Assembly: GCF_936925435.1 (NCBI RefSeq)
Contig: NZ_CAKZHQ010000014.1
Coordinates: 1-64,000, forward strand
Source of the DNA: an uncultured Ramlibacter sp.
GTDB lineage: Bacteria > Pseudomonadota > Gammaproteobacteria > Burkholderiales > Burkholderiaceae_C
DNA length: 64,000 bases
Direction of reading: 5' to 3'
Shown here: positions 1 through 64,000 of the stretch, piece by piece
Layout of the letters: the number at the start of each line of letters is the position of its first letter
How positions within the stretch are numbered: position 1 is the first letter of the stretch
Program-made: the position numbers and the translations under genes
The notes under the pieces: model-generated
Told to the model about the DNA's origin: nothing
The model's input: the letters and a program-made list of their open reading frames with translations, nothing else
The model's database searches: none

Positions 1-116
1 TCGTGCCCGAGAGCTTCACCCACGGCAGCAGCGCCCAGCGCCAGCGCTGGTTTGGCACCGGCCTGAAAACCGGCAGCGTCAAGGCCTGCGACACCTTCAG
101 CAGCCGAAATTTGTAG
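1..116 (+). CDS. Neutral zinc metallopeptidase (YpfJ-type), C-terminal fragment
   Basis: Only the last 37 or so codons lie in the window, in the frame beginning at base 3 and ending with TAG at 114-116. The visible peptide contains [15 protein letters not shown], a Gly-rich turn and CDTF, which matches the conserved C-terminal end of the YpfJ/putative neutral zinc metallopeptidase family. The zinc-binding motif would be upstream, outside the window, so activity cannot be judged. The function of the family is poorly known; it is usually a membrane-anchored, periplasm-facing protein. Confidence 0.75.
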
Positions 117-152
117 TCAATCGGCCGCTAGCCACCGTCTTTTCTCCTTGTG

Positions 153-173
153 ACGCTCTCAAATTGAGAGCGT
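153..173. promoter_or_regulatory. Perfect 10-1-10 palindrome between metallopeptidase and SulP gene
   Basis: ACGCTCTCAA, one A, then TTGAGAGCGT form a perfect inverted repeat 37 nt after the upstream stop codon. A second, imperfect inverted repeat follows at 181-222 (CATGT-GACCGT facing ACGGTC-ATA-ACATG) and ends just before the SulP start. The first could be a transcription terminator stem or an operator, and the second looks more like a protein-binding site. There is no run of T after the first, which argues mildly against a classic terminator. Confidence 0.4.
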
Positions 174-227
174 TGCCCGACATGTGACCGTCTTCGTCCT
201 GTCACGCAACGGTCATAACATGGCCGT

Positions 228-2339
228 GTGAACCTGCGACCGCGCCTCCTGCAACCCATGCCGCCCGGCATCGAGGCCGGCCTGTCAGCGGCGACGGTCA
301 CCGTGCCGCACGCCATCGGCCTGGGCGTCCTGGCCTTCGCGCCCATCGCCGCCGACTACCCGTTGGCCGCCATGGCCCTGTGGTCGGCTGCGCTGCCGGG
401 CGCCTTGATGACCTTGCTATGGCCGCGCAATGGTGTGATCTACGCGCCGTCCACCGTGGTCGCCCTGCTGTTCGCCGCCATCCTGGCCAGCGTGGCCAAG
501 GCGGGCTGGAGCCTGGGCCTCAATGCAGGCCAGGTGCTGGCGGTTGCCGGCGCGACCGTCGCCCTGGCCTTCGGCTTCCAGTGGCTGTTTGGCATGCTGC
601 GCCTGGCCTCGTTGGCGCGCTTCCTGCCGTTGTCGGTGACCCATGGCTTTGCCGCCGGCGTCGGCCTGTCCATGGTGGTCGCCCAGGGCAAGGGCGGCTT
701 CGGTGCCGGCGTGCTGGCCTGGGACGCGCGTCTGGCCTGGCATGCCGCCATCGCCCTGGCCGTCGCCGTCCTGGCCTGGCTGGTCCAGCGCCGCTGGCCG
801 CGTGTGCCCGGCCTGCTGCCGGCGGTGGCCGCCATCTCCCTGCTGGCCGTGGCCACGGGCATGACCGGCTGGCTCACGCCGGCCGTCCCGCTGAGCGGTT
901 TCGAGTGGCCGATGCTGCCCGCATGGAGCGGCGTCCCCTGGCTGATCCTGGCCGGCTCCCATGGCGTGACCCTGGTGTCGCTGGCGCTGCTGATGGCCCT
1001 GGTCAACAGCCTGGAAGTCATGGTCTTCAGCCAGGAGCTGGAGCTGGAACACGGCCTGCGCAGCGATTCCAACCGCGTGCTGCGGCGCGAAGGCCTGCTG
1101 GGCGTGGCCTGCGGCATCCTGGGCCTGATTCCGGCGTCCACCAGTTCCTCGCGTTCGCGCATCGTGCTGCGCCACGGTGGCGGCATGTCCGCAGGCCAGG
1201 CCCATGCCGCGGTGCTGCTGCTCGTGGCCTTCACCGGCCACCTGTGGCTGCCCTGGGTGCCCAAGGCCTGCCTGGTGGGCGCCCTGCTGCTGGCCGGCCT
1301 GACCCAGGTGCCACTGCCGCTGTGGTCGCGCCACTATGCCCGCAGCGCGCCGGGCGCCTGGGGCCAGGCCTGGCTGGTGGCCCTGGTGTTCGCCACCGAG
1401 GGCGGCGTCGGCGCCCTGATCATCGGCCTGGTCATGGCCGTGCTGGCCTTGCTGCGTTCCTCGGCCAACAGCGCGCTGCGCCGCACCTCGCTGGACGGCC
1501 AGCTGCGTTCGCGCCGGCTGCGCCGCGCCGCCTCCGAGCGCTGGCTGGCCGAGCGCATGAACCGGGTGGCGGTGTTCGAGCTGCAGGGTGCGCTGTCCTT
1601 CGGCGTGGCCGCCCACTTGGCCGAGCAGGTGCGCATCCAGCTGGAGGTGCGCCACGACCGCGTCATCCTGGACGCCGGCCGCGTGCCTTTCGCCGACGCC
1701 ACCGCCCTGGCCCAGCTGCGCGCCCTGGGCCGCGACCTTGGTCGCCAGGGCCGCGAGCTGGCCGTCTGCGGCCTGAGCCAGAGCGCGCGCGAGCGCCTGG
1801 CCGGCGCGCAGGTCAAGTGCTTTGCCGACGTCGACCGCGCACTGGAGTGGGCCGAGGACGCTTTGCTGGACGAGCGCTCGGCGCAGGAGCGCATGCCGCG
1901 GGGCAACGACCTGCTGGGCGAGGTCGGTGAGGGCCTGGGCGATGCCGCGCGCCGGCACCTTGAAGGCTTGCTGCAAACCGACACGGTGGCCTCGCGTTCC
2001 AGCGTCTTTCTGGCCGGCGACACCGACACCCAGCTGGTGGTGGTGACGGCCGGCCGGGTGACCATCGCCACGGCCTGGCCGCCGGAGAACGGCCTGCGCC
2101 TGGCGGTGGTCAGCCAGGGCATGACCGTGGGCGAGATGGCGTTTCTCAGCGGCGCTGCCCGTACAGCCTGTGCCGGCGCCGAGGAGGGGCCGGCGCAGCT
2201 CGTGCGCCTGGCGCGCGCGGATTTCGACGCCTGGGCGGCGGGTGCGCCGGCCGACGCCCTGGTCCTGATGGCCAACCTGGCCCAGATCGGCAACCGCCGG
2301 CTGGCCGCCACCACCCGCCAGCTGCGCGCCGCCCTGTGA
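228..2339 (+). CDS. SulP-family anion transporter with STAS and cyclic-nucleotide-binding-like domains
   Basis: This 703-residue inner-membrane protein has three parts. Residues about 15-405 are a hydrophobic SulP transport core with many Gly/Ala-rich helices. Residues about 444-545 form a STAS domain (conserved strand ILDAGRVPFADAT). Residues about 560-700 resemble a cyclic-nucleotide-binding fold, with GEMAFLSGAARTA in the place of the phosphate-binding cassette. SulP proteins carry sulfate, bicarbonate or dicarboxylates; the substrate here cannot be told. Tandem STAS and cNMP-like regulatory domains suggest control by ligand or partner protein. The start is the GTG at 228; an in-frame ATG at 258 is an equally possible start. 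The gene stands alone, about 120 nt before the helicase gene. Confidence 0.85.
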   Translation: MNLRPRLLQPMPPGIEAGLSAATVTVPHAIGLGVLAFAPIAADYPLAAMALWSAALPGALMTLLWPRNGVIYAPSTVVALLFAAILASVAKAGWSLGLNAGQVLAVAGATVALAFGFQWLFGMLRLASLARFLPLSVTHGFAAGVGLSMVVAQGKGGFGAGVLAWDARLAWHAAIALAVAVLAWLVQRRWPRVPGLLPAVAAISLLAVATGMTGWLTPAVPLSGFEWPMLPAWSGVPWLILAGSHGVTLVSLALLMALVNSLEVMVFSQELELEHGLRSDSNRVLRREGLLGVACGILGLIPASTSSSRSRIVLRHGGGMSAGQAHAAVLLLVAFTGHLWLPWVPKACLVGALLLAGLTQVPLPLWSRHYARSAPGAWGQAWLVALVFATEGGVGALIIGLVMAVLALLRSSANSALRRTSLDGQLRSRRLRRAASERWLAERMNRVAVFELQGALSFGVAAHLAEQVRIQLEVRHDRVILDAGRVPFADATALAQLRALGRDLGRQGRELAVCGLSQSARERLAGAQVKCFADVDRALEWAEDALLDERSAQERMPRGNDLLGEVGEGLGDAARRHLEGLLQTDTVASRSSVFLAGDTDTQLVVVTAGRVTIATAWPPENGLRLAVVSQGMTVGEMAFLSGAARTACAGAEEGPAQLVRLARADFDAWAAGAPADALVLMANLAQIGNRRLAATTRQLRAAL

Positions 2340-2460
2340 GGCGTATTCGGCTCAGATCGGCATCCAACCCCCGCCAAATGGTGCTTGATTGCTATCAAAA
2401 GCGCAGCAAAAGGCCTTCTCACCCGGCTGCCTTGCGGCAGTGCGACAATAGAGGGCTCTA

Positions 2461-3954
2461 ATGACAGCCTCCTTTTCCAATCTCCAGCTGGCCGAACCGC
2501 TAGCACGTGCCGTGGCCGAAATGGGCTACGAATTCATGACTCCCATCCAGGCCGAGGCGATTCCCGTCGTCTTGACCGGCAAGGACGTGATGGGCGCGGC
2601 CCAGACCGGCACCGGCAAGACGGCGGCGTTTTCGCTGCCCCTGCTGCAGCGCCTGCTCAAACACGAGAACGCCTCGACCTCGCCGGCGCGCCATCCCGTG
2701 CGCGCCCTGGTGCTGTTGCCCACGCGTGAGCTGGCCGACCAGGTCGCCCAGCAGGTCAAGCTCTATGCCAAGCACACCAACCTGCGCAGCGCGGTGGTGT
2801 TCGGCGGCATGGACATGAAGCCGCAGACGCTGGAGTTGAAAAAGGGCGTCGAGGTGCTGGTTGCCACGCCGGGCCGTTTGCTGGACCACATCGAGGCCAA
2901 GAACGCGGTGCTCAACCAGGTTGAGTACGTGGTGCTCGACGAAGCCGACCGCATGCTGGACATCGGTTTCCTGCCCGACCTGCAGCGCATCCTGTCCTAT
3001 CTGCCCAAGCAGCGCACCACGCTGCTGTTCTCGGCGACCTTCTCGCCCGAGATCAAGCGCCTGGCTAGCAGCTACCTGCAGGACCCCGTCACCATCGAAG
3101 TGGCCCGGCCGAATGAGACGGCCTCCACCGTCGAACAGCGTTTCTACAGCGTGGGCGACGACGACAAGCGCCGCGCGCTCAAGCAGATCGTGCGCCAGCG
3201 CGGCCTCACCCAGGCCTTCGTCTTCGTCAACAGCAAGCTCGGCTGCGCCCGGCTGGCCCGCTCGCTCGAGCGCGAAGGCCTCAAGACCACGGCCCTGCAC
3301 GGCGACAAGAGCCAGGACGAGCGCCTGAAGGCGCTGGCCGCCTTCAAGGCCGGCGAGGTCGACCTGCTGGTGGCCACCGACGTGGCGGCCCGTGGCCTGG
3401 ACATCAAGGACGTGCCGGCAGTGTTCAACTTCGACGTGCCGTTCAACGCCGAAGACTACGTGCACCGCATTGGCCGCACCGGCCGCGCCGGCGCCTCCGG
3501 CCTGGCCGTGACCTTCGTCTCGGGCAGCGACGGCCGGCTGGTGGCCGACCTGGAAAAGCTGCTGAAGAAAACCATCGAGATCGAGGCCGTCGAGTACGAA
3601 GAAGACCGCCCGCGTGGCCGCATCAACGACGGCCGCCGCACCTGGCGCGAAGCCGGCGAGCTGGGCGATCCGCGCGACGCGCTGGACGCGCTGCCACGTG
3701 CTGCTGCTGCCGATGCACCGCGCGCCGAGCGTCCGCCGCGGCCGCAGCGCGAGTACCGTCCGGCGGCCGCGCCGCGCGATCCCTTCTTCGACCAGCCTTA
3801 CGAGGCGCCGGCCACCGCAGCGCCGCCGGCCTGGGAAACCAGCGCCAAGCCGGTGGGCAGCCGCGTCTCGGCCAACATCAAGCCCAAGCGCAAGCTCGCG
3901 GCCCTGTTCAAGTCCGACGCGCCGGCGCAAAGCCCGTCCGACACGCCTGCCTGA
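2461..3954 (+). CDS. rhlE: DEAD-box RNA helicase, RhlE-like
   Basis: This 497-residue ATP-dependent RNA helicase would act in RNA remodelling, ribosome assembly or mRNA turnover. Its motifs are complete: the Q motif (GYEFMTPIQ, residues 22-30), Walker A AQTGTGKT (47-54), PTRELA, DEAD at 160-163, SAT at 191-193, and HRIGRTGR at 335-342. Past about residue 385 lies a basic, Pro/Ala/Arg-rich tail with RGR and PRPQREY segments, typical of RhlE and DbpA-class proteins that contact RNA through a disordered end. The ATG at 2461 begins the conserved F-x-x-L-x-L segment directly, so the start is firm. It converges with apaH across an extragenic repeat. Confidence 0.93.
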   Translation: MTASFSNLQLAEPLARAVAEMGYEFMTPIQAEAIPVVLTGKDVMGAAQTGTGKTAAFSLPLLQRLLKHENASTSPARHPVRALVLLPTRELADQVAQQVKLYAKHTNLRSAVVFGGMDMKPQTLELKKGVEVLVATPGRLLDHIEAKNAVLNQVEYVVLDEADRMLDIGFLPDLQRILSYLPKQRTTLLFSATFSPEIKRLASSYLQDPVTIEVARPNETASTVEQRFYSVGDDDKRRALKQIVRQRGLTQAFVFVNSKLGCARLARSLEREGLKTTALHGDKSQDERLKALAAFKAGEVDLLVATDVAARGLDIKDVPAVFNFDVPFNAEDYVHRIGRTGRAGASGLAVTFVSGSDGRLVADLEKLLKKTIEIEAVEYEEDRPRGRINDGRRTWREAGELGDPRDALDALPRAAAADAPRAERPPRPQREYRPAAAPRDPFFDQPYEAPATAAPPAWETSAKPVGSRVSANIKPKRKLAALFKSDAPAQSPSDTPA

Positions 3955-3959
3955 CAGAG

Positions 3960-4034
3960 CCCCCACGCTCGCTCACTGCGTGTAGCTCGCTGCCCCCCGA
4001 GGGGGCTTTCGCGCCTAGGGGCGGCCCGTCGGCG
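3960..4034. repeat. REP-like extragenic repeat, copy 1 (rhlE/apaH convergent gap)
   Basis: These 75 bp recur at 46620-46694 with about four mismatches. The copy begins 6 nt after the rhlE stop codon. It holds a short perfect hairpin at 3992-4006 (GCCCCC, loop CGA, GGGGGC) followed by TTTC, which could terminate rhlE transcripts. The element sits between convergent genes, as extragenic palindromic repeats often do. I recall similar sequences as common in Comamonadaceae genomes, but the sequence itself shows only the two copies. Confidence 0.8.
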
Positions 4035-4058
4035 CGAATAGAGCCCCTGCGCTCTCGC

Positions 4059-4895
4059 TCACGATTCCCCAGGCACCTGCGCCTGTTCGCACTCCACCTG
4101 CACCAGTTCATGGGTGTCCATCGAGGCGCCCAGGCGCAGCGCGCTCAGGCAGCCGCCCCAGACGCAGCCCGTGTCCATGGAGACGATGTCGCTGCGGCGC
4201 AGCCAGCCCAGGGTCGACCAGTGGCCAAAGGCGATGGGCGTGGCCGCCGTGCGCCGGCCCGGCACGTCGAACCAGGGCATGCAACCGGGCGGCGCGGCGT
4301 CCAGGCCGCCTGAGGCCTTCAGATCCATCACGCCGTCGGCGCTGCAAAAGCGCAGCCGCGTCAGCGCATTGACGATCACCCGCAGCCGTGCAGCGCCGGT
4401 CAGGCTCTCGTCCCAGGCCGCCGGCGCATTGCCGTACATCTGCGCCAGGAAGGCCGGCAGATCGGGCCCGCGCAGCACAGCCTCCACTTCGGCTGCCAGC
4501 GCCAGCACCTTGGCCGTATCCCATTGCGGCAGCACGCCCCCATGGACCATCAGCAGGCCGTGGGCGCCGATCGCCATGTGCCGGTGGCGCAGCCAGTCCA
4601 GCATCGCCTCGCGCTCGGGTGCGACCAGGATCTGGTCCAGTGTGTCGTTGCGGTGCGGCGCGCGGCTGCCCTGGGCGATCGCCAGCAGACTCAGATCATG
4701 GTTGCCCAGCAGGCATTGCGCGGCATCGCCATAGGCCATCAACCGGCGCAGCACGGCGGCCGAGGCCGGGCCGCGGTTGACCAGGTCGCCCAGCAGGTAG
4801 AGGGTGTCGCGGCTGGGCGAAAAAGCGATCTTGCGCAGTAGCCGCTCCAGCGCGCCGTCGCAGCCCTGCACGTCGCCGATCAGGTAAGAAGCCAT
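4059..4895 (-). CDS. apaH: Symmetrical bis(5'-nucleosyl)-tetraphosphatase ApaH
   Basis: ApaH hydrolyses Ap4A and related dinucleotides to ADP and can strip Np4 caps from RNA. The metallophosphatase signature is intact: GDVQGC at residues 7-12, LGDLVNRGP, LGNHDLSLLA and VHGGVLPQW, providing the Asp/His/Asn metal ligands. The start was set at the ATG at 4893-4895, giving 278 residues, close to the roughly 280 of E. coli ApaH. The reading frame stays open 44 codons further upstream, but that extension is unlike the family and lacks conserved residues. It is transcribed toward rhlE. Confidence 0.93.
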   Translation of the reverse strand: MASYLIGDVQGCDGALERLLRKIAFSPSRDTLYLLGDLVNRGPASAAVLRRLMAYGDAAQCLLGNHDLSLLAIAQGSRAPHRNDTLDQILVAPEREAMLDWLRHRHMAIGAHGLLMVHGGVLPQWDTAKVLALAAEVEAVLRGPDLPAFLAQMYGNAPAAWDESLTGAARLRVIVNALTRLRFCSADGVMDLKASGGLDAAPPGCMPWFDVPGRRTAATPIAFGHWSTLGWLRRSDIVSMDTGCVWGGCLSALRLGASMDTHELVQVECEQAQVPGES

Positions 4896-5029
4896 TGGAA
4901 GCCAGATTGGGTGGAGGCAGGACGGATGGCCCGAGGGAAACGGTGGGAAACCCCCGCTTTTCCAGCCTTGCCGCCGCGGAGTGCTCAGCATAATCATTTT
5001 CACCGCCAGTCCCCCCGACCGCCACAAGC

Positions 5030-7008
<1,979 letters not shown>

Positions 7009-7012
<4 letters not shown>

Positions 7013-7347
7013 CCGTTGAAGAATCCCTGCAGCCCATGTTCAGCCTGCTGCTGCAGCTGCCCGCGCCGGTGCGCGACAAGATGGTGGGCATGTACCGCGA
7101 CTCGCTGGCCAGCCAGCTGGCCGAGCTGGGCCAGGTGCTGGAGGCCGGCGACGCGGCCGCCATGCAGGCGGTGGCCCACAAGCTGGCCGGCGCCGCCGCG
7201 ATGATGCAGGACCGCGAGCTGTCGCAGGCCGCGCGTTCCATGGAAATTGCCCTGACCGGCTACCACGCCGAGACCGCCATCGAGGCCTGGCCGCGCATCC
7301 AGGCGCGCGCCCGGATCACGCTGGACGCCTTGCACCCGGCCGCCTGA
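7009..7347 (+). CDS. Free-standing Hpt (histidine phosphotransfer) protein
   Basis: A 112-residue all-helical protein with the Hpt signature AHKLAGAAAMM, placing the phosphorylated histidine at H57. The ATG overlaps the kinase stop codon (ATGA at 7009-7012), so it is almost certainly made together with that kinase and takes phosphate from its receiver domain. The next acceptor is not encoded in the same operon. The convergent NarL-type regulator and the nearby receiver proteins are candidates, which is inference from location only. The stop codon lies inside the first of three tandem hairpins. Confidence 0.82.
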
Positions 7348-7409
7348 GCGGCCGTTCCTGAGTCTGCCGCCTGAGCGGCCGTTTTCTGAGTCTGCCGCCT
7401 GAGCGGCAG
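7339..7409. terminator. Triple tandem hairpin between convergent hpt and response-regulator genes
   Basis: The 14-nt palindrome GCCGC-CTGA-GCGGC occurs three times, at 7339-7352, 7366-7379 and 7394-7407, spaced 27 and 28 nt apart. The linkers are related (CGTTCCTGAGTCT and CGTTTTCTGAGTCT). The first copy includes the Hpt stop codon. The third extends to a 7-bp stem (7392-7409) and ends 4 nt before the stop of the opposing gene. The second is followed by GTTTTC. This most likely acts as a two-way terminator, and the tandem copies suggest local duplication. Confidence 0.7.
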
Positions 7410-7413
7410 GTGT

Positions 7414-8043
7414 TCACAGCAGGCCGTGCTTGGCGGCGTAGTGCGCCATCTCGGCGTTGGTCGACAGCTTCATCTTCTCCAGCAACCGGGCCCGGTAGAC
7501 GCTGACGGTCTTGGGCGACAGGTCCAGCTGCAGCGCGATGTCGGCCAGCTTCTGGCCCTGGGCAATCATCACCAGCATCTGCAGCTCGCGCTCGGACAAG
7601 CGCTCGTGCGCCAGGGTCGGCGCCGGCGCCACCAGGCGCTCGACCAGCAGCGCGGCGATCGCCGGCGAGATGTACTTGCGGCCCTGGGCCACGCTGCGAA
7701 TGGCCTCGACCAGCACCGCCGAATCGGCCGACTTGTTGACGTAGCCCCAGGCGCCAGCGCGCAGCGCCTTGACCGCGTACTGGTCCTCCGGGTACATCGA
7801 GACCACCAGGGTGCGTGGTCCGTCGGCGCGCTGCTGCAGGGCCGCCAGCACGTCCAGGCCGGAGGCGCCGGGAAGGTTGATGTCCAGCACCAGCACGTCG
7901 CAGCTCGTCGTCGCCATCAGGGCCTGAAGCTCCTCATGCGAGCCGGCTTCGCCGGCGATGGTCATGCCGGCCTCGGCCTCCAGCACGTCGCGCATGCCAC
8001 GGCGGATGAGCGCGTGGTCGTCCAGCAGGATCAGGCGGATCAT
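7414..8043 (-). CDS. NarL/FixJ-type response regulator
   Basis: A 209-residue transcription regulator. Residues 1-120 form a receiver domain with LDDH acidic residues, phospho-acceptor D54 (LVLDINLPG) and a conserved Lys in NKSAD. Residues about 145-205 form a LuxR/GerE helix-turn-helix (LSERELQML, then LSPKTVSVYRARLLEKM). The ATG at 8041-8043 overlaps the stop region of the upstream kinase by 4 nt, marking a coupled two-component pair. Its target genes are unknown; NarL/UhpA-type regulators of this kind usually pair with HisKA_3 kinases such as the one next door. Confidence 0.9.
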   Translation of the reverse strand: MIRLILLDDHALIRRGMRDVLEAEAGMTIAGEAGSHEELQALMATTSCDVLVLDINLPGASGLDVLAALQQRADGPRTLVVSMYPEDQYAVKALRAGAWGYVNKSADSAVLVEAIRSVAQGRKYISPAIAALLVERLVAPAPTLAHERLSERELQMLVMIAQGQKLADIALQLDLSPKTVSVYRARLLEKMKLSTNAEMAHYAAKHGLL

Positions 8044-9116
8044 GCCGGCTCCGTCTCTAGCGGCTGGGCCTGCTCGGTCAGCGGCACCCACAGCATCAGC
8101 GTGGTGCGGCCGCGCGCCGAGGTGATGTCGATGTGGCCGTTGACGGCACGGGCCCGTTCGGCCAGGCCGCGCAGGCCCAGCGAGCCCTGCTTGCGCAGGT
8201 CACTGGGCGCCAGGCCGCGGCCGTTGTCGCAGATCTCCATGGAGATCAGGTCGTCGCCGTAGTGCAGGTCGATGCTGACCTTGCTGGCGCCCGAATGCTT
8301 GCCGATGTTGGTCAGCGCCTCCTGGCAGGTGCGGTAGACGGCCATGGCCACCTGCCGGTCCAGTTCAACGGCGTTGACGTTGCTGCGGAACTGCATGGCG
8401 ATGCCCGAGCGCTCCTGGAACTGCCCGGCCTGCCACTCCAGGGCGGCCACCAGGCCGGCCTCCAGGATGGGGGGATGCAGGTCGCGCGAGATGCGCTGGG
8501 TCGCGCCGGCCGCCTGGGCCAGCGCCGCCAGCGCGCGCTGCAGGCGCTCCTGCAGCGCCGGGCTGGCCTGCTTGCCCAGCAATTCCAGGTCGAAGCGCAT
8601 CGCTGTCAGGGTGCCGCCGACCTCGTCGTGGATCTCGCGGGCGATGGCCGCGCGTTCCTCGTCGATCAGGGTCTGCAGCCGGGCCGACAGCTCGTGCAGC
8701 TGCTCCTGCGACTCGCGCAGCTGTTCTTCGGCACGGGCTTTTTCGCGGCGTGCGGTGGAGGCGGCCATGGCGTTGCGCACGGCCATGCCCAGACGGGCCA
8801 GGCGGCCCTTGATCAGGTAGTCATCGACGCCGCGGCGCATGGCTTCCACCGCGGTTTCCTCGCCAATGGTGCCCGAGACGATGATGAAGGGGGGTGGGTC
8901 GGCCAGGGCCTTGACCATGGCGTAGGCCTCGATGCCCGAGAAGCCGGGCAAGTGGTGATCGCAGATCACCAGGTCCCAGGCCTGGCGCTCCAGCGCCTCG
9001 CCCAGTTCCAGGGCGGACTCCACCCGCAAGCCATGCGCCGGAACGCCCTGCAGGGCAAGTGTGGCCATGAGCATTTCATGGTCCAGCTGTGAATCCTCGA
9101 TGACCAGGAAATGCAA
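8040..9116 (-). CDS. Receiver-HisKA_3 hybrid histidine kinase
   Basis: This 358-residue soluble kinase has the receiver at its N terminus: acidic ED at residues 7-8, phospho-acceptor D53 (ICDHHLPGFSG) and K103. A coiled coil (about 122-150) follows, then a HisKA_3 domain with H163 (AREIHDEVGG), and an HATPase domain with CDNGRGL and GLRGLAERA. It has no transmembrane or PAS sensor, so its input is probably phosphate arriving on D53 from another kinase or Hpt. It is translationally coupled to the NarL-type regulator. It diverges from the chemotaxis operon, whose first gene starts 184 nt away. Confidence 0.87.
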   Translation of the reverse strand: MHFLVIEDSQLDHEMLMATLALQGVPAHGLRVESALELGEALERQAWDLVICDHHLPGFSGIEAYAMVKALADPPPFIIVSGTIGEETAVEAMRRGVDDYLIKGRLARLGMAVRNAMAASTARREKARAEEQLRESQEQLHELSARLQTLIDEERAAIAREIHDEVGGTLTAMRFDLELLGKQASPALQERLQRALAALAQAAGATQRISRDLHPPILEAGLVAALEWQAGQFQERSGIAMQFRSNVNAVELDRQVAMAVYRTCQEALTNIGKHSGASKVSIDLHYGDDLISMEICDNGRGLAPSDLRKQGSLGLRGLAERARAVNGHIDITSARGRTTLMLWVPLTEQAQPLETEPA

Positions 9117-9300
9117 GGCTGTGGCTCCGCTTGGGTGGGATTGAAGAATAGGGCCAGCCGCGGCCTTCCAGCGGCAGAAAAGACGGGTTTCGGCGCTTCT
9201 TTACGAGCGTTCGACTTTGCCGGGTGGCGATCACAATTTCTGCACAGGCCCGTGCCATGCCCGTCTGTGGCATGCCGGCCCCCCAACAAAGGATGCATTC

Positions 9301-9663
9301 ATGCAATCGATTCTCGCCGTCGACGACTCCGTAGCCATGCTGCAAATGGTGGCGTTCACGCTCAAGGGCGCGGGCTACGAGGTGATCGAGGCCGTGGACG
9401 GACTGGACGCGCTGGAGAAAGTGCGCGGCCGCACCGTGGACGTGATCCTGACGGACCAGAACATGCCGCGCATGACCGGCCTTGAACTGACCCGTTCGCT
9501 GCGTTCGCAAGAGCGCTTTCGCGTCACGCCCATTCTCATCCTCACCACCGAGTCGGCCGAAGAGACCAAGCAGGCCGGCCGCGCCGCCGGCGCCACCGGC
9601 TGGATCGTCAAGCCCTTCGACCCGGCCCGTCTGCTCGAAGTCATCCGCAAGGTCGCCGGTTAA
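9301..9663 (+). CDS. CheY-like single-domain response regulator
   Basis: A 120-residue protein consisting only of a receiver domain: D8/D9 acidic pocket, phospho-acceptor D52 (LTDQNMPRMTG), a Thr in ILTTES, and a Lys in VKPF. It lies 21 nt upstream of cheA, so it probably takes phosphate from CheA as a second CheY or a phosphate sink. The motor-directed CheY is more likely the protein at 45597, beside cheZ. The frame is open upstream of 9301, but the receiver starts at MQSILAVDD with AAGGA 9 nt before it, so this ATG is the likely start. Confidence 0.88.
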   Translation: MQSILAVDDSVAMLQMVAFTLKGAGYEVIEAVDGLDALEKVRGRTVDVILTDQNMPRMTGLELTRSLRSQERFRVTPILILTTESAEETKQAGRAAGATGWIVKPFDPARLLEVIRKVAG

Positions 9664-9684
9664 CCGGCTCACAGGACCCATCCC

Positions 9685-11727
9685 ATGTCGCAAACATCTA
9701 CCGATTCTTCCGCCGACGCTGGCGGCTTTGATCTCGCCCAGTTCTACTCGGTCTTCTTCGAGGAAGCTGCCGAGAACCTGGCCAGCATGGAGCAGCTGCT
9801 GCTGGCGCTGGACCCGCAGGCCCCCGAGGACGAGACGCTGCACGCGATCTTCCGCTGCGCCCACTCCATCAAGGGCGGCGCCGCCACCTTCGGCTTCGGC
9901 GAACTGGCCGAACTGACCCATGTGATGGAGACGCTGCTGGACAAGCTGCGCCGCCACGAGCTGGCCCTGACGTCCGCCATGACCGACACCCTGCTGACCG
10001 CCGGCGACGCGCTGACGGCCATGCTGCAGCGCCGCCAGGGCAACGAAGTCGATCTGCCCGACGTGGCCGGATTGACGCAAGCCTTTGTCGGCTTCGCCAA
10101 CGGCGACCAGGCAGCTCCCGCCCCGGCGGCCGCTGCTGCTGCCGCCGCCGCACCCGCGCCGGTTGCCGCTCCCGGCACCCGCGAGCTGGAACTGCTGGCC
10201 GGCCCGCTGCCCCATGCCTCGATCGCCGACGACCTGGTCACCCTGTTTGGTGAAGTCGGCGGCATCGGCAAGCTGGAAGTGGCCGCACCCGCGCCCGACC
10301 AGGACCCGCAAAGCGTGCGTTTCCACCTGACCACCACGGCCGCCGACAGCGAATTGCTGGACCTGTGCGGCTTCCACCTGCCGCGCGAGCAGATCCGCAT
10401 CACGCCCTGGGGCGGCGCCGCCGCCGTTGCGGCGAGCGCGCCAGCCGATCTCTCCACCGCGGCCGATCCCGGCTGGGGCCTGTACGAGAACGCCCCCGGT
10501 GCGACCCCGCCCGTGGTGGCCGCAGCGCCGGTGGTCAAGGCCGCGCCCAAGCGCGTCACCGGTGGTGACACGACCATCCGCGTCTCGGTCGACAAGGTCG
10601 ACCAGCTGATCAACCTGATGGGCGAGCTGGTGATCACCCGCGCCATGCTGGCGCAGCGCGCCTCGGGCCTGGACGGCTCGGCCTTCCAGCAGCTGTCCAC
10701 CGGCCTGGCCGATCTGGAGCGCACCACCCGCGACCTGCAGGAATCTGTCATGTCGATCCGCATGATCCCCATGTCGGACGTCTTCAACCGCTTCCCGCGC
10801 ATGCTGCGCGACCTGGCCGCCAAGCTGGGCAAGCAGATCGAGCTGCAGACCGTCGGTGAAGCCACCGAACTGGACAAGAGCCTGATCGAGAAGATCACCG
10901 ACCCGCTGACCCACCTGGTGCGCAACTCGGTGGACCACGGCATCGAGACGCCCGACGAGCGCCTCGCCAAGGGCAAGCCGGCCGCCGGCACGCTGACGCT
11001 GAGCGCGCAGCACGCGGGTGGCTCCATCCTGATCCAGGTGCGCGACGACGGCCGCGGCCTGGACCGCGATCGCATCCTGGCCAAGGCCCGCAAGAGCGGC
11101 ATGCAGCTGCCCGACAAGATGGACGACTCGCAGGTCTTCCAGCTGATCTTCGCACCCGGTTTTTCCACCGCCGAAGTCGTCACCGACGTTTCCGGCCGCG
11201 GCGTCGGCATGGACGTGGTCAAGCGCAACATCCTGGCCCTGGGCGGCAGCGTCGACCTCGACTCCGCGCCCGGCATGGGCACCTGCGTCAGCGTGCGCCT
11301 GCCCCTGACCCTGGCCATCATGGACGGCATGTCGATCTCGGTCGGCGGCGAGCTCTACCTGTTGCCGCTGGCAACCGTGGTCGAGTCGTTCCAGGCCTCG
11401 ACGGCCGGCGTCAAGACCATGGGCGAAGCCGGCCGCGTGGTCAAGGTCCGCGACGACTACCTGCCGGTGGTGGCGCTGGACCAGGCTTTCGGCGCGGGCT
11501 TTGGCAGCGAGCCGGTGGCCGACCCGATGATGGTCATCGTCGAGTCCGAAGGCCAGCGCGTCGCCCTCGAGGTGGACGCCCTGGTGGGCCAGCAGCAGGT
11601 CGTGGTCAAGAACCTCGAAGCCAACTACCGCAAGGTGCCCAACGTGTCTGGCGCCACCATCATGGGCGACGGCCGCGTGGCCCTGATTCTGGACGTGTCG
11701 GCCCTGGTGCGGCGCTCGCGGCATTAA
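9685..11727 (+). CDS. cheA: Chemotaxis histidine kinase CheA
   Basis: This 680-residue kinase phosphorylates CheY and CheB in response to receptors. P1 Hpt domain: residues about 15-125, with H60 in AHSIKGGAATFGF. An Ala/Pro-rich linker follows, then a P2-like domain at about 168-250. P3 dimerisation starts near 293 (RVSVDKVDQLINLMGELVI). The P4 ATPase carries the N box LVRNSVDHGIE and DDGRGLD. The C-terminal P5 domain is CheW-like. It appears complete. It is the second gene of the chemotaxis operon and is followed by a 93-nt gap containing a sigma-28 promoter, so later genes can also be transcribed from there. Confidence 0.96.
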   Translation: MSQTSTDSSADAGGFDLAQFYSVFFEEAAENLASMEQLLLALDPQAPEDETLHAIFRCAHSIKGGAATFGFGELAELTHVMETLLDKLRRHELALTSAMTDTLLTAGDALTAMLQRRQGNEVDLPDVAGLTQAFVGFANGDQAAPAPAAAAAAAAAPAPVAAPGTRELELLAGPLPHASIADDLVTLFGEVGGIGKLEVAAPAPDQDPQSVRFHLTTTAADSELLDLCGFHLPREQIRITPWGGAAAVAASAPADLSTAADPGWGLYENAPGATPPVVAAAPVVKAAPKRVTGGDTTIRVSVDKVDQLINLMGELVITRAMLAQRASGLDGSAFQQLSTGLADLERTTRDLQESVMSIRMIPMSDVFNRFPRMLRDLAAKLGKQIELQTVGEATELDKSLIEKITDPLTHLVRNSVDHGIETPDERLAKGKPAAGTLTLSAQHAGGSILIQVRDDGRGLDRDRILAKARKSGMQLPDKMDDSQVFQLIFAPGFSTAEVVTDVSGRGVGMDVVKRNILALGGSVDLDSAPGMGTCVSVRLPLTLAIMDGMSISVGGELYLLPLATVVESFQASTAGVKTMGEAGRVVKVRDDYLPVVALDQAFGAGFGSEPVADPMMVIVESEGQRVALEVDALVGQQQVVVKNLEANYRKVPNVSGATIMGDGRVALILDVSALVRRSRH

Positions 11728-11756
11728 GCCATTTCCCCAAGCCCGGCGCCCGACCC

Positions 11757-11783
11757 TCAAGGAAGGGGCCGGCGGGCCGAAAA
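11757..11783 (+). promoter_or_regulatory. Sigma-28 (FliA) promoter upstream of the first chemoreceptor gene
   Basis: TCAAG at 11757-11761, exactly 14 nt, then GCCGAAAA at 11776-11783, matching the FliA consensus (TAAAG, 14 nt, GCCGATAA) with one change in each box outside the core. It lies 37 nt before the receptor ATG at 11821. This would place the receptor and downstream che genes in the late, FlgM-controlled class. Confidence 0.68.
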
Positions 11784-11820
11784 CCAGCGTAGTCATCCCA
11801 TTTGTCTTGCGGTTTCCCCA

Positions 11821-13599
11821 ATGAACACTCTTCGTAATTTCAGGATCGGCACACGCCTGGCGGTCGGCTTCGGTCTGCTGCTGGCCATGCTTCTGGGAAT
11901 CAGCGCCCTGAGCCTGCAGCGCATGTCCGGCCTGAACGCCAGCCTGAGCGATATCGTGCGCACCAGCAATGAGCAGGTGCGCCAGTCCAACACCATGCGC
12001 GCGGCCATCAGCCGCACGACCACGGCGGGGCGCGACCTCATCCTGGCCGACAAGATTGCCGACCAGGAAGCCGCGGTGGCGTCACTGGCCGCCGGCCGCA
12101 AGGCCTATGGCGAAGCCCAGACCAAGCTCGCCGGCATGCTCAACGCCACCGGCAGCGACGAGGAAAAGAAGACCCTCGCCGCCATCCAGGCAGAGCAGGC
12201 CATCTCCCGCCCGCTGATGGACGAACTGTTTCGCATGGCCCAGGCCGGCGAAGACGACAGTGCCAAGCGCATGCTCACCGACAAGGTCCTGCCGGCCCAG
12301 ACCCGCTGGATCAGCACCATCGACAAGATGGTGAAGTTCCAGGACGACGACACCGACGCCCAGGCCGCCGCGGCCGAGGCCAGCTACGCCACCACGCGCC
12401 TGATCATGATCGCCGCCGCGCTGGCCGCGCTGGCGCTTGGCATCGCCGGCGCCTGGCTGCTGACCGCCAGCATCACCGGTCCGATCCGCGAAGCCGTGCG
12501 TGTTGCCGAGACGGTCGCCGACGGCGACCTGACCGCGACCATCGCCGCCACCGGCCGTGACGAGCCGGCCCAGTTGCTGCGCGCCCTGGCCGCCATGAAC
12601 GACTCGCTGTCGCGGGTGGTCTCGCAGGTGCGCGCCGGCAGCGACGCGATCGCCACCGGCTCCGGCCAGATCGCCAACGGCAACGAAGACCTGTCGCAGC
12701 GCACCGAGCAGCAGGCCTCCAACCTGCAGCAGACGGCCGCCTCCATGGAAGAACTCAGCGGCACGGTTCGCAACTCCGCCGCCACCGCCCGCCAGGCCAC
12801 CGAACTGGCCGCCTCGGCCAGCGCCGCAGCCCAGCAGGGTGGCCGCATGGTCGACGACGTGGTGGCCACGATGGAAGGCATCCGCACTTCCAGCCGCAAG
12901 GTCAGCGACATCATCGGCGTGATCGACTCCATCGCCTTCCAGACCAACATCCTGGCGCTCAATGCGGCGGTGGAAGCCGCCCGTGCCGGCGAGCAGGGCC
13001 GCGGCTTTGCCGTGGTGGCCGCCGAAGTGCGCAGCCTGGCCCAGCGCAGCGCCGACGCGGCGCGTGAAATCAAGGTCCTGATCGGCGACAGCGTCGGTCA
13101 GGCCGAATCCGGCAGCAAGCTCGTCGGCGACGCCGGCAAGACCATGGGCGACATCGTGGCCCAGGTGCGCCGCGTCAGCGACATGATCGGTGAGATCAGC
13201 GCCGCCGCTGGTGAGCAGACCCTGGGCATAGGCCAGGTCAGCGAGGCCGTGACCCAGCTGGACCAGGTGACGCAGCAAAACGCTTCCCTGGTCGAGCAAT
13301 TGGCCGCCGCCGCCGGCAGCCTCAACACCCGCTCGGGCGAACTGGTGGCCTCGGTCGCCTCCTTCCGCCTGGGCCAAGCCGACAAGGCCGCGCCCGCACA
13401 GAGCGTCGCCGTTGCCGTCGCCAAGGTGGCCGCTCGCGCGACCGCCCCGGTGACCGCGCCCGTGACCGCAGCGGCCAAGGCCGCCGCCAAGCCGGCAAGC
13501 ACCCCATCCAAGCCAGCAGTCAAGCCCGCCATCCCGGCAAAAGCCAGCGCACCGACCGCAGCCGCGGCGGCAGGCGACGGCGAATGGACCCAGTTCTGA
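11821..13599 (+). CDS. Methyl-accepting chemotaxis protein with C-terminal CheR-docking-like pentapeptide
   Basis: A 592-residue transmembrane chemoreceptor. TM1 is about 13-33, a four-helix-type periplasmic sensor about 40-192, TM2 about 194-215 and HAMP about 216-268. A long cytoplasmic coiled coil has the signalling tip [19 protein letters not shown] from residue 372. After about 525 comes a flexible Ala/Lys/Pro-rich linker ending in EWTQF at the very C terminus. This fits the x-W-x-x-F pattern of the NWETF pentapeptide that tethers CheR and CheB in enteric receptors. The ligand is unknown. The tip region is identical at DNA level to that of the Aer-like receptor at 15737. Confidence 0.93.
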
Positions 13600-13622
13600 C
13601 CCCCACCCCACGGAGAAGCACC

Positions 13623-14144
13623 ATGGAAATGATCCTTGAAGGCGAACACATCGCCCGCCACGAAGCCAGCCGCGCCGTCACCAGCCTGGAAGCGCAAGCC
13701 GGTGAGTACCTGACCTACCGCCTGGGCGCCGAGGAGTATGGCGTCGACATCCAGAAGGTGCAGGAAATCCGCTCCTACGAGCAACCCACCCGCATCCCCA
13801 ACGCGCCTTCCTTCATCAAGGGCGTGGTCAACCTGCGCGGCGTGATCGTGCCCATCGTCGACCTGCGCCTGAAGCTCGGTTGCGCGACTGCCGAATACGA
13901 GAGCTCCACTGTGGTGATCGTGCTGGCCGTGCGCGGCCGCGTGGTCGGCGCGGTGGTCGACTCGGTCTCCGACGTGCTGGACCTGGAAGCCGGCGCCATC
14001 AAGGCACCGCCCGACCTGTCCGGCGGCCACGGCGACGATTTCATCACCGGCATCGCCAGCGTCGCTGAACGCATGCTGATGCTGGTCGACATCGAGGCCC
14101 TGCTGGGCGAAGCTGCCCTGGGCAGCGCTGGGAGCGATCTGTGA
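13623..14144 (+). CDS. cheW: Chemotaxis coupling protein CheW
   Basis: A 173-residue adaptor linking receptors to CheA. It is a single CheW/SH3-like domain: [20 protein letters not shown], then [13 protein letters not shown] and a conserved DSVSDVLDL segment. The chosen ATG (13623) has GGAGAAG 8 nt upstream; the open frame reaching back to 13584 overlaps the receptor gene and is not needed. Its stop overlaps the GTG start of the next receptor gene, so the two are translationally coupled. It is the only cheW in the window. Confidence 0.95.
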
Positions 14145-15709
14145 AACCCGGCGGCCTGAAGCTGTGGGGCCGGCTGGCGCTGGCCTTCGGTGCGCTTCTG
14201 CTGCTGCAGATCGTCATGGCCGTTGCGGCCGTGTACGAGTTGCGCCAGATCGACCAGATCAAGCACCGGCAGGAAGCCATGGCTGAAAGCCGCCACCTGG
14301 CATTCCAGTGGAATGCCCAGACCCGGATGAATGTCATCCGTGCCGTGATGCTGGCCAAGGCCGGCAGCCCGGCGGACCTGGCCACCTGGGCCAACGCCGA
14401 GATGAAGCAGACCTCGGCCAAGATCAGCGAGCTGCAGACTGCCCTGGAAAAAGGCCTGGAAGGCGACAAGGCCCACGCCCTGATGGCGCGCGTGGCCGAC
14501 ACCCGCAAGACCTATGTGGGTCTGCGCGCCAGCCTGCTCGAGCGCATGGCCAAGCTGGACGACACTGCCGCGGCCGCAGCGGAGATCGACAGCAAGCTGA
14601 TCCCCTCGGTGAACGCCTACCTGGCTTCGCTGGACGATGTGGTCGCCCATATGGACGACGCACTCAAAGCCCAAAGCGCCGCCATGACCCAGGCCATCAA
14701 CTTCGCGCAGACGCTGCTGCCCGTGCTGTCCACCATCGCCGTCCTGCTGGGCGCGCTGTTGGCCTGGGCCGTGGCCCGCAGCCTGGTGCGCCCGATCCGC
14801 CAAGTCATCGTCACTGCCAGCAACATCGCGGCCGGTGACCTGAGCAACGACCTGGCGGTGACCCGCCGCGATGAGCTCGGTGAATTGCAAGCCGCCCTGG
14901 CCGACATGCAGGCCCGCCTGCGCGAAATGGTCTCGGGCATCCGCGCCGGCACAGACAGCGTGAGCGTGGCCACCGGCCAGATCGCCTCGGGCAACCAGGA
15001 CCTGAGCGCCCGCACCGAGCAGGCAGCCAGCAATCTGCAGCAGACGGCGGCCACCATGGCCCTGTTGACCGACACGGTGCGCCAGTCGGCCACTTCGGCC
15101 ACCTCGGCCAACCAGCTGGCCGACACGGCTGCCGCCGTGGCCCGCCGCGGCGGCGAGGTGGTGTCGCAGGTGGTGGCCACCATGGCCGACATCAATGAAG
15201 GCTCCAACCGCATCGCCGACATCATCGGCGTGATCGACTCCATTGCCTTCCAGACCAACATCCTGGCCCTGAACGCCGCCGTGGAAGCGGCGCGTGCGGG
15301 TGAACAAGGCCGCGGCTTTGCGGTTGTGGCCAGCGAAGTGCGCAGCCTGGCGGGCCGTTCTGCCGAGGCCGCACGCGAGATCAAGACCCTGATCGGCGCC
15401 AGCGTCGAGAAGGTCGGCAACGGCTCGCGCCTGGTGCGCGACGCCGGCCAGACCATGCAGGAAATCGAAGGCAGCGTGCAGCGCGTGACCGCCGCCATCG
15501 GCGAGATCACCGCCGCCGCCGCCGGCCAGGCCGGCAGCATCGGCGAAGTCAACCAGGCGGTCGGCCACCTGGACCAGATCACGCAGCAGAACGCCGCGCT
15601 GGTCGAAGAGGCCGCCGCCGCCGCCCAGAGCCTGAAAGACCAGGCCGCCAGCCTGGCGCGCATGGTCATGTCGTTCCGCCTGGTTCCAGGCGCCGTCGCA
15701 GCCAGCTAA
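14141..15709 (+). CDS. Methyl-accepting chemotaxis protein (GTG start, coupled to cheW)
   Basis: A 522-residue chemoreceptor. TM1 is about 9-30, a four-helix-bundle-type periplasmic domain about 35-188, TM2 about 192-212, HAMP about 213-265, and a signalling domain with the tip [19 protein letters not shown]. The start is the GTG of the GTGA overlap with the cheW stop (14141-14144). It has no C-terminal pentapeptide, unlike the receptor at 11821, ending instead in a short [11 protein letters not shown] tail. Its tip uses different synonymous codons from the other two receptors, so it has not shared in their sequence exchange. Confidence 0.92.
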
Positions 15710-15736
15710 TTATTTTCCATCCACAAGGCCACTGCC

Positions 15737-17314
15737 ATGCGCGTCAACCTGCCCGTTACCCAGACCGAATACCAGTTTCCCGACGGAACCAACCTGGTAT
15801 CGACCACCGACCTGGACAGCCGGATCACGTACTGCAACGCGGCCTTCATCGCCACCAGCGGCTACACCCGCGAGGAGCTGATCGGCCAGCCGCACAACCT
15901 GGTGCGCCACCCGGACATGCCGGCCGAGGCCTACCGCGACATGTGGGAGACGATCCGCTCGGGCAAGCCCTGGTCGCAGCTGGTGAAGAACCGCCGCAAG
16001 AACGGCGACTACTACTGGGTGGTGGCCAACGTCACGCCCATCGTGGACAACGCCAGCGGCCAGGTGTCGGGCTATATGTCGGTGCGGACCAAGCCCCGCG
16101 CCGCGCAGGTGCAAGCCGCCGAGGCCCTGTACGCGCAGATGCGCGCCGACGCCCAACTGCCCAAGCCGCGCATCCGTCTGCGCAGCGGCGGCATCGAGCG
16201 CAAGGGCCTGAACGCCGTGTTCGCCCGCATGGCGCGCATGGGCATCACGGTGCGCGTCACGGCGGCGCTGCTGGCCCTGACCACGGTCTCGTCGGTCATC
16301 GGCATCGCCACGCACGAGCTGGGCATGCTGGCCATCGTCCTGGGTATCGCCGGCCAGCTGGCCCTGGTGGCCGTGCTGGCGAAATGGTTGCACTGGGCGA
16401 TCACCCAGCCGCTGCGCGGTGCCGCACTGGTGGCCAACCGCATGGCGGCCGGCGACCTGTCGCAGGATCTGGCAGTGCGCCGCACTGACGAGGTGGGCGG
16501 ACTGTTGCGCGCGCTCAACCAGCTCAATGTGAACCTGCAAGGCCTGGTGGGCGATGTGCGCACCGAGGCCCAGCAGATCAACGGCGCGGCCAACGAGATC
16601 GCCTCGGCCAGCACCGACCTCTCGTCGCGCACTGAAGCCCAGTCCAGCAATCTGCAGGAGACGGCCGCGGCGATCGAAGAGATCGCTTCCACCGTGGGCC
16701 AGAATGCCAGCAACGCCGGCGAGGCTGCCCGCAAGGCCAGCGGCGCCGGTACGGTGGCCGAGCGCGGCAGCGATGCCGTCGGCAAGGTGGTCGCCAGCAT
16801 GCAGGACATCGCGGCGTCCTCGGGCAAGATCGCGTCCATCAACGGCGTGATCGACGGCATCGCCTTCCAGACCAACATCCTGGCGCTCAATGCGGCGGTG
16901 GAAGCCGCCCGTGCCGGCGAGCAGGGCCGCGGCTTTGCCGTGGTGGCCGCCGAAGTGCGCAGCCTGGCCCAGCGCAGCGCCGCGGCGGCCCAGGAAATCA
17001 AACAGCTGATCGACGTGTCGCGAGACCAGGTCGCCGGCGGCCGCAAGATGGTAGAGATGGCGGGCACGACGATGGCCGAGGTGGTCGCCGCCGTGCGCGA
17101 CATGGGGGGGCTGATCGAAGGCATCTCCGTCGCGTCCGCCCAGCAAGCCACCGGTGTCAGCCAGATCAACGCTGCCGTGGCCCAACTGGACAGCGCAACC
17201 CAGCAAAACGCCGCCATGGTGGAGCAATCCACCGCGTCGGCCCAGCTGCTGCGCGAGCGCGCGCAGTCGCTGACCCATGCCGTCCAGGTCTTCCGGGTGA
17301 AAGCTGCCGCATGA
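15737..17314 (+). CDS. aer: Aer-like PAS chemoreceptor (energy taxis)
   Basis: A 525-residue receptor with an N-terminal cytoplasmic PAS domain (about 15-120). The residues needed for FAD binding in E. coli Aer are at the same positions: N34 and the VRHPD motif giving R57, H58 and D60. This strongly suggests a flavin redox sensor. A hydrophobic hairpin (about 172-222) anchors it without a real periplasmic domain. HAMP and a methyl-accepting signalling domain follow. It probably reports respiratory state or oxygen. Its tip coding sequence is identical over 124 bp to that of the first receptor. The stop overlaps the cheR start by 4 nt. Confidence 0.93.
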   Translation: MRVNLPVTQTEYQFPDGTNLVSTTDLDSRITYCNAAFIATSGYTREELIGQPHNLVRHPDMPAEAYRDMWETIRSGKPWSQLVKNRRKNGDYYWVVANVTPIVDNASGQVSGYMSVRTKPRAAQVQAAEALYAQMRADAQLPKPRIRLRSGGIERKGLNAVFARMARMGITVRVTAALLALTTVSSVIGIATHELGMLAIVLGIAGQLALVAVLAKWLHWAITQPLRGAALVANRMAAGDLSQDLAVRRTDEVGGLLRALNQLNVNLQGLVGDVRTEAQQINGAANEIASASTDLSSRTEAQSSNLQETAAAIEEIASTVGQNASNAGEAARKASGAGTVAERGSDAVGKVVASMQDIAASSGKIASINGVIDGIAFQTNILALNAAVEAARAGEQGRGFAVVAAEVRSLAQRSAAAAQEIKQLIDVSRDQVAGGRKMVEMAGTTMAEVVAAVRDMGGLIEGISVASAQQATGVSQINAAVAQLDSATQQNAAMVEQSTASAQLLRERAQSLTHAVQVFRVKAAA

Positions 17315-18153
17315 GCGCGGTTCTACCCGTGGTGCCGTCCGCCGGCGCCCGCGACATCGAATTCAGCAGCTCGGACTTCGAGCGCGTGCGTTCGATGATC
17401 CATGCCAAGGCCGGGATCGACCTGAACCCGGGCAAGCAGAACATGGTTTACAGCCGGCTGTCGCGCCGGCTGCGCGAGCGCGGCTACACCGAGTTCCGCA
17501 CCTACCTGGACTCGCTGAACGCGGCCAGCGAGGCCGAGTGGCAGGAGTTCATCAACTGCCTGACCACCAACCTGACCTCGTTCTACCGCGAAGCCCACCA
17601 CTTCCCGCTGCTGGCGGATTTCCTGCGCACCCGGCGCGGTGCCCCCACCCGCATCTGGTGCAGTGCGGCCTCCACCGGCGAGGAGCCCTACACCATCGCC
17701 ATGACCGTTGCCGACACGCTGGGCGGCAAGGGCGGCGTCACCATCGACGCCAGCGACATCGACACCAACGTGCTGGAAACAGCCGCGACCGGCGCCTATG
17801 CGGCCGAAACCGTCGCCAACCTGGACGCGCCGCGCTTGCAGCGCTACTTCCTCAAAGGCGCCGGCTCCAATCTGGGCCGCGTGCGCGTCAAGCCCGAGCT
17901 GCGCGCCATGATCAACTTCCGCTGCTTCAACCTGCTGGCCAGCCAGTGGCGGATGGAGCCGTACGACGTGATCTTCTGCCGCAACGTGATGATCTATTTC
18001 GACCGGCCCACCCAGCGCCGCATCCTTGAGCGCATGCACGCCTGCATGAAGCCCGGCGGCCTGCTGTTCGTCGGCCACTCGGAAAACTTCACGGAGCACA
18101 AGGACCTGTTCACCCTCACGGGCAAGACGCTGTACCACCGCGTGGGGGCCTGA
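17311..18153 (+). CDS. cheR: Chemotaxis protein methyltransferase CheR
   Basis: A 280-residue S-adenosylmethionine-dependent enzyme that methylates receptor glutamates during adaptation. An N-terminal helical CheR domain (about 15-80) is followed by a Rossmann methyltransferase domain with IWCSAASTGEEPYTIAM (about 114-130) as the AdoMet-binding segment and FCRNVMIYFD near 220-230. The start overlaps the Aer-like stop by 4 nt, and cheD begins 1 nt after the stop. The pentapeptide on the receptor at 11821 is its likely docking site (inference). Confidence 0.95.
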   Translation: MSAVLPVVPSAGARDIEFSSSDFERVRSMIHAKAGIDLNPGKQNMVYSRLSRRLRERGYTEFRTYLDSLNAASEAEWQEFINCLTTNLTSFYREAHHFPLLADFLRTRRGAPTRIWCSAASTGEEPYTIAMTVADTLGGKGGVTIDASDIDTNVLETAATGAYAAETVANLDAPRLQRYFLKGAGSNLGRVRVKPELRAMINFRCFNLLASQWRMEPYDVIFCRNVMIYFDRPTQRRILERMHACMKPGGLLFVGHSENFTEHKDLFTLTGKTLYHRVGA

Positions 18154-18154
18154 G

Positions 18155-18802
18155 ATGGCGACAGCCACGGAAGTATTGCCATCGGGCCTGCCGGATGTGG
18201 CGGAACTGCGCAAGCTGCCGCGCCGTCCCGGCCAGGCCAGCTTCTTCTTCCACGACCACGGCTTCGCCCGTGCCGCGGTCAAGGTGCTGCCGGGCGAGTA
18301 CTTCGTGCACGACAGCGACGTGGTGGTCACCACCACGCTGGGCTCGTGCGTCGCGGCCTGCATCAACGACCGCACGGCCGGCATCGGCGGCATGAACCAT
18401 TTCATGCTGCCCGACGCCGGCGATGCAGGCGCCGGCGGGCGCTTCGGCGCCTTCGCCATGGAGCTGCTGATCAACGAGCTGCTCAAACGCGGCGCCCGGC
18501 GCCAGTCGCTGGAAGCCAAAATCTTCGGCGGCGGCCAGGTGATGAAGAGCCTGGCCAACACCCAGATCGGTGACAAGAACGTCGCCTTTGTCCAGAGTTT
18601 TCTGGCGCAGGAACGCATCCCGGTCCTGGCCAGCGACGTGCTGGAAATCTATCCGCGCAAAATCGTCCAGTTCCCCAAAAGCGGCAAGGTGCTTTGCAAG
18701 CGCCTGCCCGCCACCCACGGCGTGGAGTTCGAGGCACAGGAAGCGCGTTACCGTACCCAACTGGTTCAGCAGCCGCGCGGCGGCGAAGTGGAGTTGTTCT
18801 GA
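18155..18802 (+). CDS. cheD: Chemoreceptor glutamine deamidase CheD
   Basis: A 215-residue enzyme that converts receptor glutamines to glutamates. The catalytic triad can be placed by alignment with Thermotoga CheD: C65 in TLGSC, H82 in GGMNHFMLP exactly 17 residues later, and T59 six residues before the Cys. The gene lies between cheR and cheB, all within 1 nt of each other, so the three receptor-modifying enzymes are made together. Its stop TGA shares one base with the cheB ATG. Confidence 0.94.
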
Positions 18803-19881
18803 TGGCCATCCGTGTTGTTGTGGTGGATGACTCCGCGCTCGTGCGCAGCATCCTGACCGAATTGATCAACCGCACCCCCGACCTCAAGGTGGTGGGCGCG
18901 GCCGCCGACCCGCTGGAAGCGCGCGAGATGATCCGCGAGCTCGACCCCGATGTCATCACCCTGGACGTCGAGATGCCCAAGATGGACGGGCTGGACTTCC
19001 TGGAAAAGATCATGCGCCTGCGGCCCATGCCGGTGGTGATGATCTCGACCCTGACCGAGCGCGGCGCCCAGACCACGCTGCGCGCCCTGGAGCTCGGCGC
19101 GGTGGACTTCGTCGCCAAGCCGCACCTGGGCCTGCGCGCCGGCCTGGACGAGGCTGCGCGCGAAATCTGCGACAAGCTGCGCACCGCGGCGCGTGCCCGT
19201 GTGGCCCGCCGCGCCGTGGCGGCGCCGGTGCGCGTTGCCGCACCGCCGCCGCAGCGCCCGGTCCCGTTGGGCCAGGCGGGCCAGGCCAGCAGCCAGATCA
19301 TCGCCATCGGCGCCTCCACCGGCGGCACCGAGGCCATCCGCGAGCTGCTGGTGGCGCTGCCGGCCAGCCTGCCTGGCATCGTCATCACCCAGCACATGCC
19401 GCCGGGCTTTACCGCCAGTTTTGCGGCGCGGCTGGACAGCCTGTGCCACATGCGGGTCAAGGAAGCCCAGGACAACGACCGCGTGCTGATGGGCCATGCC
19501 TATGTGGCGCCCGGCGGCAAGCACCTGTGGGTGGAGCGCTCCGCTGGCGGCTATGTCGCGCGCGTGGCCGACGGCGAGCCCGTCAACCGCCACAAGCCCT
19601 CGGTGGACGTGCTGTTCCGCTCGGTCGCCAAGCATGCGGGGCCGCGCGCCACCGGCGTGATGCTCACCGGCATGGGCGCTGATGGCGCCACTGCCATGCG
19701 CGAAATGCGCGACCGCGGCGCCTGGAACCTGGTGCAGGACGAGGCCAGCTGCGTGGTCTTTGGCATGCCGCGCGAAGCCATCGCCGCCGGCGCCGCCAAC
19801 GAGGTGCTGCCGCTGGACCAGATGGCCCGCCACCTGCTGCAGCGCGTGGCCCAGCAGGGCCGCCAGCACGCTCCGGCCTGA
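18802..19881 (+). CDS. cheB: Chemotaxis methylesterase/response regulator CheB
   Basis: A 359-residue enzyme that removes receptor methyl groups when phosphorylated by CheA. The N-terminal receiver has D9/D10 and phospho-acceptor D55 ([12 protein letters not shown]). After an Ala/Pro/Arg-rich linker, the methylesterase domain carries the triad S172 (GASTGG), H198 (TQHMPPGF) and D294 (GMGADGA), each eight residues later than in E. coli CheB. The ATG at 18802 overlaps the cheD stop, and the upstream open extension is not part of the protein. It is the last gene of the chemotaxis operon. Confidence 0.96.
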
Positions 19882-19951
19882 GGGGCCCTGCAGGCGGCTG
19901 CGGCCTGCAATTTCCATCAAAAAGGCTGTCAGCCCCCGTCGAATGGACGCG

Positions 19952-19976
19952 AGACGCTATTGAATCGATAGCGTCT
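19952..19976 (+). terminator. Hairpin after cheB
   Basis: AGACGCTAT, a 7-nt loop, then ATAGCGTCT form a perfect 9-bp stem 70 nt after the cheB stop, followed by TGGGTTT. It is the only strong hairpin in this gap and probably ends the chemotaxis transcript. The T-run is weak, so termination may be incomplete. Confidence 0.5.
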
Positions 19977-20076
19977 TGGGTTTCCATGCGGGCTGCGCCA
20001 TGCCGATGCTATAACCAGGGTGTGGATTTCGTGGAGTTCGAAATTCCTCTCGGCACATCACCGAGACAGCACAAAA

Positions 20077-20454
20077 ATGCGCCTGCCGCTCATTCTCACG
20101 ATCGCCGCTGCCTGCCTGCTCCATGCGTACACCTGGACGTTCAAGGCGCAGGATGGTTGGAGCCTGTTCACGGTTTGCCTCTTTGCGTTCTCACTCACGC
20201 CCTACGCAATCAGCGCGTTCATGGGGCGTGTCTGGCACGCGCTGAACGCTGCCCTTGGGTTCGCCGCAGGCGCCCTGGCTGGCGACATCTTCATGCACTA
20301 CGCAGTGTTCATCGCGCCCAAGGGATCCACGGCTGCCCTGGGACTCCTGTTCATGCCCGTCTGGAACTTGCTGCTCCTCGGTCCCCTGGGGGCGGTCATC
20401 GGGTGGGCGTGCGCGCGAGCCGTCACCAGACGCCGGGGCGAGAATGCGGCCTGA
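20077..20454 (+). CDS. Uncharacterised four-helix membrane protein
   Basis: I do not recognise this 125-residue protein. It has four hydrophobic stretches (about 3-22, 26-47, 54-77 and 88-113) and a short basic tail, so it is an integral inner-membrane protein. The start was placed at the ATG at 20077, where the first hydrophobic segment begins; the frame is open a little further upstream. It overlaps the next gene by 11 nt, so the two are probably coexpressed. No motif suggests a function. Confidence 0.6.
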   Translation: MRLPLILTIAAACLLHAYTWTFKAQDGWSLFTVCLFAFSLTPYAISAFMGRVWHALNAALGFAAGALAGDIFMHYAVFIAPKGSTAALGLLFMPVWNLLLLGPLGAVIGWACARAVTRRRGENAA

Positions 20455-21076
20455 GGCTTTACTGGGCTCGCGCATCGCCGTCTTTTGCCTGTCGGCAACG
20501 CTTGGCGTCGCTGTTGGCGCCATGCCCCCGGAACTTGTTCTGCAGGAGGGCGTTCGCCTCAGCGCGACGACCCCGTCCGGGACGGTGAGCGTCACTGCCG
20601 GACAGGGTTATGCGCGCACCTACGAATGGAATGGCTGCTCTCTCGCGGCTTCGATGATGGCCCGCTCACAACGCTGGTACGGCGCCATGGGCCTCTACGA
20701 TCCTGCCGGCGCAGGCCCGCTCGGACTTCTGTTGGGCAGGGTGTTCGGTTGCAACGGCATCTCGCGCACCGTGGTGGAAGAGGCGCAAGTTCACTTCGCC
20801 ACCCAAAGCGCGGCTGAGCGTTGGATCGCCCATCGGACCAGGCTGCCGTTCGAGACCGTGTGGAGCAACGATGGCTTGCTGCTCGCGTGGGGCGTTTCGC
20901 CGGGCCGGCAGCAGCTCAATGTCGATCTGTGGCAGATTTGCATCGCGGGATTGAGGCCGGCGCAGCTGCGTGGCGCGCGGGACGACATGGTCCAGGTGAC
21001 ACGCGTCGCAGGAGACGGCAAGCTGCGGCAGGAGTGCGCGTCCGTGGGCGCCGAGGCCATGGTGGGTGTTCGCTAG
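20444..21076 (+). CDS. Uncharacterised exported protein
   Basis: This 210-residue protein begins with a likely Sec signal peptide: basic start MRPEALLGSR, hydrophobic core about 11-24, and a cleavage site probably near VAVGA. The mature part has three or four Cys (in NGCSLAA, FGCNG, WQICIAG and RQECAS) that could form disulfides in the periplasm, and an aromatic patch RSQRWYGAMGLYDP. I do not recognise the family. The gene overlaps the preceding four-helix membrane protein gene, which suggests an envelope-located pair. No obvious catalytic motif is visible. Confidence 0.6.
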   Translation: MRPEALLGSRIAVFCLSATLGVAVGAMPPELVLQEGVRLSATTPSGTVSVTAGQGYARTYEWNGCSLAASMMARSQRWYGAMGLYDPAGAGPLGLLLGRVFGCNGISRTVVEEAQVHFATQSAAERWIAHRTRLPFETVWSNDGLLLAWGVSPGRQQLNVDLWQICIAGLRPAQLRGARDDMVQVTRVAGDGKLRQECASVGAEAMVGVR

Positions 21077-21221
21077 GCGCGGCGCCGGAAAAACCTGGCC
21101 CTAAAGTCCTATTGGCGGTAGCTGGACCGCCGGGCCACACTGGCTTCGACCGCGCGGGCCTGGAGAGGCCGCGTGTCCCGCCCCTGCGCTGCCAAGGCGG
21201 TGCACCAACCGGAAAGGGACA

Positions 21222-22322
21222 ATGACGCTGCTATGGGAAGAGATCCGCCACAAGCGCCTGCTGTGGCTGCTGGTGTTTGTTCCCGCCGTGTTGGCCGCGG
21301 AGCACCTGTTCCATGCCGACGGCAAGCTGCTGTTTGGCCTGTCGGTGCTGGCCATCGTGCCCTTGGCCGCGCTTTTGAGCCATGCGACCGAGTCCGTGGC
21401 ATCACGCACCGGCGACTCCATCGGCGGCCTGCTCAATGCCACGCTGGGCAACCTGACCGAGCTGGTGATCGCGCTGACCGCGCTGATCGCCGGCCAGCAC
21501 ATGCTGGTCAAGGCATCGATCGCCGGCGCCATCGTCACCAACAGCCTGTTCATGCTGGGCGCCTCGCTGCTGCTGGGCGGCCTGCGCCACCACACGCAGG
21601 AGTTCAACGCATCCACCGCCCGGCTGCAGGCCGGCCAGCTGTTCCTGGCCACCATCGCGCTGCTGGTGCCCTCGATGGTCGTGGGCGACAAGGGCGGCGA
21701 GCCGCAGTTCCTGCACACGCTCAGCCTCAGTCTGGCGGTGCTGCTGGTCGTGATCTATGTGCTGGGCATGCTGTTCTCGCTCAAGACCCACAAGCAGTTC
21801 TTCGGCTCGGCCAGCCCGGCCGCCGTCGGCGGCGATGACCATGGCACGCCCTGGCCGGTGGGGCTGGCGGTGGGCGTGCTGGCCGGCGTGACGGTGCTGG
21901 TGGCCCTGGTCAGCCACATCTTCGTCGGCTCGGTGGAGGTGGCGGCGCAGGCGCTGGGCATGAGCGACGCCTTTGTCGGCTTCATCGTGGTGGCCCTGGT
22001 GGGCGCGGCGGCCGAGATGGCCTCGGCCTTCTCGGCCGCCCGCAAGAACCGGCTGGACATGAGCGTGGGCATCGCGCTGGGCAGCTCCACCCAGATCGCG
22101 CTGTTCGTCGCGCCGGTGCTGGTGCTGGCCAGCTACTTCCTGGGCCCCGAGCCCATGACCCTGCTGTTCTGGCCGGGCGCGGTGGCGATGATGTTCCTGG
22201 CCTCGTTGACCGTGGCCATGCTGTGCAACAGCGGCCGCAGCGCCTGGTTCCTGGGCGTGCTGGCCATTGCCGTCTACCTGACCTTTGCCATCACGCTGTA
22301 CGTGGTGCCACCCAAGGTCTAA
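21222..22322 (+). CDS. Calcium/proton antiporter, CaCA/Cax family
   Basis: A 366-residue inner-membrane exchanger that would export Ca2+ (or another divalent cation) using the proton gradient. It has about 11 hydrophobic helices in two inverted halves. The first alpha repeat reads GGLLNATLGNLTELVIALTAL, with the GNLTE metal-site motif, and the second reads ALVGAAAEMASAFSAARKN. The length is typical of bacterial ChaA/Cax-type proteins. GGAAAGGGAC precedes the ATG. The transported cation is inferred from the family only. Confidence 0.85.
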   Translation: MTLLWEEIRHKRLLWLLVFVPAVLAAEHLFHADGKLLFGLSVLAIVPLAALLSHATESVASRTGDSIGGLLNATLGNLTELVIALTALIAGQHMLVKASIAGAIVTNSLFMLGASLLLGGLRHHTQEFNASTARLQAGQLFLATIALLVPSMVVGDKGGEPQFLHTLSLSLAVLLVVIYVLGMLFSLKTHKQFFGSASPAAVGGDDHGTPWPVGLAVGVLAGVTVLVALVSHIFVGSVEVAAQALGMSDAFVGFIVVALVGAAAEMASAFSAARKNRLDMSVGIALGSSTQIALFVAPVLVLASYFLGPEPMTLLFWPGAVAMMFLASLTVAMLCNSGRSAWFLGVLAIAVYLTFAITLYVVPPKV

Positions 22323-22346
22323 CCCGTCATGCCAAGGAGCGAAAAC

Positions 22347-23708
22347 ATGCACAAGCAACTGCTGGTCGCACTGGCCTGCGCCGTCCTGTGCGGCGGCGCG
22401 CAGGCCCAGTCCACCGAAGAACTCAAGGGTTTGCTGGACCAGGCCATGCGCACCATCGGGGACCTGCAGCAGCGCGTGCAGCAGCTGGAGGCGCGGCAAC
22501 AGGCCCAGCCGCCGGCCCTTGCCGCCGTCCCTGCGGCGGCTGCGACAACGGCGCCTGCCTCCGCGCCTGCCGCTGTGTCCGCCAGCGCCCCGGCGGCCGC
22601 GGCCAAGCCGGCGCCGGACAAGCCGCAGGTCGAGGTCTATGGCCAGGTCATGCTGGACGCCATCTCCGAAAGCGGGCGCGTGAACCCCGCCTGGCAGGCC
22701 ACCATGCGGCCCTCGCAGATCGCCGTCAACTGCCCGGCCGACCCGGGCTGCGGCAAGGACGGCGCACTGGGCATGAGCGTGCGCCAGTCCAGCCTGGGCC
22801 TGCGTGCCGCCATCCCCACCGGCCTGGGCGTGGTCAAGACCGACCTGGCCTTCGACCTGTTCGGCACCGACGGCGGCACCAACATCCACTGGCTGAGGGC
22901 CTGGGCCGAGGTGGGCGCCTGGGGCCTGGGTCAGACCGACTCCAACTTCATGGACATCGATGCCTACCCCAATGTCATCGACTACTGGGGCCCCTCGGGC
23001 ATGGCTTTCGTGCGCAACCCGCAAGTGCGCTACACCGGCGCCGGCGGCGAGGGCCTGGCCTGGGCCGTCTCGCTGGAGGCGCCCAACTCGGTCATCGACA
23101 CCGGCAAGCTGTCGCAGGTGGACCCGGCGCTGGGCGCCGGCGTGACGGCGCACAACCGCCTGCCCGACCTGGTGGGCTCGGTGCGGCTCGATCGCGACTG
23201 GGGCCACGTCAAGGCCGCCGCCATCGTGCGCCAGGTGGGCTACCAGACCGTCACCACGGCCAGCGGCGACCCCTCGGGCGACAAGACCGGCTACGGCCTG
23301 AACCTCACCGGCGTGCTCAAGCTGTCCGGCCGCGGCACGCTGGGCTGGGGCCTGACCGGCGGCAAGGCAATCGCCAGCTACATGAACGACGGCGGCACCG
23401 ACCTGGCGCCCGGCGCCGGCCTGCGCGCAGAGGCGGTCAATTCGCTGGGCTACTTCCTGTATTACGGCCATGCCTGGGACGCCAAACTCAACAGCTCCAT
23501 CGGCTACAGCCAGCACCGCCAGGACAACAGCAGCGGCCAGGCGGCCAACGCCTTCCACGCCGGCAGCTATGCTTCGGTCAACCTGCTGTACACGCTGACC
23601 GACAACGTCCTGGTGGGCGGCGAATACATCTGGGGCCGGCGCGAGAACAAGGATGGCAGCGCGGCCAATGCCGGGCGCCTCCAGCTGTCGGGCAAAGTCA
23701 GTTTCTAG
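22347..23708 (+). CDS. DcaP-like outer-membrane porin
   Basis: This 453-residue protein starts with a Sec signal peptide (to about AQA, residue 21). A short coiled coil (LKGLLDQAMRTIGDLQQRV) and a Pro/Ala-rich linker to about residue 95 lead into a long beta-rich barrel domain starting at VEVYGQVMLDA and ending in F (QLSGKVSF), the outer-membrane targeting signature. The N-terminal coiled coil before a porin domain is typical of DcaP-type trimeric porins for dicarboxylate or other small anions. The ATG at 22347 follows AAGGAG by 7 nt; an in-frame ATG at 22329 lies before that ribosome site and is rejected. Confidence 0.8.
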   Translation: MHKQLLVALACAVLCGGAQAQSTEELKGLLDQAMRTIGDLQQRVQQLEARQQAQPPALAAVPAAAATTAPASAPAAVSASAPAAAAKPAPDKPQVEVYGQVMLDAISESGRVNPAWQATMRPSQIAVNCPADPGCGKDGALGMSVRQSSLGLRAAIPTGLGVVKTDLAFDLFGTDGGTNIHWLRAWAEVGAWGLGQTDSNFMDIDAYPNVIDYWGPSGMAFVRNPQVRYTGAGGEGLAWAVSLEAPNSVIDTGKLSQVDPALGAGVTAHNRLPDLVGSVRLDRDWGHVKAAAIVRQVGYQTVTTASGDPSGDKTGYGLNLTGVLKLSGRGTLGWGLTGGKAIASYMNDGGTDLAPGAGLRAEAVNSLGYFLYYGHAWDAKLNSSIGYSQHRQDNSSGQAANAFHAGSYASVNLLYTLTDNVLVGGEYIWGRRENKDGSAANAGRLQLSGKVSF

Positions 23709-23725
23709 ACGGAGAAGGAAAGACC

Positions 23726-24397
23726 ATGGCGAATCCCTCTGACAAGGCCTCCGACGGCAGCCGCGAACCCGTGCTCGACCCGGTCGACCGGGTCTGCGAA
23801 CTGTGCTTCGGCCTGTTCATGGCCCTGACCTTCGTGGGCGCCGTCTCGGCCACCACCGACGGGCCGGACGCCGGCCGGCTGATGTTCTACACCGCGCTGG
23901 GCTGCAACCTGGCCTGGGGCCTGGCCGATGCCGTGATGTACCTGGTGCGCACCCTGACCGAACGCGGCCGCCGGCTGCGGCTGGCGCTGGCGGTGCGTGC
24001 CGACCCTGATGCGGCGCGCGGCGTGCGGCGGCTGCGCGACGAGCTCGATGGCGTGATGCGCACCCTGGTGACCGATGCGGAGCTCGAAGCGGTGCGCGCG
24101 CGCATGGCTGGCCTGCACGAGCTGCCCTCCAAACCGGGCCTGGACGCGCGCGACTGGCTGGCCGCTGCCGCGGTCTTTGCCATCGTGGTGCTGGGCACCT
24201 TCCCGGTGGCGCTGCCCTTCCTGGTGTTCGAGCCGGAGCCGGCCCTGGTGGTCTCGCGCGTGCTGACCCTGGTCATGCTGTTCGGCTGCGGCCTGGCCCT
24301 GGGCCGCCATGCCGGCGGCGGCGGCTGGAAGTCGGGCCTGGTCATGACGGTGCTGGGCGTGGCCCTGACGGCTGCCATCATCGCGCTGGGCGGCTGA
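23726..24397 (+). CDS. VIT1/CCC1-like membrane protein
   Basis: A 223-residue membrane protein with five or so hydrophobic segments: two near 30-75, then a charged cytoplasmic helical stretch rich in Arg and Glu (about 82-140), then three more to the end. The pattern of two helices, a helical insert and three helices, together with the motif FGLFMALTFVGAVS, resembles VIT1/CCC1-type (vacuolar iron transporter-like) proteins, but the metal-binding residues are not obvious to me. The ATG follows GGAGAAGGAAAGACC. It lies 17 nt after the porin gene, so both are likely in one operon. Confidence 0.6.
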   Translation: MANPSDKASDGSREPVLDPVDRVCELCFGLFMALTFVGAVSATTDGPDAGRLMFYTALGCNLAWGLADAVMYLVRTLTERGRRLRLALAVRADPDAARGVRRLRDELDGVMRTLVTDAELEAVRARMAGLHELPSKPGLDARDWLAAAAVFAIVVLGTFPVALPFLVFEPEPALVVSRVLTLVMLFGCGLALGRHAGGGGWKSGLVMTVLGVALTAAIIALGG

Positions 24398-24449
24398 GGC
24401 GCCGCCGCGCGGCTTGACCCATCGACCGCAGGCCGTGCGGACTCTTCCC

Positions 24450-25190
24450 ATGAACTTCCTCCACCGGTCCATCAAGGGGGGCATGCTGGTGGCGGGCTTG
24501 CTGACCTGCACCATGTTCTATGCGGCCATTGCCCCCGAGGCAGTGCTGCAGTCGGCCTTTGGCCAGGCCATCGACGGCCCGGTCGCCCAAATCGTGGTCA
24601 GAAACTGGGGCATCCTCATCGGGCTGATGGGCCTGCTGCTCATTTACGGCGCATTCCATGAACCGGTGCGGCGCACCGCCTTGCTGGTGGCAGGGGCCAG
24701 CAAGCTGGCGTTCATCAGCCTGGTCCTCGCCCTTGGCCAGCAGTTCCTGCAGTTTCAAGCGGGTGTGTCGGTGGCCGCCGATGTCCTCATGGTTGCGCTG
24801 TTCGCCGCGTACCTCATTGCGACACGCGGGGGAGCAACTGGGGCAGGACTCCAACCCGCGGACAGCGATCCGCGCGCCTTGCAGCGCAAGTTCGTGGCCC
24901 GGATGCGCAAAGGCCTGCGGGTGGTGTGGCCCATCCTGTCGGCGCTGCTCATGCTGATCGTCGCCCTGGGCGTGGTGGCCGGCACGGCCGAAGGCTGGTC
25001 GCTGCAGGAGTCGGTGTACTTCTCCTTTGTCTCGGGCCTGACCATAGGCTACGGCGACTACGCCCCCAAGACGCTGCTCGGGCGTGTGCTGGCGGTCGCG
25101 GTGGGCATCTGCGGCATCCTGGTGACGGCGCTGATCGCCGCCGTCGCCGTCAAGGCCTTGACGCAGGCCCAGGACGGCGCCGACGACTGA
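24450..25190 (+). CDS. Potassium channel pore domain fused to an N-terminal four-helix membrane domain
   Basis: A 246-residue protein in two parts. Residues 1-126 form a four-helix membrane domain of unknown role that looks like a free-standing small membrane protein. Residues 127-155 are a polar Gly/Ala/Arg-rich linker. Residues 157-240 form a two-helix ion-channel domain with the selectivity filter TIGYGDYAP (T198-P206) between helices, characteristic of K+ channels. No RCK/TrkA regulatory domain is present. The frame is continuous with no frameshift. Either this is a true fusion or the stop between two ancestral genes was lost. The start is the ATG at 24450; the frame is open slightly upstream. 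Confidence 0.78.
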   Translation: MNFLHRSIKGGMLVAGLLTCTMFYAAIAPEAVLQSAFGQAIDGPVAQIVVRNWGILIGLMGLLLIYGAFHEPVRRTALLVAGASKLAFISLVLALGQQFLQFQAGVSVAADVLMVALFAAYLIATRGGATGAGLQPADSDPRALQRKFVARMRKGLRVVWPILSALLMLIVALGVVAGTAEGWSLQESVYFSFVSGLTIGYGDYAPKTLLGRVLAVAVGICGILVTALIAAVAVKALTQAQDGADD

Positions 25191-25253
25191 GCGCGCCGAT
25201 TCACGACGCTTTTGTTACTCCGCGCTGTGCCGCCGCCGGCCTAAAGTGCGGGC

Positions 25254-25610
25254 ATGAACACCACCACCTACACCGGCAGCTGCCAATGCGGCAAGGTCGC
25301 CATCGAGGTCGAGGGCCGCATCGACAGCGGGCTGGCCTGCAATTGTTCCATGTGCGCCAAGCGGGCATCGCTGCTGTGGTTTGTGCCGCGCGCCAGCCTG
25401 CGGCTGACGACCCCGGACGATGCTGCGGCCACCTACCTGTTCAACAAGCACGCGATCCGGCACCGTTTCTGCCCGGCTTGCGGCATCCACGTCTTCGGTG
25501 AAGCCACGGACCCCCAGGGCAATGCCGTGGCGGCCGTCAACCTGCGCAGCATCAACAACATCGATCTGGCGGCCATCCCGGTGCGCCATTTCGACGGCAA
25601 GGCCCTTTGA
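25254..25610 (+). CDS. GFA/CENP-V zinc-fold protein
   Basis: A 118-residue protein of the glutathione-dependent formaldehyde-activating (GFA) fold. The zinc ligand pattern is complete: C-x-C in GSCQCGKV (residues 9-14), C-x-C-x-x-C in CNCSMC, and C-x-x-C in FCPACGIH. Family members bind zinc and some bind glutathione, but the true function of most is unknown. The ATG is immediately preceded by the sequence TAAAGTGCGGGC, a possible -10 region, which would give a nearly leaderless message. It converges with fliR. Confidence 0.85.
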   Translation: MNTTTYTGSCQCGKVAIEVEGRIDSGLACNCSMCAKRASLLWFVPRASLRLTTPDDAAATYLFNKHAIRHRFCPACGIHVFGEATDPQGNAVAAVNLRSINNIDLAAIPVRHFDGKAL

Positions 25611-25680
25611 CAGGTGCCAGATCGGCCACTACCCCCCGGCCAATGGACCTGGGTAGCTATCAAAAAAGGAGCGATGGCGG

Positions 25681-26439
25681 CTAGCGCAGCGGCGCCAGGA
25701 AGACCTGCAAGGCCTCGGTCATCGGCGCCAGCAGGTGCTCGGTGCCCAGGGCCAGCACCAGCAGGCCGGCCAGCAGGGTGATGGGAAAGCCCACCGAGAA
25801 GATCGACAGCTGGGGCGCCACGCGCGAGCTGAAGCCCAGCACCAGGTTGATGAACAGCATCAGCATGGTGGCCGGCAAAGCCATGGACAGGGCCAGCCGG
25901 AAGACATCGCTGCCCAGCCGGTCCAGCCGCAGCCCGACCAGCGAGGCGAAGGCGTCGTGGGCGATCGGGAAGGTGGTGAAGGTATTGATGAGCGTGTCGA
26001 TCAGCACCAGGTGCGCGTCCAGCGCGATGAACAGCAGCATGCCCAGGGTGTTGAGCCAGGTGCCCACGGCCGACTCGCTGCCGCCGTTGGGGTCGAAGAA
26101 GCCGGCGAAGGAAAAGCCCATTTGCAGGCCGATGAACTCGCCGGCGATCTCGAACACCGCAAACAGCAGGCGCGCGGCAAAGCCCAGCGCCAGGCCGATC
26201 GCCACCTGCTGGGCCACCAGGCCCAGGCCGGCGGCCGAGGCCAGGGTCAGGCCGGCGGGCACCTGCGCAAAAGGCGCGACCACGAAGGCCATGGCGGCGG
26301 CCAGCGCCACCCGCCCACGCGCCGGAAAGCCCTTGTGCGACAGCAGCGGTGCCGCCGAGAACAGGGCCAGGATGCGGATGAAGGGCAGCAGCGCGGAGGC
26401 CAGCCAGGCGTCCATCTGCAGCTGCGAAAACGTCATCAC
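25681..26439 (-). CDS. fliR: Flagellar export gate protein FliR
   Basis: A 252-residue core membrane protein of the flagellar type III export gate, assembling with FliP and FliQ. It has about six hydrophobic segments and the typical FFDPNGGSESAVG loop. The length is normal (E. coli FliR is about 261). It is the last gene of the minus-strand fliLMNOPQR operon, 11 nt after fliQ. A CTTTTTTG tract lies shortly after the stop, without a convincing stem. Confidence 0.95.
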   Translation of the reverse strand: MMTFSQLQMDAWLASALLPFIRILALFSAAPLLSHKGFPARGRVALAAAMAFVVAPFAQVPAGLTLASAAGLGLVAQQVAIGLALGFAARLLFAVFEIAGEFIGLQMGFSFAGFFDPNGGSESAVGTWLNTLGMLLFIALDAHLVLIDTLINTFTTFPIAHDAFASLVGLRLDRLGSDVFRLALSMALPATMLMLFINLVLGFSSRVAPQLSIFSVGFPITLLAGLLVLALGTEHLLAPMTEALQVFLAPLR

Positions 26440-26450
26440 TGGCAGGGCTC

Positions 26451-26720
26451 CTAGCCGACGGCCTGGGGGATGGAGCTGATGACCTGGCGCAGCCAGTCGA
26501 CCAGCACCGAGATCATCCAGGGTCCGGACACGGCCAGCGCGCCCAGCACGGCCAGCAGCTTGGGCAGGAAGGACAGGGTCGATTCATTGATCTGGGTCAC
26601 GGCCTGGAACAGGCTGACGGCCAGGCCCACGGCCAGAGCCACCAGCAGCACCGGCGCCGAGACCGTGATCAGGGTCTCCATGGCCGTGCGGCCGAATGCG
26701 AGGACGGCTTCGGGCGTCAT
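26451..26720 (-). CDS. fliQ: Flagellar export gate protein FliQ
   Basis: An 89-residue, two-helix export gate subunit. It contains the conserved segment PVLLVALAVGLAVSLFQAVTQINE after the first helix begins, followed by the second helix LSFLPKLLAVLGALAV. The length is exactly typical for FliQ. The ATG shares a base with the fliP stop (26720), so translation is coupled. Confidence 0.96.
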   Translation of the reverse strand: MTPEAVLAFGRTAMETLITVSAPVLLVALAVGLAVSLFQAVTQINESTLSFLPKLLAVLGALAVSGPWMISVLVDWLRQVISSIPQAVG

Positions 26721-27478
26721 CAGTTGATCCCGCCGAAGCTGCCCACCAGGGAGCTGACGATCAGGTTCCAGCCGTCGGCCAGCACGAACAGCATCAGCTT
26801 GAAGGGCAGGGCCACCAGCACCGGAGACAGCATCATCATGCCCATGGACATCAGCACGCTGGCGACGATCAGGTCGATCACGATGAAGGGGATGAAGACC
26901 ATGAAGCCGATCTGGAAGGCGGTCTTGAGCTCACTGGTCACAAAGGCCGGGATCAGGATGCGCATGGGCGTCTGCGCGGCCGGCGCCGGCTCGGTGCCGC
27001 CGATGCGGTAGAACAGGGCCAGGTCGGGCGCCCGGGTCTGCTTGAGCATGAAGGTGCGCAGCGGGTCCGAGCCCTTGGCCACGGCATCCTCAAAACTCAT
27101 CTTCTGTTCGCTGTAGGGCTTGTAGGCGTCGTTGTAGACCTTGTCCAGGGTCGGGCCCATGATGAAGAAGGTCAGGAACAGCGACATGCCCACCAGCACC
27201 TGGTTGGGCGGCGTGGTCTGCAGGCCCAGCGCCTGGCGCAGCAGGCTGAAGACGATGATCAGGCGGGTGAAGCTGGTCATCAGCAGCAGCGCCGCGGGCA
27301 GGAAGGACAGGGCCCCGAACATCAGCAGGGTCTGCACCGGCACCGAGTAGGTGGTGGTGTTGCCGCTGGTCTGGGAGGTGAAGCCAAACGGCGTGGCCTG
27401 GGCCATCGCGCCGCCGCAGGCCAGAGCCAGGCCGGCCAGCGCAGCCAGGCGCAGCCAGTGGTGGGTGCGGGGGGTCAT
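26720..27478 (-). CDS. fliP: Flagellar export gate protein FliP
   Basis: A 252-residue export gate protein with a cleavable signal peptide ([11 protein letters not shown], then [16 protein letters not shown]) and four later membrane helices. Conserved FliP segments include [19 protein letters not shown] and the C-terminal [13 protein letters not shown]. The start is the ATG at 27476-27478, which overlaps the fliO stop by 4 nt; the longer open frame would remove the signal peptide from the N terminus. It forms the FliP5 ring of the gate. Confidence 0.96.
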
Positions 27479-27825
27479 TTGCGTTGTCCTTGCGACGCCA
27501 CGCCGGCCGTCAGGTTCTTGAGCAGGCCGGCAAAGCCGGTGGGCATGGCGCCATTGGGGGCGCTGGGCGGCGCGAAGTCCTGCGCATCGGCCTCGGCCAG
27601 CAGGCTGATGTGCTGCGCCGTGGCGCCCAGCACCAGCACACGGCCTTGCACGCGCACCATGACTACGCGCTCGCGCGGGCCCAGGGGCAGCTGCGCCACC
27701 ACTTCCAGCTGGCGCTGCGCGCCGGCCGGGCGGATGGTCTGCATGCGCTTGACCACCCACATCGCCAGCGGGATCAGCGCCAGCACCAGCACCATCATCG
27801 ACAGGGACCAGGCCATGGATTGCAT
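27475..27825 (-). CDS. fliO: Flagellar biosynthesis protein FliO
   Basis: A 116-residue protein with one membrane helix near the N terminus (about 6-24) and a small cytoplasmic beta-rich domain ([21 protein letters not shown]). This is the FliO pattern; FliO helps FliP assemble and leaves the finished gate. Sequence conservation is low in this family, so position between fliN and fliP adds weight. It overlaps fliP by 4 nt. Confidence 0.9.
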
Positions 27826-27838
27826 CGCGGTGTGTCCT

Positions 27839-28258
27839 TTAGCGGCTCAAGCGGCGCATGCGCTCGGACGGTGTGACGATGTCGGTCAGGCGGATGCCGA
27901 ACTTGTCGTTGACCACCACCACCTCGCCCTGGGCGATCAGGAAGCCGTTGACCAGAACGTCCATGGGTTCGCCGGCCAGCGCGTCCAGCTCGATCACCGA
28001 GCCTTGTGCCAGCTGCAGGATGTGCTTGATCGGGATGCGGGTGCGGCCCAGTTCCACCGTCAGCTGCACCGGGATGTCCAGCACCATGTCGATGTCGTCG
28101 CGCTGGGCGGGCGCAGCGCCTGCGCCCAGTGCGGCGAAGATGCCGGGGGCAGGCTCGGCGGGGGGCGTGGGCGCGGCAGCTTCGGCTTCGGCCAGTGCGC
28201 TGGCCCAGTCGTCGGCCATCGCGGCTTCTTCGTCGGTCGGTTTGGGTGTGTCCTGCAT
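27839..28258 (-). CDS. fliN: Flagellar switch protein FliN
   Basis: A 139-residue C-ring protein with an acidic, Ala/Pro-rich N terminus (1-58) and a SpoA domain: DIPVQLTVELGRTRIPIKHIL, then ELDALAGEPMDVLVNGFLIAQGEVVVV. It binds FliM and FliH and helps set rotation direction. The start is the ATG at 28256-28258, 20 nt after the fliM stop; the longer upstream frame overlaps fliM and is a shadow. Confidence 0.95.
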   Translation of the reverse strand: MQDTPKPTDEEAAMADDWASALAEAEAAAPTPPAEPAPGIFAALGAGAAPAQRDDIDMVLDIPVQLTVELGRTRIPIKHILQLAQGSVIELDALAGEPMDVLVNGFLIAQGEVVVVNDKFGIRLTDIVTPSERMRRLSR

Positions 28259-28278
28259 GGTGGCTCCGGGAAGGGTGT

Positions 28279-29286
28279 TCAGGGTTGGACAGGCTGGGCG
28301 TCGAGCACCACAGGCTGGGTCAGGAATTCGCGGATGCGCACGCCGTAGCGCGCACCCAGGGTGCCGTATTCGCACTCGAAGACGGGCACGCCATCCACCT
28401 TGGAGACCAGGGTGGGCATGCGGTCCAGCTCGATGAAGTCACCGGCCTTGAGGCCCATGAGCTCACCCACGGTGGCATGGCTGTGGGCCAGTTCGGCGGC
28501 AAGCTCGACGGTGGCGTGCTTGATCTGTTGCGTCAGCAGGGCCAGCCAGCGGCGGTCGGGGCCGCCCTGGTCACCCTGCAGCGGCGAGTACAGGACTTCG
28601 CGGATCGGCTCGAAGGTGGAGTAGGGGATGCAGATGTGCAGGTCGCCGCCGACGTCGCCGATGTCCACGCGGAAGGTGGTGGTCACCACGATTTCCGAGG
28701 GCGTCGCGATGTTGGCGAACTGCATGTGCATTTCCGAGCGGGCGTATTCCAGCTCGATCGGATAGATCGTGCCCCAGCTCTTGGCGTACTCGGCGGCGAT
28801 CACTTCCACCAGGCGCAGGATGATGCGCTGCTCGGTGGCGGAGAACTCGCGGCCCTCGATGCGGGCCTGGTTCAGGCCGGCGCCGCCGAACAGGTTGTCG
28901 ATGACGGCGAACACCAGGGTCGGGTCGCAGATCAGCAGGCCCGAGCCGCGCAGCGGTCGCACCTGCATGACGTTGATGTTGGACGGCACGGCCACGTTGC
29001 GCACGAAGGCGCTGAACTTCTGCACCTTGACCGGGCCGACCGAGATGTCGGGGTTGCGGCGCATGAAGTTGAAGATGCCGACGCGGAAGTTGCGGGCGAA
29101 GCGCTCGTTGACGATCTCCAGCGTCGGCATGCGGCCGCGGACGATGCGTTCCTGGCTCGACAGGTTGTAGTCGCGCACGCCTGCGGCGTCGCCCTCGGCT
29201 GCGAGTTCTTCCGCGCTGCTGATGTCTTCGCCGTTGACGCCTGCGAGCAGGGCATCGACTTCTTCCTGGGAAAGCGGCTGGGCCAT
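28279..29286 (-). CDS. fliM: Flagellar switch protein FliM
   Basis: A 335-residue C-ring protein that receives phosphorylated CheY. The N terminus LSQEEVDALLAG is the CheY-P-binding helix, followed by a CheC/CheX-like middle domain (LEIVNERFARNFRV onwards) and a C-terminal SpoA domain (about 255-325, SHATVGELMGLKAGDFIELD). The length is normal. It lies 19 nt after fliL. Confidence 0.96.
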   Translation of the reverse strand: MAQPLSQEEVDALLAGVNGEDISSAEELAAEGDAAGVRDYNLSSQERIVRGRMPTLEIVNERFARNFRVGIFNFMRRNPDISVGPVKVQKFSAFVRNVAVPSNINVMQVRPLRGSGLLICDPTLVFAVIDNLFGGAGLNQARIEGREFSATEQRIILRLVEVIAAEYAKSWGTIYPIELEYARSEMHMQFANIATPSEIVVTTTFRVDIGDVGGDLHICIPYSTFEPIREVLYSPLQGDQGGPDRRWLALLTQQIKHATVELAAELAHSHATVGELMGLKAGDFIELDRMPTLVSKVDGVPVFECEYGTLGARYGVRIREFLTQPVVLDAQPVQP

Positions 29287-29305
29287 GGTGTGTGTTCTTG
29301 CGTTC

Positions 29306-29908
29306 TTACTGGACGATGAACTGCGAGAACAGAACGTCCTTGACAGGGTTGTCGATGGCCTTGTCGGCCTTCAGCGGCTGTTTCTTGAGCGTGTTCGCGG
29401 CGATGACAACCGGCGCCACCGGGGCGGCTGCTGCGGCAGCGGACTGGCGCGGCAGCGGGTCCGGCACTTCGAAGCCGATGGTCTGGGCGGCACGTGCGCG
29501 CACCTGGTCGGCCAGCAGCTGCTTGCCTTCGGGCGTCAGCAGCTCGTCGATGGTCTTGGCGGTGATCAGCATCAGGATCTGGTTGCGCACGGCGGGCAGG
29601 CGGTCCTTGAGCTGGATCTCGATCTCGGGGTCTTCCAGCTGCAAGGTGATGCCGATCTGGGCATAGCGCTCGCCACGGGGGTCCATCAGGTTGACCGTGA
29701 ACGGCTCCAGCGGCGTGAACAACGGCTTCTTGGGGCCTTCCTTCTTGGCGATCATGTCGGCGCCGAAGCCCCGCTTGATCAGCAGCCAGGTCGCGCCGGC
29801 AGTGCCTGCGCCGCCCAGCAGCAGGGCGCCGGCCACGATCAGGGCCAGTTTTTTATTGAATTTTTTGGGCACGGGGGCGGTGGCGGTGGCGGATTTGTCG
29901 GCAGACAT
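29306..29908 (-). CDS. fliL: Flagellar basal-body protein FliL
   Basis: A 200-residue single-pass protein around the stator: a short basic N terminus (KKFNKK), a helix at about 19-43, then a periplasmic domain with the family segment PLEPFTVNLMDPRGERYAQI and a C terminus ending in FSQFIVQ, as usual for FliL. It is the first gene of fliLMNOPQR. Upstream is a class II promoter with a predicted FlhDC box (29932-29997). Confidence 0.94.
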   Translation of the reverse strand: MSADKSATATAPVPKKFNKKLALIVAGALLLGGAGTAGATWLLIKRGFGADMIAKKEGPKKPLFTPLEPFTVNLMDPRGERYAQIGITLQLEDPEIEIQLKDRLPAVRNQILMLITAKTIDELLTPEGKQLLADQVRARAAQTIGFEVPDPLPRQSAAAAAAPVAPVVIAANTLKKQPLKADKAIDNPVKDVLFSQFIVQ

Positions 29909-29931
29909 GCAGGGCTCCAGTCGATGACATT

Positions 29932-29997
29932 GATTGTGCGAAGCCTGGCGAAAACCTAAGCCTCAATAAGCGCGGGAAATTCCGCCGTTTCGGTGCC
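29932..29997 (-). promoter_or_regulatory. Predicted FlhD4C2 box and class II promoter of fliLMNOPQR
   Basis: Read on the minus strand: half-site GGCACCGAAACGG, an 11-nt spacer, half-site GCGCTTATTGAGG, then CTTAGG (29955-29960), 17 nt, and the -10-like ACAATC (29932-29937), 23 nt before the fliL ATG. The half-sites are roughly inverted, and the spacing is the same as at fliF, fliE, flgA, flgB and flhB. Enteric FlhDC boxes likewise have two inverted half-sites with a 10-12 nt gap. Binding by FlhDC is inference. Confidence 0.6.
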
Positions 29998-30022
29998 CGC
30001 GGCCGTCTGGCGCGGGCGGATT

Positions 30023-31234
30023 TCAGGCGTAAAGGTCCAGCATGCCGCGCGTGGCGCGCACCGTCATGGTCCCGCTCACGCTGATGGCGCCGTTGCCGGC
30101 GCGGCCTTCGCCCGCCTGGGCTGCCAGGGCATTGCGGGCCTGCTGCTGGCTGGCTTGCGCCTGTTGCTGCTGCTGGCGGCCGTCCTGGCCCGCTGACACG
30201 CCGGCCTGGCCCAGGCTCATGCCCTGGCTGGCCAGCATGTCGCGCAGGGCCGGCAGGGCCTCGGCAATGCCGTCGCGGGTGGCGCTGTGGGCGGCCGAAA
30301 AGCTGATGTCGGCGGTCTGGGCGGTGACGCTCAGCTGGATCTGGATGGGGCCCAGCTCGGCCGGGTTCAGGCGCAGTTCGGCCTTTTGCATGCCGGCATC
30401 GACCATGAAGCGCACTTCGGCCGAGAGGTCGCCGGCAAAGGCCGGGTCCTGCGGCTGCGAGGCCAGGGTAGCCTGGTGGACCGCTGCGGCGAACGGCGCG
30501 CGGGAGGTGTCCACCGGCGAGGCAGGGGCCGCCAGGCTCAGGGGCGAGGCCTCGGGCAGGCGCGGGCTGTCGCTGCTGCTGTCGGCGCGGGCGGCATCGG
30601 CGCGCAGCCGGCTGACGATGTCGCCGAAGGCGGGGGCGGTCGCGGCCGCTGCGGCCGGGCCGCTGGCCGGCGCGGCGCTGGCGGTGGTGGCAGGCAGCAG
30701 GCCGGGGTCGTTCTGTTGTTTGGCGGGGCCGGCGGCGGCCAGGCTGACCGTGGCCGGGCTGGCGGCGGCGTCCTTGCGGGCCGGGCTGGCATCGGCCACG
30801 GCGGCAGCGGCCGGCGTGGCCGTGGCCGGCAGGCCGGGCAGCACACCGGCTTGCACGGCGCCGGGCTGGGCGGGTTGGGGCGACTGGGCGGTGCTGGCTT
30901 GGGGGGTCTGGGGCTGCTGGGCGGCGGCCAGTGTCGCAGCGACCAGCGTCGCATCCGGCAAGGCGAGCGGCGCCGGCAAGGCGGCCAGGGTGGCAGCGGC
31001 CAGTTCGCCCGGCAGGGCCGGTTCGGCGGCCAGCTCGGCGCTGCCATCCTGCGCGGCGGCCGGGGTGGCACCAGCGGCAGTCAGGCCCTCGAGCAGGGCG
31101 GCAAAGGCGTCGGCTGGGCCGTCGCCAGCGGCATTGGCGCCGCCGGGATTGGCGGCGCTGGTGCCGGCTGTGGCGGCGCCGGTGGTGGCGCTGGAAGCGG
31201 GGGCCACGCGGGCGGCGGGGGCGATGGTGCTCAT
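30023..31234 (-). CDS. fliK: Flagellar hook-length control protein FliK
   Basis: A 403-residue export substrate acting as the molecular ruler for hook length and the switch to late substrates. The first 280 or so residues are low-complexity, Ala/Pro/Gln-rich and probably disordered. The C-terminal domain has the conserved switch segment LRLNPAELGPIQIQLSV (about residue 291), followed by a Gln-rich run and an Ala-rich tail. It is the last gene of fliFGHIJK. The family is variable in sequence, and the C-terminal motif makes the call. Confidence 0.93.
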   Translation of the reverse strand: MSTIAPAARVAPASSATTGAATAGTSAANPGGANAAGDGPADAFAALLEGLTAAGATPAAAQDGSAELAAEPALPGELAAATLAALPAPLALPDATLVAATLAAAQQPQTPQASTAQSPQPAQPGAVQAGVLPGLPATATPAAAAVADASPARKDAAASPATVSLAAAGPAKQQNDPGLLPATTASAAPASGPAAAAATAPAFGDIVSRLRADAARADSSSDSPRLPEASPLSLAAPASPVDTSRAPFAAAVHQATLASQPQDPAFAGDLSAEVRFMVDAGMQKAELRLNPAELGPIQIQLSVTAQTADISFSAAHSATRDGIAEALPALRDMLASQGMSLGQAGVSAGQDGRQQQQQAQASQQQARNALAAQAGEGRAGNGAISVSGTMTVRATRGMLDLYA

Positions 31235-31245
31235 GGGTTTTGCTC

Positions 31246-31680
31246 CTAGGAGGCGCGGCGGCTGGCGCGCGCCGCAAATTCATCCGAGTCGCTCTGGGCG
31301 CGGCGCGACTCTTTCAACTGGTGGCTGGCGGCGCGGCGGCGCGCCAGGGTCTGGAACGCCATCAGGCGTTGTTGCTGTTCGATCAGGCGCTGCTGCTCGG
31401 CGTCGCAGCGCTCCTGGCGGCGCAGGCGCTCCAGGGTCTGCATGGCGATGGCCTCGTCCAGCCGCACCACGAAGGCCTGGTGGTCCAGCAGGCTCTGGGC
31501 GTCGGCCGGGCTGCCCCGGCTGCCGGGCGCGCGGGCCAGCAGCTCGGTGCGAAACTGCTGCAGGTTGCGCAGCGTGGCATCGGCCTGCTGCACCGCGACA
31601 GCGGCATCGCGCACCATGAGGGTCTGCTTGTCGCGCGCCTTCAGGGCGGTGTCGGTCAGCAGCGGCAGAACCTTGTCCAT
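31246..31680 (-). CDS. fliJ: Flagellar export chaperone FliJ
   Basis: A 144-residue, almost entirely helical, charged coiled-coil protein rich in Gln, Arg and Leu. FliJ is the central stalk of the FliI ATPase ring and a chaperone-escort protein. Position directly after fliI (sharing one base) supports the call, since FliJ sequences diverge strongly. The C-terminal end is basic (SDEFAARASRRAS). Confidence 0.9.
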   Translation of the reverse strand: MDKVLPLLTDTALKARDKQTLMVRDAAVAVQQADATLRNLQQFRTELLARAPGSRGSPADAQSLLDHQAFVVRLDEAIAMQTLERLRRQERCDAEQQRLIEQQQRLMAFQTLARRRAASHQLKESRRAQSDSDEFAARASRRAS

Positions 31681-33086
31681 CAGATGCCGCCGGCCTGTTG
31701 CAGCAGGATCTCCAGCGCCGCGATGCTCGAGGGCAGGGTCGCGCCTTCGCGCATGTCCTGCTGCAGCAAGGCAGCGATCTGCGGATACAGGCGGATCGCC
31801 AGGTCGGTCTGCATGTCGTTGCCCGCCACATAGGCGCCCACGGCGATCAGGTCGCGGTTGCGCTGGTAGCGCGCGTACATGGCCTTGAGGGCGCGGGCCA
31901 GCTTGAGGTGGCGTTCGTTGGTGACGTTGTGCATCACCCGCGAGATGGACTGCTCGATGTCGATGGCCGGGTAGTGGCCCTGCTCGGCCAGCTGGCGCGA
32001 CAGCACGATGTGGCCGTCCAGGATGGCGCGGGCGTTGTCGGCGATCGGGTCCTGCTGGTCGTCGCCCTCGGTCAGCACGGTGTAGAAGGCGGTGATCGAG
32101 CCGACGCCATTGAGGCCGTTGCCGGTGCGCTCCACCAGCTGGGGCAGGCGGGCAAACACCGAGGGCGGGTAGCCCTTGGTGGCCGGCGGCTCGCCCAGGG
32201 CCAGGGCCATCTCGCGGTGGGCCATGGCGTAGCGGGTCAGCGAGTCCATCAGCAGCAGCACGTTCTTGCCGCGGTCGCGGAAGTGCTCGGCCAGGGCTGT
32301 GGCGTAGTTGGCGCCCTGCATGCGCATCAGCGGCGGCAGGTCGGCCGGTCCGGCCACCACGACGGCGCGGCGCAGGCCTTCCTCGCCCAGGATGTCCTCG
32401 ACGAATTCCTTGACTTCACGGCCGCGCTCGCCGACCAGGCCGACGATGGTGACGTCGGCCTGCGTGTACTTGGCCATCATGCCCATCAGCACCGACTTGC
32501 CGACGCCGGAGCCGGCGAACAGGCCCAGGCGCTGGCCGCGGCCGACGGTGAGCATGGCGTTGATGGCGCGCACGCCCACGTCCAGCGGCTCGCGCACGGG
32601 GTCGCGCTCCATCGCATTGATCGGGTCGCGCGCCAGCGGCTCGGCACGGGTGCCGAACAGCGGGCCGCCATGGTCCAGCGGCTGGCCGGCCGGGTCGACC
32701 ACCCGGCCCAGCAGGGCGTCGCCCATGGGCAGGCGGCGCGCGTGCGGGTTGTGGCGGTTGGTGGCCGGCGTGATAACGCTCTGGCCATAGTTGAGGCCAT
32801 CGAAGCTGTAGGTCAGGGGCTGCACCTGCGCGCCCGGCGCCAGACCGTGGATGTCGCCGGTGGGCATCAGGAACAGGCGTCCCTTGGAAAAGCCCACGAC
32901 TTCGGCTTCGGTCGTGTGTTCGCCGTCGGTGACGCGGCAGACGCTGCCCAGCGGCACGCGCAGGCCGGTGGCCTCCATCACCAGGCCGGCCACGCGCACC
33001 AGCCGGCCGCTGATGGCCAGCGGCACCTGGGCCGACAGCAGGCCGCGGTGGGCCTGCAGGTGGGTGCCCATGCGGGCGGCGATCAT
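31680..33086 (-). CDS. fliI: Flagellar export ATPase FliI
   Basis: A 468-residue, F1-beta-like ATPase that drives substrate delivery to the export gate. Walker A AGSGVGKS is at residues 191-198, and the Walker B strand [13 protein letters not shown] and the [13 protein letters not shown] segment are intact. The length is typical. It overlaps fliH by 4 nt and shares a base with fliJ. Confidence 0.97.
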
Positions 33087-33793
33087 GGCAAGGGCTCCTC
33101 GTCGCGGCCCAGGCTGGCCATCACGGCCTGCCAGCGGGCTTCGAAGCTGGCGTCGGCGACGCCGGTGTCGGCTTCGACACGGCAGCCGCCGCGCTGCAGC
33201 GACTCGTCTTCGCTGACCTGCCAGCTGCGTGCCTGCGGCATGCCTTCCAGGTGCTGGCGCAGCATGGGGGCGTCGGCCGGGTTGACCCGCAGCTCCAGCT
33301 GCGAGGCGCCTTCGGCCAGCGCGCGCAGGGCTTCGGTGGCGGCGGGCAGCACGGAGCGCGGGTCGGTGTCCAGTTCACGCCGCAGCACCTGGCGGGCGAT
33401 GTCGATGGCCAGCGACACCAGGTCGCTGGCCACTTGGGATTCCAGCGCGGCGAGTTCGCCGCGGAAGCTGTCGACCAGGTCCTGCATCTGGCGCGCCACG
33501 TCGGCGGCCTTGCGCGACTGGAAGTCTTCCAGCGCCTGCGAGCCTTCGCTGTAGCCTTGCTCCAGGCCGGTGCGGGCACCTTGCTGGAAGCCGCGGCGCC
33601 GTCCCAGCGCATAGGCGGCACGGGCGGTCTCGTTGCCCAGGTCGCGCGCGCTCAGATGGCGCTGCGGCAGCGGGGTGACGGTGTCGAGTTCCGAGATGGC
33701 GAAGCTGGCCACGCCGCGCAACGCCTCGGCGGCGATGATGCGGCTGGACGACGCCGCGGCGCCGCGCAGCTGCTCCTCAGACAAAACTTTCAT
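33083..33793 (-). CDS. fliH: Flagellar assembly protein FliH
   Basis: A 236-residue regulator that binds FliI and docks it to FliN and FlhA. The central part (about 75-120) has the Gly-containing heptad-like pattern [19 protein letters not shown], a run of G-x-x-x-G-type repeats typical of FliH. The C-terminal domain resembles V/F-ATPase peripheral stalk subunits. It overlaps fliG by 17 nt and fliI by 4 nt. Confidence 0.92.
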
Positions 33794-34796
33794 CTGCGGC
33801 GCCTCCCAGAACGATCTCGCCTTCGTCGGCCAGGCGGCGGACGATCTTGAGGATTTCCTTTTGCTGGGTTTCGACCTCGGACACGCGCACCGGGCCGCGT
33901 GTCTCCAGGTCCTCGCGCAGGGCTTCGCCGGCGCGCATGCTCATGTTGGTGAAAATCTTCTCGCGCATTTCCGGCTCGGCGCCCTTGAGCGCCACCACCA
34001 GCACGGCGTTGTCGACTTCGCGCAGCATCATCTGGATGGCCTTGCTGTCCAGCTTGAGCAGGTCGTCGAAGGTGAACATCTGTTCCTCGATCTTGTCCGC
34101 CAGGTCGGCGTCACCGTCGCGGATGGAGCCGAGCACCGACATCTCGAGGGTCGAGCCCAGGTAGTTGAGGATTTCGGCCGCCGTCTTGGGGCCGCCCAGC
34201 GGTGTCTTGCGCACGCGATCGCCGCCGGCGAGCACCTTGGACAGCACGTCGTTGAGTTCCTTGAGTGCGTTGGGCTGGATGCCGTCCAGGGTGGCGATGC
34301 GCAGCACCACGTCATTGCGGTTGCGCTCTTCCAGGGCGGACAGCACGCCCGAGGCCTGGTCGCGGTCCAGGTGGACCAGGATGGAGGCGATGATCTGCGG
34401 GTGTTCGTTGCGGATCAGCTCGGCCACGGCCGCTGCGTCCATCCACTTGAGGCTTTCGATGCCGCTGACGTCGCGGCCCTGCACGATGCGGTCGATCAGC
34501 AGGCCGGCCTTGTCGTCGCCCAGCGCCAGCTTGAGCACATTGCTCACATAGGCGCCGGTGTCGCTGACCAGCGAGCGCTGCAACTGCACCTGCTCCTGGA
34601 AGCGGGCCAGCACGTCGTCGAACTGGTCGTCGGCCACGGTGGTCAGGCGCGCCATGCGCTCGCCCAGGCGTTGCACTTCCTTGGGTGCCAGATGCTTGAA
34701 CACATCGGCGGCGCTTTCCTCGCCCAGGGCGAGCATCAGGATGGCGCTGGAAGTGACGCCCACATCTTCAACGGTAATAGAGGTGCTTACGGCCAT
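33777..34796 (-). CDS. fliG: Flagellar motor switch protein FliG
   Basis: A 339-residue rotor protein that contacts the MotA stator. It contains the N-terminal FliF-binding domain (ILMLALGEESAADVFKHL), the middle domain with EHPQIIASILVHLD (the EHPQ motif), and a C-terminal torque domain whose charged helix includes a DDLLKLDSKAIQMMLREVD stretch. The length is close to the enteric 331. It lies 15 nt after fliF. Confidence 0.97.
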   Translation of the reverse strand: MAVSTSITVEDVGVTSSAILMLALGEESAADVFKHLAPKEVQRLGERMARLTTVADDQFDDVLARFQEQVQLQRSLVSDTGAYVSNVLKLALGDDKAGLLIDRIVQGRDVSGIESLKWMDAAAVAELIRNEHPQIIASILVHLDRDQASGVLSALEERNRNDVVLRIATLDGIQPNALKELNDVLSKVLAGGDRVRKTPLGGPKTAAEILNYLGSTLEMSVLGSIRDGDADLADKIEEQMFTFDDLLKLDSKAIQMMLREVDNAVLVVALKGAEPEMREKIFTNMSMRAGEALREDLETRGPVRVSEVETQQKEILKIVRRLADEGEIVLGGAADESFV

Positions 34797-34811
34797 GGGA
34801 ATCTCGCGGGT

Positions 34812-36524
34812 TCAGGATGCGGTGGGCTGGGTGATCCAGCTGCGCACCACGTTGGCGACGGTCGCCGGGTTCTGCTTGACCAGGGCGCGGATGCTGTCGA
34901 GCTGGGCAGCGCGGTGTTGTGCGGCCGAGGCCAGCAGCGGCACCGAGGGCATGCCTGGCAGGCCTTCGGTGGACGGCGTGCCGTCCGGGTTGGGCAGGTC
35001 GATGGCGTCCTGGATCGAGGTCTCGAGCAGGCGTGTGGGCAGCGGCTTGTCGCGGCTGGCCTTGATGGCCGGGCGCACCAGGCCGAAGATGATGATCAGG
35101 GCCACCAGGGGCATCGCCAGCCAGGGCGCGAAGTTCTTGGCCATCTCGATGTTCTGCGGCTGGCGCCACCACGGCAGCTCGGGCTCGGCCTTGGGCTGGG
35201 TGCTGGTGAAGGGCGCATTGATCACGTTGACCGAGTCGCCGCGCTCCTTGTTGAAGCCGATGGCCTCGCGCACTAGGGTGTTGATCTGCTCCATCTGCGG
35301 CGCCGTCAGGGCCTGGGTCACGGCCTTGCCGTCGGCGCCGACCTTGGTGGCGTGGTTGATGATGACGGCGACGTTCAGGCGGCGCACGGTGCCGGTGGCG
35401 TTGCGCACCACCTTGACGGTCTTGTCGACTTCGTAGTTGGTCAGGGCATCGCGCTTGACGCCGCTGGCGGCGCTGCCCGTGCCGCCAGCGCTCAGGGCCT
35501 GGGGCGCGCCGTTGACCGGCGAGGTCGGGGTGGCGGGCGGCTGGTTGGCCAGCGCGCCGGGCACGCCGGCGGCGGCTGCACCGCTGCCGGTGGGCGTCTC
35601 CGACAGCGTCTGGCTGCGCACCGCGGCGGGCGCTGCGCCCTGGTTCGGGGTGTAGAGCTCGGCGGTCGATTCGCTCTGCGTGAAGTCGACGTCGGCCGTG
35701 ACCTGGGCCTTGACGTTCTCGGTGCCGACGATGGGCTCGACGATGGCCAGGATGCGCGAGGACAGGCTTTGCTCGGTCTGGCGCACGTGCTGCATCTGCA
35801 GTTCGTTCAGGCCGTTGGGCACGTCGCCGGGGGCCTGCGACAGCAGGTTGCCGGTCTGATCGATCACGCTGACGCCGCGCGGCTGCAGGTCGGGCACGCT
35901 GGAGGCCACCAGGTGGACGATGCCGGCGATCTGCGCGCGGTCCAGCGTGCGGCCGCCAAACAGCGTCAGCATGACCGAGGCCGAGGGCTTTTGCTGCTCG
36001 CGCAGGAAAGCCGTCTGGTTGGGCAGTGCCAGGTGGACGCGGGCGGCCTGCACGGCCGACAGCGCCATGATGGAGCGGGCCAGCTCGCCTTCCAGGCCGC
36101 GCTGGAAGTTCAGCCGTTCCTGGAACTGGGTGGTGCCGAATTTCTGGTTTTCCATCAGCTCGAAGCCCACCGTGCCGCCCTTGGGCAGGCCTTGCGAGGC
36201 CAGCTTCAGGCGCACGTTGTGGACGTGCTCGGCCGGCACCAGGATGGCGCCGCCGCCCTCGGTGAACTTGTGGGGAACGTTCATCTGCGTCAGCGCCGCG
36301 ATGACGGCGCCGCCGTCACGGTCGTTCAGGCTGGCGTAGAGCACCTTCCAGTCGGTCTGGCGGCTCCAGATCAGGCCGACGGCCACGATCGCGGCGAGCA
36401 GGGCAGCGGCAATGCCCAGGGCCATCTTGTTGCGCGTGGGCATGGCGCTCAGACGGTTCAGGGGGGTCAGAGGCCGCGCTGGCACGGTCTCGGCCAGGGT
36501 GTCAGGAGTGAATGTGGTGTCCAT
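34812..36524 (-). CDS. fliF: Flagellar MS-ring protein FliF
   Basis: A 570-residue inner-membrane ring protein, the base of the flagellum. TM1 is about 32-53, with a large periplasmic part containing ring-building motifs (ALTQMNVPHKFTEGGGAILVP, GTVGFELMENQKFGTTQFQE in two halves). A variable Ala/Gly/Pro stretch is near 320-350 and TM2 is about 466-483. The C-terminal helix ALVKQNPATVANVVRSWI (about 547-566) is the FliG-binding segment. It is first in fliFGHIJK, behind a predicted FlhDC box. Confidence 0.97.
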   Translation of the reverse strand: MDTTFTPDTLAETVPARPLTPLNRLSAMPTRNKMALGIAAALLAAIVAVGLIWSRQTDWKVLYASLNDRDGGAVIAALTQMNVPHKFTEGGGAILVPAEHVHNVRLKLASQGLPKGGTVGFELMENQKFGTTQFQERLNFQRGLEGELARSIMALSAVQAARVHLALPNQTAFLREQQKPSASVMLTLFGGRTLDRAQIAGIVHLVASSVPDLQPRGVSVIDQTGNLLSQAPGDVPNGLNELQMQHVRQTEQSLSSRILAIVEPIVGTENVKAQVTADVDFTQSESTAELYTPNQGAAPAAVRSQTLSETPTGSGAAAAGVPGALANQPPATPTSPVNGAPQALSAGGTGSAASGVKRDALTNYEVDKTVKVVRNATGTVRRLNVAVIINHATKVGADGKAVTQALTAPQMEQINTLVREAIGFNKERGDSVNVINAPFTSTQPKAEPELPWWRQPQNIEMAKNFAPWLAMPLVALIIIFGLVRPAIKASRDKPLPTRLLETSIQDAIDLPNPDGTPSTEGLPGMPSVPLLASAAQHRAAQLDSIRALVKQNPATVANVVRSWITQPTAS

Positions 36525-36548
36525 GGGGCGGTGGGGAGTGCGGACGCC

Positions 36549-36614
36549 ATTGTTGGCCGGACCGCGCCAAACCTTAGCGCCGAAATACGGCCCATTCCCG
36601 GCCCTATTCGCTGC
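36549..36614 (-). promoter_or_regulatory. Predicted FlhD4C2 box and class II promoter of fliFGHIJK
   Basis: Minus strand: half-site GCAGCGAATAGGG, 11-nt spacer, half-site CCGTATTTCGGCG, CTAAGG (36572-36577), 17 nt, -10-like AACAAT (36549-36554), 24 nt before the fliF ATG. The half-sites read as inverted copies (GAATAGGG against CCGTATTTC), close in pattern to enteric FlhDC half-sites with their central AAATA/TATTT. A second box for fliE lies 68 bp away on the other strand. Confidence 0.62.
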
Positions 36615-36681
36615 AGCAGCCCACCCGCCGCGCCGCCACAGTCACACCCCAGACACTTCGGCCGGACGGGGCCGGACCTGA

Positions 36682-36747
36682 GCGCCGATAAGCGCTGTAT
36701 TTGCGCCTCTTTTCGTCGCTCAAGATCGCCGCCGCGCCGCTAAAGTC
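36682..36747 (+). promoter_or_regulatory. Predicted FlhD4C2 box and class II promoter of fliE
   Basis: Plus strand: half-site GCGCCGATAAGCG, 11-nt spacer, half-site CCTCTTTTCGTCG, CTCAAG (36719-36724), 17 nt, -10-like AAAGTC (or TAAAGT one base earlier), 33 nt before the fliE ATG. The layout equals that of fliF, fliL, flgB and flhB. The GCCGATAA within it resembles a sigma-28 -10 box, but there is no TAAAG 14 nt upstream. Confidence 0.55.
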
Positions 36748-36780
36748 TTGTCAACACATACCCCCTACAGGAGCCCTATC

Positions 36781-37110
36781 ATGGAAATCAACAAGACTGC
36801 CGCCGTCTCCGGCCTGCCAACCCCCTTGCTCGATGCGCTCAAGCGCAACGCAGCAGCCCAGCGCGCCAGCCAGCCGGCCCAGGAGTCGCAATCCTTCACC
36901 GGCGCCATGGACAAGGCCCTGCGCGCCGTCAGCGCCACCCAGGAAGATGCATCGCGCATGGCCGAAGCCTTCCAGATGAACCCGGCTGGTGTCAGCCTGG
37001 AGCAGACCATGGTGGCCTCGCAGAAATCCCAGATCGCTTTCCAGTCGGCCCTGCACGTGCGCAACCGCCTGGTGTCCGCCTACAGCGACATCATGAACAT
37101 GCAGGTCTGA
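36781..37110 (+). CDS. fliE: Flagellar hook-basal body adaptor FliE
   Basis: A 109-residue protein joining the MS ring to the rod and the first substrate exported. The C-terminal half has the conserved ASQKSQIAFQSALHVRNRLV and ends in AYSDIMNMQV, as FliE does. The ATG at 36781 follows AGGAG by 7 nt; the frame is open further up but the ribosome site decides the start. It is a single-gene unit between its own promoter and a strong terminator, divergent from fliF, as in enteric bacteria. Confidence 0.95.
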   Translation: MEINKTAAVSGLPTPLLDALKRNAAAQRASQPAQESQSFTGAMDKALRAVSATQEDASRMAEAFQMNPAGVSLEQTMVASQKSQIAFQSALHVRNRLVSAYSDIMNMQV

Positions 37111-37187
37111 GGACCCGCCGCGTTCAACGCGGCCCCTGTTTCAGTTCCGCTCCAAGGCTCCTGTTTCGCCCGGAGCGGACGCTGTCT

Positions 37188-37212
37188 GCCGCGCACTCTG
37201 CGCGGCTTTTTT
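37188..37212 (+). terminator. Intrinsic terminator of fliE
   Basis: GCCGCGC, loop ACTCT, GCGCGGC, then six T. This is a textbook Rho-independent terminator 78 nt after the fliE stop. It lies just 12 nt from the end of the convergent fliT. Confidence 0.88.
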
Positions 37213-37223
37213 GCGTGCGCTGC

Positions 37224-37559
37224 TCAGTGCAGCGCCAGGCTCACTTCCCCCACGGCAAAAGAGCGCGGGTCCATGGTCTCGGGCAAGGGGTCGCAGATGC
37301 GGCGGATCTGCGCATCGTTGGCCAGGATGGCGCGCAGCACGCGCATGCGCTCGGCCTGCTGCGGCCCTTCCAGCGGCCGGCTGGGCGCGGCCTGGCGCAG
37401 CTTGGCGATGACGATGGCGCAGGCGCCTTCCAGGCGGCAGACGCTGTCCCAGTCGCCGGCGCGGGCGGCGCGCAGCATCTCGTGGCTGGCGCTTTCCAGG
37501 GCCAGGTAGTAGCGCAGGACGCTGGCGGAATCGTCCAGACCCATGTCGAAATTGTCCAT
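37224..37559 (-). CDS. fliT: Flagellar chaperone FliT
   Basis: A 111-residue helical protein following fliS. FliT chaperones the cap protein FliD and, in enteric bacteria, represses FlhDC. The sequence is poorly conserved, but helical content, the LRAILANDAQIRRICDP segment and the order fliD-fliS-fliT support the call. It is the last gene of the flagellin-fliDST cluster. Confidence 0.8.
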   Translation of the reverse strand: MDNFDMGLDDSASVLRYYLALESASHEMLRAARAGDWDSVCRLEGACAIVIAKLRQAAPSRPLEGPQQAERMRVLRAILANDAQIRRICDPLPETMDPRSFAVGEVSLALH

Positions 37560-37561
37560 GC

Positions 37562-37981
37562 TCAGGCCTGCAGTGTGGAGTTGAGTTGGGTCACCGGGCC
37601 GATCTCGGCCCAGGTAGCGCGCAGGTCGCCCAGCAGGCGGGCCACTTCCACCAGCGGTACGTCGCTGACGTGCAGGTTGGCGATGAACAGGCGCGACACC
37701 ATGTGGTCGTACAGCGAGCGCAGGTTCTCGGCCAGGGAGGGATCGGCGTCGCTCTCGACCGAGGCCTTCAGGCCCTCGTCGATGATGCGCATGGCCTTGG
37801 ACAGGGTGGAGATGCGGGTCTCGGTGTCGCCGGTTTCCATCGCGTGGCGCGCTTGCAGCACGGCGGCGATGGCGCCATCGAGCAGCAGCAGCACCAGCTT
37901 GTGCGGGCTGGCCTGGTAGACGGAGGTGACCGTGTCCACCTGGCGGTAGAGATCAATGGGCTGGGAGGGCAAGGCAAACAT
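37562..37981 (-). CDS. fliS: Flagellin chaperone FliS
   Basis: A 139-residue helical chaperone that binds the C terminus of flagellin. It has the family start YRQVDTVTSVYQASPHKLVLLLLDGAI in two adjoining conserved blocks, and LYDHMVSRLFIANL further on. The length is typical. It lies 76 nt after fliD and 2 nt before fliT. The gap to fliD contains CTCAAG, 17 nt, GATAAC, similar to the class II promoters, but without the paired half-sites. Confidence 0.94.
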   Translation of the reverse strand: MFALPSQPIDLYRQVDTVTSVYQASPHKLVLLLLDGAIAAVLQARHAMETGDTETRISTLSKAMRIIDEGLKASVESDADPSLAENLRSLYDHMVSRLFIANLHVSDVPLVEVARLLGDLRATWAEIGPVTQLNSTLQA

Positions 37982-38057
37982 GGCGTAATAAGTCCTTGTC
38001 CCAGTTATCGACCGGTGGCGCCCGAACTTGAGCGCCGCCGGTGATAGGGAAAAGGAC

Positions 38058-39500
38058 TTACGCCAGGCCGAGGCTGGCTTTGAGCTGGGCCATCTGGGCG
38101 TTCAGGTTGCTCATCTTGCTGTCCAGTGTCTGGTACTGGCCGCGCAGGCGCTTCTCGGTGCGTTCCAGGCGCTCTTGCTGGGCGTCCTGCTGCTTCTGGT
38201 TGCGCTTGACGCTCTCACCCAGGCCGGTGGTGCGGGTGGCCAGGATGCCGGTCTCGGCCGTCAGGGCGCCGGCCCATTCCTTGAAGCGCAGGCCAAAGCC
38301 GCGCGTGGTGGGGTCGCTGCCGCTTTGGGCCTGGTTGAACAGCTTGGCCAGCTTGTCCGGGGTGGACAGCAGGGGCGTGAGCTTGGTGTCGTTGACCTTG
38401 AGCGAGCCGTCGCGCTGCAGTTCGATGCCGGCGGCGCTCAGGCTGGACGGGCTGGCCAGGCCGCTGACCGATCCCTGCAGCATGCTGCGCATGGCGTAGA
38501 GCATCGAGGTGGCGGTGGAGTCGCCCTGCAGCGGGCCGCTGTTGGCGGTGTCGGCCAGGGTCTGGTTCTTCAGCAGGGTGTTCAGGCCGTTGTAGGCGTT
38601 GACGAAGTCGTTGATGTTCTTGCGCACCGCCGCCGTCTCGATGGCCACCGTCAGGTCCACCGGCGCCGTGGTGATCTTCTTGAAGCTGAGCGTGACGCCG
38701 GCGATGACCTCGGCCGGATTGTTGCTGGCGCTGGTCAGCTTCAGGCCGTTGAGCGTGAACTTGGCGTCCTGCGCGGGCTGGGTCTCTTCCAGGTTCTTGA
38801 CGCCGCCGGCGGCGGGGTCCCAGGCCAGGGCCGAGAGGCCAGCCGCGTCGGTGCTGTTGCCGTCGTCATCGGTGTTGACGCCGTTGCCGTCGGTTGCCGT
38901 CAGGCGGATCGAGCTGTCGGCGCCGTCGCTGCCCTTGAGCACCAGGCGCGACTTGCCGCCACTGGTGACGATGCTGGCGCTGACGCCCGCGCCCGCGGCG
39001 TTGATCGCATCGCGCACGCCGGCCAGGGTCTGCTTGCTGGCGTCGATGGTGATGGTGGTAGGGGTGCTGCCGCTTTTGGCGTTGAAGACGCCGGGGGCCG
39101 TGGTGGTGCCGATCTCCAGCCTGAGCGTGCCGGTGCCCACCACGGTGGTGGGGGCGTCAAAGGGGCCGCTGGCCAGCGACTGGGCCTGGGCCAGCTGGGA
39201 GACTTCCAGTGTGTGCTTGCCTGGCACGGCCGTGCTGGCCGCTGTGGCGCTGACGGAAGCGGAATCGCTGCTGTCGCTGCGCAGCGGGTTCCAGTTGGTG
39301 CTGCCAGCCAGGGTCTTGGCGATGTCGCCCAGGCTCGAGAGCTGGCTCTTGAGCGAGCCGAAGGCCGACAGCTTGGTCTGGATGGAGCTGGCCGCGCTTT
39401 GCAGCAGGTTCAGCGGCCTTTTCTCCAGCGCCATCAGCGAAGTGACGATGCTATTGACGTCGAGGCCGCTACCGACCCCGGTGCTGGTGATGGAAGGCAA
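38058..39500 (-). CDS. fliD: Flagellar filament cap protein FliD (HAP2)
   Basis: A 480-residue cap that folds flagellin monomers at the filament tip. The N terminus GVGSGLDVNSIVTSLMALE is the FliD_N signature. The variable central part is rich in Thr, Ser, Asp and Gly. The C terminus is a long coiled coil ending LDSKMSNLNAQMAQLKASLGLA. It lies 19 nt after the proximal flagellin gene, so it probably shares flagellin transcripts. Confidence 0.95.
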   Translation of the reverse strand: MPSITSTGVGSGLDVNSIVTSLMALEKRPLNLLQSAASSIQTKLSAFGSLKSQLSSLGDIAKTLAGSTNWNPLRSDSSDSASVSATAASTAVPGKHTLEVSQLAQAQSLASGPFDAPTTVVGTGTLRLEIGTTTAPGVFNAKSGSTPTTITIDASKQTLAGVRDAINAAGAGVSASIVTSGGKSRLVLKGSDGADSSIRLTATDGNGVNTDDDGNSTDAAGLSALAWDPAAGGVKNLEETQPAQDAKFTLNGLKLTSASNNPAEVIAGVTLSFKKITTAPVDLTVAIETAAVRKNINDFVNAYNGLNTLLKNQTLADTANSGPLQGDSTATSMLYAMRSMLQGSVSGLASPSSLSAAGIELQRDGSLKVNDTKLTPLLSTPDKLAKLFNQAQSGSDPTTRGFGLRFKEWAGALTAETGILATRTTGLGESVKRNQKQQDAQQERLERTEKRLRGQYQTLDSKMSNLNAQMAQLKASLGLA

Positions 39501-39519
39501 GGTTCAATTCTCCGTTGGG

Positions 39520-40725
39520 TTAATTGCGCAGCAGGGTCAGCACTTGCTGGGGCAGCTGGTTGGCTTGCACCAGCATGGCGTTGCCGGCCTGCTGCAGGAT
39601 CTGGGCTCGCGTCATGGCTGCGGTTTCGGCCGCGAAGTCGGTGTCCATGATGCGCGAACGGGCGGCCGTGGTGTTTTCCGAGGCGATCTGGATGTTGGCG
39701 ATCGTGCTCTCAAAGCGCGACTGGACGGCGCCCAGGGTGGCGCGCGCGCTGTTGATCTCTTCCAGGGCCTTGTCGCACTGCAGCATGGCCAGCTGGGCGG
39801 CCTCATAGCTGCCGACGTTCAGCACGATCATGCTGACGTCGGTGGAGGTGGAGGCGGCCTCGTCGCCGGGGGGCAGGGGGGGGACGGTGGCGCTGAAGGT
39901 GAAGCCCGTGGTGTCGACGGTGGCGGTTGCCCCCACCGCGGCCAGCTTGAAATCGGCCGAGGAGGTCATGACGATGGAGTTGGTCGTTGCGTCCAGGTAG
40001 GCGCTCACGCCGTGCAACGCGGAATCCTTGTTGATCGCATCGAGCATCTGGGTCTGGCGCTCTGTCTTAGTGAGGGCGAGGGGGATGGCATCGAGTTTGA
40101 AGGTCTTGGTGCCAACCGTGATCTCCAGGTCACCAGCGGTGATGGCGGTGAGGTCGGTGAAGTTGAGGGCGTCTGTGACGTCGGCACCGGTGATCGCCGG
40201 GGCTTTGATGGTGCCCATGCTGGTCAGCTGCGCATCGGTGAGCTTGTCGATGGTGATGGATTCGCCGGCGTTGGCACCGACCTGGAAGCGGGCCGAGGCG
40301 AAGCTGCCGTCCAGCAGTTTGGTGCCGTTGAAGTTCGTGCCCAGGGCCATGCGGTCGATTTCCTGCTTGAGCTGGATCACTTCGGCTTGCAGGGAGACGC
40401 GGTCGGTGGCGTTGTTGGTGGCGTTGGACGATTGCACGGCCAGTTCGCGCATGCGCTGGACCATCTCGCCAACCTTGCCCAGCGCGCCTTCGGCGGTTTG
40501 CGCCAGGGAGACGCCGTCATTGGCGTTGCGGGCGGCGACGTTCAGGCCGCGCACTTGGGAGTTCATGCGTTCGGCAATGGCCAGGCCGGCGGCGTCGTCG
40601 CGGGCGCTGTTGACGCGCAGGCCGCTGGACAGGCGCTGGATCGAGGTCGCCAGGGACGACTGCGAGCCATTGAGGTTGCGCTGGGTGTTCAGCGAGGTGA
40701 TATTGGTATTGATGACGGAAGGCAT
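39520..40725 (-). CDS. fliC: Flagellin, proximal copy (contains a cysteine)
   Basis: A 401-residue flagellin with conserved D0/D1 ends (MPSVINTNITSLNTQRNL at the start, QANQLPQQVLTLLRN at the end) and a variable middle (about 170-290) with a VPPLPPGDE stretch. It closely resembles the neighbouring flagellin outside the middle. Unusually, it has a cysteine in the C-terminal D1 region (LAMLQCDKALEEI, codon 39775-39777), where the other copy has ADDAL; flagellins almost always lack cysteine. Its upstream sigma-28-like site has an imperfect spacing. It may be a minor or differently expressed subunit. Confidence 0.95.
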   Translation of the reverse strand: MPSVINTNITSLNTQRNLNGSQSSLATSIQRLSSGLRVNSARDDAAGLAIAERMNSQVRGLNVAARNANDGVSLAQTAEGALGKVGEMVQRMRELAVQSSNATNNATDRVSLQAEVIQLKQEIDRMALGTNFNGTKLLDGSFASARFQVGANAGESITIDKLTDAQLTSMGTIKAPAITGADVTDALNFTDLTAITAGDLEITVGTKTFKLDAIPLALTKTERQTQMLDAINKDSALHGVSAYLDATTNSIVMTSSADFKLAAVGATATVDTTGFTFSATVPPLPPGDEAASTSTDVSMIVLNVGSYEAAQLAMLQCDKALEEINSARATLGAVQSRFESTIANIQIASENTTAARSRIMDTDFAAETAAMTRAQILQQAGNAMLVQANQLPQQVLTLLRN

Positions 40726-40837
40726 TGGGACTCCAATCGAAAACTGGTTTTCAACCGGATTGCCTTGCGAGACCGCAGCTGCGTCCTAACGCAACTGCGC
40801 CGCCGGCACCCGGGGCTCACGCCAGTCCTGGGTCTCA

Positions 40838-40866
40838 GGATCGGCGCATTCCCGTACTGTGCTTGA
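40838..40866 (-). promoter_or_regulatory. Weak sigma-28-like promoter of the proximal flagellin gene
   Basis: On the minus strand, TCAAG (40862-40866) is followed by 16 nt and GCCGATCC (40838-40845), about 113 nt before the ATG at 40725. The usual gap is 14 nt and the -10 normally ends in AA, so this site departs in both respects. It lies downstream of the terminator of the distal flagellin gene, where a promoter is needed. Confidence 0.4.
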
Positions 40867-40895
40867 GGCGGCGGCAAGGCAAACCACGGAAAAGA

Positions 40896-40932
40896 GGGCG
40901 GCTTGCCGGCTATTTCTGCCGGCAAGCCGCCC
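40896..40932 (-). terminator. Terminator between the two flagellin genes
   Basis: A perfect 14-bp stem: GGGCGGCTTGCCGG at 40896-40909 facing CCGGCAAGCCGCCC at 40919-40932, with a 9-nt loop. On the minus strand it is followed by TCTTTTCC. It lies 26 nt after the stop of the distal flagellin gene and should separate the two flagellin transcripts. Confidence 0.85.
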
Positions 40933-40957
40933 CGGTTCCGGGGAGACCTTGCGAAAA

Positions 40958-42133
40958 TTAACGCAGCAGCGACAGAACTTGCTGGGGCAGCTGGTTGGCC
41001 TGCGACAGCATGGCGGTGCCGGCTTGCTGCAGGATCTGGGCGCGGGTCATGTTGGCCGTTTCAGCGGCGAAGTCTGTGTCCATGATGCGCGAGCGGGCAG
41101 CCGTCACGTTCTCCGCGGTGATCTGGATGTTGGCGATCGCGTTCTCGAAGCGGCTTTGCACGGCGCCCAGCTTGGCGCGGCTGGTGTTGATCAGCTTCAA
41201 GGCGTCGTCGGCCTGCTGGATGGCCAGCTGGGCGCCGTCCCGGGTAGTGACGGACAGCGCGGACATGTTGACGGCGCCGCCGGCGACGCTGGCGGCGCCA
41301 TCAGCGAAGCCCGTATTGGTGGCGGAGGCGGCGCCGGCGCCTGCAAACGAAATCGTGAATTCGGAAGCGGAGGAGATGACAACAGCGTCGGACACCGTGT
41401 CCACCGTGGCGCTCACGCCGGACTTAAATGCTTGAGCGTTGATCGCATCGGCGATTTGGTTCGCGCGGGCCTTTTGGGTGAGGGCCGCGGGGGCTGCAAT
41501 TGCATCAAGTTGGTAGCTGACGACGGGGCCGGGGAGGGTGCCGACATTGATCGTAATGTCGCCGGTGGCAAGGGCTTCAAAGGTGGTGATGGCGCCGCCG
41601 GTGGCCGCGTTCGTCTTGGTTTGGATGCTGGACAGCTGCGTGTTGGTGATCTGGTCGATCTCGATGGATTGGCCGGCATCGGAGCCGACCTGGAATTTTT
41701 CTTTGCTGAAGGTCCCGTCCAGCAGCGCTTTGCCGTTGAACTGGGTGGTCTTGGCAACGCGGTCGATTTCTTCCTTCAGCTGGTCCACTTCAGCCTGCAG
41801 AGCTTCGCGGTCGCTAGTGCTGTTGGTGGCGTTGGACGATTGCACGGCCAGTTCGCGGATGCGCTGGACCATTTCGCCAACCTTGCCCAGGGCGCCTTCA
41901 GCGGTCTGCGCCAGGGAGACGGCGTCGTTGGCGTTGCGGGCAGCGACGTTCAGGCCGCGCACTTGAGCACCCATGCGCTCGGCGATGGCCAGGCCGGCGG
42001 CGTCGTCACGGGCGCTGTTCACGCGCAGGCCGGTCGACAGGCGCTGGATGGAGGTGCTCAGAGCAGCTTGCGAGCTGCCCAGGTTGCGTTGCGTGTTGAG
42101 CGACGGGATGTTGGTATTGATAACGGAAGGCAT
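40958..42133 (-). CDS. fliC: Flagellin, distal copy (perfect sigma-28 promoter)
   Basis: A 391-residue flagellin with standard D0/D1 ends (MPSVINTNIPSLNTQRNL; QANQLPQQVLSLLR) and a different, Ala/Gly/Thr-rich central region (about 170-285). It contains no cysteine. The ATG at 42131-42133 was chosen because MPSVIN is the family start; five extra codons upstream are not flagellin-like. Behind a consensus FliA promoter and before a strong terminator, it is probably the main filament subunit (inference). Confidence 0.96.
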   Translation of the reverse strand: MPSVINTNIPSLNTQRNLGSSQAALSTSIQRLSTGLRVNSARDDAAGLAIAERMGAQVRGLNVAARNANDAVSLAQTAEGALGKVGEMVQRIRELAVQSSNATNSTSDREALQAEVDQLKEEIDRVAKTTQFNGKALLDGTFSKEKFQVGSDAGQSIEIDQITNTQLSSIQTKTNAATGGAITTFEALATGDITINVGTLPGPVVSYQLDAIAAPAALTQKARANQIADAINAQAFKSGVSATVDTVSDAVVISSASEFTISFAGAGAASATNTGFADGAASVAGGAVNMSALSVTTRDGAQLAIQQADDALKLINTSRAKLGAVQSRFENAIANIQITAENVTAARSRIMDTDFAAETANMTRAQILQQAGTAMLSQANQLPQQVLSLLR

Positions 42134-42235
42134 GTTGCAGATCCTCAAGAATCGGCTTCCGACATGGAAGCCCTGGGTTTAGACACCGCGTCTCTATCTG
42201 TCGCGGCCCTGGCGGGAGAATCCCGTTGCCATTCT

Positions 42236-42262
42236 TTATCGGCGGGGTGGCGGCGGGCTTTA
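42236..42262 (-). promoter_or_regulatory. Consensus sigma-28 (FliA) promoter of the distal flagellin gene
   Basis: Minus strand: TAAAG (42258-42262), exactly 14 nt, GCCGATAA (42236-42243). Both boxes match the FliA consensus at every position. It lies 103 nt before the ATG at 42133, leaving a long leader. FliA (52299) and FlgM (54815) are both encoded in the window. Confidence 0.9.
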
Positions 42263-42552
42263 GCGGGTTTTGCAAAGAGCGCAAGCGCAGGCCATTGCAT
42301 GGGCTCTGTCGCGCACTGTGTTGTGACAGTGGCTGGCCCCTACCCTCATTGGAGAACGCCGCCTGTGCACCAGCGCTCGCTCTACGCCATCGACGCCTCA
42401 GTCACCCACAGAGATTGGTGACAGCCCCTTTTCATTTGTAAGCAAATTGCTTAGGGCCTATGCGCCTTTCCCGCATCAAGTTTCTGTTTCGCGCCAACAC
42501 AATTGGACACATCGGAGCAGCAGCCCCACCGACCCTTCCAGGAGCACCCACC
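42263..42552. promoter_or_regulatory. flhDC upstream control region with a 7-1-7 palindrome
   Basis: These 290 nt separate the flagellin promoter from flhD and should hold the flhDC master-operon promoter. The clearest element is a perfect palindrome at 42439-42453 (TAAGCAA, A, TTGCTTA), 100 nt before the flhD ATG, in the most AT-rich part of the gap. It could be an operator, or part of a promoter whose -35 is TTGCTT. No FlhDC box or sigma-28 site is present here, which fits a top-level (class I) operon. A GGAGC ribosome site precedes flhD. I see no small ORF I would support. Confidence 0.45.
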
Positions 42553-42882
42553 ATGACCAACGATCAGCTGATGAATGAGATTCGCGACACCAACCTGTCC
42601 TACCTGATGCTGGCCCAGGCCATGATCCGCCAGGACAAGACCCTGGCCCTGTTCCGCCTGGGCCTGTCCGAGCCGGTGGCCGACCTCATTGCCCAGCTGT
42701 CTCCGCAGCAGATCGTCCGCGTGGCCTCGCGCAACCAGATGCTGTGCACCATGCGTTTCGACGACGAGCTGGTCTGGGGCCTGCTGACCGACGGCCACGA
42801 TGCGCGCCAGGCCGGCGAGCAGACCGTCAGCCGCCTGCATGCCAGCGTGCTGATGGCCGGCCAACACGCCCTCGCTGCCTGA
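42553..42882 (+). CDS. flhD: Flagellar master regulator subunit FlhD
   Basis: A 109-residue helical protein which, with FlhC, forms the FlhD4C2 activator of class II flagellar genes. It contains the family segments LMNEIRDTNLSYLMLAQAMI and ALFRLGLSEPVADLIAQLSP, and MLCTMRFDDELVW. The ATG at 42553 has GGAGC 10 nt upstream; an open upstream frame begins at 42460, but its peptide is not FlhD-like. flhC follows after 28 nt. Confidence 0.96.
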   Translation: MTNDQLMNEIRDTNLSYLMLAQAMIRQDKTLALFRLGLSEPVADLIAQLSPQQIVRVASRNQMLCTMRFDDELVWGLLTDGHDARQAGEQTVSRLHASVLMAGQHALAA

Positions 42883-42910
42883 TCACTGACCCTTTCTCCA
42901 GGACACACAC

Positions 42911-43456
42911 ATGAGCACACCTGCCAAGAGCCTCTTGAACGACAGCCGCCAGTTGGGCCGCGCCGTCCAGCTGATCGAACTGGGCGCCCGCATGGCCGTC
43001 CTGGAGTCCGAGACCAGCCTGTCGCACGAGCGCCTGCTGCGCCTGTACCGCGAGGTCACCGGCCAGTCGCCCTCCAAGGGCCAGCTGCCTTACTCCACCG
43101 ACTGGTTCACCTCCTGGCAGCCCAATATCCATGCCTCGCTGTTCCTGAACATCTACGAGAACCTCAACAAGACCTGCGACCTGGACCAGATCGACCTGAT
43201 CACCAAGGCCTGGCAGCTGTATGAGGCCGACGTCAAGGCCCTGGGCGTGGAAGCCATGCTGTCGATCACCCGCGCCTGGCGCCTGGTCAAGTTCGTCGAC
43301 AGCGACATGCTGTGCCTGACGCCCTGCACCCACTGCGGCGGCCATTTCGTCACCCACAGCCACGAGTACGGCAAGGGCTTCAAGGCCTTTGTCTGCGGCA
43401 TGTGCGAGCCGCCGGCCCGCGCCGGCAAGAGCCGCCGCACCGGCGCCATCCACTGA
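42911..43456 (+). CDS. flhC: Flagellar master regulator subunit FlhC
   Basis: A 181-residue DNA-binding partner of FlhD. The zinc site is intact: C139 and C142 (PCTHCGG) and C162 and C165 (FVCGMC), equivalent to Cys 137, 140, 157 and 160 of E. coli FlhC. The middle has LPYSTDWFTSWQPNIHASLF, also conserved. Its predicted binding sites lie upstream of six flagellar operons in this window. A strong terminator follows. Confidence 0.96.
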   Translation: MSTPAKSLLNDSRQLGRAVQLIELGARMAVLESETSLSHERLLRLYREVTGQSPSKGQLPYSTDWFTSWQPNIHASLFLNIYENLNKTCDLDQIDLITKAWQLYEADVKALGVEAMLSITRAWRLVKFVDSDMLCLTPCTHCGGHFVTHSHEYGKGFKAFVCGMCEPPARAGKSRRTGAIH

Positions 43457-43490
43457 TTGTTCTCCTCGCGTCGTTGCAGACGCATTCTTG

Positions 43491-43525
43491 AACGCGTGCT
43501 CCCAGGGGAACACGCGTTTTTTTTT
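43491..43525 (+). terminator. Intrinsic terminator of flhDC
   Basis: AACGCGTG, a 12-nt loop, CACGCGTT, leading into an uninterrupted run of T to 43525. It begins 34 nt after the flhC stop. It separates the flhDC transcript from motAB, which has its own sigma-28 promoter 11 nt later. Confidence 0.9.
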
Positions 43526-43535
43526 GCCTCATCGC

Positions 43536-43562
43536 TCAAGTGGCGCGCCCCCCTGCCGAAAC
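43536..43562 (+). promoter_or_regulatory. Sigma-28 (FliA) promoter of motAB-cheYZ
   Basis: TCAAG (43536-43540), exactly 14 nt, GCCGAAAC (43555-43562), 52 nt before the motA ATG and directly after the flhDC terminator. Same form as the promoter before the first chemoreceptor gene. Confidence 0.72.
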
Positions 43563-43614
43563 CTTGCCTGTGACACCGGCACATCGCCGGGCCGTATTCG
43601 AAAGCATTTCATTC

Positions 43615-44487
43615 ATGTTCGTCATCGTTGGCTACCTTCTTGTGATCGGTTGCGTGCTCGGCGGCTATGCCATGGCCGGCGGCTCGTTCCCGGTCCTGCT
43701 GCACGCTGCCCCGCATGAACTGTTCGTGATCTGCGGCGCCGCCCTGGGCGCCTTCCTGGTGGGCAACAGCTCCAAGACGGTCAAGGCCACGCTCAAGCTC
43801 CTGCCCAAGCTGTTCAAGGGTTCCAAATACACCAAGGCGCGCTACATGGAGCTGATGGCGCTGCTGTTCGACACCCTGACCAAGGCCCGCAAGGAGGGCC
43901 TGATGTCGATCGAGTCGGACGTCGAGGAGCCCCGCAAGAGCCCGCTGTTCCAGAAATTTCCGCTGATCCTGGCCGACGACCACCTGATGGAGTTCATCAC
44001 CGACTACCTGCGCATGATGGTTTCGGGCAACCTCAATGCCCATGAGCTCGAGAACCTCATGGACAACGAGATCGACACCCACCACCACGAGGCCCTGATT
44101 CCCGCCGGCGCGATCCAGACCATGGGCGATGGCCTGCCGGCTTTCGGCATCGTGGCCGCCGTGCTGGGCGTGGTCAAGACCATGGCTTCGGTGGGCGCCG
44201 CGCCCGCCGTGCTGGGCGGCATGATCGCCGGCGCCCTGGTGGGCACCTTCATGGGCATCCTGATGGCCTATGGCTTCGTCAGCCCGCTGGCCCAGCTGGC
44301 CACGCAGAAGGTCGACGAGACGACCAAGGAATTGCAGTGCGTCAAGACCACGCTGCTGGCCAGCGTGCAGGGTTACGCCCCGGCGGTCGCGCTGGAGTTC
44401 GGCCGCAAGGTCCTGTTCTCGACGGAACGGCCCAGCTTCATCGAGCTGGAAGACCACGTCAAGGGCAACAAGAAGAAGACCGCCTGA
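43615..44487 (+). CDS. motA: Flagellar stator protein MotA
   Basis: A 290-residue, four-helix proton-channel subunit. Two helices lie near the N terminus (about 1-55) and two about 170-225 (AFGIVAAVLGVVKTMASVG and MIAGALVGTFMGILMAYGF), with the large cytoplasmic loop between them that contacts FliG. The start was set at the ATG at 43615, which gives the typical MFVIVGYLLVIGCVLGGY opening; the frame extends upstream through the promoter. motB follows after 28 nt. Confidence 0.95.
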   Translation: MFVIVGYLLVIGCVLGGYAMAGGSFPVLLHAAPHELFVICGAALGAFLVGNSSKTVKATLKLLPKLFKGSKYTKARYMELMALLFDTLTKARKEGLMSIESDVEEPRKSPLFQKFPLILADDHLMEFITDYLRMMVSGNLNAHELENLMDNEIDTHHHEALIPAGAIQTMGDGLPAFGIVAAVLGVVKTMASVGAAPAVLGGMIAGALVGTFMGILMAYGFVSPLAQLATQKVDETTKELQCVKTTLLASVQGYAPAVALEFGRKVLFSTERPSFIELEDHVKGNKKKTA

Positions 44488-44515
44488 GAGCGGCAGCAAC
44501 AAGGCAGGAACAGAC

Positions 44516-45562
44516 ATGGCAACCGCAGCGGGCAAGCTTCAGCCCATCATCATCAAACGCGTCAAGAAGGCCGGCCACGCACCCCACCACTCGGGCGCGT
44601 GGAAGATCGCCTACGCCGACTTCGTCACGGCCATGATGGCCTTCTTTCTGCTGATGTGGCTGCTGGGGTCGACCTCCAAGGGCGACCTGCAGGGCATCGC
44701 GCTGTTCTTCCAGAATCCGCTGAAGGTGTCCATGGCCGGTGGCTCCGGCTCCGGCGACAGCTCCAGCATCATCAAGGGCGGCGGCTCCGTTCTCACCCGC
44801 GTCAACGGCAACGTGCGCAACGGCGAGACCCCGGCCCAGCAGCGCAGCTTCAACCTGCAGGCCTTGCGCGCTGAAATCCAGGCCACCGATGCGCAACGCA
44901 TGCGCGAGCTGCAAGCCAGGCTGGAGCAGGCCATCGCGGCCAACCCGGCGCTGGCGGGCCTGCGCAACCAGCTGCGCTTTGACATCACGCCCGACGGCCT
45001 GCGCGTGCAGATCGTCGACGACAAGGGCCGACCCATGTTTGACGCCGGCAGCGCCCGGGTCAAGGACTACATGCGCGAGCTGCTGCGCAGCATCGGCCAG
45101 CTGATCGAGGGCGCCGACTCCGGCGTCGTGCTGTCGGGTCACACCGACGCCTCGCCTTACAGCGGCGGCGAACGCGGCTACTCCAACTGGGAGCTGTCGG
45201 CCGACCGCGCCAATGCCTCGCGCCGCGAACTGCTGGCCGGTGGCCTGCGCGAGGACCGCGTTGTGCGCGTGCTCGGCATGGGCTCCTCGACCCTGTTCGA
45301 TCCCGCCGACCCGGTCAACCCGATGAACCGCCGCATTTCCCTGCTGGTGCTGGGCCGCCTCGGCCAGGAGCGCTGGGCCAGGGGCGTGGAGACGCCGGTG
45401 TCGGAAGCCCAGGCCATCGAGCAACTGCTGGAAAAGCAGGAGGCCGCCATGCCCCCCGCCGCGTCGCTGCCAGGTCAAGTCCCCGCGGTGACGGCTGCGC
45501 CCCTGGCGTTGCGCCCCGCACCCGCCCCCATCTTCCCGGCCGCGCCTGCTGCCGCCCGCTGA
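44516..45562 (+). CDS. motB: Flagellar stator protein MotB
   Basis: A 348-residue stator anchor. One helix at about 31-50 carries the proton-binding D35 ([10 protein letters not shown]). A plug-like segment follows, and then a C-terminal OmpA-type peptidoglycan-binding domain (about 195-300) with [10 protein letters not shown] and [16 protein letters not shown]. The last 45 residues are Ala/Pro-rich. The ATG at 44516 follows GCAGGAACAGAC. The DF pair in the helix indicates a proton-driven, not sodium-driven, motor. Confidence 0.95.
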
Positions 45563-45596
45563 AATCCATTGCCAACTTTCACTCCGGAGCCATCCC

Positions 45597-45995
45597 ATGA
45601 CCGCCCCCACTGACATGAAGTTTCTGATCGTCGATGACTTCTCGACCATGCGCCGCATCGTGCGCAACCTGCTCAAGGAAGCCGGCTTCGCCAACGCCGA
45701 CGAAGCCGAGGACGGCGTCGCCGCCCTGGCCAAGCTGCGCGCCGGCAGCTTCGACTTCGTGGTCAGCGACATCAACATGCCCAACATGAACGGCTTCGAG
45801 CTGCTGGCCCAGATCCGCGCCGATGCGGCCCTGAAGGCGCTGCCGGTGCTGATGATCACCGCCGAGGCCCGCAAGGAAGACATCGTCATGGCGGCCCAGA
45901 TCGGCGCCTCCGGCTACATCGTCAAGCCCTTCACCAAGGGCACGCTGGAAGACAAGGTTCAGAAGATCCTGCAAAAACTGGCCCAGACCGCCTGA
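45597..45995 (+). CDS. cheY: Chemotaxis response regulator CheY
   Basis: A 132-residue receiver that binds FliM when phosphorylated. Key residues: D13/D14, phospho-acceptor D58 ([11 protein letters not shown]), T88 and K110 (YIVKPF). The region matches enteric CheY closely, including [16 protein letters not shown]. It is directly followed by cheZ (11 nt), so it is the motor-directed CheY, in contrast to the cheA-linked receiver at 9301. Confidence 0.96.
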
Positions 45996-46006
45996 AGGAC
46001 ATCACC

Positions 46007-46615
46007 ATGTCCACCACTGAAACAACCGCCGGCGCGCCCGACTTCTTCAAGCGCGTCGGCGAGCTGACCCGCAACCTGCACGACGCGCTGCAGCAGCTGG
46101 GCTACGACAAGAACATCGAGGCCTCGCTGGGCACCCTGCCCGATGCCAAGGCCCGCCTGTCTTTCATCGCCCGACTGACCGGCGACGCCGCCGAGAAGGT
46201 GCTCAACACGGTTGACGCCGCCCAGGCCCAGCAGGACGCCCTGGTGGCCCAGGCTGTGGCGATCGAAGAGCTTCTCAAGAAGGACCCGGTCGGCGCCGTG
46301 GCCCGCGGCGACGTGCTCAACTTCATCGGCAACGTCAAGTCCAACGCCCAGGTCACCACCGGCCAGCTCAGCGAAATCATGCTGGCGCAGGATTTCCACG
46401 ACCTGACCGGCCAGACCGTGCAAAAGGTGGTGGCCATGGCCACCACGCTGGAGGACTCGCTGCTCAAGCTGCTGCTGGAAACCGCGCCACTGGAGGCGCG
46501 AGCCACGGTGGAAACCGGTTTCCTCAACGGCCCGGTGATCGACCCCAGCGGCCGCACCGACGTGGTCTCCAACCAGGCCCAGGTCGACGACCTGCTGGAG
46601 AGCCTCGGCTTCTGA
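46007..46615 (+). CDS. cheZ: CheY-P phosphatase CheZ
   Basis: A 202-residue helical phosphatase that resets CheY. It has the catalytic stretch IMLAQDFHDLTGQTVQKV with the Asp and Gln residues known from E. coli CheZ, and a C-terminal CheY-binding helix QVDDLLESLGF after a flexible linker. The length is close to E. coli CheZ (214). The REP-like repeat starts 4 nt after its stop. Confidence 0.94.
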   Translation: MSTTETTAGAPDFFKRVGELTRNLHDALQQLGYDKNIEASLGTLPDAKARLSFIARLTGDAAEKVLNTVDAAQAQQDALVAQAVAIEELLKKDPVGAVARGDVLNFIGNVKSNAQVTTGQLSEIMLAQDFHDLTGQTVQKVVAMATTLEDSLLKLLLETAPLEARATVETGFLNGPVIDPSGRTDVVSNQAQVDDLLESLGF

Positions 46616-46619
46616 ATGG

Positions 46620-46694
46620 CCCCCACGCTCGCTCACTGCGTGTAGCTCGCTGCCCCCCGAGGGGGCCTTCGCGCCTTGGGGCGGCCCAGCGGCG
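46620..46694. repeat. REP-like extragenic repeat, copy 2 (cheZ/flhB gap)
   Basis: A near-identical copy of the 3960-4034 element, with about four mismatches in 75 bp, again directly after a stop codon. It includes the GCCCCC/GGGGGC hairpin at 46652-46666. Here the flanking genes are in the same direction, so it separates cheYZ from the flhB operon. The predicted FlhDC box of flhB starts 28 nt further on. It may attenuate readthrough from motAB-cheYZ. Confidence 0.8.
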
Positions 46695-46722
46695 CTCACG
46701 TACGCGGCCCGGCGGTGGCCGC

Positions 46723-46788
46723 CCACCCAATAGGGGGCTTTTTCCCCCTTTCTTCGGGACTTAAGTTTTGCCCATCGGCAAAACAATG
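46723..46788 (+). promoter_or_regulatory. Predicted FlhD4C2 box and class II promoter of flhBAFG-fliA
   Basis: Plus strand: half-site CCACCCAATAGGG, 11-nt spacer, half-site CCTTTCTTCGGGA, CTTAAG (46760-46765), 17 nt, -10-like ACAATG (46783-46788), 29 nt before the flhB ATG. The half-sites are the least symmetric of the set, but hexamer and spacings match. It would make fliA FlhDC-dependent through this long operon. Confidence 0.58.
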
Positions 46789-46817
46789 GAGGCACTGAAC
46801 ATTCGTTCCCGCCCTCC

Positions 46818-47954
46818 ATGTCCGCATCCGAAACCAGCAAAGAAGACCGCCAGCTAGACGCATCCGAGCGCCGCCTTGAACAGGCCCGCGAGGACGGTCA
46901 GGTGGCGCGTTCGCGCGACCTGGTCCACCTGGCGGCCATCGGCGCTCTTCTGTTGCTTCTTCTCGGCCTGGGGCCCTGGCTGGCCGAGCAGGCCCTGCAG
47001 CTGGTCCATGCCGGCCTGCGCTTTGACCGCGAAGCGGCCTTCGAAACCGGCAAGATGGTGCCCAGGCTGGCGCATTTCGGCGTTGCCGGCCTGCAGACCG
47101 TGGTGCCGGTGGCCGGCGCCATGGCCGTGCTGCTGGCCGGTGCCACGCTGGCCGTGGGCGGCTGGAACTTCACCCTCAAGGCGCTCGAACCCAAGTTCGA
47201 GCGGCTCGACCCCATCGCCGGCATCGGCCGCATGTTCGACCTGCAGCAGATGCTGCAGAGCCTGCGCCTGATCCTGCTGACGGCGGCCCTGCTGTACTGC
47301 GCCTGGCTCTACCTGCAGTCCCACGCCGGCGATATCGACACCATGGCCCGCCTGCCGCTGGCACGGGCTCTGTCCACCGGCTTTGGCTGGCTCACCGGCG
47401 GCCTGTGGATGCTGCTGGGCGTGTGCCTGGTGTCCGCGCTGGCCGACGTGCCCTTGCAGATCTTCAAGCACAAGTCCGGGCTGAAGATGTCGCTGGAAGA
47501 AGTCAAGCAGGAAAACAAGGAATCCCAGGGCGACCCGCACGTCAAGGGCGAGCGCCGCCGCCGCCAGCGCGAGATGTCGCGCGGCCGCATGCTGGCCGCC
47601 GTGCCCACGGCCAACGTCATCGTCACCAACCCGACCCACTATGCGGTCGCCCTGCAGTACGACGAGACCTCGATGCGCGCACCCCGGATCGTCGCCATGG
47701 GCGCTGACCTCCTGGCTTTGAAGATCCGCGAAGTGGCATCCGCCAACCGCATACCGATGCTGGAAGCGCCGCCGCTGGCGCGCGCCCTTTACCGCCACGG
47801 CGACATCGACGGCGAAGTGCCGGTCGAGCTGTACACCGCGGTGGCGCAGGTTCTGGCCTGGGTGTTCCGCCTGCAGACCGCAGTGCGCGCGCCGGCCCTG
47901 CCGGTGATCCAGGTTCCGCACGGCATGGACCCGCTTGACAAGGCCACCACATGA
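46818..47954 (+). CDS. flhB: Flagellar export switch protein FlhB
   Basis: A 378-residue export-gate protein with four membrane helices (about 30-210) and a cytoplasmic domain that cleaves itself at N271-P272 in the NPTH motif (N271-H274), switching export from hook to filament substrates. The N terminus (ETSKEDRQLDASERRLEQAR) is typical. It overlaps flhA by 4 nt. Confidence 0.97.
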   Translation: MSASETSKEDRQLDASERRLEQAREDGQVARSRDLVHLAAIGALLLLLLGLGPWLAEQALQLVHAGLRFDREAAFETGKMVPRLAHFGVAGLQTVVPVAGAMAVLLAGATLAVGGWNFTLKALEPKFERLDPIAGIGRMFDLQQMLQSLRLILLTAALLYCAWLYLQSHAGDIDTMARLPLARALSTGFGWLTGGLWMLLGVCLVSALADVPLQIFKHKSGLKMSLEEVKQENKESQGDPHVKGERRRRQREMSRGRMLAAVPTANVIVTNPTHYAVALQYDETSMRAPRIVAMGADLLALKIREVASANRIPMLEAPPLARALYRHGDIDGEVPVELYTAVAQVLAWVFRLQTAVRAPALPVIQVPHGMDPLDKATT

Positions 47955-50056
47955 GAAACTTCCTGACCACCACTCCCGCCAACGGCCAGGCCGGCGGCAT
48001 GGCCGGCCTGCTGGACATGATGCCCGGCTGGCGCGCCGTCGGCGCGCCGCTGCTGATCGTGATGATCCTGGCGATGATGCTGGTGCCTTTGCCGGCCATC
48101 GCGCTGGACCTGCTGTTCAGCTTCAACATCGCCGTGTCCCTGGTGGTGCTGATGGTGGCCAGCTACACCAAGCGGACCCTGGACTTCTCCAGCTTCCCCA
48201 GCGTGCTGCTGGTGACCACGCTGCTGCGCCTGGCGCTGAACGTGGCCTCGACCCGCGCCGTGCTGATGTACGGCCACACCGGCACCGGCGCCGCCGGCCA
48301 GGTGATCGAATCCTTTGCGCACTTCATGATCGGCGGCAGCTTCGCCGTCGGCATCGTGGTGTTCGCCATTCTGACCATCATCAACTTCGTGGTCGTCACC
48401 AAGGGTGCGGGCCGGATCGCCGAAGTGTCGGCCCGCTTCGCCCTGGATGCCATGCCCGGCAAGCAGATGGCCATCGACGCCGACATGGCCGCCGGCAGCA
48501 TCGACGAGAAGGAAGCCCGCAAGCGCCGCAACGAGGTGACCCAGGAAGCCGAGTTCTACGGCTCCATGGACGGTGCCTCCAAGTTCGTGCGCGGCGACGC
48601 CATCGCCGGCATCATGATCCTGTTCATCAACATGATCGGCGGCCTGGTGATCGGCATGCTGCAGCACGGCCTGCCGCTGGAAGCCGCGCTGAACAACTAC
48701 ACCCTGCTGGCGATCGGCGACGGCCTGGTCGCCCAGGTGCCCGCGCTGGTGATCTCAGTGGCCGCCGGCCTGATCGTCTCGCGCGTGGGCGACGAAGACA
48801 TCGGCCGCCAGGTCGCCGGCCAGCTGCTGTCGATTCCGCGCGCGCTGGGCCTGACGGCCTGCGTGCTGGGCGTGCTGGGCCTGATCCCGGGCATGCCGCA
48901 CCTGCCTTTCCTGGTGCTGGCCGGCCTGTGCGGCTACAGCGCCTGGATGCTGACCAAGGCGGCGAGCAAACCCAAGCCGGTGGCCGAAGAGGCGCCCAAG
49001 CAGGTCAACCCCGGCGCCGAAGCCAGCTGGGACGACGTCACCCCGGTCGACCTGCTGGGCCTGGAAGTGGGCTACCGCCTGATCGCGCTGGTCGACAAGG
49101 CCCAGGGCGGCGACCTGCTGGGCCGCATCAAGGGCGTGCGCAAGAAGTTCGCCGCCGACGTCGGCTTCCTGCCGCCGGCCGTGCACATCCGCGACAACCT
49201 CGAACTGCATCCTTCGCACTACCGCATCCTGCTCAAGGGCGTGATCGTCGGCGAAGGCCAGGCCTTCACCGGCATGTACCTGGCCATCAACCCCGGTCAC
49301 ATCAAGGTGCCGCTGGCCGGCACCCTCACCACCGACCCGGCCTTCGGCCTGCAGGCCGTGTGGATCGAGGCCAAGACCCGCGAGCAGGCCCAGTCTTCCG
49401 GCTACACGGTGGTCGATGCCGCCACCGTGGTGGCCACCCATCTGAACCACGTGATGCAGACCTACGCCGCCGCCCTGCTGGGCCGCGTCGAAGTGCAGGA
49501 GCTGCTGGACCACGTCCGCCGCTATGCGCCGGCCCTGGTCGACGACACCGTGCCCAAGCTGGTGCCGCTGCAGGTGCTGCAGAAGGTGCTGCGCAACCTG
49601 CTGGACGAGTCGGTGCACATCCGCGATCTGCGCGGCATCCTGGAGCTGCTGGGCGAGTTTGGCCAGCAGAGCCTGGACACCGGCGTGCTGACCCGCGAGC
49701 TGCGCATCGGCCTGGCCCCTGCCATCGTGCAGGATCTGTATGGCCCGGTGAAAGAACTCGGCGTGATGGCCGTGGAGCCCGGCCTGGAGCAGGTGCTGGT
49801 GCAGGCGCTGTCGCCCGAAGCCCAGGCACCGCTCGATCCCGGCATGGGCGAGCTGCTGACAGACCAGGCGGCTGCCGCCGCCAAGGCCCAGGAGGAGGCG
49901 GGACTGCCTGCCTGCCTGCTGGTGCCAGACCGTATCCGCGCGCCGCTGGCCAAGCTGATGCGCCGCAAGGCTCCCCGCCTGCGCGTGCTGGCCCATAGCG
50001 AAATCCCGCGCACCCATTCGATCCAGATTAACCGCGTTATCGGAGTGAACACATGA
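47951..50056 (+). CDS. flhA: Flagellar export gate protein FlhA
   Basis: A 701-residue protein forming the nonameric export ring. Its eight-helix membrane half (about 25-330) contains the conserved FHIPEP-like loop, here MPGKQMAIDADMAAGSIDE. The cytoplasmic half (from about 360) receives chaperone-substrate complexes. The length is normal. It overlaps both flhB and flhF by 4 nt, so flhB, flhA and flhF are tightly coupled. Confidence 0.97.
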   Translation: MRNFLTTTPANGQAGGMAGLLDMMPGWRAVGAPLLIVMILAMMLVPLPAIALDLLFSFNIAVSLVVLMVASYTKRTLDFSSFPSVLLVTTLLRLALNVASTRAVLMYGHTGTGAAGQVIESFAHFMIGGSFAVGIVVFAILTIINFVVVTKGAGRIAEVSARFALDAMPGKQMAIDADMAAGSIDEKEARKRRNEVTQEAEFYGSMDGASKFVRGDAIAGIMILFINMIGGLVIGMLQHGLPLEAALNNYTLLAIGDGLVAQVPALVISVAAGLIVSRVGDEDIGRQVAGQLLSIPRALGLTACVLGVLGLIPGMPHLPFLVLAGLCGYSAWMLTKAASKPKPVAEEAPKQVNPGAEASWDDVTPVDLLGLEVGYRLIALVDKAQGGDLLGRIKGVRKKFAADVGFLPPAVHIRDNLELHPSHYRILLKGVIVGEGQAFTGMYLAINPGHIKVPLAGTLTTDPAFGLQAVWIEAKTREQAQSSGYTVVDAATVVATHLNHVMQTYAAALLGRVEVQELLDHVRRYAPALVDDTVPKLVPLQVLQKVLRNLLDESVHIRDLRGILELLGEFGQQSLDTGVLTRELRIGLAPAIVQDLYGPVKELGVMAVEPGLEQVLVQALSPEAQAPLDPGMGELLTDQAAAAAKAQEEAGLPACLLVPDRIRAPLAKLMRRKAPRLRVLAHSEIPRTHSIQINRVIGVNT

Positions 50057-51528
50057 ACGTCAGACGTTTTGTTGGCAGGAATGCCCGTGAAGCCATTGCA
50101 CAGGCGCGTGGCGCCTGGGGCGACCAGGCCGTGGTGCTGTCCAACCGTCCCATCCCGGGCGGTGTCGAGATCCTGGCCATGGAAAGCGCCGAGGCGCCCA
50201 TGCACAGCAACCGCGCCAAGACGGCGCAGCCGGCGCCCAAGGGCACGGCCGCTGCGGTCGAGGCCAAGCGCCCGGCCGGCTCGGTCGAGCCCATGAGCAC
50301 GCTGTCGTTCCAGCAGTTCGTGCGCGAGCGCCAGCGTCTGGATGCGCAAGGCGCCGAGGCGAAGGCAGAGCCCGTGGCCGAGGCCGTGGCTGCTCCTGCT
50401 GCCGCCGTGGCGACCAAGGCCACGCCGGCGCGCCGCAAGCCCCCGGTGGAGCCGGGCCGCTTTGCCGCCGAACAACTCAACGACGAAGTGGCGCAGCAAG
50501 CCCAGTCCGAGACCGGCACGCCGGCCTCGCCCGCCTTCCAGGCCGGCGCCAGTGCCTTTGCCGCCGTGGCCCAGGCCGGGCAGGGCGAGGAAATGCTGGC
50601 CGAACTCAAGTCCATGCGCGGCATGATCTCCTCGCAGCTGGCCAGCCTGTCGTGGTTCGACACCGTGCGCCGCAACCCGGCCCAGACCCAGCTGCTGCGC
50701 CTGATGATCTCCAACGGCTTCTCGCCCGCGCTGGCGCGCCAGCTGGTGCACCGGCTGCCCGATGGCCGCGATGAGGCCCAGTCGGGCCAGTGGCTGCTGG
50801 ACGTGCTGGCCAAGAACCTGCACTGCGCCGACAGCGAATCCATCGCCAACAAGGGCGGCGTGTTCGCCCTGGTCGGCCCGACCGGCGCAGGCAAGACCAC
50901 CACCACCGCCAAGATCGCCGCCAACTTCGCGATGCAGCACGGCGCCGCCTCGGTGGGCCTGATCACGGTGGACACCTACCGCATGGGCGCATCCGACCAG
51001 CTCGGCGCCTTTGGCAAGATCCTGAACATCCCGGTCCACATGGCGCGCGACAGCGCCGCGCTGGTCGATCTGCTGAACCTGTTCGAGAAGAAGAAGCTGG
51101 TGCTGATCGACACCGTGGGCGTGGGCCAGCGCGACAGGCGCCTGACCGACCTGTTCGCCGCGCTGCCGGCCGAGCGCATCAACCGCCTGCTGGTGCTCAA
51201 TGCCAGCGCCCAGGCCGAGACCCTGGAAGAAGTGGTGCAGGCCTATGGCACTGGCGCCGGTGGCCGCTGCGTCATCTCCAAGCTGGACGAGGCCGTCAAG
51301 TGCGGTGGCGTCATCGACGTGGCGATCCGCCACCAGCTGCTGGTCGAGGGTTTTGCCAACGGCCAGCGTGTGCCGGAAGACTGGCACGCCGCGCGCGCCA
51401 AGCTGCTGGTGCAAAAGGCCCTGCTCAGGCAGCCCAATTCCATCTTCACTCCCGATGACACCGAACTGGGCCTGATGCTGACGGCACCGCCGGCCGCTGG
51501 GCGCGTTGCCGGAGGCATGCGTGCTTGA
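50053..51528 (+). CDS. flhF: SRP-like GTPase FlhF
   Basis: A 491-residue GTPase related to Ffh and FtsY that sets the site and number of polar flagella. A long Ala/Pro-rich N-terminal region (to about 170) precedes an N domain and a G domain with Walker A GPTGAGKT (275-282), VDTYRMGASDQL and LIDTVGVGQRD. The presence of flhF suggests polar flagella even though FlhDC is the master regulator. Its end overlaps the flhG start. Confidence 0.95.
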   Translation: MNVRRFVGRNAREAIAQARGAWGDQAVVLSNRPIPGGVEILAMESAEAPMHSNRAKTAQPAPKGTAAAVEAKRPAGSVEPMSTLSFQQFVRERQRLDAQGAEAKAEPVAEAVAAPAAAVATKATPARRKPPVEPGRFAAEQLNDEVAQQAQSETGTPASPAFQAGASAFAAVAQAGQGEEMLAELKSMRGMISSQLASLSWFDTVRRNPAQTQLLRLMISNGFSPALARQLVHRLPDGRDEAQSGQWLLDVLAKNLHCADSESIANKGGVFALVGPTGAGKTTTTAKIAANFAMQHGAASVGLITVDTYRMGASDQLGAFGKILNIPVHMARDSAALVDLLNLFEKKKLVLIDTVGVGQRDRRLTDLFAALPAERINRLLVLNASAQAETLEEVVQAYGTGAGGRCVISKLDEAVKCGGVIDVAIRHQLLVEGFANGQRVPEDWHAARAKLLVQKALLRQPNSIFTPDDTELGLMLTAPPAAGRVAGGMRA

Positions 51529-52264
51529 CCAGGGCCTGGACCAGGCCGCCGGGCTGCGCCGCATGGTGGCGCAGCCGGGCCTGAGCCTGATGGCGTTCCC
51601 GGTTGCCGCCAGCGATGGCGGCCTGTGGATCGCCCAGCTGGCGCATTCGCTGCGCGCGCTGGGCATGCGCCCGGTGGTGGTCGATGCCAGCGGTGGCGGC
51701 GTGACGCGCGCCTTCGGCCTCAAGCCCCGCCACGACCTGCTCGACATGATGCAGGGCGTGCGCCAGTTCGACGAGGTAGCACTGGCCACGTCCGACGGCA
51801 TCCACGTGCTGCGCGCCGACCGCGGCGTCGAGGCTTTCGTGGCCTCGGGCGCGCCGGCCAGCCGCTTGTTCGGCGGCTTCGCCGGCCTGTCGCACGGTTT
51901 TGACGTGCTGCTGCTGGCGATGCCGGCCGGCGAACTGGCCTGCCTGGCCTCGCCCGCCACGGCCTTGCCGGTGATTGCGCTGGACAGCGGCGACGACGGC
52001 CTGGTCCATGCCTATGCCACCGTCAAGCAACTGGCGACGGGATTTGGCTACAGCCGCTTTACCGTCGTCACCCAGGGTGCGACCAGCGCCGTGCAGGCCC
52101 GCCAGGCCCACGCCCGGCTGGCCACCGCCGCACGCTCGTTCCTGAACTGCGAGGTGCAGCTGGCTGGCTGGCTGCCGCGCCCGCCCGCCGATTCCGCACC
52201 GGCGCTGGCCGAACTGGCCCAGAGCCTGATCCATACCGCGGCCACACCCCTGGTCCTGCACTGA
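51521..52264 (+). CDS. flhG: FlhG/FleN-like MinD-type protein with degenerate ATPase motifs
   Basis: A 247-residue protein placed exactly where flhG sits. The start is the GTG at 51521 with GGAGG 5 nt upstream, inside the end of flhF; it yields the N-terminal motif DQAAGLRRM, the conserved FlhF-activating DQAxxLR helix. The fold matches MinD/ParA proteins, but the Walker A loop (normally GKGGVGKT) reads PVAASDGG with no lysine, and the Walker B aspartate is replaced (VLLLAMPAG). It therefore probably cannot bind or hydrolyse ATP normally, while it may still bind FlhF. The VVVDAS strand end is kept. Confidence 0.85.
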   Translation: MLDQGLDQAAGLRRMVAQPGLSLMAFPVAASDGGLWIAQLAHSLRALGMRPVVVDASGGGVTRAFGLKPRHDLLDMMQGVRQFDEVALATSDGIHVLRADRGVEAFVASGAPASRLFGGFAGLSHGFDVLLLAMPAGELACLASPATALPVIALDSGDDGLVHAYATVKQLATGFGYSRFTVVTQGATSAVQARQAHARLATAARSFLNCEVQLAGWLPRPPADSAPALAELAQSLIHTAATPLVLH

Positions 52265-52298
52265 CGTGCCGGACGAAGACGATCCCAAGGAGCAATCC

Positions 52299-53021
52299 AT
52301 GTCCATGTACACCGCCAAAGGCACGATCGACGGCCAACCCGGCATCGAGACCTACCTTCCCCTGGTGCGCCGCGCCGCCGCCAAGATGATCGGCCGCCTG
52401 CCCGCCAACGTCGAGATGGACGACCTGGTACAGGCCGGCATGATCGGCCTGATGGATGCGATGCAGCGCTACGAACAGGGCCATGGCGCCCAGTTCGAGA
52501 CCTTCGCCATGCAGCGCGTGCGCGGCGCCATGCTCGACGAGCTGCGCGGCACCGACTGGGTGCCCCGCTCGGTGCGCAAGAGCCAGCGCGACATCGCCGG
52601 CGCCGTGCACGCGCTGGAGCACCAGCTGCACCGCGCGCCCACCGACTCGGAAATCGCCACCCAGCTGGCCGTGCCGCTTCAGGACTACCACGACATGCTG
52701 ACCGACGTGCGCAGCGCGCAGCTGGTCTACACCGACGACTACGAAGCCTCCGGCGACGACACCCACTACCTGGACCGCCACCTGCCGGTGGACGAGCGCA
52801 CCGACCCGGCCGCCCAGCTGGCCGACCGGCGCTTCCGCGAATCCCTGGTGGCCGCCATCGGTGACTTGCCCGAACGCGAGCAGTACGTGATGAGCATGTA
52901 CTACGAGCACGACATGAACCTCAAGGAAATCGCCGCCGTGCTGGGCGTGACCGAGTCGCGCGTGTGCCAGCTGCACAGCCAGTCGGTGGCCCGCCTGCGC
53001 GCCCGCGTGAAGAACTGGTGA
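52299..53021 (+). CDS. fliA: Flagellar sigma factor FliA (sigma-28)
   Basis: A 240-residue sigma-70-family factor for late flagellar and chemotaxis genes. Region 2 (LPLVRRAAAKMIGRLPANVEMDDL in parts, AGMIGLMDAMQRY), region 3 (SVRKSQRDI) and region 4 (LPEREQYVMSMYYEHDMNLKEIA, ESRVCQLHSQ) are all present. AAGGAG lies 7 nt before the ATG at 52299, so the longer upstream frame is rejected. It is last in the flhB operon, before a hairpin. It is antagonised by FlgM (54815). Confidence 0.97.
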   Translation: MSMYTAKGTIDGQPGIETYLPLVRRAAAKMIGRLPANVEMDDLVQAGMIGLMDAMQRYEQGHGAQFETFAMQRVRGAMLDELRGTDWVPRSVRKSQRDIAGAVHALEHQLHRAPTDSEIATQLAVPLQDYHDMLTDVRSAQLVYTDDYEASGDDTHYLDRHLPVDERTDPAAQLADRRFRESLVAAIGDLPEREQYVMSMYYEHDMNLKEIAAVLGVTESRVCQLHSQSVARLRARVKNW

Positions 53022-53063
53022 GCGTTGCGGCCTGTGTGGCCGCACGTGAAACGCCAAGCCAAG

Positions 53064-53084
53064 CAGCCCGCCTCGTGCGGGCTG
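53064..53084 (+). terminator. Hairpin terminator after fliA
   Basis: CAGCCCGC, loop CTCGT, GCGGGCTG form a perfect 8-bp stem 43 nt after the fliA stop, followed by TTGGC. The T-run is short, so the strength is uncertain. Confidence 0.6.
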
Positions 53085-53138
53085 TTGGCATTGGGGCTTG
53101 CAGTGTCCAGGCCCGGGCAGGTCGTGCAGAATCTGGCC

Positions 53139-53273
53139 ATGGGCCTTCTCCTCATGCGCTGGGCCAGCCTCACCGCCCTGGTGGACCGCCACGGCCTGGG
53201 CGAGGCAGTCAAGCTTGCATTCGTGGCGGCCTGCGCTCTGGCCGGTGGGCTGGCCGCGCTTTGCCTGGACTAG
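53139..53273 (+). CDS. Possible 44-residue membrane peptide
   Basis: A short frame in the fliA/dmeF gap starting at ATG 53139 (MGLLLMRWASL) with one hydrophobic helix (LAFVAACALAGGLAALCLD). There is no clear ribosome site and I know no homologue. Its only support is the hydrophobic composition and the lack of any other use for this 291-nt gap. It may be noncoding. Confidence 0.25.
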   Translation: MGLLLMRWASLTALVDRHGLGEAVKLAFVAACALAGGLAALCLD

Positions 53274-53312
53274 CTGCGGTGCGCCCGTCCCTATCGGCGG
53301 TTTAAAGGCCGC

Positions 53313-54263
53313 TCAGGCCGGGACGAAGGCGTCGGCCGCTGTCACGCGGTTGACCTCCACCGAGATGTGGACCAGTTCGTCGTGCACGCGCAGCAGGCGC
53401 TTGAAGTCGTCGGGCTGGGCGTCGGCGGCCGTGACCAGCGAGACGATGCAGGCGTATTTGTCCTTGCCGACGCGCCAGACGTGCAGGTCGCAGATGCTGG
53501 CCGGCACCGGGCCTGCGGCGATGGCCTCGTGGATCTCCTGCACCACGGGGGCGTCCATTTCGGCATCCAGCAGCACGCGCCCGGTGTCGCGCAGCAGTCC
53601 CACGGCCCAGACGGTGACCAGCACGGCGCCGACCATGCCCATCACCGGGTCCAGCCAGTTGGCGCCCCAGAGTTTGCCGCCGGCCAGGGCGGCGATGGCC
53701 AGCACCGAGGTGGCGGCGTCTGCCAGCACATGCAGGTAGGCCGAGCGCAGATTGAGGTCGCCGTGGGCATCACCGTGGCCATGGTGGTGTCCGTGGCCGT
53801 GGTGATCGTGCTGGTGGCCGCCGCGCAGCAGCCAGGCACAGGCCAGGTTGACAGCCAGGCCCGCCAGGCCGATGGCGATGGCGGCGTCGTACTGGATCGG
53901 CTCCGGTGCCAGCAGGCGCGCGACCGACTGCCACAGCATGAGGGCTGCGACCAGCAGCAACAGGATGGCGCTGCTGTAGCCGCCCAGCACCTCGATCTTC
54001 CAGGTGCCGAAGGCGAAGCGGCCGTTGCCAGCCAGGCGCCGTGCCGCCGCATAGCTGGCAGCCGCCAGGCCCAGCGCCAGCACATGCGAGCTCATGTGCC
54101 AGCCATCGGCCAGCAGGGCCATGGAGTTGAAAGCCCAGCCGCCGGCGATCTCGGCCAGCATCATCAGCGCCGTCAGCGCCATGGCCCACAGGGTGGCGCG
54201 CTCGGCCAGCGGGTTGCCGGCATCGAAGACGTGGGAATGGCGCCAGGCGTCGAAGCTGGTCAT
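53313..54263 (-). CDS. dmeF: Cation diffusion facilitator, DmeF-type Co2+/Ni2+ exporter
   Basis: A 316-residue CDF efflux protein. The N terminus HSHVFD resembles the DmeF subfamily opening. Six helices follow, with metal-site pairs H/D in ALLADGWHMSSH and VLADAATSV. Between helices 4 and 5 is a strongly His-rich loop (HQHDHHGHGHHHGHGDAHGD) for metal capture. The C-terminal cytoplasmic domain (about 225-316) has ICDLHVWRVG. The start was set at the ATG at 54261-54263; the 50-codon upstream extension is not CDF-like. It is unrelated to motility; no metal regulator is adjacent. Confidence 0.88.
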   Translation of the reverse strand: MTSFDAWRHSHVFDAGNPLAERATLWAMALTALMMLAEIAGGWAFNSMALLADGWHMSSHVLALGLAAASYAAARRLAGNGRFAFGTWKIEVLGGYSSAILLLLVAALMLWQSVARLLAPEPIQYDAAIAIGLAGLAVNLACAWLLRGGHQHDHHGHGHHHGHGDAHGDLNLRSAYLHVLADAATSVLAIAALAGGKLWGANWLDPVMGMVGAVLVTVWAVGLLRDTGRVLLDAEMDAPVVQEIHEAIAAGPVPASICDLHVWRVGKDKYACIVSLVTAADAQPDDFKRLLRVHDELVHISVEVNRVTAADAFVPA

Positions 54264-54416
54264 GGGAAGGCAATCTCTGAAAAACAGGCTGCCAGTATGG
54301 CAACAGCGCGCAAAGCGGTGGGGGCGGCGCGCCTGTCCCTGGGTTTTTGCTCCTGAAACAGGAGCGATAGAGGATGATCTGGCGCGGGCTGGCGGCCTGT
54401 TTGGCCGCTGCAATGC

Positions 54417-54437
54417 CGGAAAAGGCCGATCAGGCCT
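54417..54437 (-). terminator. Weak hairpin at the end of flgN
   Basis: On the minus strand AGGCC, loop TGATC, GGCCT is followed by TTTCC; the stem overlaps the flgN stop codon. Two more hairpins lie further downstream (54392-54408 and 54349-54365). Together they could end the flgAMN transcript before dmeF. Confidence 0.4.
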
Positions 54438-54810
54438 GGACGAAGCCCCGGCCGCGCACGGCGGGGGCGGTCAGCATGCCGGCGGCGGCGTAGACGCGGT
54501 TGGACTGGGCGCTTTGCAGCAGGGGGTCGCCCTGGCCCAGGGCATCGATGGCGCGTTGCACGTCCAACTGGCGGCGGTTGAGCATGTCCTGGTTGGCGCG
54601 GGCGCGGCCGTGCAGCGCGCGCAGGCGGTCCTGCTGCTCGGGTGTGGGCAGGCGGGTGATGCTGGCGCGCAGGGCGGCCAGCCGGGAATTGAGGATGACC
54701 GACAGCCCGGGCAGAGCGTCGGCCTGGCCATCGAGCACGGCTTGCGCCTGCTGGTCCAGCAGGTAGGGCAGCGCATCGAGCGCGGCGTCCAGCGCGGTGC
54801 TGCTGGCCAT
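54430..54810 (-). CDS. flgN: Flagellar chaperone FlgN
   Basis: A 126-residue helical protein rich in Leu, Ala, Gln and Arg, chaperone for the hook-filament junction proteins FlgK and FlgL. Sequence conservation is weak, but position directly after flgM (4-nt gap), size, and the helical LHGRARANQDMLNRRQLDV segment fit. flgK, its main client, begins at 63283. Confidence 0.85.
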   Translation of the reverse strand: MASSTALDAALDALPYLLDQQAQAVLDGQADALPGLSVILNSRLAALRASITRLPTPEQQDRLRALHGRARANQDMLNRRQLDVQRAIDALGQGDPLLQSAQSNRVYAAAGMLTAPAVRGRGFVQA

Positions 54811-54814
54811 GGCG

Positions 54815-55120
54815 TCAGACCGAGCGGGGGCTCAGCAGGGCGGCGGCGTCGGCGATCAGGCGGTCCGCGATGGCTTCGGGGTTGACGCTGAAGCGCCCTT
54901 CACGGATGGCCTGGCGGATGGAGTCGACCTTGGCGCTGTCGAAGTCGGCGGACCCAGCCTGCTGGCTGATGGCCGTGCCAGCGGCCGAGACCGTGGCCTG
55001 GTCGATGGCGGCAATGCCGGCAACGGCCGGGATGGCCGAAGTCGTGGAGGAGCGCACATTAGCGCGCGCCGCGATGTCGCTAGAGACAAGGGGGGTGTCG
55101 GGTTTTGAGCCAATTTTCAT
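54815..55120 (-). CDS. flgM: Anti-sigma-28 factor FlgM
   Basis: A 101-residue, mostly disordered protein that holds FliA until it is exported through the finished hook. The N terminus MKIGSKPD and the FliA-binding C-terminal half (KVDSIRQAIREGRFSVNPE, about 64-82) match the family well. The start is the ATG at 55118-55120. Upstream is a sigma-28-like promoter, so FlgM can be remade during late expression, as in enteric bacteria. Confidence 0.93.
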   Translation of the reverse strand: MKIGSKPDTPLVSSDIAARANVRSSTTSAIPAVAGIAAIDQATVSAAGTAISQQAGSADFDSAKVDSIRQAIREGRFSVNPEAIADRLIADAAALLSPRSV

Positions 55121-55157
55121 AGGGTTCTCCGAGGGCCGGAAGCCAGCCTGCACCCAT

Positions 55158-55184
55158 TATTCGGCGCGGCTGCGGGAAACTAAA
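55158..55184 (-). promoter_or_regulatory. Sigma-28-like promoter of flgMN
   Basis: Minus strand: TTTAGTTT (55177-55184), 11 nt, GCCGAATA (55158-55165), 37 nt before the flgM ATG. Compared with TAAAGTTT-11-GCCGATAA, the spacing is exact and the departures are two in each box. It lies in the flgA-flgM gap. Confidence 0.55.
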
Positions 55185-55243
55185 GGCCAAAAACAGGGCT
55201 TTTTGCGCTTCTGTTCGGGTTTTGTGACTTTGGGCCGGTGCCG

Positions 55244-55939
55244 TTACAGCGCCACATCGACATGGCGGCCTTCCCGGGCCACCCCCAGCAGGATCTTGCC
55301 CAGGTCGGTGCGCACCCGCACGGTCTGGCCCTCGCCGGCGGCGCCCAGGGCCTGGCCGGTGGCGGCCACGGCAAAACCGGGGCCCGAAATGCGCAGCCGC
55401 ACCGGGTCGCCGGACTGCACCACGCTGGTCACTCGGACCATGTCCGCGCGGATCGCCTGGCCGGGGCTCAGGGCGCGGGCCAGGGTGCGCCCGGCCAGCT
55501 GCTTGGGGTCGCGCGCCAGAGCGGCGGGCTCGCGGGTGAGTTCGATTTCCTGCTCGCGCACATCCTGCTCGGACAGCACGGTGCCGGAGGCCAGGGGCGT
55601 GGCGGCGACCAGGGCGCGGCCCCAGACGGTGACGGTGACAGGCAGCAGGACGGTCCAGGTGGCGCCGTCGGTGCAGCGCAGGCCCAGCGAGCTGCGGCCC
55701 CACAGGCGGCCATTGGCCGGTACGAAGGGTTCGCTGCGCCTGCAGGGCGCCAGCGAGTTCTGAGCCTCCAGGCTGCCGAGCCTGACATCGAAACGGCTGA
55801 CCAGGTCGCCGCCGGCGGCAGCGACCTGCTGCGAGACAAAGCTGCGCAGGGCGTTCTCATCGAACACGGCCTGGGCGCGCACGGGCGCGGCGGCGGCCAG
55901 GGCGAGCAGGGTGGCGGAAAGGATGCGGGCGAGCGACAT
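55244..55939 (-). CDS. flgA: P-ring assembly chaperone FlgA
   Basis: A 231-residue periplasmic protein that assists FlgI ring formation. The signal peptide MSLARILSATLLALAAAAP ends near VRA (residue 22). The C-terminal SAF-like domain (about 100-231) contains PLASGTVLSEQDVR and LSPGQAIRADMV. The start at the ATG 55937-55939 keeps the signal peptide at the N terminus; the open upstream frame runs through the promoter. It diverges from flgB across a shared predicted FlhDC box. Confidence 0.93.
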   Translation of the reverse strand: MSLARILSATLLALAAAAPVRAQAVFDENALRSFVSQQVAAAGGDLVSRFDVRLGSLEAQNSLAPCRRSEPFVPANGRLWGRSSLGLRCTDGATWTVLLPVTVTVWGRALVAATPLASGTVLSEQDVREQEIELTREPAALARDPKQLAGRTLARALSPGQAIRADMVRVTSVVQSGDPVRLRISGPGFAVAATGQALGAAGEGQTVRVRTDLGKILLGVAREGRHVDVAL

Positions 55940-55976
55940 GGGTAACAGACAAAGAGGGCAGGGCTGCCGGTGGAGG

Positions 55977-56071
55977 AACTTTAGGCCTGGCCGGTGCCGC
56001 TCCAGCGCCGCAAAAGGCGCGCAAAGCCGCGCTTTATCGGCGCTTAAGTTTTCCGCCCCGGATTCCATACT
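55977..56071. promoter_or_regulatory. Shared divergent FlhD4C2 box with class II promoters for flgAMN and flgBCDEFGHIJ
   Basis: One pair of half-sites, CGCCGCAAAAGGC (56006-56018) and CGCTTTATCGGCG (56030-56042), separated by 11 nt, is flanked on both sides by promoters. Rightward: CTTAAG (56043-56048), 17 nt, CATACT (56066-56071) toward flgB. Leftward on the minus strand: CTGGAG (56000-56005), 17 nt, AAAGTT (55977-55982) toward flgA. In enteric bacteria the divergent flgA-flgB pair is likewise FlhDC-controlled. Binding is inference. Confidence 0.65.
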
Positions 56072-56124
56072 TTCCAGCACCCCATCTGCACAACCGCACT
56101 CCTTTAGCAAACCCAAGGCAACCC

Positions 56125-56526
56125 ATGAGCGATCTCCTCACCGCCAGACTGGACGGCTACGGCAAGGCCCTGAATCTTCTGTCACAGCGCCAGAAGGTGC
56201 TGGCCGGCAACGTCGCCAATGCCGACACGCCGGGTTTCAAGGCGCGCGATTTTGATTTCAGCGCCGCGCTGGCCCAGGCCCGCGGCCAGGGCATAGCCCC
56301 GCAAGTGACCTCCACCCGCCACCTCGGCGGCCCCTCGGCCAGCGGCGAGACCGACGAGGCCCGCCTGCAGTACCGCGCCTCCGAGCAGCCCAGCCTGGAC
56401 GGCAACACCGTGGACCTGGACCGCGAGCGCGCCAACTTCGCTGACAACGCGATGCGCTACGAGGCCACGCTGCGTTTCATCAACAACGACGTGCGCACCA
56501 TGCTGTCGGCCATCACCGGCCAGTAA
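56125..56526 (+). CDS. flgB: Flagellar proximal rod protein FlgB
   Basis: A 133-residue rod protein with the rod/hook N-terminal motif (RQKVLAGNVANADTPGFKARDF) and a C-terminal helix ending in RFINNDVRTMLSAITGQ. The length is typical. It is first in the flgB-J operon; flgC follows after 22 nt. Confidence 0.95.
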   Translation: MSDLLTARLDGYGKALNLLSQRQKVLAGNVANADTPGFKARDFDFSAALAQARGQGIAPQVTSTRHLGGPSASGETDEARLQYRASEQPSLDGNTVDLDRERANFADNAMRYEATLRFINNDVRTMLSAITGQ

Positions 56527-56548
56527 GCGCCGCACCAGGAAGAACCCC

Positions 56549-56953
56549 ATGTCCCTGTTCAACGTTTTCTCCATCTCCGGCAGCGCCGTCTCGGCCCAGT
56601 CCAAGCGCCTGAACGTCGTGGCCAGCAACATGGCCAACGCCGATTCCGTGGCCGGTCCCGACGGCAAGGCCTACAAGGCCCGCCAGGTGACCTTCGAGGC
56701 CACGCCCGTGCCCGGCTCCGATGTCGCCGGCGTGCGCATCACCGGCATCAGCGAGAACGAAGCCCCGGGCCGCCGCGCGCATGAGCCGGGCCATCCCATG
56801 GCCGACGCCGATGGCTATGTGACGCACTCCAACGTGAGCGTGGTCGACGAGATGGTCAACATGATCTCGGCCTCGCGCTCCTACCAGAACAACGTCGAGG
56901 TCATGAACACGGCGCGCCAGCTGCTGTCCAAGACCTTGCAGATGGGCCAGTAA
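56549..56953 (+). CDS. flgC: Flagellar proximal rod protein FlgC
   Basis: A 134-residue rod protein. N-terminal SGSAVSAQSKRLNVVASNMA and C-terminal VVDEMVNMISASRSYQNNVE are the family signatures, and NPNG-type linker residues are replaced by HEPGHPMADADGYV. It sits between flgB and flgD. Confidence 0.96.
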   Translation: MSLFNVFSISGSAVSAQSKRLNVVASNMANADSVAGPDGKAYKARQVTFEATPVPGSDVAGVRITGISENEAPGRRAHEPGHPMADADGYVTHSNVSVVDEMVNMISASRSYQNNVEVMNTARQLLSKTLQMGQ

Positions 56954-56965
56954 AGGAACAACACC

Positions 56966-57634
56966 ATGGCAATCAATTCCGTCACCCCCGGCACTACGAC
57001 CCCTTCTTCGGCAAGCAGCAGCAATTCTTTAAGCAGCGCCACCGCCAACGAGCAGCAGGACCGCTTCATGAAGCTGCTGGTCGCGCAGATGCAGAACCAG
57101 GATCCGCTCAACCCGATGGACAACGCGCAGATGACCAGCCAGATCGCGCAGATCAACACCGTCAGCGGCATCGAAAAGCTCAACCGCACGGTCGAGACCC
57201 TGCTGGGCGGCTTCTACGCGCTGCAGGCCCAGTCGGCCACGCAGCTGGCCGGCAAGTCGGTGCTGGTCGAGGGCACGGCCCTGAACCTGGCCGATGGCAA
57301 GGCCACCGGCGGCATCGAGCTGGCCGCTGCCGCCGACACCGTCAACGTTGACATCGTGGACGCCACCGGCGCCACGGTGCAGACCATTGCCATGGGCCAG
57401 AACCCGGCCGGCGTGCGCAGCTTCACCTGGGACGGCATGCGTGCCGATGGCAAGGCTGCCGCCGACGGCGCCTACAAGATGCGCGTCACCGCCATGGCTG
57501 GCACCAACAAAGTGGACGCCGTCACGCTGACCACCGCCAAGGTCAACTCTGTGGCCACCAGCACCGCCGGCCTGCAGGTCGACCTGGGCCCCAACGGCCT
57601 GCGCCCGTACAACGACGTCAAGTCCTTCCTCTAA
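56966..57634 (+). CDS. flgD: Flagellar hook scaffold protein FlgD
   Basis: A 222-residue hook cap that is removed after hook completion. The conserved N-terminal export region has DRFMKLLVAQMQNQDPLNPM followed by TSQIAQINTVSGIEKLN. The C-terminal half is a beta-rich FLgD/FlgE-like domain with VRSFTWDGMRADGKAA. It lies 12 nt after flgC. Confidence 0.96.
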   Translation: MAINSVTPGTTTPSSASSSNSLSSATANEQQDRFMKLLVAQMQNQDPLNPMDNAQMTSQIAQINTVSGIEKLNRTVETLLGGFYALQAQSATQLAGKSVLVEGTALNLADGKATGGIELAAAADTVNVDIVDATGATVQTIAMGQNPAGVRSFTWDGMRADGKAAADGAYKMRVTAMAGTNKVDAVTLTTAKVNSVATSTAGLQVDLGPNGLRPYNDVKSFL

Positions 57635-57659
57635 ATCGACAACCCACCCGGAGCCCCAC

Positions 57660-58973
57660 ATGAGTTTCCAGCAAGGCATCAGCGGCCTGAACGCCGCCTC
57701 CCGTAATCTCGAAGTCATCGGCAACAACATTGCCAATGCCAACACCGTCGGCGCCAAGTCCTCGCGCGCCGAGTTCGCCGACGTCTACGCCAACGCTGCC
57801 AAGAGCCAGTGGTCGCCCACCGCCGGCATGGGCGTGCGCGTGGCGGCTGTCACCCAGCAGTTCGCCCAGGGCAGCATCCGCACCACCGAGAACCCGCTGG
57901 ACATGGCGATCAACGGCCGCGGCTTCTTCAGCGTGACCCAGCCGGGCAGCACCGACACCGCCTACACCCGCAACGGCCAGTTTCAGCTGGACAGCAACGG
58001 CTATGTCGTCACCAACAGCGGCCTGCGCCTGCAGGGCTACCAGGTCGACGCAGCCACCGGCCAATCCAGTGGCGTGGCCGGTGACATCCAGCTGCCCGCT
58101 GGCGGCATCGGCGCCAAGGTGACCACCTCGGCCGGCCTGCAGATCAACCTGGACTCGCGCACCCCGGTGCCGCCGGCCACCATGCCCGCGTTCGCGCTGG
58201 GCGATGCCAAGTCCTACACCTCGTCGACTTCGGTCGCCACCTATGACCAGCAGGGCAACGAACAGGTGCTGTCGGTGTACTTCCGCCGCACCGCGGCACC
58301 CGGCGGCAATGAGTGGGATGTCTATGCCTCGCACGACGGCGTGGCCGTGCCCGCGCTTCCTGTGCCCCAGGTCCCGACTGGCCGTCTGACCTTCCTGCCC
58401 GATGGCACGCTGGACGCCGCCAAATCCGGCACGCTGGATGCCGGCGGCGGGTTCACGGCCGGCGACATGACGCTGGACCTGCCGTATGCCGCCTCCACCC
58501 TGCCGGTGCCGCCGTCGGCGTCGCTCCTTACCTCGCCGGTGACGATGTCGTTCGCCAACAGCAAGCAGCAGTCCGCCCCCTTCGGCGTGGCGGCCGCCAC
58601 CCAGGACGGCTATGCCCCCGGCCAGCTCAGCGGCTTCGGGATCGCCGCCGACGGCACGGTCGAGGCCCGCTACACCAACGGCAAGACCCTGGCCGCGGCG
58701 CAGATCGCGCTGGCCGACTTCCGCAACGTCCAGGGCCTGGCGCCGGCTGGCGACAACCTGTGGCGCGCCACGAACGCATCGGGCGAGCCCGCCGTCAGCG
58801 CTCCCGGCACCGCCAGCCTGGGCGTGCTCCAGGGCGGAGCCGTGGAAGAGTCCAACGTCGACCTGACCCAGCAGCTGGTGGACATGATCACCGCCCAGCG
58901 CGCCTACCAGGCCAACGCCCAGACCATCAAGACGCAAGACCAGATGCTGTCGACCCTGGTCAACCTGCGCTGA
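57660..58973 (+). CDS. flgE: Flagellar hook protein FlgE
   Basis: A 437-residue hook subunit. The N-terminal rod motif (SGLNAASRNLEVIGNNIANANT) and C-terminal helix (VDLTQQLVDMITAQRAYQANAQ) bracket the D1/D2 domains, which include SVTQPGSTDTAYTRNGQFQL in the conserved FlgE/FlgG core. The length is near the enteric value of about 402, slightly longer in the surface domain. Confidence 0.96.
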   Translation: MSFQQGISGLNAASRNLEVIGNNIANANTVGAKSSRAEFADVYANAAKSQWSPTAGMGVRVAAVTQQFAQGSIRTTENPLDMAINGRGFFSVTQPGSTDTAYTRNGQFQLDSNGYVVTNSGLRLQGYQVDAATGQSSGVAGDIQLPAGGIGAKVTTSAGLQINLDSRTPVPPATMPAFALGDAKSYTSSTSVATYDQQGNEQVLSVYFRRTAAPGGNEWDVYASHDGVAVPALPVPQVPTGRLTFLPDGTLDAAKSGTLDAGGGFTAGDMTLDLPYAASTLPVPPSASLLTSPVTMSFANSKQQSAPFGVAAATQDGYAPGQLSGFGIAADGTVEARYTNGKTLAAAQIALADFRNVQGLAPAGDNLWRATNASGEPAVSAPGTASLGVLQGGAVEESNVDLTQQLVDMITAQRAYQANAQTIKTQDQMLSTLVNLR

Positions 58974-58999
58974 TCCGCAACCGCTAGCCGAACGCCCCT

Positions 59000-59734
59000 A
59001 TGGACCGCCTCATCTACACCGCCGCTTCCGGCGCCCGCGCGACGATGTTCCGCCAGGACAACATCACGCAGAACCTGGCCAATGCCAACACCCCCGGCTA
59101 CCGCGCCGACCAGGTGGCCTTCCGGGCAGTGCCGGTGCGCGGCGACGGCGCCACCACCCGCGTGGTGTCGCTGGAGGCGACGGCCGGCTTCGACGAGCAG
59201 AGCGGTCCGATCCAGACCACCGGCCGCAACCTGGACATCGCCGTCAAAGGCAACAGCTACATCGCCGTGCAGTCGCCCGACGGCGCCGAGGCCTACACCC
59301 GCGACGGTGGCCTGGAAGTCACGCCCGAAGGCGTGTTGGTCACGCGCAGCGGCCTGCCGGTCGCCGGCCAGGGCGGCACGCTGAACATCCCGGCCGACAC
59401 CACCGTGAGCATCGGCGCCGACGGCACGGTGACGGCCAAGCCGCAGAACGGCCCGGCCCAGACGGTGGGCCGCATCAAGCTGGTCAGCCCCGAAACCGGC
59501 GAGCTGCGCAAGGGCGCCGATGGCCTGCTGCGCATGGCCACCGGCGAGGACGCGCAGGCCGACGAGAACGCCCGCGTGGTCGCCGGCGCCCTCGAAGGCA
59601 GCAACGTCAACCCGATCGAGGCCATGGTCAGCATGATCTCCGCCTCGCGCCAGTTCGAGACCCAGATGAAGCTGCTGCAGACCGCCGAGCAGAACGATCA
59701 ACGCGCCGCCCAGCTGCTGGCGCCCGCCCGCTAA
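59000..59734 (+). CDS. flgF: Flagellar rod protein FlgF
   Basis: A 244-residue proximal rod protein. It starts MDRLIYTAASGARATMFRQD and carries LDIAVKGNSYIAVQSPDGAE, typical of FlgF, and the C-terminal motif GSNVNPIEAMVSMISASRQF. It precedes flgG by 27 nt. Confidence 0.95.
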   Translation: MDRLIYTAASGARATMFRQDNITQNLANANTPGYRADQVAFRAVPVRGDGATTRVVSLEATAGFDEQSGPIQTTGRNLDIAVKGNSYIAVQSPDGAEAYTRDGGLEVTPEGVLVTRSGLPVAGQGGTLNIPADTTVSIGADGTVTAKPQNGPAQTVGRIKLVSPETGELRKGADGLLRMATGEDAQADENARVVAGALEGSNVNPIEAMVSMISASRQFETQMKLLQTAEQNDQRAAQLLAPAR

Positions 59735-59761
59735 CCCCACACCCTCCAAGGAACCGCCACC

Positions 59762-60544
59762 ATGATGCGCTCCCTCTCGATTGCCAAGACCGGCCTGGAA
59801 GCCCAGCAGACCCAGCTGGACACCATCACCCACAACCTGGCCAACGTCGGCACCAATGGCTACAAGCGCAGCCGCGCGGTCTTCGAGGACTTGCTGTACC
59901 AGAACATCCGCCAGGCCGGCGCGCCTTCGACCGAACAGACGCAGCTGCCCACCGGCCTGCAGCTGGGCACCGGCGTGCGCACTGTCGCCACCTCGCGCAA
60001 CTTCAGCCAGGGCGCGCTGACCCAGACCGGCAACAACCTGGACCTGGCGATCAACGGCCAAGGCTTTTTCCAGGTGCAGATGCCCGACGGCAGCGCCGCC
60101 TACACCCGTGACGGCTCGTTCCAGGTCGACGCGCAGGGCCAGCTGGTCACCTCCAGCGGCTATGCGGTCAACCCCGCCATCACCATTCCGGCCAACACGC
60201 AGAGCATCACCATCAGCCGCGACGGCATTGTCGCGGTGACGGTGCCCAACCAGACGACCCCCCAGCAGGTCGGCCAACTGCAGCTGGCCAGCTTCATGAA
60301 CCCGGCCGGCCTGGATCCGCGCGGCGGCAACCTGTTTGCCGAAACCGCAGCGTCGGGCACGGCGCAGGCCGGCAATCCCGGCGCCAACGGCCTGGGCGTG
60401 GTCAACCAGGGCTCGGTCGAAGGCTCGAACGTCAACGTGGTCGAGGAACTGGTGTCCATGATCCAGGCGCAGCGCGCCTACGAAATCAATTCCAAGGCCA
60501 TCCAGACCTCCGACCAGATGCTGGCCCGCCTGGCCCAGCTGTGA
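59762..60544 (+). CDS. flgG: Flagellar distal rod protein FlgG
   Basis: A 260-residue distal rod protein, the best conserved of the rod genes. It has the N-terminal [20 protein letters not shown], the core [18 protein letters not shown] and the C-terminal [20 protein letters not shown]. The length equals that of enteric FlgG. Its stop overlaps a possible GTG start of flgH. Confidence 0.97.
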
Positions 60545-60555
60545 GCCACTACGCC

Positions 60556-61230
60556 ATGAAGACCGCCTTCCTGTCCGCCATTGCCTGCGCAGCGCTTGCG
60601 CTGTCCGGCTGCGCCACCCTGACCGCGCCCGAAGTGCCCATGCACGTTGCGCCGCCGCAGGCTTCCATGCCGGTGCCCGCGACCGTGGCCACCCATGGCG
60701 CGATCTTCCAGGCCGCGACGCACCGCCCGCTGTTCGAGGACCAGCGCGCCCGCATGGTCGGCGACACCCTGACCATCGTGATCCAGGAGCAGGTCACGGC
60801 CAGCCAGCAGTCCAACAGCAAGATCGACCGCAGCGGCTCGCTGGCTGCCGGCATCTCGGCGCTGCCGTTCGCCTCCACCAAATTCCTGGGCCGCACTTCG
60901 GTCGATGCCAACTCCGAGCTCGAAGGCAAGGGCGAGGGCAAGACCGACAGCAACAACCGCTTCTCCGGCACGATCACCGTGCTGGTGCAGCAGGTGCTGC
61001 CCAACGGCAACCTGCTGGTGGTCGGCGAAAAGCAGATCGGCGTCAACCAGAACGTTGACGTGATGCGCTTTTCCGGCATCGTCAACCCGGTCAATATCCG
61101 CAGCGGCAACGTGGTCGCCTCGACCTCGGTGGCCGAGGCCCGCCTGGAGCAGCGCAACCGCGGCGACATCGGCCGCGTGCAAGGCCTGGGCTTCCTGAGC
61201 CGCTTCTTCCTGAGCATCGCGCCAGTCTGA
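60556..61230 (+). CDS. flgH: Flagellar L-ring lipoprotein FlgH
   Basis: A 224-residue outer-membrane lipoprotein forming the L ring. The signal peptide ends in the lipobox LSGC with lipidated C19. The mature part has FEDQRARMVGDTLTIVIQE and the C-terminal SGIVNPVNIRSGNVV, followed by the usual ending FFLSIAPV. The ATG at 60556 was chosen; a GTG at 60541 that overlaps the flgG stop would add five residues (MSHYA) and cannot be excluded, since neither start has a clear ribosome site. Confidence 0.95.
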   Translation: MKTAFLSAIACAALALSGCATLTAPEVPMHVAPPQASMPVPATVATHGAIFQAATHRPLFEDQRARMVGDTLTIVIQEQVTASQQSNSKIDRSGSLAAGISALPFASTKFLGRTSVDANSELEGKGEGKTDSNNRFSGTITVLVQQVLPNGNLLVVGEKQIGVNQNVDVMRFSGIVNPVNIRSGNVVASTSVAEARLEQRNRGDIGRVQGLGFLSRFFLSIAPV

Positions 61231-61232
61231 GC

Positions 61233-62363
61233 ATGAAAATCTGTTTCCACCCCCTCAAGACGGCACTGGCACTGGTGCTGGCCGTTGCATCCGCCATGCC
61301 TTTGCAGGCCGCCCCTGGCGGCAGCGAGCGCATCCGCGACCTGGCCAGCGTGTCGGGCGTGCGGGTCAACCAGTTGATCGGCTATGGCGTGGTGGTCGGC
61401 CTGGATGGCAGCGGCGACGCCACCAACCAGGTGCAGTTCACCGGCCAGAGCGTGCAGTCGCTGCTCAGCCAGTTCGGCGTGGCCCTGCCGCCCGGTGTGA
61501 ATCCGCAGATGCGCAATGTCGCCGCCGTGATGGTGACGACAGCGCTGCCGGCCTTTGCCCAACCCGGCCAGCAGATCGATGTCACCGTGTCCTCGCTGGG
61601 CAATGCGCGCTCGCTGCGCGGCGGCACCCTGCTGCTGACGCCGCTCAAGGGCGCCGACGGCCAGATCTACGCCATGTCCCAGGGCAACCTGGTGATCGGC
61701 GGCGCCGGCGCATCCGCCGGTGGCAGCAAGGTGCAGATCAACCACCTGCTGGCCGGCCGCATCCCAGGCGGCGCCACGGTGGAACGCGCCGTTCCCAATA
61801 GCGCGCTGAACTCGGACCTGGTCCACCTCGAACTGAACACGACCGACTTTTCCACCGCCCGCCTGGTGGCCGACGCCATCAACCGCCACCTGGGCGGCGG
61901 CGACGTGGCCAGCGCCGTGGACGGCCGGGTGGTGCAGGTGCGCTTCCCCGGCACCGGCAACCGCGTGGGCTTCCTGGCCGAACTCGAGAACATCGAGGTC
62001 GGTCTGGCCGCCCCGCAGGCCAAGGTCATCGTCAACGCCCGCAGCGGCTCGGTGGTGATGAACCAGTCGGTGCGCCTGGGCCCGGTGGCCGTGGCCCACG
62101 GCAATCTGTCGGTGACGGTGTCGAGCACGCCCATCATCAGCCAGCCCAACGCCCTGGCCGCCGGCCAGACCGTGGTGGCCGAAAAGACCGACATCAGCGT
62201 CAAGCAGGACCCCGGCGTGCTGCACCACGTGCCGGCCAGCGCCGACCTGGCCGACATCGTCAAGTCCCTCAATGCCCTGGGCGCCAGCGCCGCCGACCTG
62301 ATCGGCATCCTGCAGGCCATCAAGGCGGCGGGCGCGCTCAAGGCTGAACTGGAGATCATCTGA
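61233..62363 (+). CDS. flgI: Flagellar P-ring protein FlgI
   Basis: A 376-residue periplasmic P-ring protein. The signal peptide is MKICFHPLKTALALVLAVAS, cleaved near LQA (about residue 26). Mature conserved segments include RIRDLASVSGVRVNQLIGYG and NARSLRGGTLLLTPLKGADG. Its stop overlaps the flgJ ATG by one base. Its assembly chaperone FlgA is encoded at 55244. Confidence 0.96.
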   Translation: MKICFHPLKTALALVLAVASAMPLQAAPGGSERIRDLASVSGVRVNQLIGYGVVVGLDGSGDATNQVQFTGQSVQSLLSQFGVALPPGVNPQMRNVAAVMVTTALPAFAQPGQQIDVTVSSLGNARSLRGGTLLLTPLKGADGQIYAMSQGNLVIGGAGASAGGSKVQINHLLAGRIPGGATVERAVPNSALNSDLVHLELNTTDFSTARLVADAINRHLGGGDVASAVDGRVVQVRFPGTGNRVGFLAELENIEVGLAAPQAKVIVNARSGSVVMNQSVRLGPVAVAHGNLSVTVSSTPIISQPNALAAGQTVVAEKTDISVKQDPGVLHHVPASADLADIVKSLNALGASAADLIGILQAIKAAGALKAELEII

Positions 62364-63259
62364 TGGTTGCCGATAGCACTCGCTCCTCCCTTGGCATCGA
62401 CAGCCGCTCGCTCGACGCGCTGCGCAATGAGGCGTCACGCGATCCGAAGGCGGCCGCCCACCAGGCGGCAGTGCAGTTCGAGTCGCTGTTCATGCAGCAG
62501 GTTCTCAAGAGCATGCGCGCTGCCGGCGAGCCCTTGAAGGCCGAAGGCTCGACAAACGCTGGCAACGACACCTTCACTAGCATGCTCGACAGCCAGATGG
62601 CCAAGCAGTTCGCCGGCCGGACCGGTGGCCTGGGCGAGATGATCGAAAAGCAGCTGACCCGCCACATGCAGAGCCTGCCGGCCGTGTCGCCGGAAAACCA
62701 GGCTGCTGCAACTGCCGCCGCCGCGGCAGTTGCAACGCAGCAGGCCGCACCCGCCGCGTCGCCGGTGTCGCAGGGCGCGGCTGGCGGCAGCAAGCAGTCC
62801 GCCTTCATCCAGCGGCTGCTGCCGCACGCCAAGGCGGCTGAAGCGCAGACCGGCGTGCCGGCCTCCTTCATCCTGGGCCAGGCCGCACTGGAGTCGGGCT
62901 GGGGCAAGGGCGAAATCCGCAATGCCGATGGCAGCCCCTCGTTCAACCTGTTCGGCGTCAAGGCCACGGGCTGGAAGGGCGCCACCGCCGCCGCCCGCAC
63001 CACCGAATACGTGGATGGCCAGGCCGTCAAGCAGACCGAGAAATTCCGCAGCTACGGGTCCTACACGGATGCCTTCGCCGACTATGCGCGCATGCTGTCC
63101 AACAGCCCGCGCTACGCCAGCGTGGTGCGCAATGCCACCTCGGCCGAGAGCTTCGCCGGCGGCATGCAGCGCGCCGGTTACGCCACCGACCCGCGCTACG
63201 CCAGCAAGCTGGCCCAGACCATCAATCACACCCTCAACCTGCAACGCGCGTTGGGCTGA
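62363..63259 (+). CDS. flgJ: Rod-cap/peptidoglycan hydrolase FlgJ
   Basis: A 298-residue bifunctional protein. The N-terminal rod-capping domain (about 25-105) contains AAVQFESLFMQQVLKSMRAA. A Gln/Ala-rich linker is about 110-140. The C-terminal glucosaminidase (about 148-298) has the catalytic Glu E177 in LGQAALESGWGKGE and NLFGVKA. It opens the cell wall for the rod. It is the last basal-body gene before flgK. Confidence 0.96.
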   Translation: MVADSTRSSLGIDSRSLDALRNEASRDPKAAAHQAAVQFESLFMQQVLKSMRAAGEPLKAEGSTNAGNDTFTSMLDSQMAKQFAGRTGGLGEMIEKQLTRHMQSLPAVSPENQAAATAAAAAVATQQAAPAASPVSQGAAGGSKQSAFIQRLLPHAKAAEAQTGVPASFILGQAALESGWGKGEIRNADGSPSFNLFGVKATGWKGATAAARTTEYVDGQAVKQTEKFRSYGSYTDAFADYARMLSNSPRYASVVRNATSAESFAGGMQRAGYATDPRYASKLAQTINHTLNLQRALG

Positions 63260-63282
63260 ACAAGACGAAGGAAACGCAAACC

Positions 63283-64000
63283 ATGTCATCCCTGCTCAAT
63301 ATCGGCAGCCGCAGCCTCAACGCCTCGCAAGGCACGCTGGGCACCATCGCGCACAACATCGCCAACGCCAATGTCCCGGGCTACTCGCGCCAGGAAGCCG
63401 TCCTGTCGACGGCCGACGGCCAGTACACCGGCTCGGGCTTTTTCGGCCGCGGCGCCGACCTCACCACGGTGCGGCGGCATTACGACCAGTTCCTGACCTC
63501 GGCGGTGCAGACCAACACCTCGCTGGCGGCCTCCGACAGCGCCCGTGCCGGCGCCCTGGCCGAGCTCGATGGCGTGTTCGCCGGCTCGGACACCGGCATC
63601 GGCGCCGTGCTCGACAGCTTCTTCGCGGCGGCCAGCGACCTGGCCAACCGGCCCGGCGATGCCTCGGCGCGCCAGTCCTTCCTCGGCCGCGCCAGCCAGC
63701 TGGCGCAGCGGGTCACGGTCGTGGGCGAGCAGCTGGCCGAACTGGGCAAGCTGGCCGAGAGCCGTCTTGCGCAGGGCGCCAACCAGGTCAATGCACGGCT
63801 GTCCGAGATCAAGGCGCTGAACAGCCAGATCACGGCTTCGCTGGGCTCGGGCCATACACCCAACGACCTGCTGGACCAGCGCGACATGGCGCTGCAGGGC
63901 CTCAACAGCCTGATGGCGGTGAGCACGGTGATGGCACCCGATGGTGGCATGAATCTTTTTTCCGCCAGCGGCGCGCCGTTGTTGGTGGGCGCCCAGCAGG
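63283..64000 (+). CDS. flgK: Hook-filament junction protein FlgK (HAP1), 5' part
   Basis: The gene starts at ATG 63283 after AAGGAAACGC and runs off the window, giving 239 residues. The N terminus SSLLNIGSRSLNASQGTLGT and the motif AHNIANANVPGYSRQE are the FlgK signature, and a coiled-coil region follows (about 100-215) with LNSQITASLGSG and NDLLDQRD. FlgN (54430) is its chaperone. flgL would be expected next, outside the window. Confidence 0.95.
   Translation, partial: MSSLLNIGSRSLNASQGTLGTIAHNIANANVPGYSRQEAVLSTADGQYTGSGFFGRGADLTTVRRHYDQFLTSAVQTNTSLAASDSARAGALAELDGVFAGSDTGIGAVLDSFFAAASDLANRPGDASARQSFLGRASQLAQRVTVVGEQLAELGKLAESRLAQGANQVNARLSEIKALNSQITASLGSGHTPNDLLDQRDMALQGLNSLMAVSTVMAPDGGMNLFSASGAPLLVGAQQ

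Follow-up and report, generated by a model that had tools for sequence, protein, structure and literature searches.

Which regulator drives the flagellar operons in a 64,000-nucleotide stretch of DNA from an uncultured Ramlibacter sp. (here called the window)? The question is raised by a shared layout upstream of six flagellar genes, identified by hidden Markov models as fliF, fliE, flgA, flgB, flhB and fliL. The original prediction regarded these sites as probable FlhDC boxes, a view supported by their concentration, their conservation, their tracking with flhC (with exceptions) and the recovery of the E. coli promoters. On the grounds of sequence comparison we consider it highly probable that this Comamonadaceae-like bacterium uses the sites as class 2 flagellar promoters dependent on FlhD4C2. 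The proposed activator is encoded in the same genome as the boxes: as already noted in the original prediction, flhD and flhC lie within the window (42460..43456, + strand; matches to NF002783 and NF009365). The FlhC protein is 45% identical to its E. coli counterpart and has kept the zinc cysteines Cys139, 142, 162 and 165, which are invariant across the four aligned sequences. The closest solved match to both FlhC (3.7e-54) and FlhD (2.8e-21) is structure 8j56, which we take to be FlhDC of another species, Cupriavidus necator, from a study of its interaction with promoter DNA. The gene fliA follows flhB-flhA-flhF, and the model gave no box match upstream of it on its own strand.

All six pairs of hexamers reported before fliL, fliF, fliE, flgA, flgB and flhB were found again in place, but the six promoters share only five boxes, because the right half of the flgB site is the reverse complement of the flgA left half and both genes are thus preceded by a single box read on opposite strands. 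The distance between the first hexamer and the -10 hexamer, originally given as exactly 17 nt, comes to 17 nt at two sites (fliF, flgB) but to 16 nt at the other four (flhB, fliE, fliL, flgA), these values being dependent on register and measured to a -10 that fits the pattern xAxxxT; among 91 family-level sites it amounts to 16 nt in 54 and to 17 nt in 37. In the register taken to represent the proposed arrangement of two roughly inverted 13-nt half-sites separated by 11 nt, the halves are only weakly inverted, with 4, 6, 4, 9, 6 and 9 matches of 13. Trained models instead define a core of GAAWAG-x-GG, N10 and CC-x-CTWTTC, and the CTTAAG-like hexamer, while present, becomes the outer end of the right, promoter-proximal half-site. 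The consensus of this outer hexamer is CTTxG-like at the family level and GATTG-like at the order level. CTTAAG as an order-wide element was dismissed after inspection by eye of its listed occurrences in 190 loci on both strands, none of which lies at the expected place; it is kept in the vicinity of the window, namely at flgB and flhB in G200/L195 and at flhB in L196 and L197.

An order model was trained on 50 FlhC-positive genomes of the order, with the window excluded and the E. coli consensus as the start. FlhC was above the cut-off in 52 of 160 genomes drawn, two of which were left out of training: the window's own genome and G030, a genome with no FlgB, FliE or FlhB match. Training on 150 regions, the best 65% of which were kept in each round, led from AAATAGCG-N10-12-CGCTATTT to (A/G)AATAG-type halves with a spacing within this range. 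All six sites were detected above the 99% shuffle level, with 16.5 to 28.2 bits at a threshold of 9.3. An earlier model, trained on betaproteobacteria, took its start consensus from seeds that included the six window sites, while its training set was free of them; this model, scanning both strands, picked the sites for a family model. The latter returned 12 matches of at least 20 bits in the window, whereas 30 simulated 64-kb windows contained no match of at least 16 bits (maximum 14.6), and it follows that the boxes are not due to chance.

The boxes precede the class 2 operons flgA, flgB, flhB, fliE, fliF and fliL and adjoin sigma-70-like -10 hexamers. The predicted fliF promoter (36549..36614, - strand; box 36571-36614, -10 AACAAT at 36549-36554) reaches 35.9 bits with the family model and is the top profile match genome-wide (E 2.6e-6). 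Opposite to it, the predicted fliE promoter (36682..36746, + strand; box 36682-36725, -10 TAAAGT at 36741-36746) scores 30.7 bits with a genome-wide profile E of just 0.014; fliE itself likely starts with the ATG near 36781 rather than with the TTG at 36748. For the predicted flhB promoter (46723..46787, + strand; box 46723-46766, -10 AACAAT at 46782-46787) the values are 29.0 bits and 0.0036. From the shared box, a predicted flgB promoter (56006..56071, + strand; -10 CATACT at 56066-56071; 26.9 bits, E 3.1e-4) and a predicted flgA promoter (55978..56043, - strand; -10 TAAAGT at 55978-55983; 24.5 bits, genome-wide E just 0.57) point in opposite directions. Paired matches on opposite strands were also found with the family model at 28 of 30 flgM loci of the family. 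The weakest of the six, which weighs somewhat against the explanation, is the predicted fliL promoter (29933..29997, - strand; box 29954-29997, -10 CACAAT at 29933-29938), with 21.3 bits in the family model, 16.5 in the order model and a genome-wide profile E of 5.4e-4.

Hits scattered without regard to flagellar operons would have spoken against the original prediction, and the opposite was observed: at E<=10, 12 of the 29 matches listed in a genome-wide profile search fall into the window, which makes up 1.4% of the sequence. These 12 correspond to nine boxes, a box read both ways being counted twice, and the genome-wide counts are lower bounds, with at most 150 first-look candidates scored per genome. 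As a point against the FlhDC explanation, only five of the nine window boxes are listed with E<0.01, a level that two outside boxes and one terminator-like site reach as well. Among the 17 listed matches outside the window, most of which are unannotated, three fold like terminators and two precede chemoreceptor genes, one on C9 and one on C51 with a small reading frame in between. A covariance-model match at C3:588 was rejected as a receptor promoter; the receptor site is C3:977(-), found in a matrix scan of the locus.

Conservation in related genomes, proposed as a check, is borne out in the 50 FlhC-positive genomes. In cross-validation, sites were recovered at flhB in 46, at flgB in 41, at flgA in 40, at fliF in 36 and at fliE in 31 of them, and in each of the 50 at least one of the three loci carries a site on one strand or the other. 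Among 28 flagellated genomes scored as FlhC-negative, some of which carry weak FlhC-like proteins below the cut-off, sites occur at two of 18 flgB, two of 12 fliE and one of 10 flhB loci, and three of these five stem from a single genome, G023. In 28 held-out genomes, the profile found at least 87 matches in the 12 with FlhC versus at least five in the 16 without. Two genomes with FlhC count against the proposed explanation: G209 has neither a listed profile match at E<=0.05 nor a fliE-fliF box, and the held-out genome G212 has a single listed profile match.

The motif was also applied to E. coli, using the earlier betaproteobacterial model, as its start from the E. coli consensus would render a test of the order model circular. 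All eight E. coli FlhDC promoters were recovered in 31.5 kb with 11.2 to 25.8 bits, and the five highest matches are exclusively known FlhDC promoters. At a cut of 8 bits, six unrelated matches (8.3-11.3) and four reverse reads of known boxes appeared as well. It counts against the FlhDC explanation that E. coli fliE was recovered weakly, its 11.2 bits being no better than two unrelated matches (11.3 and 11.1). The consensus obtained here agrees with the published FlhD4C2 consensus AAYGSSNNAAATAGCG-N10-12-CGCTATTTNNSSCRTT (PMC9962212). A further reservation comes from E. coli, where presence of the motif and binding in vitro do not always entail binding in vivo (PMC4183435).

Co-occurrence with flhC alone cannot name the binder, and a different regulator inherited together with flhDC might occupy the box. 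Good boxes without detected FlhC in G023 (from the order) and in G194 and G203 (from the family) favour such a regulator and count against FlhDC; assembly gaps or recent loss of the gene are possible reasons. Recovery of the E. coli FlhD4C2 promoters and agreement with the published consensus argue against another binder, which we regard as improbable. Even less credence is given to the idea that the sites are sigma-28 (FliA) promoters. The sigma-28 -10 sequence GCCGATAA does occur within the left half of both the fliE and the flgA box (as GCGCCGATAAGCGC and GCGCCGATAAAGCG), and a sigma-28 pattern with one mismatch (36657-36681, - strand) overlaps the fliE box, which is on the opposite strand. 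Yet the flgA left half, read from the sequence, lacks a TAAAG-like -35 at the spacing expected for sigma-28, and what is conserved downstream is a -10 of sigma-70 type whose distance hardly varies. The four exact sigma-28 matches are all located elsewhere: two precede fliC1 and motA, one lies 5' of the receptor gene at 11821 and one is at 57007(-). The class 3 promoter of fliC1 (42238..42262, - strand; exact TAAAG-N14-GCCGAT) serves as a contrast. The pattern TAAAG(TTT)-N11-GCCGATAA has no exact match across the start regions of the listed promoters. Control by a FleQ/FlrC-type sigma-54 activator, in favour of which stands that the scheme is common in polar flagellates, is the most remote of these readings: TGGCACG-N4-TTGCW with up to two mismatches yields three matches versus 19 expected by chance, none of them at the six promoters, and a sigma-54 identity was rejected on this basis.

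Intrinsic terminators with A-rich and T-rich arms resembling half-sites are a rival of another kind, and such mimicry of the motif counts against the FlhDC explanation, as does the strong folding of the flgA-flgB box (z -3.1 and -3.3). The outside matches L269, L270 and L280 form hairpins that resemble terminators. A terminator reading of the six listed sites is unlikely and was discarded, as the stems comprise 6-8 bp and are not followed by a T run in the five sites tested, flgA being covered by the shared flgB box. Fold energy alone fails to separate boxes from terminators. The case differs for a box-like site before fliC2-fliD (40856..40933, - strand; box 40878-40921, -10 CACAGT at 40856-40861) that scores 27.3 bits with the family model. 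This site, referred to as 40897(-), remains ambiguous because it is overlapped by a strong hairpin (40895-40933) with a 16-bp stem followed by a T-rich tail, CTTTT, which could be the terminator of fliC1. We see the chances that this one site is a terminator as evenly balanced. A sigma-28-like CTCAAG...GCCGATCC is situated just 3' of the box, its spacer exceeding the proper length by about 2 nt. The terminator reading is opposed by G204 (L306), where a box before fliC-fliD lies 3' of what by eye appears to be a separate terminator; the flagellin loci examined came from the 30 of 67 genomes with a match, one flagellin each.

Apart from this ambiguous site, the original list of six promoters missed three boxes. 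The predicted class 2 promoter of flgM itself (55156..55221, - strand; -10 AATAAT at 55156-55161, flgM ATG near 55120) scores 28.0 bits with the family model and, with 35.9 bits, is the top match of the order model in the window. The identity of flgM is indicated by TIGR03824 and PF04316, and in G200 a homologous box is found 89 nt 5' of the flgM match. A box with -10 CACAAT (9172..9237, + strand; 24.9 bits in the family and 25.6 in the order model, genome-wide profile E just 0.75) precedes a response-regulator gene at about 9301 and cheA at 9685, domain matches indicating a receiver domain and CheA, respectively. Another, with -10 CATAAT (4930..4994, + strand; 23.4 and 14.9 bits, profile E 0.0016), precedes a gene for a PAS hybrid histidine kinase, as judged by domains (5030-7012).

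Both fliE-fliF boxes reside in a 105-bp tandem duplication (36555..36747), the copies of which begin at 36555 and 36660. Outside the boxes, flanks chosen after the alignment had been seen are identical at 16 of 20 positions, a value reached by 12 of 200000 random pairs, and the score of the right flank was reached by 11 of 20000. While the window has two boxes here, a single box is present at 29 of 30 family loci (30 of 35 family genomes with fliE) and none at the remaining one.

Taken as FlhD4C2 promoters, the sites would function as follows. FlhD4C2 would bind a box of two half-sites with the core GAAWAGnGG-N10-CCnCTWTTC and the outer CTTxG/CTTWAG on the promoter-proximal side, centred roughly 50 bp 5' of the expected start, and would recruit sigma-70 RNA polymerase to promoters that have an xAxAAT-like -10 but lack a good -35. 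The near symmetry of the box would allow a single copy to act on flanking promoters in both directions, as proposed for flgA-flgB. The two fliE-fliF boxes, each lying closest to one of the genes, may have arisen by tandem duplication. From sequence, conservation, the link to flhC, the match to E. coli and the similarity of the copies we infer binding, activation, the starts and the role of the outer element. It is conceivable, if rather doubtful, that FlhDC also directly drives fliC2-fliD, flgM from its own promoter, cheY-cheA and some chemoreceptors, so that some filament and chemotaxis components would be made early, outside the sigma-28/FlgM checkpoint, with fliC1 staying class 3 and the bidirectional fliE-fliF box duplicated for separate tuning of the two operons. 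The presence before fliC2 of a sigma-28-like sequence, albeit one with a longer spacer, makes this extension less probable.

Enteric FlhDC boxes have been mapped thoroughly, and what we describe is a known kind of box, that of FlhD4C2, in a new lineage. No betaproteobacterial consensus was recognised among the papers listed by one open library, most subscription papers lying outside the search. The model now offers a consensus spanning 50 genomes of the order that is usable as a search pattern and works across to E. coli. New are the boxes at flgM, cheY-cheA, the hybrid kinase and, ambiguously, fliC2-fliD, as well as the tandem duplication at fliE-fliF; the predicted changes to the regulon are a class 2 flagellin, a promoter of flgM's own and a split fliE-fliF box.

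Within the Burkholderiales, Burkholderia glumae provides a parallel, as its flagellar genes are activated by FlhDC (PMC3885665). The class 2 promoters of E. coli and Salmonella resemble those described here in the half-site core, the 10-12 bp spacer, the presence of an outer element, the target operons and a sigma-70-like -10 with a poor -35, and in E. coli, too, a single box is read by the model in either direction between flgA and flgB and again between fliE and fliF. In contrast to these enterics, the halves are G+C-rich here, the outer element is CTTWAG (CTTxG-like in the family) instead of SCRTT, no box match precedes fliA on its strand, and additional boxes are present at flgM and cheY-cheA, with two at fliE-fliF.

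HMM searches placed fliL, fliM, fliI, fliH, fliG, fliF, fliE, fliS, fliD, two flagellin genes, flhD, flhC, motA, cheY and cheZ in the window, likewise flhB, flhA, flhF, fliA, flgM, flgA and flgB, with cheA and receptor genes near the window start. The encoded FlhC shares 45% identity with its E. coli counterpart and retains the four cysteines; its closest solved structure, 8j56, is an FlhC, and its nearest named relatives, from which family and order names were deduced, stem from a HGW-Betaproteobacteria-3 MAG, a Comamonadaceae MAG, two Ramlibacter species and a Burkholderiaceae MAG. A 252-aa frame in the flhF/fliA interval (51506-52264, +) is without Pfam or NCBIfam match; flhG is often found between these two genes.

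The original prediction listed six flagellar sites, each with a CTTAAG-like hexamer followed after exactly 17 nt by a -10. All of its hexamer pairs were found where it had placed them. The layout itself needs revision: flgA and flgB share one common box, 16 or 17 nt separate the hexamer from the -10, and the hexamer itself forms the outer end of the promoter-proximal half-site rather than an element of its own. We scored the sites with an order-level model of three blocks (left half, right half and -10, with variable gaps), trained on regions upstream of flgB, fliE and flhB from 50 FlhC-containing genomes of the order, window excluded. Initialised with the published consensus for E. coli, it settled on halves of the (G/A)AATAG type with a -10 of the form xATAAT and gave 28.2 bits for fliF, 26.2 for fliE, 25.5 for flgB, 23.8 for flhB, 20.5 for flgA and 16.5 for fliL.

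In five-fold cross-validation by genome, with a threshold of 9.3 bits (the 99th percentile of scores from 760 dinucleotide-shuffled sequences), sites were detected at flhB in 46, flgB in 41, flgA in 40, fliF in 36 and fliE in 31 of the 50 genomes. Counting either strand, 32 genomes have sites at all three loci, 13 at two, five at one and none at zero. The strand averted from flhB serves as a partial control and gave 14/50, well over the 1% level, partly because a near-symmetric box reads backwards. Flagellated genomes without FlhC above the search cut-off yielded 2/18 for flgB, 1/18 for flgA, 2/12 for fliE, 1/12 for fliF and 1/10 for flhB (2/10 on its far strand), one hit in each of the five gene counts coming from genome G023. 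This genome has strong boxes at flgA-flgB, fliE-fliF and flhB (loci L014, L048 and L083) and no FlhC was found in it; G067, of the same genus, has FlhC. Several genomes, among them G067, G172 and G174, encode weak FlhC-like proteins that fall short of the family cut-off, in some cases alongside true FlhC. Weaker or chance-like matches also arise with the models; the order model has them at 52480(-), 42464(+) and 56540(-), among other places.

A family model of 91 sites, window excluded, gave 12 window matches with 20 bits or more; across 30 simulated first-order Markov windows equal in size, the maximum was 14.6 bits and no score attained 16. A sequence-only profile (45 sites, window and genome G200 excluded) was applied at E<=0.05 to 28 family genomes that had contributed nothing to it. 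The 12 genomes with FlhC had 6, 6, 8, 4, 11, 9, 9, 12, 0, 6, 15 and 1 matches, the exceptions being G209 with zero and G212 with one, and the 16 without FlhC above cut-off had five in total, G174 with its weak FlhC-like match of 50 bits being counted among the latter. Three of these 16 carry flgM, with two matches in G183 and none in G190 and G207.

Of 30 family loci, 29 have exactly one box in the fliE-fliF region, which in 24 of them can be read in both directions, and G209 has none; order-wide, 36/50 have one, 12/50 none and 2/50 two. G209 (L332, L328) possesses FlhC without a fliE-fliF box or any genome-wide match at E<=0.05; its FlhDC might differ in specificity, or the cluster in origin. 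At fliE-fliF the window has two boxes, and these lie in a tandemly duplicated segment of roughly 105 bp. Outside the boxes the left flanks agree at 16/20 positions (reached by 12/200000 random pairs) and the right-flank score is reached by 11/20000, figures that flatter the duplication since the flanks were chosen after seeing the alignment. Taken alone, the alignment score of the whole region does not decide the matter, because an alignment of the fliE region with that of flgA-flgB scores about as high (36 against 42).

The scan proposed for detecting scattered matrix hits did not refute the prediction: in the 4.49-Mb genome, 12 of 29 profile matches at E<=10, at nine boxes, fall in the 64-kb window. 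Five window boxes reach E<0.01 (fliF, flgB, fliL, 4939 and flhB), as do C48:116569 (both ways), C51:128746 and C23:126494 on other contigs. The 17 matches outside the window at E<=10 include C9:2209 upstream of a chemoreceptor gene, C51:128746 (L326 region) upstream of a 97-aa frame that matches no domain and has a chemoreceptor gene after it, and C48:116569 upstream of an HDOD gene whose longest frame starts before the -10. No domain was found downstream of the match on C49 (L274), and those on C23, C10 and C5 (L269, L270, L280) fold as terminator-like hairpins.

Beyond the sites of the original prediction, the window holds a separate box for flgM (55156-55221), whose -10, AATAAT, is clean. 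Among 30 family flgM loci such a box is clear only in G200; the G196 locus (L213) shows a weak match of 13.6 bits with a poor -10. Boxes also precede the cheY-cheA operon and a hybrid kinase gene. Reversed, the cheY-cheA box (9150-9196, -) scores 22.6 bits with the order and 13.5 with the family model and points at a receiver and histidine-kinase gene (8040-9116, -). The tandem flagellin genes (39520-42148, -) have an exact sigma-28 promoter at the first, and fliD directly follows the second, fliC2, for which no sigma-28 pattern with at most one mismatch was found. A sigma-28-like CTCAAG...GCCGATCC with longer spacer lies just downstream of a box-like site upstream of fliC2-fliD, and this site overlaps a hairpin that may be the fliC1 terminator. 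Its counterpart precedes a second flagellin at loci L196 and L197 and fliD at L198 and L199. Among 30 flagellin loci from mixed genomes, nine show a match scoring 14 bits or more in the 350 nt upstream; these include the terminator-like L231. Clear boxes without a strong stem occur at L240 and L232, and also at L306 (G204), where an apparent separate terminator, judged by eye, precedes the box.

FlhD4C2 is predicted to occupy the box, some 50 bp ahead of the expected start, and, as in E. coli, would recruit sigma-70 polymerase to promoters whose -10 is fair and whose -35 is poor. Conservation of the outer element lies mainly on the promoter side, which would fit a contact beside the -35 position. 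FlhDC-dependent expression has been reported for B. glumae. Searches of an open literature library brought up no paper recognisable as presenting a consensus for betaproteobacterial FlhDC boxes. FlhDC of Cupriavidus necator has reportedly been studied structurally together with promoter DNA, so FlhDC binding in betaproteobacteria may already have been shown. For activation in E. coli, the alpha C-terminal domain is described as needed (PMC9962212).

A separate motif learned from the order was run against 31.5 kb of E. coli K-12 sequence, with genes assigned by reading positions against the annotation; it scored highest at fliA (25.8), fliD (22.2), flgA and fliF (both 20.9) and flgB (19.5). The weaker hits include fliL (13.8), flhB (13.7) and fliE (11.2), the last beside two unrelated matches at 11.3 and 11.1. 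The promoters found correspond to the seven E. coli FlhDC operons described as commonly accepted, plus fliD (PMC4183435).
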